From: Candidatus Peribacteraceae bacterium
GTDB taxonomy: Bacteria; Patescibacteriota; Gracilibacteria; Peribacterales; Peribacteraceae
Direction of reading: 5' to 3'
Assembly: GCA_030750465.1 (NCBI GenBank)
Contig: JASMHZ010000004.1
Location: 1 to 54,293 of the forward strand
DNA length: 54,293 nucleotides
The position numbers and the translations under genes are program-made. This document shows positions 1 through 54,293 of the stretch, piece by piece. Below the pieces are notes generated by a model that was given only the letters and a program-made list of their open reading frames with translations, did not search any database and was not told the origin of the DNA. Each line of letters opens with the position of its first letter. Position 1 is the stretch's first letter.

Positions 1-23
1 ACATCGAAACATTGTGATTACCA

Positions 24-761
24 CTATTTCAGCTTCAGAAATGTTTTGAGTGTGTTAAGTAATGCGTAGTAAACCCAAGTTAAGTAAGGTTCAGATATTT
101 CCTTTTGGCCTTCTCTGTGATGCCTGATTCCAAAGTTATTAAGTATATTAAAAATATCTTCCTCATCACCTGATAATTGTTTGTTTTTTGCTAAATCATT
201 TCTCGCATGCTCAAATAAATCACCGATTGATTTAATGGCAGTCCTCTTGTCCTCATCAGTAGCATTTCTTCCAAAAAAGAGTTTTTCTGCATGATCGAGC
301 TTCTCATCTAATGATGGGATATCAGTTGCTGGCATAGATTCATCAACCAAATTCTCGAGGCCTTTTTCAGGTGTGCTGAAAATAACCCCATCTTTCATGG
401 TATATCCATAGTCAGGTAAAAACGAATTAATGATTAGTTGAAATTTGCGATGAGGATCATTGGCATATGGATCGCCTGCTGAATTGTCGTGCAGAAACGA
501 ATACGCGCATTTCAACATATCAAAAAGATCGTTCTCTGACTGAGCACTAGTTTCTAAACTAAGTGGGGAAAGTTCTGCTTTGCGTGTTTTATGTAAAAAG
601 TAGTAAGACAAATTTTTGTCACTATATTTTCTTATTGGAGTCAAAGAATGAGATTTTATTTTTAACAATAAACTGTCATTAAAAGGCGTCTCGCATAATT
701 TTTTTAATATCTCAAATCCCCCTTTCGTTTTTGTGCCGGTTTTTCTTTCTGAAAATAGCAT
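24..761 (-). CDS. hypothetical protein
   Basis: 245-aa ORF; C-terminal HARNDL...NNFGIRHHREGQ motif, family not identified. Confidence 0.6.
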   Translation of the reverse strand: MLFSERKTGTKTKGGFEILKKLCETPFNDSLLLKIKSHSLTPIRKYSDKNLSYYFLHKTRKAELSPLSLETSAQSENDLFDMLKCAYSFLHDNSAGDPYANDPHRKFQLIINSFLPDYGYTMKDGVIFSTPEKGLENLVDESMPATDIPSLDEKLDHAEKLFFGRNATDEDKRTAIKSIGDLFEHARNDLAKNKQLSGDEEDIFNILNNFGIRHHREGQKEISEPYLTWVYYALLNTLKTFLKLK

Positions 762-763
762 AT

Positions 764-1603
764 CTAAATAGTAATTTTTATCTCCTCCGCCATATCTTCA
801 GCTGCCTTCTTTGCTGCTTCTTTCCAGTCAGATCCATTTGAAGCGAAGATTATTCCTCGGGATGAGTTTACGATTGCTCCCGTACCGTCAGGAATAAAGC
901 CGTCTTTGATATCCTCTGCTCCCCCGCCCTGAGCACCGTATCCGGGGATAAGGAATGGACAATGCGGCATTAGAGTACGCAAGTATTTAAGTTCTTCCGG
1001 ATAAGTTGCACCGACAACTGCGCCGACTGCGCTTAAGCTTGTCTCGGGTCCCAAAACTTCAGTTCCCCAAGCTTCAACAAGTTGTGCCATGTGTTCATGA
1101 ATCGCTTCATCACCTGTTGGCAGATCCTGCAGTTCTCCTGAGCTTGGATTTGAAGTTTTAACAAGAACGAAGATGCCTTTGTTATTCTCTTTACAGCGTT
1201 CAATGAATGGCCGTACACCGTCAGAACCCAAGTAAGGTGAAACTGTCAGCGCATCAACAGGGCTTTCCTTGTGTAAATAAGCTTCTGCATAAGCATCGCA
1301 AGTTGATCCGATATCATTTCTCTTCCCGTCAGCGATTACCAAAAGATCTTTTGTCTTTGCATACTCACACGTTTCCCAGAAAACTTTCATTCCTTCCCAT
1401 CCCATTACTTCGAAGTACGCGAGTTGCGGTTTGATAACAGGAGCTACGTCAGCTACGGAATCAATAATTCCTTTGCAGAACTCAAGCACGCCTGCAGGGT
1501 CAGGCGAAATTCTCTTCGGAAGTTTATTAAGATTTGGATCAAGACCAACGCAGATCGGAGATTTAGACTTGGATTTGGTGGTTAAAGCGTCAGAGAAGTG
1601 CAT
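764..1603 (-). CDS. pyrF: orotidine 5'-phosphate decarboxylase (long form)
   Basis: PICVGLDPNLNKLP, VIADGKRNDIGST, VSPYLGSDGVRPF, LIPGYGAQGG motifs. Confidence 0.93.
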   Translation of the reverse strand: MHFSDALTTKSKSKSPICVGLDPNLNKLPKRISPDPAGVLEFCKGIIDSVADVAPVIKPQLAYFEVMGWEGMKVFWETCEYAKTKDLLVIADGKRNDIGSTCDAYAEAYLHKESPVDALTVSPYLGSDGVRPFIERCKENNKGIFVLVKTSNPSSGELQDLPTGDEAIHEHMAQLVEAWGTEVLGPETSLSAVGAVVGATYPEELKYLRTLMPHCPFLIPGYGAQGGGAEDIKDGFIPDGTGAIVNSSRGIIFASNGSDWKEAAKKAAEDMAEEIKITI

Positions 1604-1645
1604 GGTGGTGCTATCGTAGCCGAAGATGATGATGGAGTCATGGGA

Positions 1646-1690
1646 ATTCGGGGTTCGGTTTTCGGGTTCGGGTTCGGTTTTCGGGTTCGA
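1646..1690. repeat. word array, left bracket of S23 gene 1
   Basis: GTTCGGTTTTCGGGTTCG twice in tandem (1653-1670, 1672-1689). Confidence 0.9.
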
Positions 1691-1691
1691 A

Positions 1692-2042
1692 TTAGGTGAA
1701 TTTACGAACCATACCTGAAAGCATTTGCCCTTCTTGATTCGTTAGATCAATTAATCGAGTGGCATCTTCTTTGGATAAATATTTGAGCTCAATTACAATG
1801 AGGATAAACGCATGCAATTCTGAACACTCACCTCGTGCAATTATATATTTGTGATATTTATCTGCCTTCGTTCTTCTGCTGTAGCCTTCGGCGATATTAG
1901 CTAGGATACTTGTAGATGCTCTTCTCATTTGCGAGCTGAGCCCGAATTTCTCTTCGTTAGGGAATTGAGAAGTTATTTTGTATATTTCTTTCACTAGCCT
2001 TATTCCATTTTGCCAAGCATCTAGAGTAGTAAATGAAGTCAT
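1692..2042 (-). CDS. four-helix bundle protein (S23 / 23S rRNA intervening-sequence protein family)
   Basis: LDAWQNGIRLVKEIYKIT..FP.EEKFGLSSQMRRASTSILANIAEGYSRR signature. Confidence 0.9.
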   Translation of the reverse strand: MTSFTTLDAWQNGIRLVKEIYKITSQFPNEEKFGLSSQMRRASTSILANIAEGYSRRTKADKYHKYIIARGECSELHAFILIVIELKYLSKEDATRLIDLTNQEGQMLSGMVRKFT

Positions 2043-2055
2043 AATATTTAATGTA

Positions 2056-2081
2056 ATAACCGAACCCGATAACCGAACCCG
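2056..2081. repeat. word array, right bracket of S23 gene 1 (inverted)
   Basis: ATAACCGAACCCGATAACCGAACCCG. Confidence 0.9.
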
Positions 2082-3587
2082 CTACAGCCCTATATTCTGC
2101 CTATACTGAATCGCCTCCCCCAAGTGCGGTGTACATATATCTTTTTTGCCCGCTAGATCGGCAATTGTTCGTGCAACCTTGATGATTCTATGGTAGCTGC
2201 GCGCTGATAGATCCATTTTTTCGGCAGCCTGTTTCAGAAGAGTCTTAGCTTCTTTTTGTAGAATGCAAAGTGCATCAATATGCTTAACATTCATTTCATT
2301 ATTAAGTGAAATTGGAAAATTTTTGAATCTTTCAAATTGTTTTTCGCGTGCACTGTTAACGCGTTTAAGAATTTGCGTACTGGTTTCGCAATTTACTCCT
2401 GGAGCTTTTTGTAAATCCTCAATTGGAACGGATTGAACATCGATAGTCAGATCAATTCGGTCAAGAAGAGGCTTGGAAATTCTTTTCTGAATTTTGTTTG
2501 CGTTGCCTGCGGAAAACTCAGGTGGGTTCATTGCAGCAACCATAATAAAGTCAGCTGGAAAAGTTACGCTCCCGTGCGCGCGGGTAATTGTTATCTGTCG
2601 ATCTTCGAGTGGTTGCCTTAGCACCTCCAAAACTTGAGCTGGAAATTCTGCCAATTCATCCAAGAACAAAACTCCCCTATGCGCCAATGTTATTTCTCCG
2701 GGCTTGGGGATTTGTCCGCCTCCAACAATACTTACTCCACTTGCAGTATGATGAATCAGTCTGAACGGTCTTTGTTGAATCAAGGGAGTATCCGCTGGAA
2801 GTTGATTTGCTATCGAATAAATCTGTGTAACTTCAATGGATTCCTCGTTATTTAGAGGGGGCAGAATGCCCGAAAAAGCCCTAGCTAATAACGTTTTCCC
2901 GGATCCAGGGGTTCCACTCAGAAGTACGTTGTGTCCGCCTGCTGCAGCAATCTCCAGAGCTCTTTTTGCGTGCTCCTGTCCGCGGACATCGGCGAAGTCG
3001 ATTTGATTCGGGGTTCGGTTGTTGGGTTCGGGTTCGGGAGGAGGAAGTGCAGGCTCCGGTGTAGCGTGCCCCATCACAACATCGACAAGTTCGTGAATCG
3101 AACTAACTCCAATAACATTAAGTCCTTTAATTAGTGCGGCTTCTGATGCGTTAACTTTCGGAACAACGATCGTAGAGATGTTGTGCTCTTTACATGCGAT
3201 AGCGGCGGGGAGAACTCCGGTTACATGACGCAGCGAACCGTCGAGTGCAAGCTCTCCTAAGAATGCCATGTCTTCAAAAGCATGAGCATCCACCAATTGT
3301 GATCCATCGATGATCACCATGCCGAGTGCGATGGCTAAGTCGTAGCGCGGACCGGACTTCCGTAGGTCAGCCGGTGCAAGGTTGACAGTTATTACCTTGC
3401 TGGATGGATACTTGAGACCACTTGACCGCAAAGCCATTCGAACACGTTGTTTACTTTCCTTTACGGCAGTATCCCCTAAGCCCACTATGTGCATACCAGG
3501 TTCATCTCCTTTGGTTGCGCCAACCTCCACGGCTATCCTTTCGCAATGGAGCCCAAACGAGGCAAAGGAGGTTAAATTTGCAAGCAT
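2082..3587 (-). CDS. YifB/ComM family Mg chelatase-like AAA ATPase
   Basis: MHIVGLGDTAVKESKQRVRMALRSSG; Walker A GTPGSGKTLLARA; start set at MLANLTSFASFGL. Confidence 0.93.
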   Translation of the reverse strand: MLANLTSFASFGLHCERIAVEVGATKGDEPGMHIVGLGDTAVKESKQRVRMALRSSGLKYPSSKVITVNLAPADLRKSGPRYDLAIALGMVIIDGSQLVDAHAFEDMAFLGELALDGSLRHVTGVLPAAIACKEHNISTIVVPKVNASEAALIKGLNVIGVSSIHELVDVVMGHATPEPALPPPEPEPNNRTPNQIDFADVRGQEHAKRALEIAAAGGHNVLLSGTPGSGKTLLARAFSGILPPLNNEESIEVTQIYSIANQLPADTPLIQQRPFRLIHHTASGVSIVGGGQIPKPGEITLAHRGVLFLDELAEFPAQVLEVLRQPLEDRQITITRAHGSVTFPADFIMVAAMNPPEFSAGNANKIQKRISKPLLDRIDLTIDVQSVPIEDLQKAPGVNCETSTQILKRVNSAREKQFERFKNFPISLNNEMNVKHIDALCILQKEAKTLLKQAAEKMDLSARSYHRIIKVARTIADLAGKKDICTPHLGEAIQYRQNIGL

Positions 3588-3791
3588 AAGATTTGTGTAT
3601 ACCCCTTCGCTTTTGAGATTCAATGCAAAATCTGAGTGTTTACAGTAATCTTATTTAGTCTTAGCAAAAGCTTCGGGGCATTGTAATAATAAATAAAATA
3701 AGGAGTACAAAAGGGATACAGTGTACTATAGTACACCCATATATCAAGCTAAAAGTTGAACCGATGTTCACCATTCCATACCCAATTGCTT

Positions 3792-4202
3792 ATGAGTGTT
3801 GTTCGTAAACCAGATGATACAAATGGTTATGAATCCCCTGCTTTGGCGCCTCATTTAAAACTTGGAAAAACAGGAGAAGAGATCGCCGTAAAATACCTTC
3901 AAAAAAATAATTATTTGGTATACAAAAGGAACGTAAGGCTCGGGCATGACGAAATAGATATCATTGCATATGAAACGCAAGAAAAACAATTGGTGTTTGT
4001 TGAAGTAAAAACAAGAAAGAAAAAATGGAACAGCTATTCTCCTCTTATGAATTTAACTAGAGCTAAAAAAAAGAAAATGATCAGAGCAAAAAATAAATGG
4101 ATTTCGGAGAATGAGTATGATGAAGGATGTAGAATCGATGTGATCTGCGTGGTTGGAGAATCAGTTGTAAATCATTACAAGGGAATTAGCGTAAATGGCT
4201 AA
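3792..4202 (+). CDS. YraN/UPF0102 family endonuclease-like protein
   Basis: GKTGEEIAVKYLQKNNYLVYKRNVRLGHDEIDIIAYE...LVFVEVKTRK. Confidence 0.9.
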   Translation: MSVVRKPDDTNGYESPALAPHLKLGKTGEEIAVKYLQKNNYLVYKRNVRLGHDEIDIIAYETQEKQLVFVEVKTRKKKWNSYSPLMNLTRAKKKKMIRAKNKWISENEYDEGCRIDVICVVGESVVNHYKGISVNG

Positions 4203-4316
4203 ATTGCTAAACTGTTCGACAGTGCGTTACGCAGATTGGACGTATCAGATGCTTGTCTCTGGGTGGGTTTGTTTCTCGCTCTGCGAGCAATTTAACAATT
4301 TAGCAGTTTAGTTAGT
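4203..4316. repeat. intergenic word hairpin
   Basis: AATTGCTAAACTGTTCGA ... TCGCTCTGCGAGCAATTTAACAATTTAGCAGTTTAG. Confidence 0.8.
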
Positions 4317-5033
4317 CAATAATACTGTCACTCGTTCAGAAGAATTCAATATCCTCTTAAGTGGCCATCTCCTCTCATCCTCACTACTCTCCATCATCTC
4401 CTCAAATACTCTTCTCTTTTCAGCTCCCTTCAGTATCAGAATGTGTTCGCTAGCGGACCCGATCACGTTTAGAGAAAGCGTAATGCGATCATGAACGTCA
4501 AACACATCAGTAGTTGCATGCAATGTGAAGTGTTCGTCAGAAACTGCATCGTCAGAGAGCGGGGGAAACAAACTTGCAATATGGCCGTCCTTTCCCATCC
4601 CAAGAAGCACCACGTCAGGCAACCATTCGCTGAAGAGGTCCTTAAGGACAGAAGTGTACGCTTGGACACAGTCGGGGATGTTAAGAGAAGTTTCCGGAAA
4701 ATAAATCTGGGAGTGGGGGATTCGCGCGTGCTTTAAAAGGGTGTCTTTGACCATTCCCTGATTAGAGAACTTGTCATCTGGTGGAACATACCCTGCACCA
4801 CTCACAGCGCTCGGGTGCAGGGTGTACCTTTCATCGATTAAGAAGATCGAAATTTTTTCCCAGTCAATGTCAGTTTTACCCAGTTCTTCATAAATCGGTC
4901 GTGGTGTTGAGCCGCCGGAAAGTCCGAGCGTGCAATGATTCCTCTTGGAGATGGCACGGTCTATGGATGCCTTTAGAAGTTCTACGCCCCTGGAGGTGAA
5001 GTCGTGATCTGAATTAGCATTTAGTATTTTCAT
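4308..5033 (-). CDS. pgl: 6-phosphogluconolactonase (with an inserted loop)
   Basis: LGLSGGSTPRPIYEEL, FLIDERY...VPPDDKFSN, VLLGMGKDGHIASLFP; adjacent to zwf. Confidence 0.92.
   Translation of the reverse strand: MKILNANSDHDFTSRGVELLKASIDRAISKRNHCTLGLSGGSTPRPIYEELGKTDIDWEKISIFLIDERYTLHPSAVSGAGYVPPDDKFSNQGMVKDTLLKHARIPHSQIYFPETSLNIPDCVQAYTSVLKDLFSEWLPDVVLLGMGKDGHIASLFPPLSDDAVSDEHFTLHATTDVFDVHDRITLSLNVIGSASEHILILKGAEKRRVFEEMMESSEDERRWPLKRILNSSERVTVLLTN
4790..4823. repeat. palindromic element inside pgl
   Basis: ACCCTGCACC-actcacagcgctcg-GGTGCAGGGT, 10-bp perfect stem. Confidence 0.8.
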
Positions 5034-5040
5034 GTGTTGA

Positions 5041-5146
5041 GTTGAGAATTAACAATTGACAATGGACAATTGACAATTAGCGCAAGCGAGAACTCAGGTT
5101 GTTTCTCTTTAGAATTGTCAATTGTACATTGTTCATTGTCAATTAA
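5041..5146. repeat. intergenic word hairpin
   Basis: AATTAACAATTGACAATGGACAATTGACAATT ... AATTGTCAATTGTACATTGTTCATTGTCAATT. Confidence 0.9.
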
Positions 5147-6650
5147 AACTAATCCCATCCCTCTTTATCCATTCATCAGCCTCCGTAGGTCCATTGGTTC
5201 CGGTTTTATATTTGAATAGGGGAGTCGTGGAAGCATCTAAATAGGCCTGAATAGGATCAACTAATCTCCATGCAGTCTGAATTTCATCAAACGTCAAAAA
5301 CCACTGTTTTTTGCCATATATGGCCTCCAGCATCAATAAACTGTGCTCAGGAAGACAATCCCCTTCGCACACCAGTGGGTCTTCCAAAAGTAGTTTTCTA
5401 AACTTTGGCTTGCTCCCTCCCTTCTTTGTTTGAAGGTGAAGCCTCATGCCGGCTTCCCCTTGCAGAATAATATCAAGGCAGTTTGCGTCCACCTTCGTTC
5501 CGCATAGCGGAACTACGGCGGACTCCGCATCGGTTTCATCGAGCTTATTTGTTTTCTTACTATTCTTGTATTGGATAGCTTCGCATGCGCCTTCGCAACT
5601 ATCAGGTCCATCTGTAAAAGTGATTGAGATTCTGGTTTCTTTCTTTCCCAGCATTTTTCCGGATCGAAAATAGAAGGGGACTCCTTGCCAATCTTTATTC
5701 CTCGAAAGAAGTTTAAGTGCGGCGAATGTATTTGTCTTCGAACCTTTTTGAACTCCTTCCTCGTCAGCATAAGAATCATATTGTCCCTGTAGCACAACCT
5801 CATCAAGGTCAGATGCAGGCGGAAGATAGAATTGTTTTAGTGCTTCGGACCTACTTTTTATCAGAGATGATTCCTTTTCAACCAAATTCATCGTCAGCAA
5901 TGATGCCATCATAAGCATATGGCTCTGGAACATGTCGCGAAAAGTTCCTGTTTCTTCGAAATAACCGGCTCTGCCCTCAAGTCCTTGTGATTCAAAAGCA
6001 GTAACCTCAACATGATGAATTAGATTACCCGAAAGTATTTGTTCAACAACAGGGTTTGCGTAGCGCAGATAAAAAATATTCCTAACTGCTTCTTTCCCCA
6101 GATAATGATCAAGCAAATATATTTCTTTTTCTTTGAAACACCCGACTAGCTCCTTTTTAATTTTTTCAAAACTCTTTAGGTCATGACCGACTGGTTTTTC
6201 GACAATGCATCGAAAGGGGATTTCTTTTTTGTGAACTCCTCCTTTGCAAAGATTGTGTGCGGTGTCCGCGAAGACAGTTGGGGGAATCGAGAAGTAGGCA
6301 AGTCTGACCGGATTTCCCCATCCTGATTCTATGTTAGTCAGCTCATCATTTAATGCAGAAAAGTCAGCTTCTTCTGAGTATTGTCCTTGGTGGTAATGAA
6401 CATGCGCCAAAAAATCCTTAATGGCATCTTCTGTAACAGCTGGCATATTTGTTCTGACTGAATCTTCGACTAATTTATTAAACTCATCTGAGCTCATTTC
6501 TTTCCTGGAAAAACCAACAATTGCGTAATCTTTAGGAAGCCTCTTCTTCAGGGCCAATACATAAAGTTCAGGATATAGCTTAAGCTGGGCCAAATGCCCG
6601 GAAGCACCGAAGATTATCAGGCTAAAAGGGGCGTTCGTAATTGTGGTCAT
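5139..6650 (-). CDS. zwf: glucose-6-phosphate 1-dehydrogenase
   Basis: IFGASGHLAQLKLYPELY; RCIVEKPVGHDLKSF; YLLDHYLGKEAVRNI. Confidence 0.95.
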   Translation of the reverse strand: MTTITNAPFSLIIFGASGHLAQLKLYPELYVLALKKRLPKDYAIVGFSRKEMSSDEFNKLVEDSVRTNMPAVTEDAIKDFLAHVHYHQGQYSEEADFSALNDELTNIESGWGNPVRLAYFSIPPTVFADTAHNLCKGGVHKKEIPFRCIVEKPVGHDLKSFEKIKKELVGCFKEKEIYLLDHYLGKEAVRNIFYLRYANPVVEQILSGNLIHHVEVTAFESQGLEGRAGYFEETGTFRDMFQSHMLMMASLLTMNLVEKESSLIKSRSEALKQFYLPPASDLDEVVLQGQYDSYADEEGVQKGSKTNTFAALKLLSRNKDWQGVPFYFRSGKMLGKKETRISITFTDGPDSCEGACEAIQYKNSKKTNKLDETDAESAVVPLCGTKVDANCLDIILQGEAGMRLHLQTKKGGSKPKFRKLLLEDPLVCEGDCLPEHSLLMLEAIYGKKQWFLTFDEIQTAWRLVDPIQAYLDASTTPLFKYKTGTNGPTEADEWIKRDGISFN

Positions 6651-6725
6651 AATTAATAATATTGAATATATGGTAAAAGAAGTTCATCTGTTGTAGTATA
6701 TATGACATTCTTACCCTTATTTATT

Positions 6726-6977
6726 ATGAAAGGAAATGAAAAACTAAATCCTGTTCGTTTTGGACTAGCGCTTGGAGCTGTTTGCTTTATAGGCACATTA
6801 GCTTTGGGTGTCATGGCCTCTTACTTTGGCTATGGATTGGAAATAGTCAATCTGATGGGCACTGTGTATCCGGGATACGACGCAACAATGCTTGGAGCAT
6901 TTATGGGAGCCGGTGCAGGCCTCGTAGATGGATTTGTTGGCGGATGGTTGTTCGCGTATTTTTATAACATTGTGTAG
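6726..6977 (+). CDS. small Gly-rich membrane protein (of the type often annotated as bacteriophage holin family)
   Basis: Two hydrophobic segments, YPGYDATMLGAFMGAGAGLVDGFVGGWLFAYFYN. Confidence 0.65.
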   Translation: MKGNEKLNPVRFGLALGAVCFIGTLALGVMASYFGYGLEIVNLMGTVYPGYDATMLGAFMGAGAGLVDGFVGGWLFAYFYNIV

Positions 6978-7087
6978 ATCGTTGAATGTAAACTACGCTA
7001 TATCCTCCCTAACCCTGTCCACCATCATTTCAGCCTCATTTTAAGCTGGAAAGTTAAGAGTATTGAAGTTTGACATGCTAAGGATTA

Positions 7088-7636
7088 TTGTTGAATATGC
7101 TTATTATGAATGTGCTTACGAGTCCGGCAGACGGCTCTAAATTAGAACTTACAGCAGGATTCTCTGCAAACGAGTCGGAGTATGCATTTCTTCATTTGAG
7201 TGCGAAGCTTGATGAAGCAAGAGTTGAAGCGGCATCGAGTGCAGGTATTCATTCAGTAGCAAGATACAGGGGGGCAATCATGGATACTTATTATGAAGCG
7301 CTTATTACTCCAAAAGAAGCTCTTCAATTGCTGGAAGAGTATTGCAGCATAGTTCCTTCTGAGCTGGCAGAAACAATGGCCTTTCGTAAAGAGCTTATTT
7401 GTGCAATTGAAAGGCAGGAGGATACTATAAGTTCAGAGCTAGCATTGGGTACCTGCAAGGGTGAATATCGAACAGGATTGGGTATTGCTCAAGATAAATT
7501 AAGAGTATTACGAAGTTCAGCTCATGCGTGTCCGTATGTGCAGTTTGATGTTCAGAGGGAGTGTGCCACGTGCTTTGCTCATAAAGATGCTCCGTGCGAT
7601 GTGGCTGATTGTCCGGCTCTAGAAGAAAGGGAATAA
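7088..7636 (+). CDS. hypothetical protein with Cys-rich C-terminal tail
   Basis: 182-aa ORF; C-terminus ACPYVQFDVQRECATCFAHKDAPCDVADCP. Confidence 0.6.
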   Translation: MLNMLIMNVLTSPADGSKLELTAGFSANESEYAFLHLSAKLDEARVEAASSAGIHSVARYRGAIMDTYYEALITPKEALQLLEEYCSIVPSELAETMAFRKELICAIERQEDTISSELALGTCKGEYRTGLGIAQDKLRVLRSSAHACPYVQFDVQRECATCFAHKDAPCDVADCPALEERE

Positions 7637-7678
7637 ATAGCTTGCACATCAAAATAATTTTTGTAGAATCTCTGTAAA

Positions 7679-7703
7679 CCACGTCAGTCGCGACTGGCCG
7701 TGG
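7679..7703 (+). terminator. GC-rich palindromic hairpin (possible terminator or repeat word)
   Basis: CCACGtCAGTCGCGACTGgcCGTGG. Confidence 0.4.
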
Positions 7704-7713
7704 TAAATCACAG

Positions 7714-7869
7714 TTCTATCAAGAGAGGCGCCGAGCCCTCCTCCGCTCCTTACGGAGCTTCGGAAGGGCAAGGGATCTGGCCCTATAGCGTCCACCAACC
7801 AGCCACGTAAAAATCGCTTCGCGATCACGTGGCACGGTGGTAAATCCAGCCCCTAAGGGGGAAGATAGC
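7714..7869 (+). promoter_or_regulatory. S-box (SAM-I type) riboswitch aptamer upstream of metK
   Basis: ttCTATCAAGAGAGG ... AAGGGATCTGGCCC..ACCAACCAGCC ... GGTGGTAAATCCAGCCCCTAAGGGGGAAGATAG; P1 CTATC/GATAG, P3 GCCACGT/ACGTGGC, P4 CCCC/GGGG; located before metK. Confidence 0.88.
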
Positions 7870-7880
7870 AATCAAATTAG

Positions 7881-7906
7881 CTCTTCCTCTGCGGGAAGAG
7901 TTCTTT
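7881..7906 (+). terminator. expression-platform hairpin of the metK riboswitch
   Basis: CTCTTCCtctgcgGGAAGAG followed by ttcttt. Confidence 0.6.
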
Positions 7907-7912
7907 AAAACA

Positions 7913-8003
7913 ACAATCGACACGTCACGCTTTGCGTGACTGTCAACAATCAACAATCAACATAGTCGATTGTTGAAAGGCCCGAAGGGCCGTGTTGATT
8001 GTC
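7913..8003. repeat. intergenic word hairpin with nested GC hairpins
   Basis: CAATCGACACGTCACGCTTTGCGTGAC..CAACAATCAACAATCAACA ... GGCCCGAAGGGCCGTGTTGATTGTCGATTG. Confidence 0.9.
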
Positions 8004-8035
8004 GATTGTATATCAATTTTTTCCCACAACTTACT

Positions 8036-9217
8036 ATGTCCTACTATTTTACATCAGAATCCGTAACCGAAGGCCATCCAGATAAGATCTGCGATCAGAT
8101 CAGCGACGCCATACTTGATGCAGTTTTGACTGACGATCCCAATGGTGCATGTTGTTGTGAGTGTTATACGACTACAGGATTGATCATCGTTGGAGGAGAA
8201 ATTACAACAACCACTTATGTGGATGTTCAGAAAATCTCACGCGGAATTCTGAAAGAAATAGGATATGACAATGCAGACTATGGAATTGATTTCAAGAGTT
8301 GCAGTGTTATCAATGTCATTCATGAACAAAGCCCAGATATTGCGCAGGGAGAAGATACAGAGGAGGGCAAGCACAAAGCTCAAGGAGCGGGTGATCAGGG
8401 GATGATGTTTGGTTATGCATGCAACGAAACCCCAGAGCTTATGCCGCTTCCAATTACATTAGCTCACAAATTAGCCAAGAGACTTGCTGCTGTCAGAAAA
8501 GATGGAACTATTGAGTACCTTAGACCCGATGGTAAAACTCAAGTGACAATTGAATATGATGATGAGGACAGGGCAGTCAGAATAGATACTGTTGTAATCG
8601 CAGCACAACATAATGATGGAATTGACGGCACAAAGATCAGGTCAGATATCATTGAACATGTTATCAAGCCTGTATGTGGAGATTACTTGGACGTAAATAC
8701 TAAGTATCTGATTAACGAAACTGGTCAATTTATTGTTGGTGGACCGCACGGAGATACGGGACTCACCGGTCGCAAGATAATTGTAGATACTTATGGTGGA
8801 GTTGGAAGGCACGGCGGAGGAGCATTCAGTGGGAAAGTTCCTAACAAGTCAGACAGAAACGGTGCTTATATGGCCAGGTATATTACAAAGAATGTTGTGG
8901 CTGCAAAGTTAGCTGATAAATGCGAAGTTCAAATAGCATATGCAATTGGATACCCCGAGCCTGTGTCGGTAAATGTGAATACCTTTGGTACGGGGAAAGT
9001 ATCCGATCGCGCAATCGAAGAAGCTGTAAAAGAAACCTTCGACATGACTCCTGCAGGCATAAACCGTCACCTCGATCTGCTCCGTCCTCAATACCGCCAT
9101 CTTGCCGCTTACGGACACATGGGAAGGGAAGATCTGGATGTAAGGTGGGAGAAGACGGATAAGACTGCTGAGCTTTTGAGTGCTGTTCAGAAAAAGAAGA
9201 CGGAAACTCTCGTTTAG
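8036..9217 (+). CDS. metK: S-adenosylmethionine synthetase
   Basis: [62 protein letters not shown]; start trimmed from ORF track. Confidence 0.97.
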
Positions 9218-9301
9218 GTCAGGTAGGTCAGGTAAGTAGGGTAGGGCCTCATTACTCCCGAACCTGTATTCTGTCTGATGCGAGGAACATACGTGCTATT
9301 A

Positions 9302-9748
9302 CTATTTTCTTTCGATAGTTAAAACCCTACTAATAGCCTTATCTACAGACCCTTCAACTTGCGTAATCATGCATACAATAGATTCTTTTTGGGAATCTGG
9401 ATCTGGAGGTTCAATACTTACTTCGCCAACCCCTATAGGAGCTGCAGTACGGCACTGTGGAAATTCTATGGGATCCCCTCTTTCAAGTCGCGCGAACTGA
9501 TCTTCGTCGGCAATTAAAGAGTTCATATTTGATACCAATTTTCTTTCGATAGTTAAAACCCTACCAATATCACCTACAGCTTCTTGAACGTGTGTAATAA
9601 TGCATTCAATAGGTTCTTGGGTACCTGAATCTGGAGCTTCAATACGTATTGGGCCAGCTCCTATAGGAGCTGCAGTAACGGCTTGTTGATATTCTATGGA
9701 ATCACCTCTTTTTTCAAGTTGCGAGAACTGCTCGTCGTCTTTGGCAAT
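9302..9748 (-). CDS. uncharacterised protein made of two tandem ~70-aa repeats; no canonical start codon (possible ATT start)
   Basis: Open frame continues upstream of the 78-aa ORF in the track; LIAKDDEQFSQLEKRGDSIEY..AAPIGAGPIRIEAPD..VLTIERK and LIADEDQFARLERGDPIEF..AAPIGVGEVSIEPPD..VLTIERK; GGAGGG 7 nt before ATT. Confidence 0.55.
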   Translation of the reverse strand: MAKDDEQFSQLEKRGDSIEYQQAVTAAPIGAGPIRIEAPDSGTQEPIECIITHVQEAVGDIGRVLTIERKLVSNMNSLIADEDQFARLERGDPIEFPQCRTAAPIGVGEVSIEPPDPDSQKESIVCMITQVEGSVDKAISRVLTIERK

Positions 9749-9851
9749 TAAAAAACCCTCCGCTGAACTTTGAAATGCATCACTTGGGATGAGGTATTAC
9801 ACTCATTCCATGTCACATCATCATTTCTCAACTACAGAGCGTTCTGAGATA

Positions 9852-9957
9852 GTAATTGTCTGAACCATGATTTACTTGATTTAAGGATTAGCTTGATTAC
9901 AGGGAATGATTTTTAATCCTGTCTATTCTTTAATCCTTCTAATCAAGGTTCAAACTA
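9852..9957. repeat. intergenic imperfect inverted repeat
   Basis: TGAACCATGATT...TTTAATCC / TTAATCCTTCTAATCAAGGTTCA. Confidence 0.7.
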
Positions 9958-12189
9958 CGGCAATCCCTTAATCTCCGTCCCGCGATAATAGTATTCGAGG
10001 ATTTCCTCGGCCTTCTTGCCTTCATTCGCTTGGCCCTCGGCACCACATCCAGACATTCCAACACCGTGGCCTCGCAGAGTCATTCCTTTGCACCATGGAT
10101 CTGCTTTGCTGTTAAACACTTCCGAGAAGGGGAATCCGCGCCATCCACGCTCTTCAGGCGATCTTGTGCGTCCATCATCTGTGCTGAAGTAAGGAGTTTT
10201 AACAATCTTTCCGTATTTACTTATGATCAGTCCACTTGTGCTTTCCACAGCTTTTACCCAGCGAGGATTTTTTTCTTCAAAATGAATTCCGCCGTAAGCT
10301 TGGAAACGGGCAGGGGAGTCGTCGCCATCGTAAGGTTTGCCTGGGAATTTTGTGTGGCTGGGATGGATGTAGTATGCGGCGTAACTTCTGGCAGCAATTG
10401 CGAACGCGCGTTGTTTTTCATAAGGTTCTGAATCAGGTTCTTCGGCAAGCCCCCACAAATAATGCTCAAGCGGCAGTTCATTAATCAAAACTAATTCGTT
10501 ATCAATTACTCTGCATTCAATAACTCCTCTAAATCTGTTTGCCGAACGAGGCCAGTTTGCAACAGTCGTAATCCCCGACCCTGGATCAATTCGAATAGAT
10601 TCTCCCGAAAGATACATTCCTCCTGTGTTCCTATCCTGTGCGCTTTGCGGTTGCGGGACGTATTGTTGCTGCGCATGCTTTGGAGTTGGGACCGGAACTA
10701 GATTGCGATGCGGAGTTCTGACTGCGCATTTGACTCCTTCCTTCTGCAAAGTCAGATTACGGCTGCCGGTGGGCTGGCCGTTAACTTTTGGAAGAGTGTT
10801 CGTTTCAATTTTAATTATGTCATTTGTATAGCTCAGTCTGATCCGAATTGTCTTGTCGGATGATGCGACAGCTTTGTGCGTTATGGTTTCATTTTGATTT
10901 TGAGATTCCCTTATTATTGCGCGTTCTTTGACCAGGGATGTCCTTTGTCTGGATTTTCTTGCAGATTCGGGCAGAGGAACTCTCCTGCCCTCAGCCTTTA
11001 GTGTAAAACTCAAGTCTCCGATCTTAAGCTGGTAAGCTCGTGCTTGGCGGGGGAGTTGTATGCGCAATTGCATGACCTGCGTATCGCGGGATTTAATTTT
11101 GCTCGGTGATATCAACTCTTTTCTGACCAAAATCTCGCGTCCGTTTATTTTTTGCCATACTCCGATTCTTTTACTGCTTCTTTCTACGCGGGCAAGTCTG
11201 GCTCTTCTTGGTACGGCAGATTCCCCTGCTATGTATTGCAATTGTATATACAAATTGCTACTCGGCCTTCCAATTATTTCAGTCGATCCAGTTGTTCTGA
11301 GGATAGGCTGACGCGCCTCAAGCTCAGTCAGTCTGGAAAGCTTGCGTGCGTAAGTACTGTCCTGCCTTCGTTTTGAAGTGGGTGAAATTATCAGCGATCC
11401 AAACTTTCCTGCTGCGGTTTGCGAGCGAATCTGAGGCACTACTTCGTCTAAATTATATCCCGGGCATTTAGTATGGCCGGCATCCTTATGTCCAACGATA
11501 GGAGATGTAAGTTTCCCGTGAAATCGAACTTTCCCTTTCAGATTTAAGCCGTATTCGTTAGCAAGGTAGGCAAGCAATTGTTTGAGGCTTCTAAGCTGGT
11601 TTTGAGTCGGACGTTCAACTTCGAAGTTCCCCATCAGAGCAATTCCAATAGTACTGGTATTTCCACAGTATAAGTGTCCTCCAATTACGCTCTTGCCTCC
11701 GTTTCTTCCCTCGAAGATATTCCCCTTCTCGTCTATTACAAAATGGTATCCAATGTCTCCCCAGCCTATCTTATCGGCATGATATGTATAAAGAGCTTTC
11801 ATTCGCTCGGTCGGGGATCTGTCATCACCTGCGAGCTTAAGTGCAGTGTGATGAACGACCAGAAGTTTTACTCTGGGAGAATATTCTCTTGCCCATCTTA
11901 ATTTCTGGCCGCTTGAATCATGAGTGACAAGATTTGTTTTCTTAAAATCCTGCGGATATTTCCTCTTCCAGTCGTTGCACTCCTTCGCTCTATCCGAAAG
12001 CCTACCGGTTTCTCCAACATCGCTCGCATTAAGTGACATTGTTCCATTCTTGGAATTAGTTAGAAGCTCTTCATCTGCTCCCCACTCTGCGCGTGAAATA
12101 ATTTTCGGGCGCATAGCGCCTCTGGCACTGGCATCCGAAACAAAGGTCAGGGCTAAAATAAAAGCGATGATGGGAATACTGCGTCGCAT
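9955..12189 (-). CDS. secreted PGRP/Amidase_2-type N-acetylmuramoyl-L-alanine amidase fused to SpoIID-like domain
   Basis: Signal peptide MRRSIPIIAFILALTFVSDASA; LLVVHHTA..GDIGYHFVIDEKGNIFEGR..GHKDAGHTKCPG; SpoIID INELPLEHYLWGLAEEPDSEPYEKQRAFAIAARSYA..GHGVGMSGCGAEGQA. Confidence 0.88.
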   Translation of the reverse strand: MRRSIPIIAFILALTFVSDASARGAMRPKIISRAEWGADEELLTNSKNGTMSLNASDVGETGRLSDRAKECNDWKRKYPQDFKKTNLVTHDSSGQKLRWAREYSPRVKLLVVHHTALKLAGDDRSPTERMKALYTYHADKIGWGDIGYHFVIDEKGNIFEGRNGGKSVIGGHLYCGNTSTIGIALMGNFEVERPTQNQLRSLKQLLAYLANEYGLNLKGKVRFHGKLTSPIVGHKDAGHTKCPGYNLDEVVPQIRSQTAAGKFGSLIISPTSKRRQDSTYARKLSRLTELEARQPILRTTGSTEIIGRPSSNLYIQLQYIAGESAVPRRARLARVERSSKRIGVWQKINGREILVRKELISPSKIKSRDTQVMQLRIQLPRQARAYQLKIGDLSFTLKAEGRRVPLPESARKSRQRTSLVKERAIIRESQNQNETITHKAVASSDKTIRIRLSYTNDIIKIETNTLPKVNGQPTGSRNLTLQKEGVKCAVRTPHRNLVPVPTPKHAQQQYVPQPQSAQDRNTGGMYLSGESIRIDPGSGITTVANWPRSANRFRGVIECRVIDNELVLINELPLEHYLWGLAEEPDSEPYEKQRAFAIAARSYAAYYIHPSHTKFPGKPYDGDDSPARFQAYGGIHFEEKNPRWVKAVESTSGLIISKYGKIVKTPYFSTDDGRTRSPEERGWRGFPFSEVFNSKADPWCKGMTLRGHGVGMSGCGAEGQANEGKKAEEILEYYYRGTEIKGLP

Positions 12190-12241
12190 CGGGACTTTAT
12201 TATAGCGATCGCTAAGAGGTCTGTCTGTTTGGTTTATTTGC

Positions 12242-12511
12242 CTAAATAGAAGATAGAACCTTCCTTTGTACTTCTTTAAGAGGAGTGTACAGGCGATAGG
12301 CAACAAACAATCCACGTTTCCTTCTGGAAAGAAATCCTGCGCTTTCAAGTATTTGCAGATGTTTGGAAGTTGCCTGGTGTTTTAATCCTATTGTTTTTGC
12401 AATTGTGCCTACTGTTGCGGAATGCTTCTTTTTTAGAAATACAAGAATATGCAATCTCTTACGGTTAGCTGCTGCCTTATATGTTCGTTCGAGTGCGTTT
12501 AATTTTTTCAT
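12242..12511 (-). CDS. ArsR-type winged-helix transcriptional regulator
   Basis: ANRKRLHILVFLKKKHSATVGTIAKTIGLKHQATSKHLQILESAGFLSRRKRGLFVAYRL. Confidence 0.9.
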   Translation of the reverse strand: MKKLNALERTYKAAANRKRLHILVFLKKKHSATVGTIAKTIGLKHQATSKHLQILESAGFLSRRKRGLFVAYRLYTPLKEVQRKVLSSI

Positions 12512-12551
12512 GAGCTTGAGTTTGAGTATAGCATGCGGTTTGTTTATATCA

Positions 12552-12571
12552 AACTATTCAATTGAATAGTT
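12552..12571. promoter_or_regulatory. 20-bp perfect palindrome, candidate ArsR-type operator
   Basis: AACTATTCAATTGAATAGTT. Confidence 0.65.
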
Positions 12572-12616
12572 GAATAATGAATCATTGCGATCAAGTAAGT
12601 TGACATTTATATAGTC

Positions 12617-12636
12617 AACTAATCAATTGATTAGTT
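12617..12636. promoter_or_regulatory. 20-bp perfect palindrome, second candidate operator
   Basis: AACTAATCAATTGATTAGTT. Confidence 0.65.
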
Positions 12637-12660
12637 TACTAATAACAGTGAATACACAAA

Positions 12661-13785
12661 TCAGACTTTGTTATCTTCAAGTAATTTGCAATATCTCTTC
12701 ACCATCTTATTCACAGTGAATTGCTGTTGGGCGGTCTTGAAACCGGCTTTTGCGACAGAGTTCCTCAGATCTGCGTTATCAATCAATTTCAAAATTCCCT
12801 CCTTCAATTTTTCAACTGAAGCAGCTTCAACCACAATCGCATCCTTGCCATCTTCAAGATAATCAGCAATTCCACAGGCATCAGTTACAACTACAGGAAC
12901 TTCCAGCATCATAGCTTCGGCAATAACCAATCCGAACGGGTCGTGTTCGCGAGAAGGGAGGACGAGGAGGTCAGTTGATTTGTAAAAAGAACATAAATCT
13001 TCAACTCTGGACTTGAGAGCAATTGGCAATTGGCAATTAGCAATTGACTCCTTGATTTGATCTGCGTCACGGCCTGAGCCAACTATTGTTAGATTAATTC
13101 CTCGAATATCTTTGACAGCATCAATTAAGAGATCAACACCTTTGTCCTTTGTTAGTCGAGAGATGCATCCGATGTGGAGGTAGTATGGGTGTGGGCGGGC
13201 GTTCGGGTTCGGGTTCGGATTTGGGTTCGGGTTCGAGATGAATCGATCAGGATCTATTCCATTTGGAATTGCAACAACCTTATCTTCAGGGAAGCCAAGA
13301 TTTACATAAATCTTTTTACTGAGCTCAGAGACAACAATTGTTGTTGCATTATTGCTTAGCTTTCTTAAACGTTGGAGCCAGGGGTTCCGGGTCAGCCAGC
13401 GTCCGACTCGGTCATGTTCTAGCCAGAAAGTTCGAATATTCGAATATTCGAATATTCGAGTCAACAATAATTTCTCAGTCAGACTCAACATGATAACAGC
13501 ATCAGCCTTTGGTAAATTGTCGACTGCTTGTTCCAGCAATTTCTTCATTCCCTTCTTCCTCCACAGAAAATTTACGGCTCCCCATTTGGTTACGGGAGGA
13601 GGGCCGATTGTAAGTTGGGTAACGGGGATCTTCCTCCTCTTACATTCCTTAAGGAGAGTCGGGCAACTTCCCAAGAATCTAACCTCGTGGCCGTGCTGGA
13701 TCAATCCTTCCATCAGAGACAGAACCTGTACTTCAGCCCCGCCGTAAGCCGATTCTAGGGGGAATCTGGTGAAGAGGATCCTCAT
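12661..13785 (-). CDS. glycosyltransferase family 4
   Basis: YGGAEVQVLSLMEGLIQHGHEVRFLG..IPNGID..SREHDPFGLVIAEAMMLEVPVVVTDACG; three repeat-derived in-frame insertions. Confidence 0.9.
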   Translation of the reverse strand: MRILFTRFPLESAYGGAEVQVLSLMEGLIQHGHEVRFLGSCPTLLKECKRRKIPVTQLTIGPPPVTKWGAVNFLWRKKGMKKLLEQAVDNLPKADAVIMLSLTEKLLLTRIFEYSNIRTFWLEHDRVGRWLTRNPWLQRLRKLSNNATTIVVSELSKKIYVNLGFPEDKVVAIPNGIDPDRFISNPNPNPNPNPNARPHPYYLHIGCISRLTKDKGVDLLIDAVKDIRGINLTIVGSGRDADQIKESIANCQLPIALKSRVEDLCSFYKSTDLLVLPSREHDPFGLVIAEAMMLEVPVVVTDACGIADYLEDGKDAIVVEAASVEKLKEGILKLIDNADLRNSVAKAGFKTAQQQFTVNKMVKRYCKLLEDNKV

Positions 13786-13863
13786 GGATCTATGATTAAC
13801 TAACAATTGACAACTTACAACTAACAAGTCGATTTTTTGGTTCAATTGGCTCGTTAGAATCAA

Positions 13864-15177
13864 TTATCCAATCTTCTTTTGCCCACCCATATAATCCCTA
13901 AGTACCTTAGGAACTGTAATAGTTCCATCTTCATTCTGGTAAATCTCGAGAATCGGTATAAGTATCCTTGGGGTCGCAATACAGGTGGAATTCAGCGTAT
14001 GCACAAATTTCTTATTACCATCTGCATCTTCATACTTAATATTTAGTCTTCGCGCCTGATAGTCGCCAAGGTAAGAACACGAATGAGTTTCACCGTATGA
14101 ATCACGACTTGGCATCCATGTCTCGATGTCTTGCATGAATATTTTTCCTTTGCCCATGTCTCCTGTCGAATTAGTCACAATGCGGTAGGGAAGTTCCAGA
14201 GCCTGCATAACATCTTCTGCATTACTTAAGATTTCATTAAACATCTTCAGTCCTTCCTCTTGGTCAGCCTTACAAAGAACCACTTGCTCAATCTTTTGGA
14301 ACTGATGAATGCGATAAAGACCCTTCGTATCTTTTCCATAAGTCCCCGCTTCTCTGCGGAAACATGGCGAATAACCTGCATACCTCAGGGGTAGATCTTC
14401 TTCCTTCAAGACTTCACCTGAATGATAACTGGCTACAGTTACTTCCGAAGTTCCAACCATGTACAAGTTATCAGATTCAATCGGATCATCTTTATTAGCT
14501 TGTCCTCCAAGCGCATATATATTCTCCTGATCAACGCCCGGGAAAAATCCTGTTCCCATAAAGCAATCGTAAGTTGCCATGTAAGGCGGAGTAAATTGGG
14601 TCCAGCCTTTCTCTCTCAGTTTATCCAATGAGAATTGGAGCACGGCCATCTCTAGCCTTGCGCCATCGCCTTTAAGCACATAACTCCTTGCGCCCGCCAT
14701 CTTTACACCTCTTGGAATATCCAGAATATCAAGCTTTTCACCAAGGGTTACGTGATCCTTTGGATCAAATTTAAATTTCGGCAAATCCCCAACTTTCTTT
14801 ACCTCTTCATTTGATTCATCATCTTTTCCAACCGGAACAGAATCAAGCGGAATCTGAGGTAGATCGAGTTGCATTGCCTTCCAGTTTTCTTCAATTGAAT
14901 TCAATGCGGTCTCTTCAGTCTTAAGGTCATCGCTAAATGTTTTCATCTCGGCAAGCATTTTCTCTTTTTCAGCTCCTTTGAGAGTCGGGATCTTCTTTGA
15001 TACTTCATTCTTCTTTGCGCGCATTTCTTCTACTCTCACAAGCTTCTCTTTCCTATCTTCATCCAATTTCAGAAAATCCTTAACAGAAACATCAAGGAAT
15101 TTGTCCTTAACGGCTTTTTCGTAGGCTTTGGGATTAGCCCGAAGAGCATCGAGGTCGATCATGGGGATAGAATACAT
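13864..15177 (-). CDS. serS: seryl-tRNA synthetase
   Basis: MIDLDALRANPKAYEKAV; YSPCFRREAGTYGKDTKGLYRIHQFQKIEQ; SCSYLGDYQARRLNIKY..HTLNSTCIATPRILIPILEIYQNEDGTITVPKVLRDYMGG. Confidence 0.97.
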   Translation of the reverse strand: MYSIPMIDLDALRANPKAYEKAVKDKFLDVSVKDFLKLDEDRKEKLVRVEEMRAKKNEVSKKIPTLKGAEKEKMLAEMKTFSDDLKTEETALNSIEENWKAMQLDLPQIPLDSVPVGKDDESNEEVKKVGDLPKFKFDPKDHVTLGEKLDILDIPRGVKMAGARSYVLKGDGARLEMAVLQFSLDKLREKGWTQFTPPYMATYDCFMGTGFFPGVDQENIYALGGQANKDDPIESDNLYMVGTSEVTVASYHSGEVLKEEDLPLRYAGYSPCFRREAGTYGKDTKGLYRIHQFQKIEQVVLCKADQEEGLKMFNEILSNAEDVMQALELPYRIVTNSTGDMGKGKIFMQDIETWMPSRDSYGETHSCSYLGDYQARRLNIKYEDADGNKKFVHTLNSTCIATPRILIPILEIYQNEDGTITVPKVLRDYMGGQKKIG

Positions 15178-15180
15178 TAT

Positions 15181-15294
15181 CTGACCTCACCCCCCAACCC
15201 CCTCTCCTCCATGGAGGAGAGGGGGAGGTTCTTATTTACCAATAACAAAGCTCTCTTCTCCTTTGCAAAGGAGAAGGGCTGGGGATGAGGTCAA
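15181..15294. repeat. intergenic inverted repeat (CCCCTCTCC family)
   Basis: TGACCTCACCCCC..CCTCTCCTCCATGGAGGAGAGG ... CTTCTCCTTTGCAAAGGAGAAG..GGGGATGAGGTCA. Confidence 0.8.
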
Positions 15295-15299
15295 AAAAC

Positions 15300-16075
15300 T
15301 GAAGTAGACGACGGCCCCGATGGCCGCCGTTACTTGTCACGCTTAGCGTGACGCTGAGTACGCGCGAGGCGCACAGGGTAACGGGTCAGGATGCATCTGC
15401 GGCAATCATCGCTTGGAACTGTCCAACGACTTGGCTGAGCGCAGTCGTGCCAGGATCGTGTGCAATCGCTTCCACTACGAGAGTGGGCAATTCGCACGGT
15501 TTCAGCGAGCAGCCGAGCGCGAGCTCGAGTCGGTACTGCGGCATCTGCGCTTGCTCGATCGCTTCAATGACTTTGTTAGGATCATTGATGTCGCTGGGGT
15601 CGAGCCCGCCGTACCGGCTGTTCACTGCGTATCGGTCGGCGGTGACCTTGAGGGTGAGCAGATCCGTTGCCGGAAAGATCTTGTGCCTTTCGGCAACAGG
15701 ATCTTTGAGGCCACATTTCACAGCCAGTGCTACAAAATCTTCGAGCCACGCGAGAAAGTGATCAAGTGAACTTTTCTCGACGGGCTCACGCGCATGGAAT
15801 GGCGATTCCCTGGATGCCTGAAAAATCGGAGCCAAAGTTTGAGTGCCAGGACACCACATGCTTGATTCTAGTGACCAACTTAAAAGTGGCTTTTTTTCTT
15901 CCGCGCCTACAAGCGCGGTTCGAACGGCTAGTAAGCCGTCCTCCTCGCCAGCAACCGCTCTGTCCACCAAGTCGGCGGACACAGGGATCTTGGCGTGTCG
16001 TGGATGCGGATCTTTGGGCATGTCACCCTCCACAGTAAGAGTTAAGAAACACGGTTTTCGGAGCCGTCTACTTCA
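15300..16075. mobile_element. GC-rich cassette bounded by inverted repeats TGAAGTAGACG / CGTCTACTTCA
   Basis: 11-bp perfect terminal inverted repeat, extended imperfectly by GGCcCCG/GGCtCCG; visibly higher GC than flanks. Confidence 0.45.
15386..16021 (-). CDS. hypothetical protein (GC-rich, probably horizontally acquired)
   Basis: Long ORF with GGAGG-gtgac-ATG start context; base composition unlike neighbours. Confidence 0.6.
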   Translation of the reverse strand: MPKDPHPRHAKIPVSADLVDRAVAGEEDGLLAVRTALVGAEEKKPLLSWSLESSMWCPGTQTLAPIFQASRESPFHAREPVEKSSLDHFLAWLEDFVALAVKCGLKDPVAERHKIFPATDLLTLKVTADRYAVNSRYGGLDPSDINDPNKVIEAIEQAQMPQYRLELALGCSLKPCELPTLVVEAIAHDPGTTALSQVVGQFQAMIAADAS

Positions 16076-16186
16076 ATTTTCTTGAGTCTTTGGTGAGAAA
16101 GAGCAGAGTTGACATTGTACAGAAATGATATTCTATATCAATGGTTTTTGAAGTATATTGTCTTTACCATTCTTCCTCCTACAAAT

Positions 16187-17689
16187 ATGACCACTTCTGC
16201 CCCTCTCTGGAAATCCAAATGGCTCTTTATTCTTGCTGCAATTGGTGCCGCTGCAGGACTTGGCAACCTTTGGCGTTTCCCATACATGGTGTATGACAAC
16301 GGTGGTGCTGCGTTTATAGTCGCATACTTAGTCTGCTTACTTGTTTTCGTAATTCCTCTTGTAACGCTGGAAACTGCCTGGGGACAGTTGGAAAGAAAAG
16401 AAATAGTCTCTGCGCTTGGCGCAAAGGCCGGGTGGCTTGGAAGATTTTTTGGATGGATGATAGTTCTTACCGTGGCAGGTATTGCCGGTTATTATCTGAC
16501 GGTTATTGGCTGGAGCGTAAATTTCCTTTATCACAGCCCTATGCTTGCTTGGGGAGAGAACGCTCAGGAATTTTTCTTCACTAACATATTAAACTTCCAC
16601 GAAGATCCGTTCTCTTTTGGGGGCTTTTCGACTCCGATTCTCGTAGGTCTTGTGATTTCTTACCTGACCGTTTATTTCTCAATTTTTAAGGGAATAACTT
16701 CTATCAGCCATGTAATCAAATGGACTGTTCCGCTTCCGTTTATTCTCCTTTTAGTTCTATTCTTAAACTCACTTACGCTTCCTGGAAGCACTGAGGGATT
16801 TAAATTTTTGATATTACCTGATTGGAGCAAACTTTCTGATCCTGAAGTTTGGAGAGCGGCGGCAGGACAGTCATTCTTCTCCGCGAACATAGGCTTTGGA
16901 CTGATTATTATGTATGCAGGGTTCAATCATGAGAAAACCAACATTGCCCAAGCGGCATTCATAGTATCCATCGGAAACGTTCTTGTCAGTGTCCTTGCGG
17001 CTCTCGCAATCTTTGGCACTCTTGGATATACGGCAGCTCAGCAGGGAGTAGCACTTACCGAGGTTGTAGCATCCGGTCCGACTCTTGCATTTGTTGCATT
17101 CCCGAATGCACTTTACACATTACCATTCGCGCGCGAGCTTTTTGCAACATTATTCTTCCTGACCGTATTCACACTTGCTATTGATTCGGCGTTTGCAATT
17201 ATTGAAATTGTCGCAACAACAGTCAGAAACGAGTTTAAAGAAATTTATCAAAAGGTTTCACACGAAGTCTTCATGATCATTATGTGCGTGATTCTATTTT
17301 TCTGGTCGCTTGCATTCGCTGGCAGGAACGGATTGCTCAGATTAGATGTATTCGATCATCTTCTAGTTGAACATGTGGTGTTCTGGTTCCTCATCCCTGA
17401 GTTTGTTATTTTGGCTTGGATTACTCCTGTAGATAAGTTGAGGAGATACATAAATCAGGTTTCCAAGATGCATATAGGCAAATGGTTCAATGTCTTGGTA
17501 AAATTCCTGGTTCCGGTTCTTCTTGCGGCAATGTACATTCCCGCAATTGCAGGAGAATTTACCAAGCCTTATGGTGATTATCCGGTTGAGTTCCTAAAAC
17601 AGTGGATGATGTATCCTGCGATTATAATTGTCGTGGCTTCAGCTTTGCTCGCGCTTAGGAGCCATAGGAAGGCTAGGGCGGTAAAATAA
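16187..17689 (+). CDS. neurotransmitter:sodium symporter (NSS/SNF) family transporter
   Basis: WLFILAAIGAAAGLGNLWRFPYMVYDNGGAAFIVAYL. Confidence 0.95.
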   Translation: MTTSAPLWKSKWLFILAAIGAAAGLGNLWRFPYMVYDNGGAAFIVAYLVCLLVFVIPLVTLETAWGQLERKEIVSALGAKAGWLGRFFGWMIVLTVAGIAGYYLTVIGWSVNFLYHSPMLAWGENAQEFFFTNILNFHEDPFSFGGFSTPILVGLVISYLTVYFSIFKGITSISHVIKWTVPLPFILLLVLFLNSLTLPGSTEGFKFLILPDWSKLSDPEVWRAAAGQSFFSANIGFGLIIMYAGFNHEKTNIAQAAFIVSIGNVLVSVLAALAIFGTLGYTAAQQGVALTEVVASGPTLAFVAFPNALYTLPFARELFATLFFLTVFTLAIDSAFAIIEIVATTVRNEFKEIYQKVSHEVFMIIMCVILFFWSLAFAGRNGLLRLDVFDHLLVEHVVFWFLIPEFVILAWITPVDKLRRYINQVSKMHIGKWFNVLVKFLVPVLLAAMYIPAIAGEFTKPYGDYPVEFLKQWMMYPAIIIVVASALLALRSHRKARAVK

Positions 17690-17845
17690 TGGTTTTATCC
17701 TATATTTATATACACCCGCCCCCCAGGCAGGGGTGGGTAAGCGGTACGGTGGGCTGAAATAGGGTTTATGCTCGAGCGGAACAATCACCTGTTTTCCAGC
17801 CTAACCATTTGAAAAGGACTTAAACCACGGTACAATGACCCGAAC

Positions 17846-19825
17846 ATGCCTAAGACAACACCATTCAAGCTCGTTTCCGACTTTAAACCTACTGGTGATC
17901 AACCAAAAGCCATCGAACAGCTTATCAAGGGTTTAAATAACGGAGAGCGTCACCAGACATTACTGGGAGCAACTGGTACAGGAAAGACATTTACTATGGC
18001 GAATGTAATTCAGGAAGTTCAACGTCCGACTCTTGTTCTTGTGCACAACAAAACTCTGGCTGCTCAGTTGTGTTCAGAGTTTAACATGTTCTTCCCGAAC
18101 AATGCGATCAGTTACTTCGTTTCGTACTATGATTATTATCAACCCGAAGCATATATGCCCGCGACGGATACTTATATAGAGAAGGATGCATCAATTAACG
18201 AGGAGATAGAAAAGTTCAGGCATGCTGCCACTTACAACCTCCTCACTCGTCGTGATGTTTTGATCGTTGCATCAGTCAGTTGCATCTACGGTCTTGGAAG
18301 CGTCGCTGATTATGAAGCAATGGCAATAACACTCAAGCGTGGTGAAGCAGTACAGCGTGATCAGCTTCTCAGGCGCCTCACGGACATACAATACAAACGC
18401 AGTGGGCTTGAGTTCAAACAAGGAATGTTCCATGTACTTGGTGACACAGTAGAAGTATTTCCTCCCGCTGGCGACACGGTAATAAGAATGGAAATGCCGT
18501 ATGATGAAATAGAAGTAATTCAAGAAGTGGACAGCTTCACCGGCGAACTCATCACCGATCTAAATGAAGTGAATATTTTCCCTGCAGTTCACACGGTTAC
18601 AACACAGGAAAAGATCGACAAAGCATCAGATGAAATCCTCAAAGATCTGGATGTGAGGGAGAAAGAATTGCTTGATGCAGGAGAAAATTCAAAAGCAGAG
18701 CGTCTCCGCCAACGAACTGAATATGATTTGGAAATGCTTAAGGAAACCGGATATTGCTCAGGCATTGAAAACTACAGTCGTTATCTTGCCGGCAACAAGC
18801 CAGGCATGCCTCCATCAACTCTCCTAGATTACTTCCCGGATGACTTCCTTCTATTCGTAGACGAGTCACACATTTCAGTTCCACAAGTTGGAGGAATGTA
18901 TGAAGGAAATTTCAGCCGAAAGAAAACTTTGGTCGACTTCGGTTTTCGCCTTCCCAGTTCGCATGATAATCGTCCGCTTAAGTTCAAAGAATTCGAGGAG
19001 CACATAAAACAAGCAATTTATGTCTCTGCCACTCCCGGCAAATATGAATATGCAAACACTCCGAAAGATTTGATAGCGGAACAGATAATTCGTCCAACAG
19101 GACTTCTGGATCCTGTGATTACAGTAAAGTCTTCCAAAGGACAGATTAACGATGTTATTAAGGAGATTGATGCAACTATTAAGCGAGGCGAGCGCGTACT
19201 TATCACGACGCTTACAAAAAAGATGTCAGAGAAGCTTACAGACTATCTGAAAGAAGCTGACTACAAAGTAAGATACTTACACAGCGATGTGGAAACTTTG
19301 GAAAGGATAGAAATACTCAGGCAACTTAGAACCGGAGAGATCGATATCTTAGTTGGAATTAACTTGCTTCGTGAAGGACTGGATCTGCCCGAAGTCAGTT
19401 TCATTGCAATTTTAGATGCGGACAAACAAGGTTTCCTCCGTTCACGCGATGCATTGATTCAAACAATCGGACGCTGTGCCAGAAATATCAATGGGCATGT
19501 GACTTTATACGGCAGTAAAACTTCGGATGCTATGAAAGCAGCGATTGAGGAAACTGACCGCCGTCGAACAATCCAAGAAGCCTACAACAAGAAGCACAGC
19601 ATCACTCCTCAATCCATTGTAAAAGCCATTCATGATATTGCAGAGGAGAGCCGTAAAGCCGAGCTCAAACGTCCGCGCAGAAGACATGACAAGATTCCAG
19701 CTGACGAGAAGAAGAGACTTATGGAAGAGCTCGAGGAACAAATGGATCTGGCTTCGCAAAACTTAGAGTTCGAGAAGGCTGCTGACCTTAGAGACGAGAT
19801 AGAACTGCTAAGGAGGGGAGAATGA
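17846..19825 (+). CDS. uvrB: excinuclease ABC subunit B
   Basis: GDQPKAIEQL, LLGATGTGKTFTMANVI, FVSYYDYYQPEAYMPATDTYIEKDASINEEI, LREGLDLPEVSFIAILDADKQGFLRS. Confidence 0.98.
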   Translation: MPKTTPFKLVSDFKPTGDQPKAIEQLIKGLNNGERHQTLLGATGTGKTFTMANVIQEVQRPTLVLVHNKTLAAQLCSEFNMFFPNNAISYFVSYYDYYQPEAYMPATDTYIEKDASINEEIEKFRHAATYNLLTRRDVLIVASVSCIYGLGSVADYEAMAITLKRGEAVQRDQLLRRLTDIQYKRSGLEFKQGMFHVLGDTVEVFPPAGDTVIRMEMPYDEIEVIQEVDSFTGELITDLNEVNIFPAVHTVTTQEKIDKASDEILKDLDVREKELLDAGENSKAERLRQRTEYDLEMLKETGYCSGIENYSRYLAGNKPGMPPSTLLDYFPDDFLLFVDESHISVPQVGGMYEGNFSRKKTLVDFGFRLPSSHDNRPLKFKEFEEHIKQAIYVSATPGKYEYANTPKDLIAEQIIRPTGLLDPVITVKSSKGQINDVIKEIDATIKRGERVLITTLTKKMSEKLTDYLKEADYKVRYLHSDVETLERIEILRQLRTGEIDILVGINLLREGLDLPEVSFIAILDADKQGFLRSRDALIQTIGRCARNINGHVTLYGSKTSDAMKAAIEETDRRRTIQEAYNKKHSITPQSIVKAIHDIAEESRKAELKRPRRRHDKIPADEKKRLMEELEEQMDLASQNLEFEKAADLRDEIELLRRGE

Positions 19826-19876
19826 AATGTCTATTTTTCTTGACTAACTGGTAAATATGGTTAGGATGCTTTTCCT

Positions 19877-20299
19877 ATGCTTAAAATAGCAAATTTAGCT
19901 CTTATTGGAATCTTCTCATTCGCACTATTCGCCTCCTCAGCGTCTGCTTATTTCCGCGCGCCGGATACAATCTCTTATGGTACGCATCCATGGGATGTAC
20001 GCCCCAGAAGGCATTATGAGTATTCGAAAATCGATCCTTACCGCTACAGCAAGGATTACTTCTACATGCATCCAGACAGATCCAAAACACACGCTCTACA
20101 TCCATATCATAGGGACAGATACTACGCTCCTCCCATAGATCCAGAAGTTGCCAGGTATTCGAGCAGAAGGATTTCGGATGTTCAATATTCCGAGGTTCGC
20201 GCTTATGTTCCCAAAGTAGATCGGCTGACTTACTGTGATTCGTATTCATTCCGAAGGCCTAGTTATAGGATTCCTCCTTATCAGTATTTTTGTAGATAA
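19877..20299 (+). CDS. secreted Tyr/Arg/Pro-rich protein of unknown function
   Basis: Signal peptide ANLALIGIFSFALFASSASA then Tyr/Arg/Pro-rich mature region. Confidence 0.6.
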   Translation: MLKIANLALIGIFSFALFASSASAYFRAPDTISYGTHPWDVRPRRHYEYSKIDPYRYSKDYFYMHPDRSKTHALHPYHRDRYYAPPIDPEVARYSSRRISDVQYSEVRAYVPKVDRLTYCDSYSFRRPSYRIPPYQYFCR

Positions 20300-20317
20300 C
20301 TGACAACACGCTTCACT

Positions 20318-20417
20318 CTCAACAATCGACAATCAACAATCGACAGTTAATCATTGGCATAGTTGTTGATTGTTGACAGCCCCGCGAATGCGGGACGTGT
20401 TGATTGTCGATTGTTAT
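20318..20417. repeat. intergenic word hairpin with nested GC hairpin
   Basis: CAACAATCGACAATCAACAATCGACA ... TGTTGATTGTTGACAGCCCCGCGAATGCGGGACGTGTTGATTGTCGATTGTT. Confidence 0.9.
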
Positions 20418-21265
20418 TCCCCCCATATCTCCACTGCTCCTCGATACCCCTCCGGTGTCCCGGTATCTATTCTCGTGCCTTTACATTCGTATCCAAAAAT
20501 TGGAACGGATCCTATTTGCGATTTAAGAGCATCAACTAATCGGATTTCTCCCTGCACCAGATCTCGCTTCGCTCGCTCGGTGCAGGGCAAGCCACTAATA
20601 TCCTGAAGAGCATCTAATGTAGATTTGGATATCAGAAACCTTCCGACTACTCCAAGTGTTGATGGAGCCTCCTCGGGCGAAGGTTTTTCTACAAGGTCAT
20701 TTACTTTCTTTAATCTCGAATCACTCTCATGCTCTTCACCAACATCAATAATTCCGTAACGCGGCGCGAGGGAACGATCGATATTTTCGAGTGCAATTAA
20801 TACTCCTTCATCCCCCATCAGTTCATAAGCTTTTTTGAGTTGTGTAAGTCCTCCTTCATCTCCCACAAAAAGATCGTCTCCAAACAAGATTGCAACTGGC
20901 TCACTTTCGACCCAATCAGCTGCTTGCAGTATCGCATGGCCGTCTCCGTGCTGTTCGTCTTGGTAGACTGTTTGAAAATTAACAGAGTCATATCGTTTAA
21001 GGTCTTCCAGACAATTCAATTTGCCTCGTGCCCCAAGCTCAGCTTCTAGCTTCGGGTCATTTTCAAAGTATTCTGATATCAACTCCTTTCCTTTGCTGAT
21101 TACAAAGCAAACATCAGTAATGCCTGCGTCCATGCATTCGCTGACCAAATGGGCAATGATAGGCTGATTGCCAAGAGGAAGGAGTTCCTTTGGGACAGTC
21201 TTGCTCCAAGGCAGGAAACGAGTCCCTAATCCAGCTGCCGGCAATATTGCCTGTTTTAGATTCAT
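20414..21265 (-). CDS. galU: UTP--glucose-1-phosphate uridylyltransferase (with palindromic insertion)
   Basis: MNLKQAILPAAGLGTRFLPWSKTVPKELLPLGNQPIIAHLVSE; GEIRLVDAL. Confidence 0.93.
   Translation of the reverse strand: MNLKQAILPAAGLGTRFLPWSKTVPKELLPLGNQPIIAHLVSECMDAGITDVCFVISKGKELISEYFENDPKLEAELGARGKLNCLEDLKRYDSVNFQTVYQDEQHGDGHAILQAADWVESEPVAILFGDDLFVGDEGGLTQLKKAYELMGDEGVLIALENIDRSLAPRYGIIDVGEEHESDSRLKKVNDLVEKPSPEEAPSTLGVVGRFLISKSTLDALQDISGLPCTERAKRDLVQGEIRLVDALKSQIGSVPIFGYECKGTRIDTGTPEGYRGAVEIWGE
20550..20587. repeat. palindromic element inside galU
   Basis: CCCTGCACC-agatctcgcttcgctcgctc-GGTGCAGGG, 9-bp perfect stem. Confidence 0.75.
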
Positions 21266-21364
21266 CAGAGGAATTCTAGGGATATTAAACTGACGTGGAA
21301 ACGAAAATCTTGCGAAAAACTCCAAAATTCTATATAATGATCTGAATCATTCATACAAAAATCC

Positions 21365-21631
21365 ATGTCTCCTCAAGATGAATTAACAAAAGTCCAGAAT
21401 TTATATCTGATGCAGATGGATGTTTGGAAGGTGCTTGATGGCAGAATTAGAAGTCCTCAGAAAGTTGAAGAGGCGCGAAAGTGTATCAGGCAATTTAAAA
21501 AGCTCTTAAAAGAAGTTGATTGGAAATATATGGGCGGGGAGGATGTATACAATGAGCTTAGACAGATGGCGGATGAGGCGGATATGGAGCTGAAAAAAAT
21601 CATTAAAAGAAGGGAAGAGAGAAAGAACTGA
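21365..21631 (+). CDS. hypothetical protein, charged, 88 aa
   Basis: ORF between galU and hsp20. Confidence 0.55.
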   Translation: MSPQDELTKVQNLYLMQMDVWKVLDGRIRSPQKVEEARKCIRQFKKLLKEVDWKYMGGEDVYNELRQMADEADMELKKIIKRREERKN

Positions 21632-21747
21632 AGAAAGAGGAAAAGAAAGAAAGAACTAAAAGAAGGATAAAGGAAAAAGATTTTAAATATGAAAGCTTTT
21701 ATTCTTTTAATCTTCCTTCCTTTCTTCCCTTCTTCCTTCCTTTTTTC
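21632..21747. repeat. intergenic purine/pyrimidine word hairpin
   Basis: GAAGAAAGAGGAAAAGAAAGAAAG... / ...CTTCCTTCCTTTCTTCCCTTCTTCC. Confidence 0.75.
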
Positions 21748-22226
21748 TAAGATCCCTCAATTCTCACAATCTTCACTTTCTCTTCTTTCGGAATAATTAT
21801 TTTGAGTATTGAGTCTTTGCTGAATGTTGCTTTAACTTTCTTCGGATCAATTGTGCATGGCAGAGTGACAGATCTTGCAAACTCTCCCCAGAAGCATTCT
21901 TGAATGTAATACTGATCTTCTGGAATCTCATCGGTTAATTTTCTAGTTCCGCGAATTGTCAAAACTTTTTCATCAACCTCGATATCCAAATCATTTAAGC
22001 TTACTCCGGCAATTGGAGCGCGGACTATGTAGTAGCCATCTTGTTCGTAAATATCAACTGCGATCTGGCCTTTTGCACTTGCTTGTGATGTGCTTCCTTT
22101 AGATTGAGTAGAAGGTTCGGTTTTCTCCTCAACTTCATTAAACCCAAAACCCCCAGATTCTTCCGGTGTGGTTTGAGGAAGATCTTGTCCAAACGAAAAT
22201 ATTCCGTGGAAGGGAGAAGGGTTCAT
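21747..22226 (-). CDS. Hsp20/alpha-crystallin family small heat-shock protein
   Basis: YIVRAPIAGVSLNDLDIEVDEKVLTIRGTRK..CFWGEFARSVTLPCTIDPKKVKATFSKDSILKIIIPK. Confidence 0.92.
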   Translation of the reverse strand: MNPSPFHGIFSFGQDLPQTTPEESGGFGFNEVEEKTEPSTQSKGSTSQASAKGQIAVDIYEQDGYYIVRAPIAGVSLNDLDIEVDEKVLTIRGTRKLTDEIPEDQYYIQECFWGEFARSVTLPCTIDPKKVKATFSKDSILKIIIPKEEKVKIVRIEGS

Positions 22227-22326
22227 GTTCCGGCAATCGTACTACTTTTTGGGTGTGTAATGCAAAAATATGGTGTTGCAAATGTTAGAATTCAATGAAA
22301 TGAATGTTGTGATAAATACGATGTAA

Positions 22327-22453
22327 TTTTCAATTTTCAATTTAGAATTTGCATTCAAGGCCCAATGATCAATTTCCAAACTTCTTTATTGCAGGAATTG
22401 AGCATTGGATTTTGAAAATTGAATGTAAATTGATAATTGCAAATTGAAAATTA
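22327..22453. repeat. intergenic word hairpin
   Basis: TTTTCAATTTTCAATTTAGAATTTGCATTCAA ... TTGAAAATTGAATGTAAATTGATAATTGCAAATTGAAAATT. Confidence 0.85.
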
Positions 22454-22455
22454 CT

Positions 22456-23070
22456 ATGTTTACCACTAGCATCTCTTCAATGCTTGAATCACTTATCATT
22501 TGGCTAGTCCAAACAATAGGAACGCTCGGTTATCCGGGGATAGTGCTTCTTATGGCTTTGGAAAGTTCATTTTTCCCTTTTCCAAGCGAAGTAGTAATAG
22601 TTCCTGCTGGATATTTGGCACAACAAGGACAGATGCATTTGGGGATGGTTGTAGGAATGGGAATACTAGGTTCACTCATCGGAGCATGGGTTAACTATTA
22701 CATTGCAATAACAATCGGCAGGAAAGCACTTCTAAAATGGGGTAATTGGTTTTTGTTGCCACCAGAAAAGTTCATGAAGGTTGAATCGTATTTAAAAAAA
22801 CATGGAGAGATTGGAACATTTATTGGTCGATTAATTCCAGTCATCAGACAATACATTTCTTTCCCTGCTGGAGTTGCCAAAATGCCCATTGGAAAATTTT
22901 CAGTTTACACAGGATTAGGTGCGGGGCTTTGGGTGACTATTCTTGCCCTTATCGGATACTTTGTTGGAGAGAATGAAGAGGTGGTGGCACAGTGGAGCCA
23001 GACGGCGATGTTCTGGCTAATTGCTGGATGCATTGTTCTTGTTTTGGGTTATTGGAAACTGAGGAAGTGA
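22456..23070 (+). CDS. DedA family membrane protein
   Basis: LGYPGIVLLMALESSFFPFPSEVVIVPAGYLA; FIGRLIPVIRQYISFPAGVAKM. Confidence 0.93.
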   Translation: MFTTSISSMLESLIIWLVQTIGTLGYPGIVLLMALESSFFPFPSEVVIVPAGYLAQQGQMHLGMVVGMGILGSLIGAWVNYYIAITIGRKALLKWGNWFLLPPEKFMKVESYLKKHGEIGTFIGRLIPVIRQYISFPAGVAKMPIGKFSVYTGLGAGLWVTILALIGYFVGENEEVVAQWSQTAMFWLIAGCIVLVLGYWKLRK

Positions 23071-23142
23071 AAAGTTAAAAGGTAAAAATTAAAAGTTTAT
23101 TTAAAAAAGCACTTTTCACTATTCACTTTTAACTTTTAACTA
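23070..23142. repeat. intergenic word hairpin
   Basis: GTGAAAAGTTAAAAGGTAAAAATTAAAAG / CTTTTCACTATTCACTTTTAACTTTTAACT. Confidence 0.8.
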
Positions 23143-23158
23143 CATATCATTTACTAAG

Positions 23159-23968
23159 ATGACTATTACGCAAGCATTGTTCTTAGGAATAATCCAAGGT
23201 CTAACCGAATTTCTTCCAGTCTCCAGCTCTGGGCACTTGGTTATACTTGAATCATTTCTAAACATTGATATTGGATCGAAGTCTCTTATGGGTTTTGACG
23301 TTATCCTTCATGCGGGAACATTAGTCGGACTATTAATCATTTACGGTGCTGTGTGGTTTAAAATGTTTAGATCATTCTTTAGTACAGATATTCCCTCCTT
23401 GCCGGGAATGACAGGGGAATACCGTACATTATTCCTATCTTTGATGGTGGCGACGATTCCTGCAGTTCTCGTAGGCGTATTGCTAGCTGATTTGATTGTC
23501 GACTCATTTAGATCAACAACAACAGTTGGTATGGGGCTGATAGTTACAGCATTGGTGTTAATATTGGGAGAACGGTGTCCGCAGAAACACCTAACTTCCG
23601 ATTTAGAGCGCCTAAGAGCACTTTGGATAGGTATGGCACAGGCGTGCGCCCTTATACCCGGCTTATCACGCTCAGGACTTACTATGGGAGCAGGAAGGAT
23701 GACGGGAATGTCGCGCAGAAATGCGCTGGACTTCTCTTTTTTGATGGCAGTGCCGGTAATTGCAGGTGCAACCCTTTTAACACTTATTGATTCTTTCGCA
23801 GGAACACTCGAATTACCTGCATTGTCGGCTGTACTCACAGGATTTTTCTCATCTTTGATAGTAAGCGTAGTTTCAATACTCTTTTTACGTGCTTGGATTA
23901 TCAAAAGAAGCTTGAGTTGGTTTGCAGTTTATTTGATTCCGATGGGGTTGTGGTTAATAATTTTTTGA
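23159..23968 (+). CDS. uppP: undecaprenyl-diphosphatase
   Basis: ALFLGIIQGLTEFLPVSSSGHLVILE; GMAQACALIPGLSRSGLTMGAGRMTGMSR. Confidence 0.95.
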   Translation: MTITQALFLGIIQGLTEFLPVSSSGHLVILESFLNIDIGSKSLMGFDVILHAGTLVGLLIIYGAVWFKMFRSFFSTDIPSLPGMTGEYRTLFLSLMVATIPAVLVGVLLADLIVDSFRSTTTVGMGLIVTALVLILGERCPQKHLTSDLERLRALWIGMAQACALIPGLSRSGLTMGAGRMTGMSRRNALDFSFLMAVPVIAGATLLTLIDSFAGTLELPALSAVLTGFFSSLIVSVVSILFLRAWIIKRSLSWFAVYLIPMGLWLIIF

Positions 23969-24096
23969 TCAAACAAAGTTTGTGGTGAGTAATACTTTTG
24001 TACGAAAAGCAACTAACTCAACTTTTTTCTCTTGCTCACCGAGAACTTGCAAGTACAATGCCTCCCACCACTTAGAGATTTTTCCCCCCACCATTC

Positions 24097-24321
24097 ATGT
24101 CAACAGCAGTGCTAAAAAATTCTATACGTCGTCTTCGTTTCGATCGAAATATGACACAAGAGGAGCTTGCACTGCGAACAGGGGTTAGCAGACAAACAAT
24201 TATGAGCATTGAACGTGGACAAACTAATCCTTCGGTTCTTCTCGCATTCAAAATTTCTACTGCGCTTGAGTCTCCTTTGACTGAAGTTTTTTGGATGGAG
24301 GGGAGTCTAGTTCCGGTGTAG
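24097..24321 (+). CDS. XRE-family HTH regulator
   Basis: IRRLRFDRNMTQEELALRTGVSRQTIMSIERGQTNPSVLLAFKIS. Confidence 0.9.
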   Translation: MSTAVLKNSIRRLRFDRNMTQEELALRTGVSRQTIMSIERGQTNPSVLLAFKISTALESPLTEVFWMEGSLVPV

Positions 24322-24410
24322 ACAGGTGGTTGGTTTAGTTCGTTACTAGAATGGCCAGCAGATTAGCTGATTGGCTGATTAGCAGTTAGCTTTTGGCGAT
24401 TGGCTTTTGA

Positions 24411-24454
24411 ACGATTGTTAAATTGTCAAACTGTTAAATTGTTCGCAGAGCGAC
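24411..24454. repeat. word array, left bracket of S23 gene 2
   Basis: CGATTGTTAAATTGTCAAACTGTTAAATTGTTCGCAGAGCGA. Confidence 0.9.
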
Positions 24455-24478
24455 TCTCATACCTTTGGCTAAGAATAT

Positions 24479-24853
24479 TCACTTGTTTAGTTTGCGCATA
24501 GTAAAATTCGATAGATTGTTGATTTCTCTTGGTAATTTTTTTAGACCAGCAAAAATACTGTCATATTGCACCTGTGAGATCAGCTCTCTGCGTTTTGCCT
24601 TCTCATTCCAGTTTAAGGATTCATACGTTGACGAAAAGCTGTAATTGTAAAATTTAATTTTGTCTCTTTTAGTTCGTCTTCCAAATCCTTCAGCAATATT
24701 AGCCGCTATTGAATCCACTGAACGAACGAATTGCTCTCCTATTGTATTTTTTGCAAATCTATCCCATTCTTTTACGATATCCCACACTTCTTCTGAAAGC
24801 TTGTATGCAATTTTGTATGCACTTAGATCATTTAATTGAAGATATTTTTTCAT
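24479..24853 (-). CDS. four-helix bundle protein (S23 family)
   Basis: LNDLSAYKIAYKLSEEVWDIV..IGEQFVRSVDSIAANIAEGFGRRTKRDKIKFYNYS. Confidence 0.9.
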   Translation of the reverse strand: MKKYLQLNDLSAYKIAYKLSEEVWDIVKEWDRFAKNTIGEQFVRSVDSIAANIAEGFGRRTKRDKIKFYNYSFSSTYESLNWNEKAKRRELISQVQYDSIFAGLKKLPREINNLSNFTMRKLNK

Positions 24854-24891
24854 AGTAATCTAGAAGGTGAATAATTGGACATATATCTGTT

Positions 24892-24926
24892 TTCGCTCTG
24901 CGAACAATTTAGCAATTTAACAATCG
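24892..24926. repeat. word array, right bracket of S23 gene 2 (inverted)
   Basis: TCGCTCTGCGAACAATTTAGCAATTTAACAATCG. Confidence 0.9.
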
Positions 24927-24931
24927 TCTCT

Positions 24932-26566
24932 TTATATTCTATTTTCAACAGAAATCGAAAGTCTAAAATCTTCAATATATATCTGCGGTCTAACAATGCC
25001 ATTCCACGAATCAGTTCCCAGTCTACAAACAACGTCAACAGGCTCATTTGTATGCTCAATTAAATGTCCCAATCTGAAGCCTATTGACTTAACTCCATCG
25101 ATATTTGTTTGAAGGTGATTGCATTCAGATCCCACTTGACGTTGATATTCCATGTGAGCATTTTTAATAAGGAATATTGGTTCTCTGTTACCTTGTCCGA
25201 ATGGCTCAAGATTTTTTAGATTATTGATAAGCCCAAGCGTGATTGAAGATGCAGGTATGACTGCGTCGATATTAATTGTTGGCAAGAGATCATCGGGTTC
25301 GGTTTGTTCAAAAACATCTTTATCTAAACATTCAGAAACCTTATTAAATAGATCAGATCGGAAAGAGCAGCCGGCGGCTTGCGCGTGGCCACCGAAGTAT
25401 TGAAGAAGGTCAGAACATCGTTCTAATCCTTCTGTAATGTGATAACAGCGAGGGCTTCTGAGCGACGCGGTACACATGCCATCATGTTCACGGCCGACAA
25501 GACTTGGTTTTCCTGTCATCTCGGTCAGTTTTCCAGCTATCAAACCGACGATTCCCTGAGGAAAGTCGGCATGCATAATACTAAGAAGGGGGCCTGAAGA
25601 AGCTTTGCTTATTTCTTCAATCGCAATATTCAAAAACTCCTCAGTCTGCTTCTGTCTTATCTCGTTAAGATTATCAATAAGTTTGATTGCATCACCGCCA
25701 TCCATTAACGCTTTGAGGGCAATCATAGGATCGCCCATGCGCCCTGCGGCATTAATTCTGGGAGCTATTCTAAATCCGATATCAGTACTGGTTATATAAT
25801 TTATATTTATCCCTGATATTCTTATCAACTCAACCAGGGGACCTTCGGTTAGTTTCTTGATTGAGTTTAAGCCTTGTTTAACAAGCGTCCTGTTAAAACC
25901 TTTTAATTCCATCACATCAGCAATCATTCCCAACATGGCGAGAGCCTCGTCAGTTTGCATATCGTCCCACACACCATCCTCAAGAGCTCTTAATAAATGA
26001 TAAACAACTCCGGAGCCGGATGGATGCGGGAGTGGAAGATCGGAAAAATCAGGATGAACAATGGCTATGGCTGGAGGAATATTTTTTCCAATGTGGTGAT
26101 GATCAGTAACAATAACATCCACTCCCGCATTCTTTGCTTTCGCAATCTCGGAAACAGATCCAACACCAGAGTCGACTGTGATCAATAGATCAGTCCCTTT
26201 AGAAATAAACTCATCAATGATATGAGACTTAAGGCCGTAACCATCATTGATTCGGTGGGGGAGTCTTATATGAGGCTCAACATTATTCCGTCTAAAGAAT
26301 CGAATAAGCTGAAGCGCAGATATCACACCGTCACAATCGTAGTCTCCAAATATTCCTATAGATTCATTGGATTTGATTGCCGATCGAATTCGATCAACAG
26401 CTTTTTGCATATCATGAAATGCAAATGCATCTGGAAGTTCGCCTTCGAGAGAGGAGTCTATTCCCCGATTAGCCATTAGTTTTTTTATTAAATCTTCGCC
26501 ATTAGTTTCCAAAACCTCAGGAATAATCCATTTCTTGCCTGTGAGTGAAAGCTTGGATGTCACCAA
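24932..26566 (-). CDS. recJ: single-stranded-DNA-specific exonuclease
   Basis: IGIFGDYDCDGVISALQLIRF, LLITVDSGV, VIVTDHHHIG, GGHAQAAGCSF, LEPFGQGNREPIFL. Confidence 0.95.
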   Translation of the reverse strand: MVTSKLSLTGKKWIIPEVLETNGEDLIKKLMANRGIDSSLEGELPDAFAFHDMQKAVDRIRSAIKSNESIGIFGDYDCDGVISALQLIRFFRRNNVEPHIRLPHRINDGYGLKSHIIDEFISKGTDLLITVDSGVGSVSEIAKAKNAGVDVIVTDHHHIGKNIPPAIAIVHPDFSDLPLPHPSGSGVVYHLLRALEDGVWDDMQTDEALAMLGMIADVMELKGFNRTLVKQGLNSIKKLTEGPLVELIRISGININYITSTDIGFRIAPRINAAGRMGDPMIALKALMDGGDAIKLIDNLNEIRQKQTEEFLNIAIEEISKASSGPLLSIMHADFPQGIVGLIAGKLTEMTGKPSLVGREHDGMCTASLRSPRCYHITEGLERCSDLLQYFGGHAQAAGCSFRSDLFNKVSECLDKDVFEQTEPDDLLPTINIDAVIPASSITLGLINNLKNLEPFGQGNREPIFLIKNAHMEYQRQVGSECNHLQTNIDGVKSIGFRLGHLIEHTNEPVDVVCRLGTDSWNGIVRPQIYIEDFRLSISVENRI

Positions 26567-26927
26567 GCGAGATTAACAGTCAGAACAAGCTTGTCTATAG
26601 ATCATGAAAAAAAATTTTTGAGGGGTCCGAGTTTTCCTCTTGAACTAGGGACCTTTCCGGTTTCGCACCAAAGCGGAACAAGACGGGTTCGTAAGTAACC
26701 ATTGAGTTTAGATGCACCCTCCCCCCCTGGGGTGGGTAATGCAATGGGTGGTGGGGCAGTAGTTATATATAATGCTAGTTTGAAATTCTCGGTCAATACC
26801 ATTTCAAAATTTTCTGTCACACATCTCTACTTATAAGCTTACACTAGGGCTGAAATAGGCTTCATGCCAAAGCGGAACAGGCAACTTAATTGACCTCGTC
26901 GACGTTTCCATCGACGGGGGGAGTCAA

Positions 26928-27098
26928 TCACAAGCAGGCCCACGTAATGATGGCCCCCCAAAAGAGGACGCATCCGAGGACCATGCTGACTATTGCCCTC
27001 TTCTCTCCTTCTTCACTGCCGCACGTCATCGCGCGGACAAGCGACCCTGAACAGGTCGCATAACCGGCGATTGTTACGACACCAAGAGCAATTGTCAT
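26928..27098 (-). CDS. 56-aa small membrane protein (not in ORF track)
   Basis: MTIALGVVTIAGYATCSGSLVRAMTCGSEEGEKRAIVSMVLGCVLFWGAIITWACL*, followed by CGTCGA/TCGACG hairpin. Confidence 0.55.
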   Translation of the reverse strand: MTIALGVVTIAGYATCSGSLVRAMTCGSEEGEKRAIVSMVLGCVLFWGAIITWACL

Positions 27099-27191
27099 CG
27101 GACATTATTCCTTAAACAAGTCAGTAAATGTGAAAGACGCAAGTATATTATAAAGCAATATGAGAAATAAGCAAGTAGTAGTCAATTGTGC

Positions 27192-27698
27192 TTAATTAAT
27201 CTTCCTACTTGTCCAAGCCTTCTTCTTTCCTGACCTGAGCACCGTCCAACCTGCTGCGCTCATGATTGCCATTGCAGAAAGAATTGCTGGAGCCCCAGTT
27301 GGAGCCAAGGGTGGTGCACCTGTGTGCTTAAGTGCTTGCTGTTGATCTACACGTTCAAGTAATCGGACAGTTCGCAATAATTCCATTGCGTCGCTTGTAA
27401 GCATCATTGCTGCCCCACTTTTTTTGTCATCAGTTTCTTCTGCAACAACTTCCGGTTCCGGAGGAGTCGGGTGCTGGCGTTCATATTCGATGTCGTATTC
27501 TTCCTTGCGTCTTGTTGCACTATTGTAAGCCTGTCTTTCTACCACATCTTTCATATCTCTGTTCCTTGGCGGTGTATACATTTCATTTCCTTGTAATACT
27601 TCTTCTGGCAAAAGGTATGCGAGCGCGGTCGCTGGTACAAAGAGTATCGTTGCCAGAATCATTAGGGAGATTGCCTTTGTCGAAGTTTGTTTTTGCAT
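27192..27698 (-). CDS. exported/membrane protein of unknown function
   Basis: N-terminal signal LMILATILFVPATALA. Confidence 0.55.
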   Translation of the reverse strand: MQKQTSTKAISLMILATILFVPATALAYLLPEEVLQGNEMYTPPRNRDMKDVVERQAYNSATRRKEEYDIEYERQHPTPPEPEVVAEETDDKKSGAAMMLTSDAMELLRTVRLLERVDQQQALKHTGAPPLAPTGAPAILSAMAIMSAAGWTVLRSGKKKAWTSRKIN

Positions 27699-27734
27699 AT
27701 TTCGATTGGACTCACTACGAGTCGTTATTTCTAA

Positions 27735-28757
27735 CTATTTTACCTTAAAAGCTTCATAATTACAAGATTTGCCCGATTTCAACATACAGTTAAAGTACTC
27801 CTGTTCATCCAAAATGCCGTCTCTATCCGAGTCTTCGGTCGTAGGATCGGTCTCACCTTTATCAACTTTACCGTTAAGGTTAACATCCTCACCGCGCACC
27901 TTTTTGCTGTGTGTGTCAACTCTACAAAGTCCATCACAAAGACCATCCCGATCGGAGTCTATTTGCAGTGGATTTGTTTCTCCCATATCTACTCTTCCAT
28001 TTCTATTGTAATCCTCCAGACCATCAACTATTCCGTCTCCATCTGAATCCCTCATTACGGGGCTGGTACCCAGAGAAAAGATTTCTATCCCGTCATTCAA
28101 TCCATCTCCGTCGGTATCCTCAATATCCGGATCGGACTTTTGATCTGCTTCAATGTAAGCATTAACTCCATCGCCGTCTTTATCAATTCCGATAGAGATG
28201 GGAGTTTCTGTCATCAAGTAACAAGTCGTACCTCCTTCAAATATTTCCATTTGATGGCGAACTCGTCCCCTGTTGTATTCTGCTTGGTTTAGTTTTTTTT
28301 CTGAGTAGTCTCTAGATAGCGAGAATTTAGTTCTCCTTATATTTTTTTCTTTTTGTCGCCTGACGCTTCTTTCCTTTTCCGAAAGGAAAATGCGTCCAGG
28401 AAGTCCGCGCCTCTTCATTTGCTGCATTTTTTCGTAATCTTCCGGGAAACAGTATCCCCAGTAACGTACATTATATCCGCTATTGCCAAATAGAACTTTT
28501 CTGTATACCTTCTTTTCTTTTGGAGGTATTTGAAATAAGACATTAACGTGAGCAGGGGCTGTTATGCCCATTTCTATATCATCTGCTGTGAATGTTTTCC
28601 ATGGAACCACACCTCGCATGTGACCGGGGAGTAAACGTGCTTGGAGCGAGGGTTCCTCGATATTTGTTACTGCGAATGCCACAAAGGCCAAACACATTAC
28701 GCTCAAACTGAGCGTCATTCTCCTCATTGCCTTTAGTAAACTTGGTTCAGGTTGCAT
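27735..28757 (-). CDS. exported protein with thrombospondin type 3-like calcium-binding repeats
   Basis: DKDGDGVNAYIEADQKSDPDIEDTDGDGLNDGIEIFSLGTSPVMRDSDGDGIVDGLEDYN. Confidence 0.85.
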   Translation of the reverse strand: MQPEPSLLKAMRRMTLSLSVMCLAFVAFAVTNIEEPSLQARLLPGHMRGVVPWKTFTADDIEMGITAPAHVNVLFQIPPKEKKVYRKVLFGNSGYNVRYWGYCFPEDYEKMQQMKRRGLPGRIFLSEKERSVRRQKEKNIRRTKFSLSRDYSEKKLNQAEYNRGRVRHQMEIFEGGTTCYLMTETPISIGIDKDGDGVNAYIEADQKSDPDIEDTDGDGLNDGIEIFSLGTSPVMRDSDGDGIVDGLEDYNRNGRVDMGETNPLQIDSDRDGLCDGLCRVDTHSKKVRGEDVNLNGKVDKGETDPTTEDSDRDGILDEQEYFNCMLKSGKSCNYEAFKVK

Positions 28758-28875
28758 CAGATCATTATAGCATAGAATGAGGCTCTTGAGAATGGTTGAA
28801 TATATGGCTCATATGGTAAATCTTCTCGATCTTCTGCTTCTTATGACTCCTTATTAGCGCTATCCTTTCTGCCAA

Positions 28876-29946
28876 ATGCCCCGTGACTATTACGACATCC
28901 TCGGTGTTTCTCGCGATGCTTCCGTTGGCGATATAAAGAAGGCATACCGAAAACTTAGCAAAGAGCTTCATCCGGACAAAAACAAGGATGATAAGGAGGC
29001 AGAGCACAAATTTCAGGAAGTTAACGAAGCCTATGAAGTGCTCAGTGACGATAAGAAAAGAAAGCAATACGATACCTTCGGCTCAGCAGGAGTTGGAGGA
29101 GCAGGAGGCGCCGGAGGTTTTGATTTCTCTGGTTTTCAAAACATGGGCGGGCTTGGCGATATTTTTGAAGGTTTCTTTGGAGGTAATAGAGGCGGAGGCA
29201 GGACACAGAGGAGCGAGCGCGGTCGAGACAGAGAAGTTAGGCTTACTATTGAATTTGATGAAGCTGTGAAGGGCACGCAAAAAACAATTGCTTTAGAAAC
29301 ATTTATTTCTTGTAATGAGTGCGAGGGCAAAGGGACGGAGAAAGGATCAGAAATGATCATGTGTTCTGATTGCGGAGGAACTGGTCAACAAACCAAGACT
29401 GCACAATCATTCTTTGGAGTCATTCAACAAAATTTTGTATGTTCTTCTTGTTCTGGTGCAGGGCGAGTGCCGGATAAAAAATGTTCAGCTTGTTCGGGCG
29501 AAGGACGCATTCAAAAAAAAGAAACTGTAACCCTGGATATTCCTCCGGGAATGCATGATGGACAAACTCTCCGACTAGCTGGTAAGGGTGAAGCTGGAAG
29601 GCATGGGGCGCAATCTGGTGATTTATATCTTCTAATTGCAATAAGGCCTGATCCTAGATTTGAACGCGATGGCGATGACATTCGAACGCACTCAGTATTA
29701 TCAGTTCTTGATGCAATACTTGGTACGCAAGTTAAAGTTAAAACAGTTCATGGGGATACCGAGCTCAAGATTCCAGCGGGCACTCAGCCAAATCAGATCT
29801 TTAGAGTAAAAGGAAAAGGAATGCCAGTTTTGGGAAGCTCTCGTCACGGAGATCATTATGTGACTATTGGAGTAGAAATACCTAGTAAGCTTAGTAAGGA
29901 TGAGAAGAGGTTGATGGAGGAGTGGAAGAAAACAATTAACAGTTAA
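28876..29946 (+). CDS. dnaJ: chaperone DnaJ
   Basis: [38 protein letters not shown] region; CxxCxGxG zinc repeats. Confidence 0.97.
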
Positions 29947-30074
29947 CAATTGACACGTTCGCCTTCGGCGGACTCTTAACAATTAACTTCTTGTTATTAA
30001 AGTAAAAAGAGATTGTCAATTGTTAAGAGCGAATCCCGTTAAAGCGGGATGAGCGTGTTAACTGTCAATTGTTA
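29933..30074. repeat. intergenic word hairpin with nested GC hairpins
   Basis: AACAATTAACAGTTAACAATTGACACGTTCGCCTTCGGCGGAC ... AATCCCGTTAAAGCGGGATGAGCGTGTTAACTGTCAATTGTTA. Confidence 0.9.
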
Positions 30075-30626
30075 TCATATATCCAAATTATCTAATCCAC
30101 CATCTTTCTCATCTTCAATAACCGGTTGAAGTTCACCACCTTCTCCTCCGCTTTTTTCTACTCCATCCTTTAGTCGCAGAACAATCTGGCGATAATCTCC
30201 TTCGCCTGCACTCTCGGTCATTAGATCTTGCATATTCGCATTATTAGCTACATGAAGATGCACTATACGACGAAAGTATGGGCTCATAGGAGCAAGTGCA
30301 ACGCGATTTCCTGTACGCCTTACAAAGTCAGCTTTCTGTTCAGCAATCTTACATACCTTCTCTTCCTGAGCGCGCCTGTATCCGTCAACGTCCATAACAA
30401 TGAATGGTGCGCGATCCAACTTCTCCTGCGTTCTGATAATGGCTTTTACAATATGTTGAACTGCATTCAGAGTTTCGCCGTGCCAACCAATAATTCGACT
30501 TGGATCCTTGGATTCTATATCAACGCGAATAATGTCGTCCTCTTCGCTGATTACGACTTTTGTGAAATCCAAATTCAATCTTTTTAGGATTTCTGATACT
30601 GTGGATTCGATTAATTTATTATCCAT
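30075..30626 (-). CDS. Jag/KhpB-like KH-R3H RNA-binding protein
   Basis: DPSRIIGWHGETLNAVQHIVKAI; R3H YRRAQEEKVCKIAEQKADFVRRTGNRVALAPMSPYFRRIVHLHV. Confidence 0.9.
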   Translation of the reverse strand: MDNKLIESTVSEILKRLNLDFTKVVISEEDDIIRVDIESKDPSRIIGWHGETLNAVQHIVKAIIRTQEKLDRAPFIVMDVDGYRRAQEEKVCKIAEQKADFVRRTGNRVALAPMSPYFRRIVHLHVANNANMQDLMTESAGEGDYRQIVLRLKDGVEKSGGEGGELQPVIEDEKDGGLDNLDI

Positions 30627-30681
30627 GATTGGAATAAGCTTAGCGTTTTATTAGCGAAGGGTGAAATAAAAAGAGATAAAA

Positions 30682-30860
30682 TGTTAAATTGCTAATCCTG
30701 GCAATAGCAGTTCAAGCTACAAAGATTCTTGAGGTTATTCCAGAGGAGCACTGTTAAATTGTTCGCAGAGCGAGTAGATAACTTTGATTCGATAAACTGT
30801 GACACCAAACATGCGCAACGCTTTGCCGAACAATTTAGCAATTTAACAATTAAACAACAC
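30682..30860. repeat. intergenic word hairpin
   Basis: GTTAAATTGTTCGCAGAGCGA ... GCCGAACAATTTAGCAATTTAACAATT. Confidence 0.75.
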
Positions 30861-30876
30861 AACAATATAAAATTAC

Positions 30877-31158
30877 TTACCTTATCGCGTCCTTCAGGGT
30901 CTTCCCTGCCTTGAAAGCGGGAACTTTCATTGAAGGGATGGAAATGCGTTGTGATGGGTTGCGTGGATTAACACCCATTCGAGAAGCGCGCTGAGAAACA
31001 CGGAATGTTCCAAAGCCTGTAATGGTAACCGAGTTGCCCTTCTTTAACTCGTTAGTTACGAGAGTTGTAAGTGCTTCCAGTGCGGCGCCTGCGGAACGTT
31101 TTGTAATGCCTGCTGCATCTGCTATTGCATTGATGATATCCTGCTTTGACATGGGCAA
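30877..31158 (-). CDS. HU-family DNA-binding protein
   Basis: KQDIINAIADAAGITKRSAGAALEALTTLVTNELKKGNSVTITGFGTFRVSQRASRMGVNPRNP. Confidence 0.96.
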   Translation of the reverse strand: MPMSKQDIINAIADAAGITKRSAGAALEALTTLVTNELKKGNSVTITGFGTFRVSQRASRMGVNPRNPSQRISIPSMKVPAFKAGKTLKDAIR

Positions 31159-31203
31159 AAGGGGGAATGTAAGTAGGATCTATTATGCAGTCTACGCATA
31201 GAG

Positions 31204-31288
31204 ATGGCTTAGGCAAGCCAAAAAATCGAGATTGATTTCAAAATCTCCATCAGAAATACAGGAGAATGGCTTAGGCAAGCCAAAAAAT
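31204..31288 (-). promoter_or_regulatory. tandem hairpin leader upstream of HU
   Basis: ATGGCTTAGGCAAGCCAAAAAAT repeated at 31204-31226 and 31266-31288 with a GAGATT/AATCTC hairpin between. Confidence 0.5.
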
Positions 31289-31626
31289 GTGAATACGAAA
31301 GATGAACAGAAAAGGTGACATTTTGGTGTATTAACAATGAATTAAAAAGGAGATTTCCTTCTTAAATACACTGGAAATGCACCCTCCCCTCCGGCCTGCC
31401 TGCCTGCCGGCAGGCAGGGGCGGGTCGTAAGTATTGTGTCACTGGAAAAACAAGAGTCAATACCCCTTCAAAAAAATCTTTTTCCACTTACCACTTTTAA
31501 GCTATGTAAACCTAAAAAAAGTGTTCCGCTTTGGTGCGGAACGCCCCCCTATTTTTGGGCTTTGAATTTGACAAAAGGGGTGCACACTCTCTAGTCTCCC
31601 GCCCGTTACTCTACAAACTTAATTTT

Positions 31627-33963
31627 ATGCATTTAGTAATTGTCGAGAGCCCGACAAAGGCAAAAACAATAAAGCGTTTCCTTGGGAAGGATTATTCCGT
31701 ACATGCGAGCATGGGGCATGTTCGTGATTTGCCTGCATCAACATTGGGTGTAGATACGGAAGATACATTCGAGGCTGTATACGAAGTTCCAAAAGAAAAG
31801 AAGACTGTTGTAAAAAAATTACAGGAAGAAATGAAAAAGGCAGATGATCTTTGGATTGCAACTGATGAAGACCGCGAAGGAGAAGCGATCGGGTGGCATC
31901 TTATTCAGGCACTCAAGATAAATAAGGATCAAGAAGTTAAACGTATTGTATTCCACGAGATCACACGTGAAGCCATTGATGAAGCTGTAAAAAATCCGCG
32001 AGAAATTGATGAAAAACTTGTGGAAGCCCAGCAGGCCAGACGCATACTCGATCGCTTGGTTGGATACACTCTTTCACCGTTCCTCTGGAGCAAAGTGTAC
32101 AGAGGTCTTTCTGCGGGGCGAGTACAGTCAGTCGCTGTAAGAATTATTGTAGACCGCGAACGTGAGGTTCTGGCTTTTATTCCAGTTGAGTATTGGACTG
32201 TTACTGCTTCACTAGAAACAAGCAAGGAGGAAGAGTTCACAGCAGATCTAACAAAGAAGGACGGCAAAAAATTTGTTCCCTCTAATGAAAAGGAAGCAAT
32301 GCAGGTAAAAGAGGACTGTACTGGTTCTGACTTTAAAGTTTCATCTGTCGACGAAAAAGAATTAAAGAAAAGTCCCCCACCTCCTTTTACAACTTCAACT
32401 CTTCAGCAGGAAGCGGGAAGAAAACTTGGATTCTCCGTCAAGCAGACAATGGTGGTTGCTCAACAACTTTATGAAGGAGTTAGTACCGGAAAGGGGGAAG
32501 GTAGTACGGGACTTATTACATACATGAGGACGGACTCTGTTAATTTGAGTGAAAAGGCGCTTGACGATGCCAAAAGAGTGATTGAGGAACAATATGGGCG
32601 TGAATATATTCTTTCGACTCCGAGAAAATATAAAACTAAGAGTAAAGGAGCGCAGGAAGCACATGAAGCGATTAGGCCAACCGAGATGGATCGTACGCCA
32701 GCTTCACTCAAAGAAGTTCTGGATCATCAACAACTAAAGCTTTACACACTGATCTGGAATCGTTCTATTGCAACTCAGATGGCTGTAGCTCAATTAAAAA
32801 GAGTTGGTGCAGACATTGATGTAAATAACTATCAATTCCGCGCAACAGGACAAACTATTCTATTCGATGGATATCTTCGTGTGTACATGGAGGGCAAAGA
32901 TGAATCGGAAGAATCAGACAGAAAAGATGAAGATCAAAACAGTGGTGAGAAGTTCCTGCCAGAGCTTAAAGAAGGTGATGAACTTGAGTGCGATGAAATC
33001 TCACCGGTACAACACTTCACCAAGCCACCGCCCAGATATACGGAAGCGAGTCTGGTTAAAAAGCTTGAAGAAGAAGGAATTGGACGACCAAGTACATACG
33101 CTCCAACAATCAGTACTATTCAGCAGAGGGGCTATATAAAGAAGGAAGGCAAGCAATTAATACCGGAAGAGGTAGCTTTCACTGTTACAGACCTTCTTGC
33201 AGAGCACTTTGCAGATATTGTGAACTTGAAGTTCACAGCGAAGATGGAGCAGTCCCTTGATGATATTGCGGATGGAAAAGAAAAACGCGTAGAGTTTATA
33301 AAAGGATTCTTTGGGCCTTTCGAAAAGCTGATTGCATCCAAGAAAGTAGAAGTAAAAAAAGAAGATATTATGAAAGAGAGAATACTTGGAAAGGATCCAA
33401 AATCAGGTTTAGAAATATTAGTCCGCACAGGTCGTTTTGGTCCGTACATTCAGATTGGAAGGCCGGAGGATTACAAAAAAGGAGAAAAACCAAAGAGTGC
33501 ATCCGTACCTTCCAAACTAAAAAAGGATGCAATTACTTTGGAGGAAGCACTCGATCAGCTTAGTTTCCCAAAAGAACTTGGTAAGAAAGGTGGCGAGGTT
33601 GTCACGGTAAACTTGGGAAGATACGGTCCGTATGTTCGCTGGGGCAAAGTTACAGGGACACTTCCGGTTGATATGGAACCGGGGAGCGTAGATCTAAAAA
33701 TGGCACTAGAAATAATTTCAACTGCAAAAGAAAAGAAGAAAAAAATGTCTGAACCGCTTAAAATCTTGGGCAATGATCCTAATACAAAAGATGAGATACA
33801 GGTCAAAGATGGTCGCTACGGTCCATATGTAACTGATGGAACGACGAATGCATCGATTCCAAAGACGATGGATCCTTACAAGGTGACTATTATGGATGCT
33901 GCGGAGTGGCTTGAGAAAAAGAGGCACGCTCCTAAGAGGAAAGGTGGTTGGAAGAAGAGGTAA
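31627..33963 (+). CDS. topA: DNA topoisomerase I
   Basis: MHLVIVESPTKAKTIKRFLGKDYSVHASMGHVRDLP; ATDEDREGEAIGWHL; GLITYMRTDSVNLS; start trimmed. Confidence 0.97.
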   Translation: MHLVIVESPTKAKTIKRFLGKDYSVHASMGHVRDLPASTLGVDTEDTFEAVYEVPKEKKTVVKKLQEEMKKADDLWIATDEDREGEAIGWHLIQALKINKDQEVKRIVFHEITREAIDEAVKNPREIDEKLVEAQQARRILDRLVGYTLSPFLWSKVYRGLSAGRVQSVAVRIIVDREREVLAFIPVEYWTVTASLETSKEEEFTADLTKKDGKKFVPSNEKEAMQVKEDCTGSDFKVSSVDEKELKKSPPPPFTTSTLQQEAGRKLGFSVKQTMVVAQQLYEGVSTGKGEGSTGLITYMRTDSVNLSEKALDDAKRVIEEQYGREYILSTPRKYKTKSKGAQEAHEAIRPTEMDRTPASLKEVLDHQQLKLYTLIWNRSIATQMAVAQLKRVGADIDVNNYQFRATGQTILFDGYLRVYMEGKDESEESDRKDEDQNSGEKFLPELKEGDELECDEISPVQHFTKPPPRYTEASLVKKLEEEGIGRPSTYAPTISTIQQRGYIKKEGKQLIPEEVAFTVTDLLAEHFADIVNLKFTAKMEQSLDDIADGKEKRVEFIKGFFGPFEKLIASKKVEVKKEDIMKERILGKDPKSGLEILVRTGRFGPYIQIGRPEDYKKGEKPKSASVPSKLKKDAITLEEALDQLSFPKELGKKGGEVVTVNLGRYGPYVRWGKVTGTLPVDMEPGSVDLKMALEIISTAKEKKKKMSEPLKILGNDPNTKDEIQVKDGRYGPYVTDGTTNASIPKTMDPYKVTIMDAAEWLEKKRHAPKRKGGWKKR

Positions 33964-35578
33964 TCTTCCAAACCGACCATCCTTCCCCTCTTTCCATGAT
34001 CTGGAGCTCAGATTTTAGCCTGTTCAAGTCCCATTCAGGATTCCTCTTTTCGTCCCAGACTACCAGGTCAATTCCATATTGAGTTAGGAATTTCTCAGGC
34101 TCCTTATCAACTTGTGAGCATTCGTTTCTGACCAGCTCAAGTTCTTCTTCGCGGATCTTGGGATCTGGAAATGCGCCGAGTGCGTCTGCATAAACCAGGT
34201 TGCGGGAAGCCTCAAGATTCCTCAGATTCGGATCAAGCGGCAAGTAAGTCAGACATACTCTCTGTGCATTTTCTTTGTGGGAAAGAAGAATATTCTTTAA
34301 ATAAATTGAATAAACAACATCGTGATGCGTATGCGATGTGATCAAACTCTGTGTATCCCTGTCAGACAGAATCCTTGCGCGCGGGATTTCATCAAGAGTT
34401 GAAAGAAGATCTGACAAATGTTGCGATGCGAAGTTTTCCGGAGAGGGATTCCATTGTTTGATTATCCACCTTCCGTCGTATGCAATTGCAGAGATATAGA
34501 GGACTGCGGCAAGTGCGGGGATTATCAGAATCTTAGATTTAAATTTCCACGCAAGAAGAATCACAACAATAGCTGCGAGTAGAAGTGAAAAAATGCTGTG
34601 CGAAACAAAATTAAAAACAGTTCCATGAATCACCTGTTGGTGCATTACTACAAATGCGGTGAATACAACTACAATTGCCGGACGGTGCGGTTCAAGCTCT
34701 TTGTATTTTTTCTTGAGCAGAATTATCAGTCCCATAATCATCGTCAGGAATAGTGCGCTATATATCCACGACTCAGGTAATCGTCCGGGGCGCATGCCAC
34801 TTCTAAACACTGCCACGTCAGCTAACGGATGGTTCATCACAGACAAAGTCTGGAAAACGAAAGGAAGTGCAAAGATAACTCCAATAATTGCAGATAGAAG
34901 TAGAATTTTTAGTTCGGTTGTCGGTTGTCGGTTGTCGGTTTTCGTGAAGTTTTCAACTAAATTCCAAATCACCATCAGTCCTAACCAAAGCCAGGCGAAT
35001 GTCCAACTCCAAACATAAACTCCTACTAAAGTACCAAGCAACATCCCTCCAATTACAGTGGGTCCCTTTCGTTTTTTTGCGTAAGCTAAACTTAAAGCAG
35101 TCAGAGCAAGCATCATCAGCAAAAAGCTTGAGCGCAGATGGATTGGACGGTTTAAATTATAAAGTTGTGTTGCAATCAATATTAGAGAACCTGCGTAAGA
35201 TTGAAGGCGTGTAAAACCACATATGCTCAGGAACCAAATAAGAACAAGAAATATCAGAACCGGAATTACTGAGTCCATGATCGTCAGAACTACCCAAGAG
35301 TGATCAAAGACTGGACGGAGAATCATTCCAAGACTAAGTTCAATCAAAGCAAATTGTGAACCGACCATTCCTTCTTCTCCTACGAAAGCTTCAGATACCT
35401 GATTCAAATTACCAGTCAACGCCTCCTGAATGCGTGCAAGATAAATTTCCTCATCAGAATTTAGATGCACATATACTCCTTTGTACGCAGGATTCAAAAT
35501 GTGGATTAAAAATGGACCCTGCATTATCAGGGCTATAGCTATTGATGAGGCGATGATTAGTGTCTTCCAGTGGGGCAT
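33932..35578 (-). CDS. multi-pass membrane protein, STT3/PMT-like
   Basis: Many TM segments; GVYVHLNSDEEIYLARIQEAL N-terminal luminal-type motif; 32-nt convergent overlap with topA. Confidence 0.7.
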   Translation of the reverse strand: MPHWKTLIIASSIAIALIMQGPFLIHILNPAYKGVYVHLNSDEEIYLARIQEALTGNLNQVSEAFVGEEGMVGSQFALIELSLGMILRPVFDHSWVVLTIMDSVIPVLIFLVLIWFLSICGFTRLQSYAGSLILIATQLYNLNRPIHLRSSFLLMMLALTALSLAYAKKRKGPTVIGGMLLGTLVGVYVWSWTFAWLWLGLMVIWNLVENFTKTDNRQPTTELKILLLSAIIGVIFALPFVFQTLSVMNHPLADVAVFRSGMRPGRLPESWIYSALFLTMIMGLIILLKKKYKELEPHRPAIVVVFTAFVVMHQQVIHGTVFNFVSHSIFSLLLAAIVVILLAWKFKSKILIIPALAAVLYISAIAYDGRWIIKQWNPSPENFASQHLSDLLSTLDEIPRARILSDRDTQSLITSHTHHDVVYSIYLKNILLSHKENAQRVCLTYLPLDPNLRNLEASRNLVYADALGAFPDPKIREEELELVRNECSQVDKEPEKFLTQYGIDLVVWDEKRNPEWDLNRLKSELQIMERGEGWSVWKITSSSNHLSS

Positions 35579-35584
35579 GGATAT

Positions 35585-35682
35585 ATTTTAGCTTATAGCT
35601 TTTAGCTTAATTAGCTTAAATTGAGGCAATTATTGGTGACAACCAAAAAAAGCTAATGAAGCTAAAAGCCAAAAGCTAGCCG
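35585..35682. repeat. intergenic word hairpin
   Basis: TAGCTTATAGCTTTTAGCTTAATTAGCTT ... AAGCTAATGAAGCTAAAAGCCAAAAGCTA. Confidence 0.85.
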
Positions 35683-35684
35683 AA

Positions 35685-36428
35685 TTAAGTGAGATATTTA
35701 ATTGGCACAAACCTCAACTTCAAAAATACCCAGCACCATTTAAACCAATCCTTCCAGCAAATCTTTTTACCTTCTTTGTAAGATCTTGGATGGTAGGAAA
35801 TAGGGAATTCGGCGATATGAATTTTTTTGCGTGCAAGAAGCGCTGTAATTTCAGGATCGTACCTGAAGTCGTTTTCTTTAAGCGGAAGAGTTTTGAGTAC
35901 ATCGTTTCTGACCATTTTGTAACAAGTAGGCTGATCAGAAAGCTTTTTGAAGTACAGAATGTTGAATATATAAGTAAGAACAGTACCTCCAAGAAAAGTC
36001 AGCAAATGAGTAAATTGCTTTTGTTTCTTAAGTCTCCGCGAACCGTAAACAGCTTTGTGATCATTCTCTTCTGCAAACTTAACTAATTCAGGAATCTCCT
36101 CCGGATCATATTCAAGATCCGCATCTTGAACTATCACATATTTTCCTTTGGCCTGAGCGTAACCCATTCTGACTGCGGAGCCTTTCCCCCCATTCTCTTT
36201 TGTCAGAACAGTATCTTGAGGCGTGTCACGGCACTCGCGAGTGCCGTGACGCGCAAGCTTCCTAATAATCTCCAATGAAGAATCCTTCGATCCGTCATCA
36301 ACAATAATTACTTCAGAAAAATCTCCGCATGATCTGTGTACACGGGTAATTATTTCTTCAAGTGTCTTTTCCTCGTTATAAACGGGGATGACGATTGAGA
36401 GAAATGGGGATTGAGAAGGGTCGTTCAT
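35685..36428 (-). CDS. glycosyltransferase family 2 (dolichol-phosphate mannose synthase-like)
   Basis: LSIVIPVYNEEKTLEEIITRV..VIIVDDGSKDSS..NGGKGSAVRMGYAQAKGKYVIVQDADLEYDPEEIPELVKF. Confidence 0.93.
   Translation of the reverse strand: MNDPSQSPFLSIVIPVYNEEKTLEEIITRVHRSCGDFSEVIIVDDGSKDSSLEIIRKLARHGTRECRDTPQDTVLTKENGGKGSAVRMGYAQAKGKYVIVQDADLEYDPEEIPELVKFAEENDHKAVYGSRRLKKQKQFTHLLTFLGGTVLTYIFNILYFKKLSDQPTCYKMVRNDVLKTLPLKENDFRYDPEITALLARKKIHIAEFPISYHPRSYKEGKKICWKDWFKWCWVFLKLRFVPIKYLT
36225..36250. repeat. 26-bp perfect palindrome inside the GT2 gene
   Basis: GTCACGGCACTCGCGAGTGCCGTGAC. Confidence 0.9.
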
Positions 36429-36564
36429 TACGGCGAGTTTAGCTCATAGCCTACTGGGGTTCATTAGTTTTAATGAGTATATTGGCAGGCGCGGTTCTAC
36501 TTCGCGAGCTTCGTAGAACCTTTGCCTTAGGCATATGTCATTCTGCGAAGCTTGCGAAGCTGAA

Positions 36565-36641
36565 TGGCAGGCGCGGAAGGATTTGAACCTTCGACCCCTG
36601 GTTTTGGAGACCAGTGCTCTAGCCAACTGAGCTACGCGCCT
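36565..36641 (-). tRNA. tRNA-Trp (CCA)
   Basis: AGGCGCG acceptor pairs CGCGCCT, anticodon loop ctCCAaa, T-loop TTCAAAT, encoded GCCA 3' end. Confidence 0.95.
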
Positions 36642-36660
36642 AAGGTGTACTAATATTACA

Positions 36661-36834
36661 CTACTCAATATTCTCCCAGAAGCACTTTTGGCAATATACC
36701 TTATAAGGAGCATCCTCTGGGTAAACAGAAAGCATATTCTCGCTACATTTGTCACATACACGTTGGTACATCTTACGTTCACTTCTAAGTGCCATGCGCT
36801 GCTTGTGTCGACATGCAGGGCAGAAATCGGGCAA
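36661..36834 (-). pseudogene. probable 5'-truncated zinc-ribbon protein
   Basis: LPDFCPACRHKQRMALRSERKMYQRVCDKCSENMLSVYPEDAPYKVYCQKCFWENIE*; only TTG available as start; N-terminal half missing at a duplication breakpoint. Confidence 0.6.
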
Positions 36835-36890
36835 ATCTTGTAATTATGAAGCTTTTAAGGTAAAATAGCTAGAAATAAACAAAAACAAAT

Positions 36891-38156
36891 ATGGGTGGAA
36901 AACTCGACAATATTGGGCAAAACGAAAGCGATGAAAGTATCGATGATGATGGTTTCGAAGCCGAGGCAGGTGCACCCACAACAATGGAAGAAGTTCAGGC
37001 AGGGCTAAAACAACGCATAGAAGAGTCCGACAAGAAATTGGGGGCCAATGTTAGTAAATTGGAAACGGTTGAAACAGAAAAATCTAAGCTAAAAAAAGAT
37101 GCAGAGTCAGTCGAAGAAATGGGAGCAAGTGATAATGAAGCGATGGAAGAGATAGAAGAGAAAAGAGATGAGACGGAAATGGGGCCGGAGGAGGACATTA
37201 AAAATTGGGAAGAAGAGTTTGAGAAAATGGTTAGTGGAGAAAACATTATGGAGGATGCAGAATCGCGTTTAAGTGGAGATGCATCTGAGCTTTGTGAGTC
37301 TGCAACGAATCAAATGAGTGGAGGAGAAAAAGAATTAGTCGGAAAAAATTTCTACGAATGGGTGAAACATTTGGCTCCGGTCAAGGATCAGTTCCTCAGG
37401 GATTTAAGAGGAAGGCTTAAATCAGGTGAGACGATGCAAGAAGCTGAGGAAGCTTCTAAGGAAGCTGCACAGAAAAGAGTGTCTGATTTAGAAAATAGAG
37501 CCGAAGGATCTATAGCTGGAACAGTTAATAAGCTTTTAAATGATATGAATAGCTCTCCTCCCCCCACTACTCAGGTGGAAGAGCTATGGGAAGAAAACAG
37601 AGAATCCGCACAGGCTGCTTTTGACAAGAACATGCCGCAGGGAGCTACAGCTGCGGAAGAAAAATGGTTTGATCTTATGCACGAAAAATATCAAACGGAA
37701 CTCGATAGTGGCAGAACGATGGAAGCAATGCCTGAAAAAGGAAATGAAGATATGCAGCAACTTCAAAACGAATTAGACGAGCAAGGAGTTGACCTGGATG
37801 ATTTGATTAAGCGTAGTAAAGCTATGAACTTACTCAGATATGCAACAGATAGTAAGTACAGCTCAGGAGATAAATTGAATGTGAGGCTTAGTGGTTTAGA
37901 TGGAAAAGAATTACTGGATGTTGATTCACTCGTTGAAGCCGAGGAAGTTGGCGCACTTGATATGGCTCTTAAGCCTAAGGGGGAACTTAGTGTTGAAGAA
38001 GTAGCACAATGTATAAATGAAACATCGGGGCTTCTAGGAGCTTCAGTTGTTGGCGGCGAAGTTAAGTTCGATAGTAAGATATCGATTGATCAAGGCAAGA
38101 AAGCATTTAAGGCGATGCAGAGGAAAAGGCTTATAAAGAGAAATAGTAAGGGATAA
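36891..38156 (+). CDS. hypothetical acidic coiled-coil-rich protein
   Basis: 421-aa ORF, Glu/Lys-rich; no recognised family. Confidence 0.7.
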   Translation: MGGKLDNIGQNESDESIDDDGFEAEAGAPTTMEEVQAGLKQRIEESDKKLGANVSKLETVETEKSKLKKDAESVEEMGASDNEAMEEIEEKRDETEMGPEEDIKNWEEEFEKMVSGENIMEDAESRLSGDASELCESATNQMSGGEKELVGKNFYEWVKHLAPVKDQFLRDLRGRLKSGETMQEAEEASKEAAQKRVSDLENRAEGSIAGTVNKLLNDMNSSPPPTTQVEELWEENRESAQAAFDKNMPQGATAAEEKWFDLMHEKYQTELDSGRTMEAMPEKGNEDMQQLQNELDEQGVDLDDLIKRSKAMNLLRYATDSKYSSGDKLNVRLSGLDGKELLDVDSLVEAEEVGALDMALKPKGELSVEEVAQCINETSGLLGASVVGGEVKFDSKISIDQGKKAFKAMQRKRLIKRNSKG

Positions 38157-38157
38157 T

Positions 38158-39864
38158 TTAAATACTTGCATCCTGGATCCTTCGTATCCCCTCATTCGCC
38201 TCAACAGAAAACTTATTCCACTCAAGCGCCTTTTCAAACTGTTCACGGGCTTTATCAGTTTGGTTCTTTTTAAGGTAGAGGTTTCCAAGCTTAGCTCTGG
38301 CAATTACATACGAGCCATCAAGCTCAACCGCTTTTTCATAAAATGAGATTGCTTCATCAGATCTTCCTGTTTGTTCAAATAGTGAACCAAGTGAAAAGTA
38401 AGGCTCAGGATTATTTGGATCCATATTAATTGCTGTGCGGAATCTTTCCTCCGCGTCAGTCACCTGCCCTGTTGCCGCGTAAACAAATCCTGCGTTCATG
38501 TGCAGGAGGGAATGATCCATGTACTTCACTCCTTCGGTTATAACTTTAAATGCTTCTTCAAACTTATTCTGATGCCTGAGGATTGTTGCAAGACCAACGC
38601 GAGCTCCGACTGATTCTGGATAAATAGAGAGGGTTCGCCTAAAAACTCCGTCAGGCGTTTTCCATGTATTTGTTTGATTGATTGAGAGGACTATTAGAAT
38701 AATAATAATAGTTGATCTTGCGATTGGTCGAATGCTTTTATAAATATAAACAAGAACGATTAGAAGCCCAACCATTGGTAAATACGCATAACGATCAACT
38801 GCGAAGAATACTAAGTTTGCTTTTCCAATGTTCAGATACGTTGGAGCAAGGGTCACCAAATACCATCCGATTCCAAATGTAATAACTGGATGTTTCTTGA
38901 GTGATTTAATAGCAATCATAATTAGAATAATTGCGAGTATAACGCTTGGGAGAATCCGCATATCAGTCAGAGATATGTCTCCTTGAAGTGGATAAATGAT
39001 AGTCAAATCATTTGGTATCAAGAATTTATATATATAAAAGATTGTGCTTTTGCAGGCGACGAGGATTTTATCGATAAGAGTTACGGATGCGATGACGCGG
39101 GCTTTGCCGCCGAGGGCAACTACAACAAAGATCAGAGTTAGGATTAAGTAAGGAACGATTGTAATCGGGCTCGGTTTTCGGGTTCGGGTTCTCAAAAGTA
39201 GCCAATGCAGAATTAGAATTCCCAAAAGAGTTACAGCTATAACTTTTGAAAGTAGTGCGAGTAGGAACATTGTGATGCTAAGCCAGTAAGCTTTGCGATT
39301 GCCTTTGATGAAGTCCAGATAAAAAGTAAGTGACGCAAAGAAGAAAAGTCCGGAGAGCAAGTCTTTTCTTCCAGCAAGCCACACAACGGCTTCTGTATTT
39401 AATGGATGAATGGCAAATATCAAACCACCGAATAATGCAAGCTGTGCTTTTCTTGAGGAACAATTGACAATTGACACTTCGACTCCGCTCAGTACAGGCA
39501 ATTGACAATTGACATCTTCATTCTCGCTTGCATTGGATTTGTTGGATGCCAAGAGTTGCATCAGTATCCTAGTTACGAGTAGCGCATTTATAATGTGGAT
39601 CAGAATATTAGTCAGATGATAATTGAATGGAGCAAGTTCACCGATCAGATAATTGAACTGGAAGCTTACGAAAACTAGAGGTATATAAAGTTCAGGATCG
39701 TATGTTGTAAAGAAGTGTTTGAGGTTCTCCCAATTAATAGCACGTATCGCCAGATTCTCCACAATCAGAAATGAGTCATCCACAGGTGCAAAGCCATGGA
39801 ATAGGGAAGCTCCAAAGGCGAGGAATGGGAGGATGATAAAAAGAGGAATCTTCAGTTTTTGCAT
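38158..39864 (-). CDS. membrane protein with C-terminal TPR repeats (PMT/O-linked glycosyltransferase-like)
   Basis: Multi-TM N-terminus, FNYHLTNILIHIINALLV, AIHPLNTEAVVWLAGRKDLLSGLFFF; TPRs NPEPYFSLGSLFEQTGRSDEAISFYEKAVELDGSYV. Confidence 0.88.
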   Translation of the reverse strand: MQKLKIPLFIILPFLAFGASLFHGFAPVDDSFLIVENLAIRAINWENLKHFFTTYDPELYIPLVFVSFQFNYLIGELAPFNYHLTNILIHIINALLVTRILMQLLASNKSNASENEDVNCQLPVLSGVEVSIVNCSSRKAQLALFGGLIFAIHPLNTEAVVWLAGRKDLLSGLFFFASLTFYLDFIKGNRKAYWLSITMFLLALLSKVIAVTLLGILILHWLLLRTRTRKPSPITIVPYLILTLIFVVVALGGKARVIASVTLIDKILVACKSTIFYIYKFLIPNDLTIIYPLQGDISLTDMRILPSVILAIILIMIAIKSLKKHPVITFGIGWYLVTLAPTYLNIGKANLVFFAVDRYAYLPMVGLLIVLVYIYKSIRPIARSTIIIILIVLSINQTNTWKTPDGVFRRTLSIYPESVGARVGLATILRHQNKFEEAFKVITEGVKYMDHSLLHMNAGFVYAATGQVTDAEERFRTAINMDPNNPEPYFSLGSLFEQTGRSDEAISFYEKAVELDGSYVIARAKLGNLYLKKNQTDKAREQFEKALEWNKFSVEANEGIRRIQDASI

Positions 39865-39927
39865 GGGGATATGATAGCTGATGGCTTAAGCTACACAAAT
39901 TTGCCATTTTCTGCTATAATTCTAGCT

Positions 39928-40767
39928 ATGGAAACAATTCTCACTCGTACAAATACCTTGGTCAGAGAAGCCGCTTTGCAGGCTTATGAGAAAATGATGG
40001 ATATTTTCCCCGAAGCCTTGCTTGCGATATTGATAGTATTGGCTGGCTGGATAGTCGCATCTATTTTCTATCGCCTTTGTGTCCAACTTCTTGCTTTCTT
40101 TGCAATTGATAAGCTGGTTGCAAAGACTCCTCTCGATAAGATGCTTAAGGGCATTGGAATTCATAAGAGCGCGTCCGGAATACTCGGCCTTCTGGTTTTT
40201 TGGCTGACTATCTTGGTTACGTTGATCTTTGCATCAGAAATTCTGAGCTTGGAAAAAGTATCCAATGCACTTGAGGTAGTGACGCGATATATTCCTCAGG
40301 TCATCGCGGCATTTTTGATTGTTGTATTTGGAATGCTTCTTGCTAAGTTTTTGCAAACGATTGTAGTCCAATCAATTTCCAAAACGGGTCTTGGATATGA
40401 AAGGTCAGTAGGGCGTGCAGTTCAAATGATTGTTTTGGTTTTCGTATTTCTTGCTGCGGTTGAACAGCTTGGATTAAACCTTTCCTTTATTACGACCAAT
40501 GTACTTATATTCTTCGCAGCCATTTTATTGATCTGCGGTCTTGCAATTGTATTAAGCGCAAGGACTGTTTTGGAGAATGCTCTTCTTTGCCAGCACCTAA
40601 AGAGAAACATTGAAGTTGGAAGCGAAATATCCGTTGGTGACGTTAACGGAAAAGTTAAATCATTTACTCTTGCCGGCGTAGTGGTTGAAACTTCTAAAGG
40701 TGCAACAGTAGTACCGGCATCTCTCTTCTTTACACAAACATATACAATAAAAAAAGATGATGATTAA
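39928..40767 (+). CDS. MscS-type small-conductance mechanosensitive channel-like protein
   Basis: TM segments then ENALLCQHLKRNIEVGSEISVGDVNGKVKSFTLAGVVVETSKGATVVPASLFF. Confidence 0.75.
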   Translation: METILTRTNTLVREAALQAYEKMMDIFPEALLAILIVLAGWIVASIFYRLCVQLLAFFAIDKLVAKTPLDKMLKGIGIHKSASGILGLLVFWLTILVTLIFASEILSLEKVSNALEVVTRYIPQVIAAFLIVVFGMLLAKFLQTIVVQSISKTGLGYERSVGRAVQMIVLVFVFLAAVEQLGLNLSFITTNVLIFFAAILLICGLAIVLSARTVLENALLCQHLKRNIEVGSEISVGDVNGKVKSFTLAGVVVETSKGATVVPASLFFTQTYTIKKDDD

Positions 40768-40796
40768 CAATGTTTTATATGGTTTAGATTCCGTTT

Positions 40797-40845
40797 TGTC
40801 ACATGTCACATGTCACAAGACTTGTGACTTGCGACCTGTGACCCC
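40797..40845. repeat. intergenic word hairpin
   Basis: GTCACATGTCACATGTCACAAG / CTTGTGACTTGCGACCTGTGAC. Confidence 0.85.
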
Positions 40846-40871
40846 TATCACTTTAATTAATAATCTAAATC

Positions 40872-41633
40872 ATGACTCCTGATATCCGCCCAATCCTCGT
40901 CTCGATACCGCACGCCTCGAATAAAATTCCTGAGGAGGTAAAGGATTATATTCAGCTGAGCGAAGAAGATCTTCTGGGTTACACGGATCTGTACACAGAT
41001 CAGATTTTCACAATCGGGAATGTGTACACGGTTAAGTGCGATACTTCCCGCGTTATTGTCGATGTAAATCGCGCGCCGGATGATATTTCAACAGAGTACA
41101 AGCAAGCGGCGGAGGGGGTAACGGTTCATACGACTTGGGACGAGAAAAATGTTTATAAGGAAGAGCCTTCGCAGGAAGTTGTTGATTCGTTGATCAAGAA
41201 GTACCACGATCCGTATCATGAAAAAATTGATGAAGTAATTCCGCATGCAAAGTTTTTAATAGATGGACATTCATTCCTGTCAGTCGGTCCAAGCTTAAAA
41301 AAAGACAGTGGCAAAGACCGTCCGGATATCAACATTGGAAATGGAAACTACACGTCATGCTCGCGCGACCGAACTGTTTTCTTCCGCGACTTCTTCAAAA
41401 ACCGAGGATACTCCGTCGAGGTCAATTTTCCCTACTCAGGCAAATATATTCTGGGACACCATTGTCACAGGCGCAGGATTCCTCCATTTCTGGTCCCTGG
41501 CATTCAGATAGAGATCAACCAAGGGCTTTACATTAAAAACAACTCATTCGACCCGATTCCTGAAAGGGTTGATGAATTCCATGAGATATTTGAAAAGCTA
41601 GTTGACGAGTTCACAGCTAAATTCTGTCCTTGA
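40872..41633 (+). CDS. N-formylglutamate amidohydrolase-like protein
   Basis: ILVSIPHASNKIPEEV..YTDLYTDQIF..RVIVDVNRAPDD..FLIDGHSF..IQIEINQGLY. Confidence 0.88.
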   Translation: MTPDIRPILVSIPHASNKIPEEVKDYIQLSEEDLLGYTDLYTDQIFTIGNVYTVKCDTSRVIVDVNRAPDDISTEYKQAAEGVTVHTTWDEKNVYKEEPSQEVVDSLIKKYHDPYHEKIDEVIPHAKFLIDGHSFLSVGPSLKKDSGKDRPDINIGNGNYTSCSRDRTVFFRDFFKNRGYSVEVNFPYSGKYILGHHCHRRRIPPFLVPGIQIEINQGLYIKNNSFDPIPERVDEFHEIFEKLVDEFTAKFCP

Positions 41634-41667
41634 AAGAACAGTTAGAGAAGTATAGTCTGAGCTTGTT

Positions 41668-41898
41668 ATGGGAAGAGGCTTATCCAACGGCGCAAGGGAA
41701 TTACCTGCATTTACTGTGCCTCATGCTGAGTACGCTAATTTTCCAAATAGACCAATGCCCTTATCTGAATTTGCTCCTGTTCGCCAAGTAACCGATGAGC
41801 AGTATGAAAGAATAGTGAGAATGATGGCGAGTGCCGAAAGGGCAAATGATGGCAATATTTTAAAATCAGGACATAGGTTACAGGGAACAGCGGCATAG
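41668..41898 (+). CDS. hypothetical small protein
   Basis: 76-aa ORF. Confidence 0.4.
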   Translation: MGRGLSNGARELPAFTVPHAEYANFPNRPMPLSEFAPVRQVTDEQYERIVRMMASAERANDGNILKSGHRLQGTAA

Positions 41899-41930
41899 TC
41901 TGAGCGGTCAAAATCTGCTATAATAGTTTG

Positions 41931-42767
41931 ATGCTTGAGATAAACATTCATATTCACAGACCATTCAGAATCCTTGCAATTCTTGGCGGAACTATTGGTC
42001 TGTTCATTGGGCTACAATTGATGGTGAACTCAGGAAAGTTGCCAATGGGAGGTCCTTTGACTGCGTCAGTTCAGAATGCAGAATCAACTATTCAACGTGA
42101 ACGTCAGGAGATTGCAGTATTGGAAAGACGTGAAGAGATACTCAGATATCAATTAGGCGTTCTTGAAAACGAGAAAGCTGAGTACGGCAAAGACTGGTCA
42201 GAAAAACAGCAAAGAGAGTGGCAGGATGCGCGCACGAAGTTACTCATGCTACTTGAAGACAGAAGAGTTTCCGAGGAGTACATAAGAACTGCATTATTTG
42301 AAATCAGGGCGGCAGAAATTAGAGCGCTTGCTGCAAGTGGAGATCCAAGCATGCCTCTCAGACTCAGCTGGCCCGTTGAACCCACCGAAGGAATTTCAGC
42401 TTTGTTCCATGACGAAGAGTACGAGAAAAGATTCGGACTTACGCATGAGGCAATTGATATTCCGGTTCTACAAAACTCAGAAGTTAGGTCATCTGCGGAA
42501 GGAGTTGTGTCAGTTTTGTACGAAGGAGATAGCGGATATCAGTACATCATCATTTCTCATCCGGGTGGTGCGACACTTTACGGACACGTCAGTGAATTCT
42601 TAGTCCGCGAAGGTCAGGTGGTTCATCGCGGAGATGTAATTGCACTTAGTGGCGGACGTCCGGGCTCAATGGGTGCAGGTCCGCTTTCAACCGGTCCGCA
42701 TCTTCATCTGGAAGTTATCAGAGGCGGAGTTCATGTTGATCCGCTGGGATATCTCCCCAAGATCTAG
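41931..42767 (+). CDS. M23 family peptidase with N-terminal TM and coiled coil
   Basis: HEAIDIPVLQNSEVRSSAEGVVSVLYEGDSGYQYIIISHPGGATLYGHVSEFLVREGQVVHRGDVIALSGGRPGSMGAGPLSTGPHLHLEVIRGG. Confidence 0.93.
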   Translation: MLEINIHIHRPFRILAILGGTIGLFIGLQLMVNSGKLPMGGPLTASVQNAESTIQRERQEIAVLERREEILRYQLGVLENEKAEYGKDWSEKQQREWQDARTKLLMLLEDRRVSEEYIRTALFEIRAAEIRALAASGDPSMPLRLSWPVEPTEGISALFHDEEYEKRFGLTHEAIDIPVLQNSEVRSSAEGVVSVLYEGDSGYQYIIISHPGGATLYGHVSEFLVREGQVVHRGDVIALSGGRPGSMGAGPLSTGPHLHLEVIRGGVHVDPLGYLPKI

Positions 42768-43852
42768 ACGGATTGTTCCATTGCAAAATGATCAGTCATT
42801 CCTGCAACGAAGTCTTTTACTGCTTCCTCCAAACCGGAATCAGTCTTCTTTTGAATGGCTAGAACTTTATTAGTCGGTTTATCTTTTAGCCCATTGCAAA
42901 GCGCAATAATCAGAGCTTTGCCTTCTTCACTCTTGTTTCTGACCTGTGGGCAGAAGTACATACGTTTGGACAAGAACCCTCTAAGCTCATCCAAGTCCTT
43001 GCGCATTGAATGTGTTAGGTGAACAAGGGGAGTGACTGCTTTGCTAACATCCTCTAGCGTGTTAATACGCTGGGACGCAAGTTCCTCTGAGGTTGCTTTG
43101 TATAGGTCCATTACGCAAACATTGATTATTGAACCGCGCAATGATGTTCCACGTTCAATCGTTAGATCATGTGCTTGCTTCGCCAGAGGTACTGCAAGTA
43201 TCTCCTCAAGAGTAAAGAGGCCGGCCCTTATTCCATCCTCACAATCATGACCCGTGTATGCAATCTCATCAGCTAAGTTAACTACTTGTGCTTCCAAAGT
43301 AGGAGACTTAGAAACAATTGCCTGTGGAAGATCATAAGGCGTTGTGTGTTTGAGAAGTCCTTCCAATATCTCCTGATTAAGGTTAAGCCCTTGGGCAAGC
43401 GAAGAATGAGACTCAAGCAAGGTCACAATCCTATGCGACTGTTCATTATGCTCAAACCTTCCTCCAAATTCTTTCATCCACTCATCCAAGCCCTCTTCAC
43501 CTGCATGGCCGAATGGAGGGTGGCCCAGATCGTGTGCTATTGCTATGCATTCAGTCAGATCCTCGTTAAGTTGAAGTGTACGTGCGATGTCTCGACTGAT
43601 TTGCACCACTTCCATTGTATGCGTCAGTCTTGTCCTTACATGATCTCCGTGCCCGGCAACGAACACCTGAGTTTTCCCCTTCAGTCTACGAAAAGCTCTG
43701 GTGTGTATCAGTCGATCTCGATCTCGTTGAAAAGGAAATCGTGTTTTATCCTCAGGTTCCCTGTGAGCTCTTCCCAGTATTCCTTGATGCGGAATGGCAT
43801 AGGTCGCTAATAGTTGATTCGAAGCCTGTAATCGTTCTTGGAGTGATAACAA
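42764..43852 (-). CDS. deoxyguanosinetriphosphate triphosphohydrolase family protein (HD domain)
   Basis: PFQRDRDRLIHTRAFRRLKGKTQVFVAGHGDHVRTRLTHTMEVVQISRDIARTLQLNEDLTECIAIAHDLGHPPFGHAGE. Confidence 0.95.
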   Translation of the reverse strand: MLSLQERLQASNQLLATYAIPHQGILGRAHREPEDKTRFPFQRDRDRLIHTRAFRRLKGKTQVFVAGHGDHVRTRLTHTMEVVQISRDIARTLQLNEDLTECIAIAHDLGHPPFGHAGEEGLDEWMKEFGGRFEHNEQSHRIVTLLESHSSLAQGLNLNQEILEGLLKHTTPYDLPQAIVSKSPTLEAQVVNLADEIAYTGHDCEDGIRAGLFTLEEILAVPLAKQAHDLTIERGTSLRGSIINVCVMDLYKATSEELASQRINTLEDVSKAVTPLVHLTHSMRKDLDELRGFLSKRMYFCPQVRNKSEEGKALIIALCNGLKDKPTNKVLAIQKKTDSGLEEAVKDFVAGMTDHFAMEQSV

Positions 43853-43885
43853 GTGAATAGTGAATAGTTAATAGTGAATAGTTGT
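43852..43885. repeat. tandem word array
   Basis: GTGAATAGTGAATAGTTAATAGTGAATAGTT. Confidence 0.85.
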
Positions 43886-43947
43886 CATGAGCTATTATTG
43901 TACTCCGACTGTCCACTCTGTCAGCTTCATTAGGGATTATTTATTGA

Positions 43948-43953
43948 TATAAT
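43948..43953 (+). promoter_or_regulatory. TATAAT -10 element for the downstream RNA candidate
   Basis: ttgaTATAATcacttag; no strong -35 seen. Confidence 0.45.
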
Positions 43954-43959
43954 CACTTA

Positions 43960-44105
43960 GTCTCAGCGACTCGTCAGGGCAGTATACGTTTATCCTCAAC
44001 GCGCATTACGGGAGGCTAACTCTCCGAGGACCGTGGTCCGAGGATGCGGCCACCCACCTGGAAACAACCAGGAGTAAAGCGTCCCTGCTCAACGGTCGTT
44101 TGGAC
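43960..44105 (+). ncRNA. candidate structured RNA, 6S RNA-like
   Basis: Non-coding, GC-rich, follows TATAAT; terminal pairing CGACT..GGGCAG with CTGCTC..GGTCG; central GCGGCCACCCACCTGGaaacaaCCAGG resembling the 6S 3' central region. Confidence 0.45.
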
Positions 44106-44272
44106 GTAACTTCATCCCCTCTCCCTGACCCTCCCCCAAGGGGGGAGGGAAACTTTGTCATGCTAGACAATCAACTTGAGATTTGCATTTGCAAAGTTCC
44201 CTCTCCCTCTCGCCTTCGCGTAGCCGCTACGGCGGAGCGAGGTCGGGAGAGGGTTGGGGAGAGGGGGGATGT
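44106..44272. repeat. large nested inverted repeat (CCCTCTCCC family)
   Basis: CATCCCCTCTCC..CTCCCCCAAGGGGGGAG..GCAAAGTTCCCTCTCCCTCTCG...GTCGGGAGAGGGTTGGGGAGAGGGGGGATG. Confidence 0.85.
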
Positions 44273-44916
44273 TATTTCAAATAACAAACCAAAACATTTG
44301 TATGCCCAGCCTTAACTTCCTCACGATCTCCACCCCTGTAAGCCCAGTACTTATCTGGATTACAACTGGTACAGTCAGTCATTCTTTCAATGCGGTCAGC
44401 GGAGACTCCAAGGTCAACTAATTGCTTGTCAGCTGCTCCCATTAGATCCACGCAATTGTTTTCATCAAAAAACTTAGGATCAACATTGGGCAATTCATTA
44501 TTAGGATCAGAAAAGATCGCACACTTCTGGCAGAGCGAGGGGCCGATGCAAACGTAAGACTTAAGTGGATCTGTGATCATAAAAAACTCTGGTATTGCGC
44601 CTGCAATAAGTCCTTTCCATCCAACGTGGACTAATCCAACTGTATTTGATTCGGGATTGTAGGCAAGAATTGGCTGACAATCGGCCATTCTGATGCTGAG
44701 TATCAGATTTTTTTTGTTAGTCACTAATCCGTCAGCTTGTTCTTCGCGTGAAGTGGGGGAATCAACTTCGATTATCTTGTTGCCATGAACCTGCCACAAA
44801 CTTGCGACATTATCTCCAACCTGATCGTCACTTGTCACATCATCTTCCTTAGTAAAAAGAGTAACTGATAATTTGTCCTTAAATGGAGTCAGGATTGAAA
44901 ACGGATCTTTGATCAT
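44272..44916 (-). CDS. polyphenol oxidase/YfiH-type multicopper family protein
   Basis: LWQVHGNKIIEVD..ADGLVTNKKNLILSIRMADCQPILAYNPESNTVGLVHVGWKGL. Confidence 0.9.
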   Translation of the reverse strand: MIKDPFSILTPFKDKLSVTLFTKEDDVTSDDQVGDNVASLWQVHGNKIIEVDSPTSREEQADGLVTNKKNLILSIRMADCQPILAYNPESNTVGLVHVGWKGLIAGAIPEFFMITDPLKSYVCIGPSLCQKCAIFSDPNNELPNVDPKFFDENNCVDLMGAADKQLVDLGVSADRIERMTDCTSCNPDKYWAYRGGDREEVKAGHTNVLVCYLK

Positions 44917-45713
44917 GACATTTTTTTAATTAACTCAGGTATCTCCTTTATAACATCTTTAGCTCTGTACGCATATCCATCATCATCTTCCAATTCCTCT
45001 CCCGCTTTCTTAATTATCTTGGTTGCCAGCACACTTGCTTCAAAAGGATCCATCTTCTGTGCAATAAGTCCCCCAATCAGTCCTGCAAGCACGTCACCTG
45101 TTCCTCCAACTGTTAAGCCCGCGTTTCCTCCTTTAATAATCTCAGACTTTCCATCGGAGCCAACTATTTTATCTTCCGGTCCTTTAAGTACGATTACAGC
45201 GCCTGAATCATTCGAAGCTTTCTCCAATTCTTTTTCTTTAACTTCCATTCTCTCAAGCTCACCAAGATGAGGAGTTAGGACTGCAGTTTTTCCTTTAACT
45301 GATTTGAGTGTCTCCGGTTGAAGTGCGGCTGCGTCCAGAACAAGTGTGCAACTTGCGCCTTCAATAATTTGCATCAGTGCTTTTTTGCTATCTTCATTGG
45401 CGTGATCAATGCCGGGTCCAAGAACTGCGCAGTCCATTGTCGCAAGCAAACTTAAAACCGGTTCTATGTCTTCCGCCTGCAAGTCATCCATTTGGAAAGG
45501 ATAAACTTGAAAATTGAGCGCAGTATCCTTCGCAACATTCTCGTGCCAGTCGGGGAGAGAAAGATAAACCAAGTCAGCCCCGCTTCTTTCGGCTGCAAGG
45601 GCGCAAAGCAATGGCGCGCCGTGCATGTGACGCGAACCGCCGATTATTGCAACTTTTCCATTTTCGCCTTTGTGGGAGGTGGGGGAGCGTTTCATGATGG
45701 GATGATATATCAA
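44913..45713 (-). CDS. nnrD: ADP-dependent NAD(P)H-hydrate dehydratase
   Basis: SHKGENGKVAIIGGSRHMHGAPLLCALAAERSGADLVYL; VLGPGID; GGNAGLTVGGTGDVLAGLIGGLIAQ. Confidence 0.92.
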   Translation of the reverse strand: MIYHPIMKRSPTSHKGENGKVAIIGGSRHMHGAPLLCALAAERSGADLVYLSLPDWHENVAKDTALNFQVYPFQMDDLQAEDIEPVLSLLATMDCAVLGPGIDHANEDSKKALMQIIEGASCTLVLDAAALQPETLKSVKGKTAVLTPHLGELERMEVKEKELEKASNDSGAVIVLKGPEDKIVGSDGKSEIIKGGNAGLTVGGTGDVLAGLIGGLIAQKMDPFEASVLATKIIKKAGEELEDDDGYAYRAKDVIKEIPELIKKMS

Positions 45714-45768
45714 AATGAATAATTAAAAATGAGAAGTGAATAGTTAAAAGTGAATAGTGAATAGTTGG
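45714..45768. repeat. tandem word array
   Basis: GAATAATTAAAAATGAGAAGTGAATAGTTAAAAGTGAATAGTGAATAGTT. Confidence 0.8.
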
Positions 45769-45785
45769 CAAGTAGGAATTAAGAT

Positions 45786-46871
45786 TTACTTAACGATACT
45801 CTCGATTTTTTCTCTAAACCTCTCCGCCCTAAATTCTTCAGCTCTTTTCTTAATAGATTCAGAATCGAAATTCATCTCCTCGAATCTATCAATTGCACCT
45901 TTAAGAGACTGCACTGTTTGCTCCGAAAAGAATACTCCGGACATATCCTCTGCAATCGTATCCAGAGCTCCTCCTTTCTTAAACGCGATGACAGGAGTTC
46001 CTTGAGATTGAGCTTCTAACGGTGCAATACCGGCGTCTTCCTCTTGCGGATAGAGAAGTGCTTTTGAATTCGCATAAATTTCAGGCAACTTTTCATCAGG
46101 AACATAACCTAAGAATTCAACAGTCGGTCCTGCCAAGTTCTTTAGTCTCGATTCATCTGGACCTTTGCCTGCGATCATGAGAGGAATGTTATGTTTGTTC
46201 GCGCATTCGATTATTAAATCAAATCTTTTATAAGGAACCAGTCTACCCAATGCCAAGTACGCGCTGTTGCGGTTGTCGGTTGTCGGTTGTCGGTTTTCGA
46301 AAAATCTGTCGGCTACCGGTGGAAGTATTACAGTAGCATCACGGTTGTAAATTTTCTTAATTCGGTCAGCGACAGTTGTAGAGTTAGCTAAAAATAAATC
46401 AACTCTCTTTGCAGTCGTCATATCCCACCTTCTAATCTCATTTAATTTTCTTCTGATTCTTTTCCAAAAGAACTTCGGAATATTCGAATCTTCCAAATAC
46501 TTCTTTTCCATTTCCCATGCATACCTCATTGGAGTATGGCAGTAACAAATGTGCGTGGCATTGCTTGGAGGAATAATCCCCTTTCCTATTGCGTGCGACG
46601 AACTAAGGATCACATCAAACTCATCAAGATCAATCCTCTCCATCTCTCGCGGCATCAGAGGAAGGAGGCATCTGTGATGCTTTCCAAGTAACTTGTACCA
46701 TTTCTGCAAACGACTGGTCCTTATATCAGCATCGTTCAAAGGTCCTAGATTCCCATGATTTGCAATTGTGGTAAATATTGGGGCATCTGGCCAAAGTTTA
46801 TGAAACTCGGCGATCACATGCTCAGCGCCTGCGTAGAGGGGGAGCCAGTCGGCAACGATCGCGAGTTTCAT
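45786..46871 (-). CDS. glycosyltransferase family 4
   Basis: MKLAIVADWLPLYAGAEHVIAEFHKLWPDAPIFTTI; CYCHTPMRYAWEM; ALLYPQEEDAGIAPLEAQSQGTPVIAFKKGGALDTI. Confidence 0.93.
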   Translation of the reverse strand: MKLAIVADWLPLYAGAEHVIAEFHKLWPDAPIFTTIANHGNLGPLNDADIRTSRLQKWYKLLGKHHRCLLPLMPREMERIDLDEFDVILSSSHAIGKGIIPPSNATHICYCHTPMRYAWEMEKKYLEDSNIPKFFWKRIRRKLNEIRRWDMTTAKRVDLFLANSTTVADRIKKIYNRDATVILPPVADRFFENRQPTTDNRNSAYLALGRLVPYKRFDLIIECANKHNIPLMIAGKGPDESRLKNLAGPTVEFLGYVPDEKLPEIYANSKALLYPQEEDAGIAPLEAQSQGTPVIAFKKGGALDTIAEDMSGVFFSEQTVQSLKGAIDRFEEMNFDSESIKKRAEEFRAERFREKIESIVK

Positions 46872-46881
46872 TAGTTAGAGT

Positions 46882-46958
46882 GTACTATTACTACTCACTA
46901 CCCACTACTCACTTACTTAAAATCTTGAAATAGTGTGTAGTGAGTAGTGGGTAGTAGG
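46882..46958. repeat. intergenic word hairpin
   Basis: CTACTCACTACCCACTACTCACTTAC ... GTGTAGTGAGTAGTGGGTAGTAG. Confidence 0.9.
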
Positions 46959-46979
46959 CAGATTGGCTATTATAGCTGC

Positions 46980-47894
46980 ATGCTCAAACCACCTCGTCGT
47001 CTTCCAAAGCGCTACAACCGCCCTGTTACTCCTATGACGAAGCGTTTGGTAAAGAAGCACAAGAGGAGGCACAAGAAAAGCAGGTGGAAAGATTTCCTAC
47101 ACAAATTCGAACGTAAAGGTCAGAGAGCCCTTAAGTCCTGGTGGCGATCTTGCATGTGGTGGATTTTGATAGCCTTGTTCGGTCTTATACTTCTTGGATT
47201 CGGTTTATTAATATTTTCACCGCTTATTCAAGTAAGAGAAGTTAAAGTAGTGCGCTTTGATTCCAGACTGGACATAGAAGAAGTCCAGAAAATTCTAACA
47301 CCGTTTTTTGGGAAACATCTATTCTTCCTGCCTGCTCATGAAGTAGCAAGCACTCTCGAAGATGCTATAAAAGATCTGGAAGATATAAGTATTTCAAAAC
47401 TTTATCCTTCTGAATTAAGTGTAAAGATAAAATTGGATCCTCTTATTTCACGCATAAAAATTATAGATCCTGATCAGGAATCAGATCTAACTTCAACTGG
47501 AGCAACAGTTGATTACTTAACTGACGAAGGAGTATATGTAATTGTTCCGTTGCCGGAAGATTCGAAATCATTACCTGTCATTGGCATTGTCGATTGGGGA
47601 GTTCGTCCCGTCGAAGGCGATGTGCTTGTTGTGCCCAGATTGCTTGAAAGAATGTCGGAAACCGAAAAGGCATTGTCGGAACAATTCGGTCATTCCATCG
47701 CAGGTAGGACAGTCTATATACGAGCACAGGAGTATCATCTCCATCTTGATAAGGGGATAGATATTTGGTTTGACATGGTATCGCCCTTGAACGAGCAATT
47801 ACTGCGTTATCGAACATTCTTAAAAAGTGTCAATACAGAAGAGGTGAAGAAATATATTGATTTGAGAGTGTCGGATAGGGTGGTCTATAAATAA
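46980..47894 (+). CDS. FtsQ/DivIB-like POTRA protein
   Basis: Basic N-terminus, single TM, IQVREVKVVRFDSRLDIEEVQKILTPFFGKHLFFL..LEDISISKLYPSELSVKIK. Confidence 0.8.
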   Translation: MLKPPRRLPKRYNRPVTPMTKRLVKKHKRRHKKSRWKDFLHKFERKGQRALKSWWRSCMWWILIALFGLILLGFGLLIFSPLIQVREVKVVRFDSRLDIEEVQKILTPFFGKHLFFLPAHEVASTLEDAIKDLEDISISKLYPSELSVKIKLDPLISRIKIIDPDQESDLTSTGATVDYLTDEGVYVIVPLPEDSKSLPVIGIVDWGVRPVEGDVLVVPRLLERMSETEKALSEQFGHSIAGRTVYIRAQEYHLHLDKGIDIWFDMVSPLNEQLLRYRTFLKSVNTEEVKKYIDLRVSDRVVYK

Positions 47895-47982
47895 GAAAAC
47901 AGAAGAAACAGAAGAAGCAGATGAATCAGAGGATATTATTTAGTATTTCTCTTCTGATTCCTCTGTTTCCTCTGGTTCCTAA
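47894..47982. repeat. intergenic word hairpin
   Basis: AGAAAACAGAAGAAACAGAAGAAGCAGATGAATCAGAGG / CTTCTGATTCCTCTGTTTCCTCTGGTTCC. Confidence 0.8.
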
Positions 47983-48080
47983 CCTTTGTTGGTAAAATTC
48001 TTGACTAATGTGTTATTAGTTACACTAAAATTTAGAATAATCACTTCAACAACTCGTTCACTCCGCCTATTCTACGTCGG

Positions 48081-49061
48081 ATGTATCGCTCAATTATCGC
48101 AGCGCTTTTGTTTGGGCTTGTTCCAGTTTCTTTGCCGTCGATGGATGAGGTAGTTCCTGTGATTGAAAATTTGGCTATTTCTCCTCCGTCTGAACCATTG
48201 GAAATCGAGAACAGACTTTCTGCCTCCGGAGTTTTGATATTGGATGCTAAAAGTGGACAAAGATTATACGGGAAACAAATTGATGTGCGTCGACCCATGG
48301 CGAGCCTTACCAAACTAATGACGGCTATTATTATCCTGGAAAACCATGAACTGGATGAGCTTGTAACCATTCCATACAAAGCTGCTCGAATAGATGGAAA
48401 CACAGCGTATCTTCCGGTCGGTGAAGACTTTACTGTTAAGGATTTACTCTCGGCTGTATTAATCGCGTCAGCCAACGATGCAGCGTACACGCTTGCAGTT
48501 TTTCATAGCGGAACTATTGAAGCTTTTGCCGAAGAGATGAATGCACGAACGGAAGCTTTGGGACTCAAAGACACGCGGTTTAGAAATCCAATCGGATTAG
48601 ATAGCTTTGAACAATGGTCCACTCCGCAGGACATTGCCTGGCTTGCAGCTTTTGTAATGAGCTACGAAGAACTATTCAAAAAACTTTCTAAGCGTGGTGC
48701 TCGCATTAGGAGTGTTCAGGGCAGTTACATAGATTTAGTCCATACTCATGCGCTCATGCATATTAATGGTTCTTCTTTGGATGAAGTGGCGAAAGTGGTA
48801 GCCGGAAAAACAGGGACAACAAATGCTGCCAAGGAATGCTTGTTCTCTTTGGTGGATTTCGATGGCAGGTCGTATCTTGTGGTTCTTCTTTATTCTTCAC
48901 AAAGATATAAGGATATGAAGACAATATTGGATACTATCGAAGAAAAAGTAGAAATAGGAGATAAGACTCATAAAGACGAAAACTTTACATTCGAAATCCG
49001 AAATCCGAACCCACTCCGCCAAGGCTTCGAGGGTCAAGAATCCGAAATTAATGTATCATAA
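48081..49061 (+). CDS. D-alanyl-D-alanine carboxypeptidase (S11)
   Basis: ASGVLILDAKSGQRLYGKQIDVRRPMASLTKLMTAIIILE; SANDAAYTLA; VVAGKTGTTNAA. Confidence 0.93.
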   Translation: MYRSIIAALLFGLVPVSLPSMDEVVPVIENLAISPPSEPLEIENRLSASGVLILDAKSGQRLYGKQIDVRRPMASLTKLMTAIIILENHELDELVTIPYKAARIDGNTAYLPVGEDFTVKDLLSAVLIASANDAAYTLAVFHSGTIEAFAEEMNARTEALGLKDTRFRNPIGLDSFEQWSTPQDIAWLAAFVMSYEELFKKLSKRGARIRSVQGSYIDLVHTHALMHINGSSLDEVAKVVAGKTGTTNAAKECLFSLVDFDGRSYLVVLLYSSQRYKDMKTILDTIEEKVEIGDKTHKDENFTFEIRNPNPLRQGFEGQESEINVS

Positions 49062-49063
49062 CT

Positions 49064-50152
49064 ATGATGGCACCCTCGTCCACTGCCCGTTGGCTTTCTG
49101 TTCGTGTCCGATTGATTTGCGGACTTGTTTTTATATTAGGTTCACTGTTTCCGCCATACGTACCCAAAGCGGCTCTTGCTCCTCAGGAGGTTTCGATTGC
49201 GACTTCACAATTTCTTTTGGTTGAAGAAGGGTTTTTGATGAAATCTGGATCGATATCTCAGCAAGGTTCCAGACGTGCATATGCGGAAGGCATTTTTCAT
49301 ACAGTTAAAGAAGGGGACAGCGTGGAGAAGCTTGCTGATCGTTATGGAATAGCGGCGAACACAGTTCGTTGGGCTAACGACTTGGATACCCAGGGGGTAA
49401 TGCAGCCCGGAGATGAACTCCTAATACTTCCAGTCGACGGAGTGCTTCACACAGTAAGCAGGGGACAAACTCTTATAGGAATTTCTGAGCTTTATGGAGT
49501 TGAACAAGCAGAGATAGTTGCCCAAAATAAAGTCAAAGGAGGATTCATCCTTGCAGGACAGGAGCTAATAATTCCAGGTGCAACTCCAATCATCGGAAAA
49601 CCTGTAATTATTGCAACTGCAGATCCCCCGCCTACTTCGGATGAGCCGACTCCTGCACCATCAGCTGAACTGTCAGTTCCAACTCCACCTGACGGACCTC
49701 CAGAAAAACTTCCAGTAAAACCTTCTAAGCCAACGCGCGATGAAGCTCCAAAGAAATACACTCCAACACCAACAGCAGGTGTTTTGCAAAAACCGTGTTC
49801 AGCCGAGTGCTTTATTACTCAGTATTATCGCGCAGGACACTACGCTCTTGATATGCAGGAGAAAGGCGCGGGTCCTATCTATGCGGCGGAAGCAGGTACA
49901 GTCATTCGCTCAGGCTATGGATGGAATGGGGGATTTGGAAATGTAATTGAAGTTGATCATGGAAATGATCTAGTTACTCTTTACGCTCACAATAAGGAGC
50001 TTTATGTAGAGAAGGGAGACATAGTTAAGCGCGGACAAATGATTGCGTGGATGGGGCGAACAGGACTTGTGTATGGTGCAACTGGAATCCACCTGCACTT
50101 CGAGGTAAGACTCAGGGGTATCAAAAAGAATCCGCTTCTGTATGTACAGTAA
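49064..50152 (+). CDS. exported double-LysM M23 peptidase
   Basis: Two LysM motifs HTVKEGDSVEKLADRYGIAANTVRWAN and HTVSRGQTLIGISELYGVEQAEIVAQN; M23 HYALDMQEKGAGPIYAAEAGTVIRSGYGWNGGFGNVIEVDHGNDLVTLYAH..IHLHFEVR. Confidence 0.93.
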   Translation: MMAPSSTARWLSVRVRLICGLVFILGSLFPPYVPKAALAPQEVSIATSQFLLVEEGFLMKSGSISQQGSRRAYAEGIFHTVKEGDSVEKLADRYGIAANTVRWANDLDTQGVMQPGDELLILPVDGVLHTVSRGQTLIGISELYGVEQAEIVAQNKVKGGFILAGQELIIPGATPIIGKPVIIATADPPPTSDEPTPAPSAELSVPTPPDGPPEKLPVKPSKPTRDEAPKKYTPTPTAGVLQKPCSAECFITQYYRAGHYALDMQEKGAGPIYAAEAGTVIRSGYGWNGGFGNVIEVDHGNDLVTLYAHNKELYVEKGDIVKRGQMIAWMGRTGLVYGATGIHLHFEVRLRGIKKNPLLYVQ

Positions 50153-50203
50153 GTAGTTTTGAGAAATTGAGCTCATTGTAATTATATGGTATAATATTCG
50201 TGT

Positions 50204-50641
50204 ATGGCAGAAAGTGAAAGTTCAGACTCAAAGAGAGATTTGACACAGGTAACCGCGCAAGAAATGCTCATTGATCCTGAGCTAGCAACTGAGGTGTTCG
50301 TGTTTGCATTTGATTTGTTTGAGAAAGATGACTTTGATGGTGCTCTACCCATTCTAGAGAAAGTAGAGTTCGCACTTCGACAGCAAGGTGATCATCAAAG
50401 AGCAGTATTGTGCGTTAGGAGTATTGCTGAATGCTTACTTCATTTGGGTAGATATCCGGAATCTTTCGAAGCTATTGAAAGAGTAGAACAAATTGGATTC
50501 GATTGTGAGATGGATCACATAGGTGTTCTTCGCGTTAAGTCTGAAATTTTGCATGCGATGGATAAGAGCACAGAAGCTCGAGAAGTGGATGAAATAATTG
50601 GAAGGTTGCAAGGGAGGATTGATAATATGGACGAGAAATAA
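50204..50641 (+). CDS. hypothetical TPR-like protein
   Basis: Helical ALPILEKVEFALRQQGDHQRAVLCVRSIAECLLHLGRYPESFEAIERVE. Confidence 0.6.
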   Translation: MAESESSDSKRDLTQVTAQEMLIDPELATEVFVFAFDLFEKDDFDGALPILEKVEFALRQQGDHQRAVLCVRSIAECLLHLGRYPESFEAIERVEQIGFDCEMDHIGVLRVKSEILHAMDKSTEAREVDEIIGRLQGRIDNMDEK

Positions 50642-50698
50642 CAATTTATAACCTTTTGGTTGCTAATAGTCAGAGTGCAGTATCACTTAATACAAATT

Positions 50699-50725
50699 CG
50701 GGAGGCGAACATGCCTCCCGTTTTT
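50699..50725 (+). terminator. Rho-independent terminator
   Basis: CGGGAGGCgaacatGCCTCCCG + TTTTT. Confidence 0.93.
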
Positions 50726-50771
50726 AGTGATGTGGCGGGTCGTGCTCAATGCTGTTCGAACGTATCGGCAT

Positions 50772-51677
50772 CTAGCTCACGTATGACGCAAGTGCTTCAA
50801 CAAACTCCGTGTTGATCTTACTTTCATCACCACTCTCCATTGACCAGCAGTTGCTAATGACCAAGTCAACATACGCCCAACCAGCTATTCGTCTTTCATC
50901 GTATCCTAAGGCCTCTGCTACAGCTGTGACACGGCTCGGCAATAATTCTGTGGATGTTCGCTTACTCCAGTTGTTGATGATGAAGCGTGATCCATTATAT
51001 GCAGGATCACCAATGACTCCCTTGGGGTCGATAGCTATCCAGCCTCTATCCTCGTCCGAGAGAATATTGTCATGGTGCAAGTCTCCATGAAGAAGCATGT
51101 CTTTTTCTTTAGATCCATTTAGCTCATCAAAGATTTCTTGAGCCTTATCAAGGATCGCAGGGGTGACATTCCCTTTGATGTGCATATTCTTTGTTTGTTC
51201 AATCACCTTTGACCAGTCTGCAAGCGAAGGGAGATTGTGTTTCTCTGGAACAGGAACAAGAACGTTTTTAAGTAGTGGAAGAGCTGCACTCGTTGCCTTT
51301 GCATCATCTTCTAGGTGAACATCTCGTAGTGCTGTACCGGGCGTAAGTTTCTCAATGATAAAAGCTACTAGAGTTGCATCACTTTCGAGAAGTTGTACTG
51401 AATACTGACCATCAAAATATTTCAGGGACTCCATCTCTGGTAACACCCCCTCATCTCCTGGAAAGCCAACTTTCAGCACAGCTTTTTGCCCATCTTCAAG
51501 TCGAATGGGCGCGATGAAGTTGGTATAAAGATCATATGGGTTGGACTCCAAAGTAAAGTTCCAGCTCTCCTGACATTTTTGAACAATTGATGGCAATTCA
51601 TCAAACCACTTCTTTGCCATATCACCTCTCTGTTTGATCAAGTGATCCGTGAAAGATTTTGGTAACTGAAGATCCAT
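50772..51677 (-). CDS. aminoglycoside/streptomycin 6-kinase-like phosphotransferase
   Basis: APIRLEDGQKAVLKVGFPGDEGVLPEMESLKYFDG; LHGDLHHDNILSDEDRGWIAIDPKGVIGDPAYN. Confidence 0.85.
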   Translation of the reverse strand: MDLQLPKSFTDHLIKQRGDMAKKWFDELPSIVQKCQESWNFTLESNPYDLYTNFIAPIRLEDGQKAVLKVGFPGDEGVLPEMESLKYFDGQYSVQLLESDATLVAFIIEKLTPGTALRDVHLEDDAKATSAALPLLKNVLVPVPEKHNLPSLADWSKVIEQTKNMHIKGNVTPAILDKAQEIFDELNGSKEKDMLLHGDLHHDNILSDEDRGWIAIDPKGVIGDPAYNGSRFIINNWSKRTSTELLPSRVTAVAEALGYDERRIAGWAYVDLVISNCWSMESGDESKINTEFVEALASYVS

Positions 51678-51723
51678 GGGCTCATTGTAACATCAACGCC
51701 GTTCGAACTTTCAAGGATACTTA

Positions 51724-51800
51724 TGGCGGGGCTGACGAGACTCGAACTCGCAACCTTCCGCGTGACAGGCGGATGCTCTAACCAATTGAGCTACAACCCC
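51724..51800 (-). tRNA. tRNA-Asp (GTC)
   Basis: GGGGTTG/CAGCCCC acceptor, anticodon loop cctGTCac, encoded GCCA. Confidence 0.95.
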
Positions 51801-51903
51801 GTAAGGCAGGGACAAACTTACTTAAAATTGGCTCAAATGGCAACAAAAAGACAATGGATTGTTTCCTGTCTCTAAACCGTCTCATTACTGATACCATGGT
51901 GAC

Positions 51904-52401
51904 ATGTCTGATATCTACTCATTTCTCGAACAACACCGAATAGAATTCGAGAAGTTTGAGCATCCTGCGGTGTTTACTTGCGAAGAGGCAGAAGAGCTCA
52001 CGCCGGATATGGCCGGTGCTCATACAAAGAATTTGCTTCTTAGGAACAGAAAAGGCGACAAGCACTTTTTGGTAGTTGTCGGGTATGACAAAAGCGTAGA
52101 TTTAAAAGCTTTAAGCTCGGTCCTTGAGGAGAGTAAATTAAGTTTTGCTTCACCGGAGCGTCTAATGGATCGATTGGGATTGGAACCGGGTGCTGTCACG
52201 GTGCTTGGGCTTATAAATGATTTGGACCACCAGGTTAGTTTGGTATTTGACGAAGCCATTTGGAATGCGGATGCTCTGCAATGTCATCCACTTGTGAATA
52301 CGGCTACATTGGTTATAAAACACGAAGGGCTTGAAGCATTCTTAAATGCTACAGGACACGAATATCAGGTGATAAATGTGCCTGAGCGGTCATCAACATA
52401 A
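51904..52401 (+). CDS. YbaK/ProX-type prolyl-tRNA editing deacylase
   Basis: FEHPAVFTCEEAEELTPDMAGAHTKNLLLRNRKGDKHFLVVV. Confidence 0.9.
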   Translation: MSDIYSFLEQHRIEFEKFEHPAVFTCEEAEELTPDMAGAHTKNLLLRNRKGDKHFLVVVGYDKSVDLKALSSVLEESKLSFASPERLMDRLGLEPGAVTVLGLINDLDHQVSLVFDEAIWNADALQCHPLVNTATLVIKHEGLEAFLNATGHEYQVINVPERSST

Positions 52402-52481
52402 AAACCTGCTATCCTAACTACGATGAACTTAAAGAAGCTACACTTGTTTATAGGCTTTATTTCAGGATATATTTGCACTTC

Positions 52482-52525
52482 GTTCCCCTCACCCTACCCT
52501 CTCCCCCTTTTTGGGGGGAGAGGAG
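52482..52525. repeat. CCCTCACCCTACCCTCTCCC-type palindromic repeat
   Basis: CCCCTCACCCTACCCTCTCCCCCTTTTTGGGGGGAGAGG. Confidence 0.75.
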
Positions 52526-52542
52526 ACAAGGAAAAATAAAAT

Positions 52543-54293
52543 ATGTCTTTGTTAAAAGGAAAAATTTCGGCGTTAATTCAATGTTTAGAATTTATTAATA
52601 TAAGCTTTCTTCTGATATTCACAGCCTTCCTTGGCGTATTCTTCTGGTTCCTAAACTTCAACGAAATTCTTGGTCATGATTTTGTTTACTTCTTCGCACG
52701 TCTTCACGCTGGGCAATGGCACTTCGCTCGACAGGGGTTAAACATTTTCTACTTCACTCCGCATTTCTGTGGGGGAGTTCCGCAGTTTGGGAACCCTCAA
52801 GATTTGTTCTACTCACTCCCGCAGTTTCTTGCAATTGCGGGCATGGATATTTGGAGAGCATCTCAGTTAAGCATGTTTGCATCCATGATACTCGGCTACT
52901 TCGGATGGTATTTGTTTGGTCGTGACATAGTCAGATTAAACAAGCAATGGTCGCATGTATTTGCTCTTATAATAATTGCTCAGGGATTTTATTTGATGCA
53001 CATGATTGCGGGGCACTTGGTATTTTTTGGAATGCCGCTTATCGGACTTCTTTTGTGGCTGATATTTGATCGCAGAAAATGCTCAGTCAGATCTTTAATT
53101 ACTAAAGCTGCAATATTCTCCTTAACTTCTGCATTCATAATGTATAGCGGGGGATACAGCGTGGCATTGATGGCGATTGTGGCATTCATATTATTCTTGC
53201 CGTTCGAATTAATTCTAAATTCATCGAAGGGTCGATTAAAAGTTCTCGCAGTAAGGTCAGCCGCATGCGGACTTGGGGCGATCTTCATAAACTTAAGCAA
53301 ACTCACAGCCGTTTGGAGCTTTATGCGCTTTATTCCGCGTGCAAAACCATTTGAAAGGTTTACAGATGGTTGCCCGTTTGAATATATGGCTAAGGCGTTC
53401 TGGGCTATTCCTCAGATGCCTGAACTCTTTAGTTTCATTGGAATGCCAGACAGGGCTACGCATGAATACAGCCTTTACCTCTCCCCAATTGTTTTGGTTG
53501 GAATTGTGATAGGGTTTTATCTTCTTTGGCAAAATAAAAGTAAGTTCAAATCATCAGTCAGCAAATCGATTCTTGTTGTAATTGTTACGCTAGTTTTCAT
53601 CAACTTCTTCGCGCAACTTGCACGAGGATATGGAGTAATTGTAACTCCGCTTGAGAACTTGCCGATATTTAAGTCACTTCATATCAACGTAAGGTTCTTG
53701 TATCCGTTCTCGTTTATTCTCACTGCGGCTGGAGTTTATGCGTTAATGCAATGGGCGAGTGTAAGAAAAAATGAACTTCTAATTTCAATCAGCGCTGGAA
53801 TCATTACTGTTGTTGCATTCATCATTGCTTATTATCCATTAATGCAGACAAACGAACTTCCACGAGTTATGCCAGTTCAAACTCATCGCGAACTTGTGGG
53901 TCAGTATCAAGACTTTAAGGACAAAGATGTTACACAAATGCTTATGCTAAAAGGTGGACTGGAAGAGCTCATTCCAATCTTTTCCGGAAGCAATCACATA
54001 CATTGTTACGAGTCATTGTTCTGGCAGACAGAAACTTTCAAAAATAATCCGATAACCGGAGGTGCACCTGCGGTTCAATCTGATGGGAAATTCAACATCT
54101 ATAATCCCGCGTGCCTACAATATCCGGAAGCAAATGAATGCAAACCGGGCGATCGCATTAAGGCGGAAGATGGTGAGAACGCCAGGCAATTCTTAAGCGG
54201 CCAAAAAACTACCTGGAAGATTCCAATTTGGCAGAAGCTATCTAACTGGATCAGTCTAATTTCACTAATTGCTGTGTTGGCAATCTTGGGTCT
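52543..54293 (+). CDS. multi-pass membrane protein (glycosyltransferase-like), truncated by window end
   Basis: Open frame MSLLKGKISALIQCLEFINISFLLIFTAFLGVFFWFLNFNEILGHDF... with no stop to window end; absent from the ORF track. Confidence 0.8.
   Translation, partial: MSLLKGKISALIQCLEFINISFLLIFTAFLGVFFWFLNFNEILGHDFVYFFARLHAGQWHFARQGLNIFYFTPHFCGGVPQFGNPQDLFYSLPQFLAIAGMDIWRASQLSMFASMILGYFGWYLFGRDIVRLNKQWSHVFALIIIAQGFYLMHMIAGHLVFFGMPLIGLLLWLIFDRRKCSVRSLITKAAIFSLTSAFIMYSGGYSVALMAIVAFILFLPFELILNSSKGRLKVLAVRSAACGLGAIFINLSKLTAVWSFMRFIPRAKPFERFTDGCPFEYMAKAFWAIPQMPELFSFIGMPDRATHEYSLYLSPIVLVGIVIGFYLLWQNKSKFKSSVSKSILVVIVTLVFINFFAQLARGYGVIVTPLENLPIFKSLHINVRFLYPFSFILTAAGVYALMQWASVRKNELLISISAGIITVVAFIIAYYPLMQTNELPRVMPVQTHRELVGQYQDFKDKDVTQMLMLKGGLEELIPIFSGSNHIHCYESLFWQTETFKNNPITGGAPAVQSDGKFNIYNPACLQYPEANECKPGDRIKAEDGENARQFLSGQKTTWKIPIWQKLSNWISLISLIAVLAILG

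Follow-up and report, generated by a model that had tools for sequence, protein, structure and literature searches.

Most of the iterated words in the DNA analysed here, a window of 54,293 nucleotides from a Candidatus Peribacteraceae bacterium, are probably parts of mobile hairpin elements, a family whose arms bound genes for four-helix-bundle proteins. The full-length element, of ~430–530 nt, consists of a word arm, a four-helix-bundle ORF and an inverted word arm; a short gene-less form, arm–loop–arm, is present in intergenic regions. The family is recognized by the association of gene and arms, by words that are mostly private to each element, by the presence or absence of whole elements between relatives and by the way in which the word correlates with the protein lineage, and the arms are predicted to pair around the ORF.

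Two full-length elements are located in the window, between protein genes, and no rRNA was found there by Rfam. The first occupies the slot between pyrF and comM, where the left word arm (1646–1696, GGGTTC/GGTTTTC words) pairs with positions 2060–2080 (IR score 18), the ORF lies on the minus strand (1692–2042; PF05635, 3.8e-36; TIGR02436, 6.9e-34) and the right arm (2056–2081, ATAACCGAACCCG twice) is the inverted complement of the left. The second follows a BacA-family gene and comprises a left arm (24422–24453), a minus-strand ORF (24479–24853; PF05635, 4.5e-23) and a right arm (24893–24924) that is 91% complementary to the left. In the predicted RNA folds, the arms of the first element (1646–2081) pair with a z of -3.4, and the second (24422–24924) closes around its ORF with a z of -4.9. 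The gene-less form is represented by an intergenic hairpin at 7920–8009, in which AACAATC/AATCGAC words surround small GC stem-loops and which is nearly unchanged in a sister species. The site at 17629–17861 is empty and holds another four-helix-bundle element in the sister genome G003 (G003:C79:22243-22744).

The first-pass annotation, made from the window alone, described the words but overlooked that they bound four-helix-bundle genes. In the genome of the window (G000) and that of its sister G003, 29 of 32 PF05635/TIGR02436 genes lie between inverted word arrays (10/11 in G000 at an IR score of at least 16 and 19/21 in G003 at a score of at least 14), as compared to 5 of 156 other small genes. 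Across the Patescibacteria phylum, arms flank 17 of 29 four-helix genes and none of 55 shifted controls. Among archaea and other phyla, sampled with a single four-helix protein as query since a diverse four-helix alignment had no conserved stretch, 10 of 19 genes have arms scoring at least 12, with no control above 11 (n=36). The lineages that follow the arm rule include Patescibacteria, ANME-1 archaea, Bacteroidota, Armatimonadota and Chloroflexi. Furthermore, among finished, mostly cyanobacterial plasmids (Nostoc, Calothrix, Anabaena, Trichormus, Geminocystis, Gemmatirosa, Azospirillum and others), 14 of 15 show arms at a score of at least 12, and one of 30 controls scores high. Arms also flank four-helix genes within operons, such as cas10-cmr3 and cas6-cas4, and the 11–21 element copies per genome are found in operons and in intergenic DNA. 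The word is mostly private to each four-helix gene, and, among non-orthologous elements with hand-curated arms, the more alike two proteins are, the more alike their words tend to be (Mantel r 0.29, p 0.0002).

Close relatives differ in which whole elements they carry. For at least four G003 elements, G000 has no counterpart. One of these is missing from G000, G001 and G002 and, judging from the match coordinates used for outgroup polarisation, would most simply represent a gain in G003; another is present in G001 and missing from G000 and G002. At three G003 slots (C41, C17, C14), G000 has a gene-less word hairpin, and at C9, C64, C67 and window positions 17629–17861 the allele is empty, with no word hairpin. 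Counting against mobility, no transposition event was seen, no target-site duplication could be defined for the elements, and no catalytic domain was found within them.

Iterated words are abundant throughout G000, an 82%-complete draft of 64 contigs, of which 980 kb were readable with the small contigs masked. Exact runs (at least 11 matches for period 7) number 98 for period 7, 32 for period 6, 28 for period 8 and 42 for period 9, as compared to 0–1, 0–1, 0 and 0–2, respectively, in order-5 Markov genomes. The density of period-7 arrays is 15.3 per 100 kb; in 100 kb of E. coli K-12 there are none. The genome-wide census also bears out that in-frame words exceed what composition would produce, with 44 period-7 and 56 period-6 arrays in coding sequences against 1–5 and 7–12 in codon-shuffled genes, and period 7 ranks second among coding periods. 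The heptamer units are dispersed and mainly intergenic, as in repeats of the STRR, TAACTGA and GGGNATC type, and the 149 heptamer arrays comprise 55 distinct words, with no single dominant word in the genome. A single consensus behind all words was considered and rejected, the motif common to the heptamers reaching 4.45 bits against 3.76 for letter-shuffled words, too weak for a recognition site. Word families take up about half of the intergenic regions of at least 60 nt. The coding and intergenic lexicons are shared in part and yet differ: AACCCG arrays are 17 coding to 2 intergenic, AACCGAC arrays 4 to 0 and AATTGAC arrays 7 to 20. An inverted partner within 160 nt accompanies 61 of 147 intergenic arrays and only 4 of 111 coding arrays. 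Non-periodic 20-mers are common to 101 pairs of distant arrays, nearly all intergenic, and a coding array on contig 33 shares 35 nt with the 1646–1696 arm of the pyrF/comM element.

All words listed in the first-pass annotation were found where it had placed them, including the hexamer GAACCC read as EP in comM, as NP in a GT4 gene and as TR in a TPR membrane protein. Among 17 GAACCC coding arrays the readings are EP/PE (6), SG/GS (5), NP/PN (3), TR/RT (2) and RV (1), so that five of the six possible readings are used, on both strands, which upholds the proposal that the words act at the DNA level. The companion argument, from a 30-mer (CGGTTGTCGGTTGTCGGTTGTCGGTTTTCG) that is identical at 34915–34944 and 46270–46299 in different codon phases, is correct in its facts and empty as to frame. 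Both genes lie on the minus strand. A 7-nt tandem repeat visits each of the three codon phases within 21 nt and therefore encodes one and the same cyclic heptapeptide (NRQPTTD) whatever the frame; the argument from different frames thus holds for hexamers only. Likewise, the assertion that nothing at the peptide level can explain the words stands for the hexamer and its five readings, but what the peptide tolerates has a part in it: the coding tracts lie in linkers and termini, and the lexicon inside genes is filtered for stop codons.

Comparison with orthologues shows that, at the coding sites of the window, a different word occupies the same place in the sister species. The minus-strand comM linker tract (3006–3040; GAACCC in frame, PPEPEPNNRTPN), which matches the neighbouring arm 1646–1677 at 30 of 32 nt, is replaced in the sister by CCCTAA/CCCTCA words (PNPSPHPNP). 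The GT4 tracts, also on the minus strand, carry in frame GCAATTG at 13019–13046 (sister, GAGAATT), GAACCC at 13199–13237 (NPNPNPNPNP; sister, GGGTTA and 24 nt shorter) and TTCGAATA at 13431–13459 (sister, GGTTCG and an assembly gap). On the same strand, the AACCGAC tract of the STT3-like gene (34914–34944) corresponds to a longer word hairpin, likewise in frame (GTCGCTTGTC...GACAAGTGAC), the GAACCC/AAAACCG tract of the TPR protein (39165–39192) to a ATTAGCAG word and its two AATTGAC tracts (39460–39514) to GTTGATT. For the C-terminal CGAAATC tract of a D,D-peptidase-like gene (48992–49009, plus strand), the sister has no tract. Some sister coding sites adjoin assembly gaps. The minus-strand GT4 linker at 46270–46299, with AACCGAC in frame, has a period-7 array in five of five genus members, each with its own word and all with the same period. 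Words can change in concert, with TCGAATAT becoming TCGAATAC in all units at a single site, and AATTGTC becoming AATTCTC at equal length. In hand-curated pairs, orthologous words are closer to each other than random ones (mean edit distance 2.21 versus 3.22, p=0.0006), which suggests either descent, with the units homogenised one by one, or the copying of words out of a related source. The same word was retained in about a quarter of coding comparisons, several of them ordinary low-complexity protein, such as the conserved KPKP, PPPP and KKK arrays, and synonymous DNA change with a conserved peptide was not seen at the tracts. As judged from these alignments, the turnover of words in genes is recent and quick and takes place at the DNA level, which supports this part of the first proposal.

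Their description as insertions proved mostly wrong. Between shared anchors, the GT4 linker measures mostly 23–29 residues in family members whether an array is present or absent, and several sister pairs differ in word at equal length, which points to the overwriting of linkers more than to insertion into them. Nor are the tracts, for the most part, inserted hairpins, given the scarcity of inverted partners noted above, although in-frame hairpins do occur, in G004 at the GT4 linker and in G003 in the STT3-like gene. Of the suggested mechanism that writes or copies words, copying between loci is borne out by the 20-mers shared between distant arrays; arbitrary writing is not the simplest reading, given the closeness of orthologous words.

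The mobile-element reading would involve movement of the element together with its arms, with ends recognised through their fold or iteration and not through a fixed sequence, and with the four-helix-bundle protein assisting, perhaps as a nucleic-acid chaperone for a host-supplied polymerase or nuclease. Concerted word change could result from units being copied from one another by slipped or fold-back template switching with no net change in length. The coding tracts, which have words and at times entire phrases in common with element arms, would mostly be lone arrays without an inverted partner that lie in permissive linkers and have passed a filter for frame and stop codons. Their derivation from the elements is the weakest step: with so few inverted partners (4/111) they may arise by another route, and orthologous intergenic elements often keep the same arms from one sister species to the other, whereas coding words differ, a combination that fits a single fast homogenising process badly. 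Only tentatively do we extend the model to prokaryote-wide mobile elements, each with its own word and with ends set by iteration and inversion, whose machinery also overwrites permissive stretches of genes with 6–8-nt words, often without a change in length. If true, DNA would be rewritten by a process indifferent to sequence, from which the unexplained heptamer repeats of cyanobacteria and other prokaryotes would stem.

Alternatively, the words might be born locally by replication slippage alone and drift like micro- or minisatellites, the coding tracts needing no mobile element. The resemblance between orthologous words, the constancy of the period while the word changes, the unpaired state of coding arrays and the local, independent origin of Borg tandem repeats (PMC9879509) all fit this scenario. 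We nevertheless consider it doubtful, since every step of seven nucleotides would shift the reading frame, and still only one other period is more frequent than 7 in genes, whereas Borg coding units are all divisible by three (PMC9879509); moreover, unrelated loci have composite phrases in common, and the association with four-helix genes is left unexplained. That these genes are passengers that landed in pre-existing host word hairpins, either terminators or REP-like sites, appears unlikely. The gene-less hairpins in G000 at three G003 slots and the prevalence of word families in intergenic DNA are what such landing would produce, but the empty alleles at C9, C64, C67 and 17629–17861 have no hairpin to land in, the two arms match each other with a word that differs by gene and tracks the protein lineage, and the rule extends into operons (cas10-cmr3, cas6-cas4).

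Mobilisation of the words by Y1 transposases, as in RAYT/REPIN systems, is less probable still, even though G000 has four Y1_Tnp genes, two of them flanked by hairpins, 38 of 57 family genomes have at least one, and at the pyrF/comM slot G003 has a Y1-transposase (RAYT-like) fragment in place of the four-helix-bundle ORF. The hairpins beside Y1 genes are GC-rich stems with no iterated words, the period-7 array of the GT4 linker occurs without a Y1 match in G019 (and approximately so in G008), and the REP sequence of REPINs is conserved (PMC3116915). Tests for a driver among RAYT transposases, reverse transcriptase and Rfam families gave no support for any of them. Selection at the peptide level for flexible linkers would account for the location of tracts at linkers and termini and for the ordinary, conserved KPKP, PPPP and KKK arrays; it is very improbable, as hydrophobic as well as polar readings occur, one hexamer appears in five of its six possible readings, and sister species differ in word at one site. 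An artefact of metagenome assembly, to which the draft state of G000 (82% complete) and the gaps beside some sister sites might point, is scarcely credible when the reading frames stay open, the site of an array is common to five species and finished plasmids carry the same arms.

Heptamer repeats are on record from cyanobacteria, Xanthomonas, Beggiatoaceae and others, and the anatomy of the elements may account for many prokaryotic heptamer repeats with no known carrier. The link between words and PF05635, which extends over bacteria and archaea and takes in culturable cyanobacteria, opens the spread of such words to testing, and it suggests a role for an abundant, functionally unassigned family often annotated as "S23 ribosomal protein" or "four helix bundle protein". 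The comparisons also show that the protein linkers of these genomes are being rewritten at the DNA level in 7-nt units, a period against which strong counter-selection in genes would be expected. No earlier report of the word–PF05635 link was found in the open-access literature that was searched.

Several known systems resemble parts of this picture. A diversity-generating retroelement was rejected: PF00078 has no match in G000, and, although the four-helix-bundle family is related to the Avd protein of such systems, the first ORF (1692–2042) matches Avd only weakly (8.7e-08; 32 bits, cut-off 80). Rickettsia palindromic elements likewise lie in frame within unrelated genes, but they measure ~100–150 bp and have a conserved family sequence (review, PMC10969869), whereas the tracts described here are 15–40-nt tandem words, none conserved, that often replace residues instead of adding them; identity with these elements was rejected on the lack of conserved sequence and on linker lengths that are similar with or without an array. 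Borg repeats are fast-evolving perfect tandem repeats inside and between genes, with coding units always divisible by three (PMC9879509), whereas the genes examined here often contain units of 7 nt. Inverted, internally repetitive ends are also found in the foldback transposons of eukaryotes (Galileo, Tetris), but these are larger, and Galileo has a P-superfamily transposase, an enzyme not seen here. REPINs share the hairpin-forming inverted pair, the gene-less copies and the one protein-coding form, but combine a conserved, non-iterated REP with a Y1 transposase (PMC3116915), whereas here the words vary and the linked gene is PF05635, not PF01797. The 23S rRNA intervening sequence (IVS), described for example in Coxiella burnetii as a 428-nt selfish element with an S23p/IVP ORF (PMC4990558), has the same PF05635/TIGR02436 family, a similar size and an ORF enclosed in a stem formed by terminal inverted repeats; the present elements lie in intergenic DNA and operons, at 11–21 per genome, those of the window outside the 23S rRNA gene, and their arms are tandem words that vary between elements. 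The heptamer direct repeats TAACTGA (MacGregor 2015, PMC4679880) and GGGNATC (Rehm 2015, PMC4692102) and the cyanobacterial STRR have 7-base units, single or as inverted pairs, mostly intergenic and sometimes in frame (LSVISYQ). Those studies dealt with one type of word and named no carrier ("no mechanism is evident"), whereas here a genome holds many different words, the word at a given site turns over, and a gene is linked to the words.

Genes for four-helix-bundle proteins (PF05635/TIGR02436) lie between inverted arrays of short, tandemly iterated words in 10 of 11 cases in the genome that holds the window (G000) and in 19 of 21 in its sister species G003, against 5 of 156 other small genes. 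The word flanking each PF05635 gene is mostly private (GAACCC, AAACAGAGG, CGTTAATT, GTCACAA, AATAGTG, AGCGCAGT and others). The arrangement recurs across the Patescibacteria (17/29, compared with 0/55 controls), and a protein search found the same inverted arms in relatives from ANME-1 archaea, Chitinophagaceae, Chthonomonadia, with near-perfect arms of GGGAGTG, and Chloroflexi; among these relatives from archaea and other phyla, 10 of 19 had an arm score of at least 12. Finished plasmids, for the most part cyanobacterial, carry inverted arms at 14 of 15 such genes, with some copies inside cas operons. Those in cyanobacterial CRISPR-cas operons (cas10-cmr3, cas6-cas4) are sense-oriented (L279, 889-1245; L281, 901-1260; L284, 877-1245). 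In Azospirillum lipoferum 4B plasmid AZO_p2 (L292), clear inverted word arms flank a four-helix-bundle-like match at a place where no gene is listed.

G000 is a draft of 1.0 Mb in 64 contigs, about 82% complete, the window being contig 44; four relatives of its genus are available, the nearest being G003 at about 89% DNA identity. The genomes are small, and some members of the class use TGA as a sense codon, features that point to a Gracilibacteria/Peregrinibacteria-like lineage within the Patescibacteria; genes were called with a simple custom ORF caller, and small contigs were masked. At several sites a whole element is present in G003 and absent from G000, the empty allele lacking a word hairpin at G003 contigs C9, C64 and C67 and at window 17629-17861. 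Since the C9 element is missing from G000, G001 and G002, a gain in G003 is the simplest account of it; the element at C64 occurs in G001 as well and is missing from G000 and G002. The slot beside comM (window 1604-2081) is an insertion hot spot, occupied in G003, G007, G015, G020 and G035 by all or part of a Y1-transposase (RAYT-like) gene and in G000 and G002 by a four-helix-bundle gene. Among 24 non-orthologous elements, those with more similar proteins tend to have more similar words (Mantel r 0.29, p 0.0002).

Exact tandem runs of periods 6, 7, 8 and 9 outnumber those in order-5 Markov genomes by factors ranging from over 20 to about 100, and 44 period-7 arrays lie within genes, against 1–5 after codon shuffling; 100 kb of E. 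coli K-12 contains none and 50 kb of a Nostoc plasmid 11. Word hairpins that carry no gene have loops and arms in common from one locus to another; of 489 intergenic regions at least 60 nt long, about half belong to families of such hairpins. An open frame of 5553 residues (G000 contig 22, 56827-73485) contains numerous AAAGAACG-type words in frame, along with other tracts; around adjoining genes these words recur as inverted arms. A 56-nt inverted repeat in the window has no relation to the words; its two copies (27725-27780 and 36823-36878) lie 9 kb from each other and are 98% complementary. The window also contains a tandem duplication of 228 nt (9304-9739, about 79% matching).

At the coding tracts of the window, the sister has a different word at the same site: GGGTTC is replaced by GGGTTA in comM and in a glycosyltransferase (GT4) gene, GCAATTG by GAGAATT in a GT4 tract, TCGGTTG by GTCTCTC in the STT3-like gene, GTTCGGG by ATTAGCAG in the TPR gene and CGGTTGT by ACAATTG in the second GT4. 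Genome-wide, 42 coding arrays have an orthologous stretch, which bears a different word in 16, the same in 11 and none in 15, by a loose array test that 13% of random coding positions pass; several of the 11 are ordinary low-complexity protein. A 414-residue frame (G000 contig 11, 10292-11533) has three heptamer tracts, of which the sister keeps one, with two altered. The second GT4 linker has period-7 arrays in all five genus members, with five words, and four further words in other genera (G021, G014, G019, G012). It is ordinary in most remaining family members, nearly all with 23-29 residues, a length similar to that of array-bearing linkers outside G001, G002 and G004. Some changes affect all units of an array (TCGAATAT to TCGAATAC; AATTGTC to AATTCTC), and words of orthologous, hand-curated pairs are nearer than those of random pairs (p 0.0006).

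All words named in the first-pass annotation were found, and its 30-mer is indeed identical at two sites. Its argument that use of different frames betrays a DNA-level origin holds for the hexamer GAACCC, read in five of six ways among 17 coding arrays; it is empty for heptamers, since seven is coprime to three and a heptamer array encodes one cyclic heptapeptide whichever frame is used. The readable strand of a heptamer is set by stop codons, as MacGregor remarked for TAACTGA (PMC4679880). Over 32 nt, the comM tract is identical at 30 positions to the left arm of the adjoining element, an arm that also has a 35-nt phrase in common with an array in coding sequence of contig 33. Coding arrays are, however, seldom paired, and their stop-poor lexicon differs in part; derivation of the coding tracts from elements is thus no more than plausible.

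These data would be best read as hairpin elements with a four-helix-bundle gene, plus gene-less derivatives, whose words may be homogenised through copying among units and arms. No match to the reverse transcriptase family PF00078 was found in G000. The kinship of the four-helix-bundle family to Avd, a DGR protein, gave a weak match here and is treated in PMC10053308; because of it, a role as nucleic-acid chaperone is an attractive guess. The Y1 genes of G000 have hairpins of their own, with GC-rich inverted repeats around those on contig 4 (20966-21524) and contig 5 (24639-25171), an arrangement similar to that of REPINs and separate from the words.
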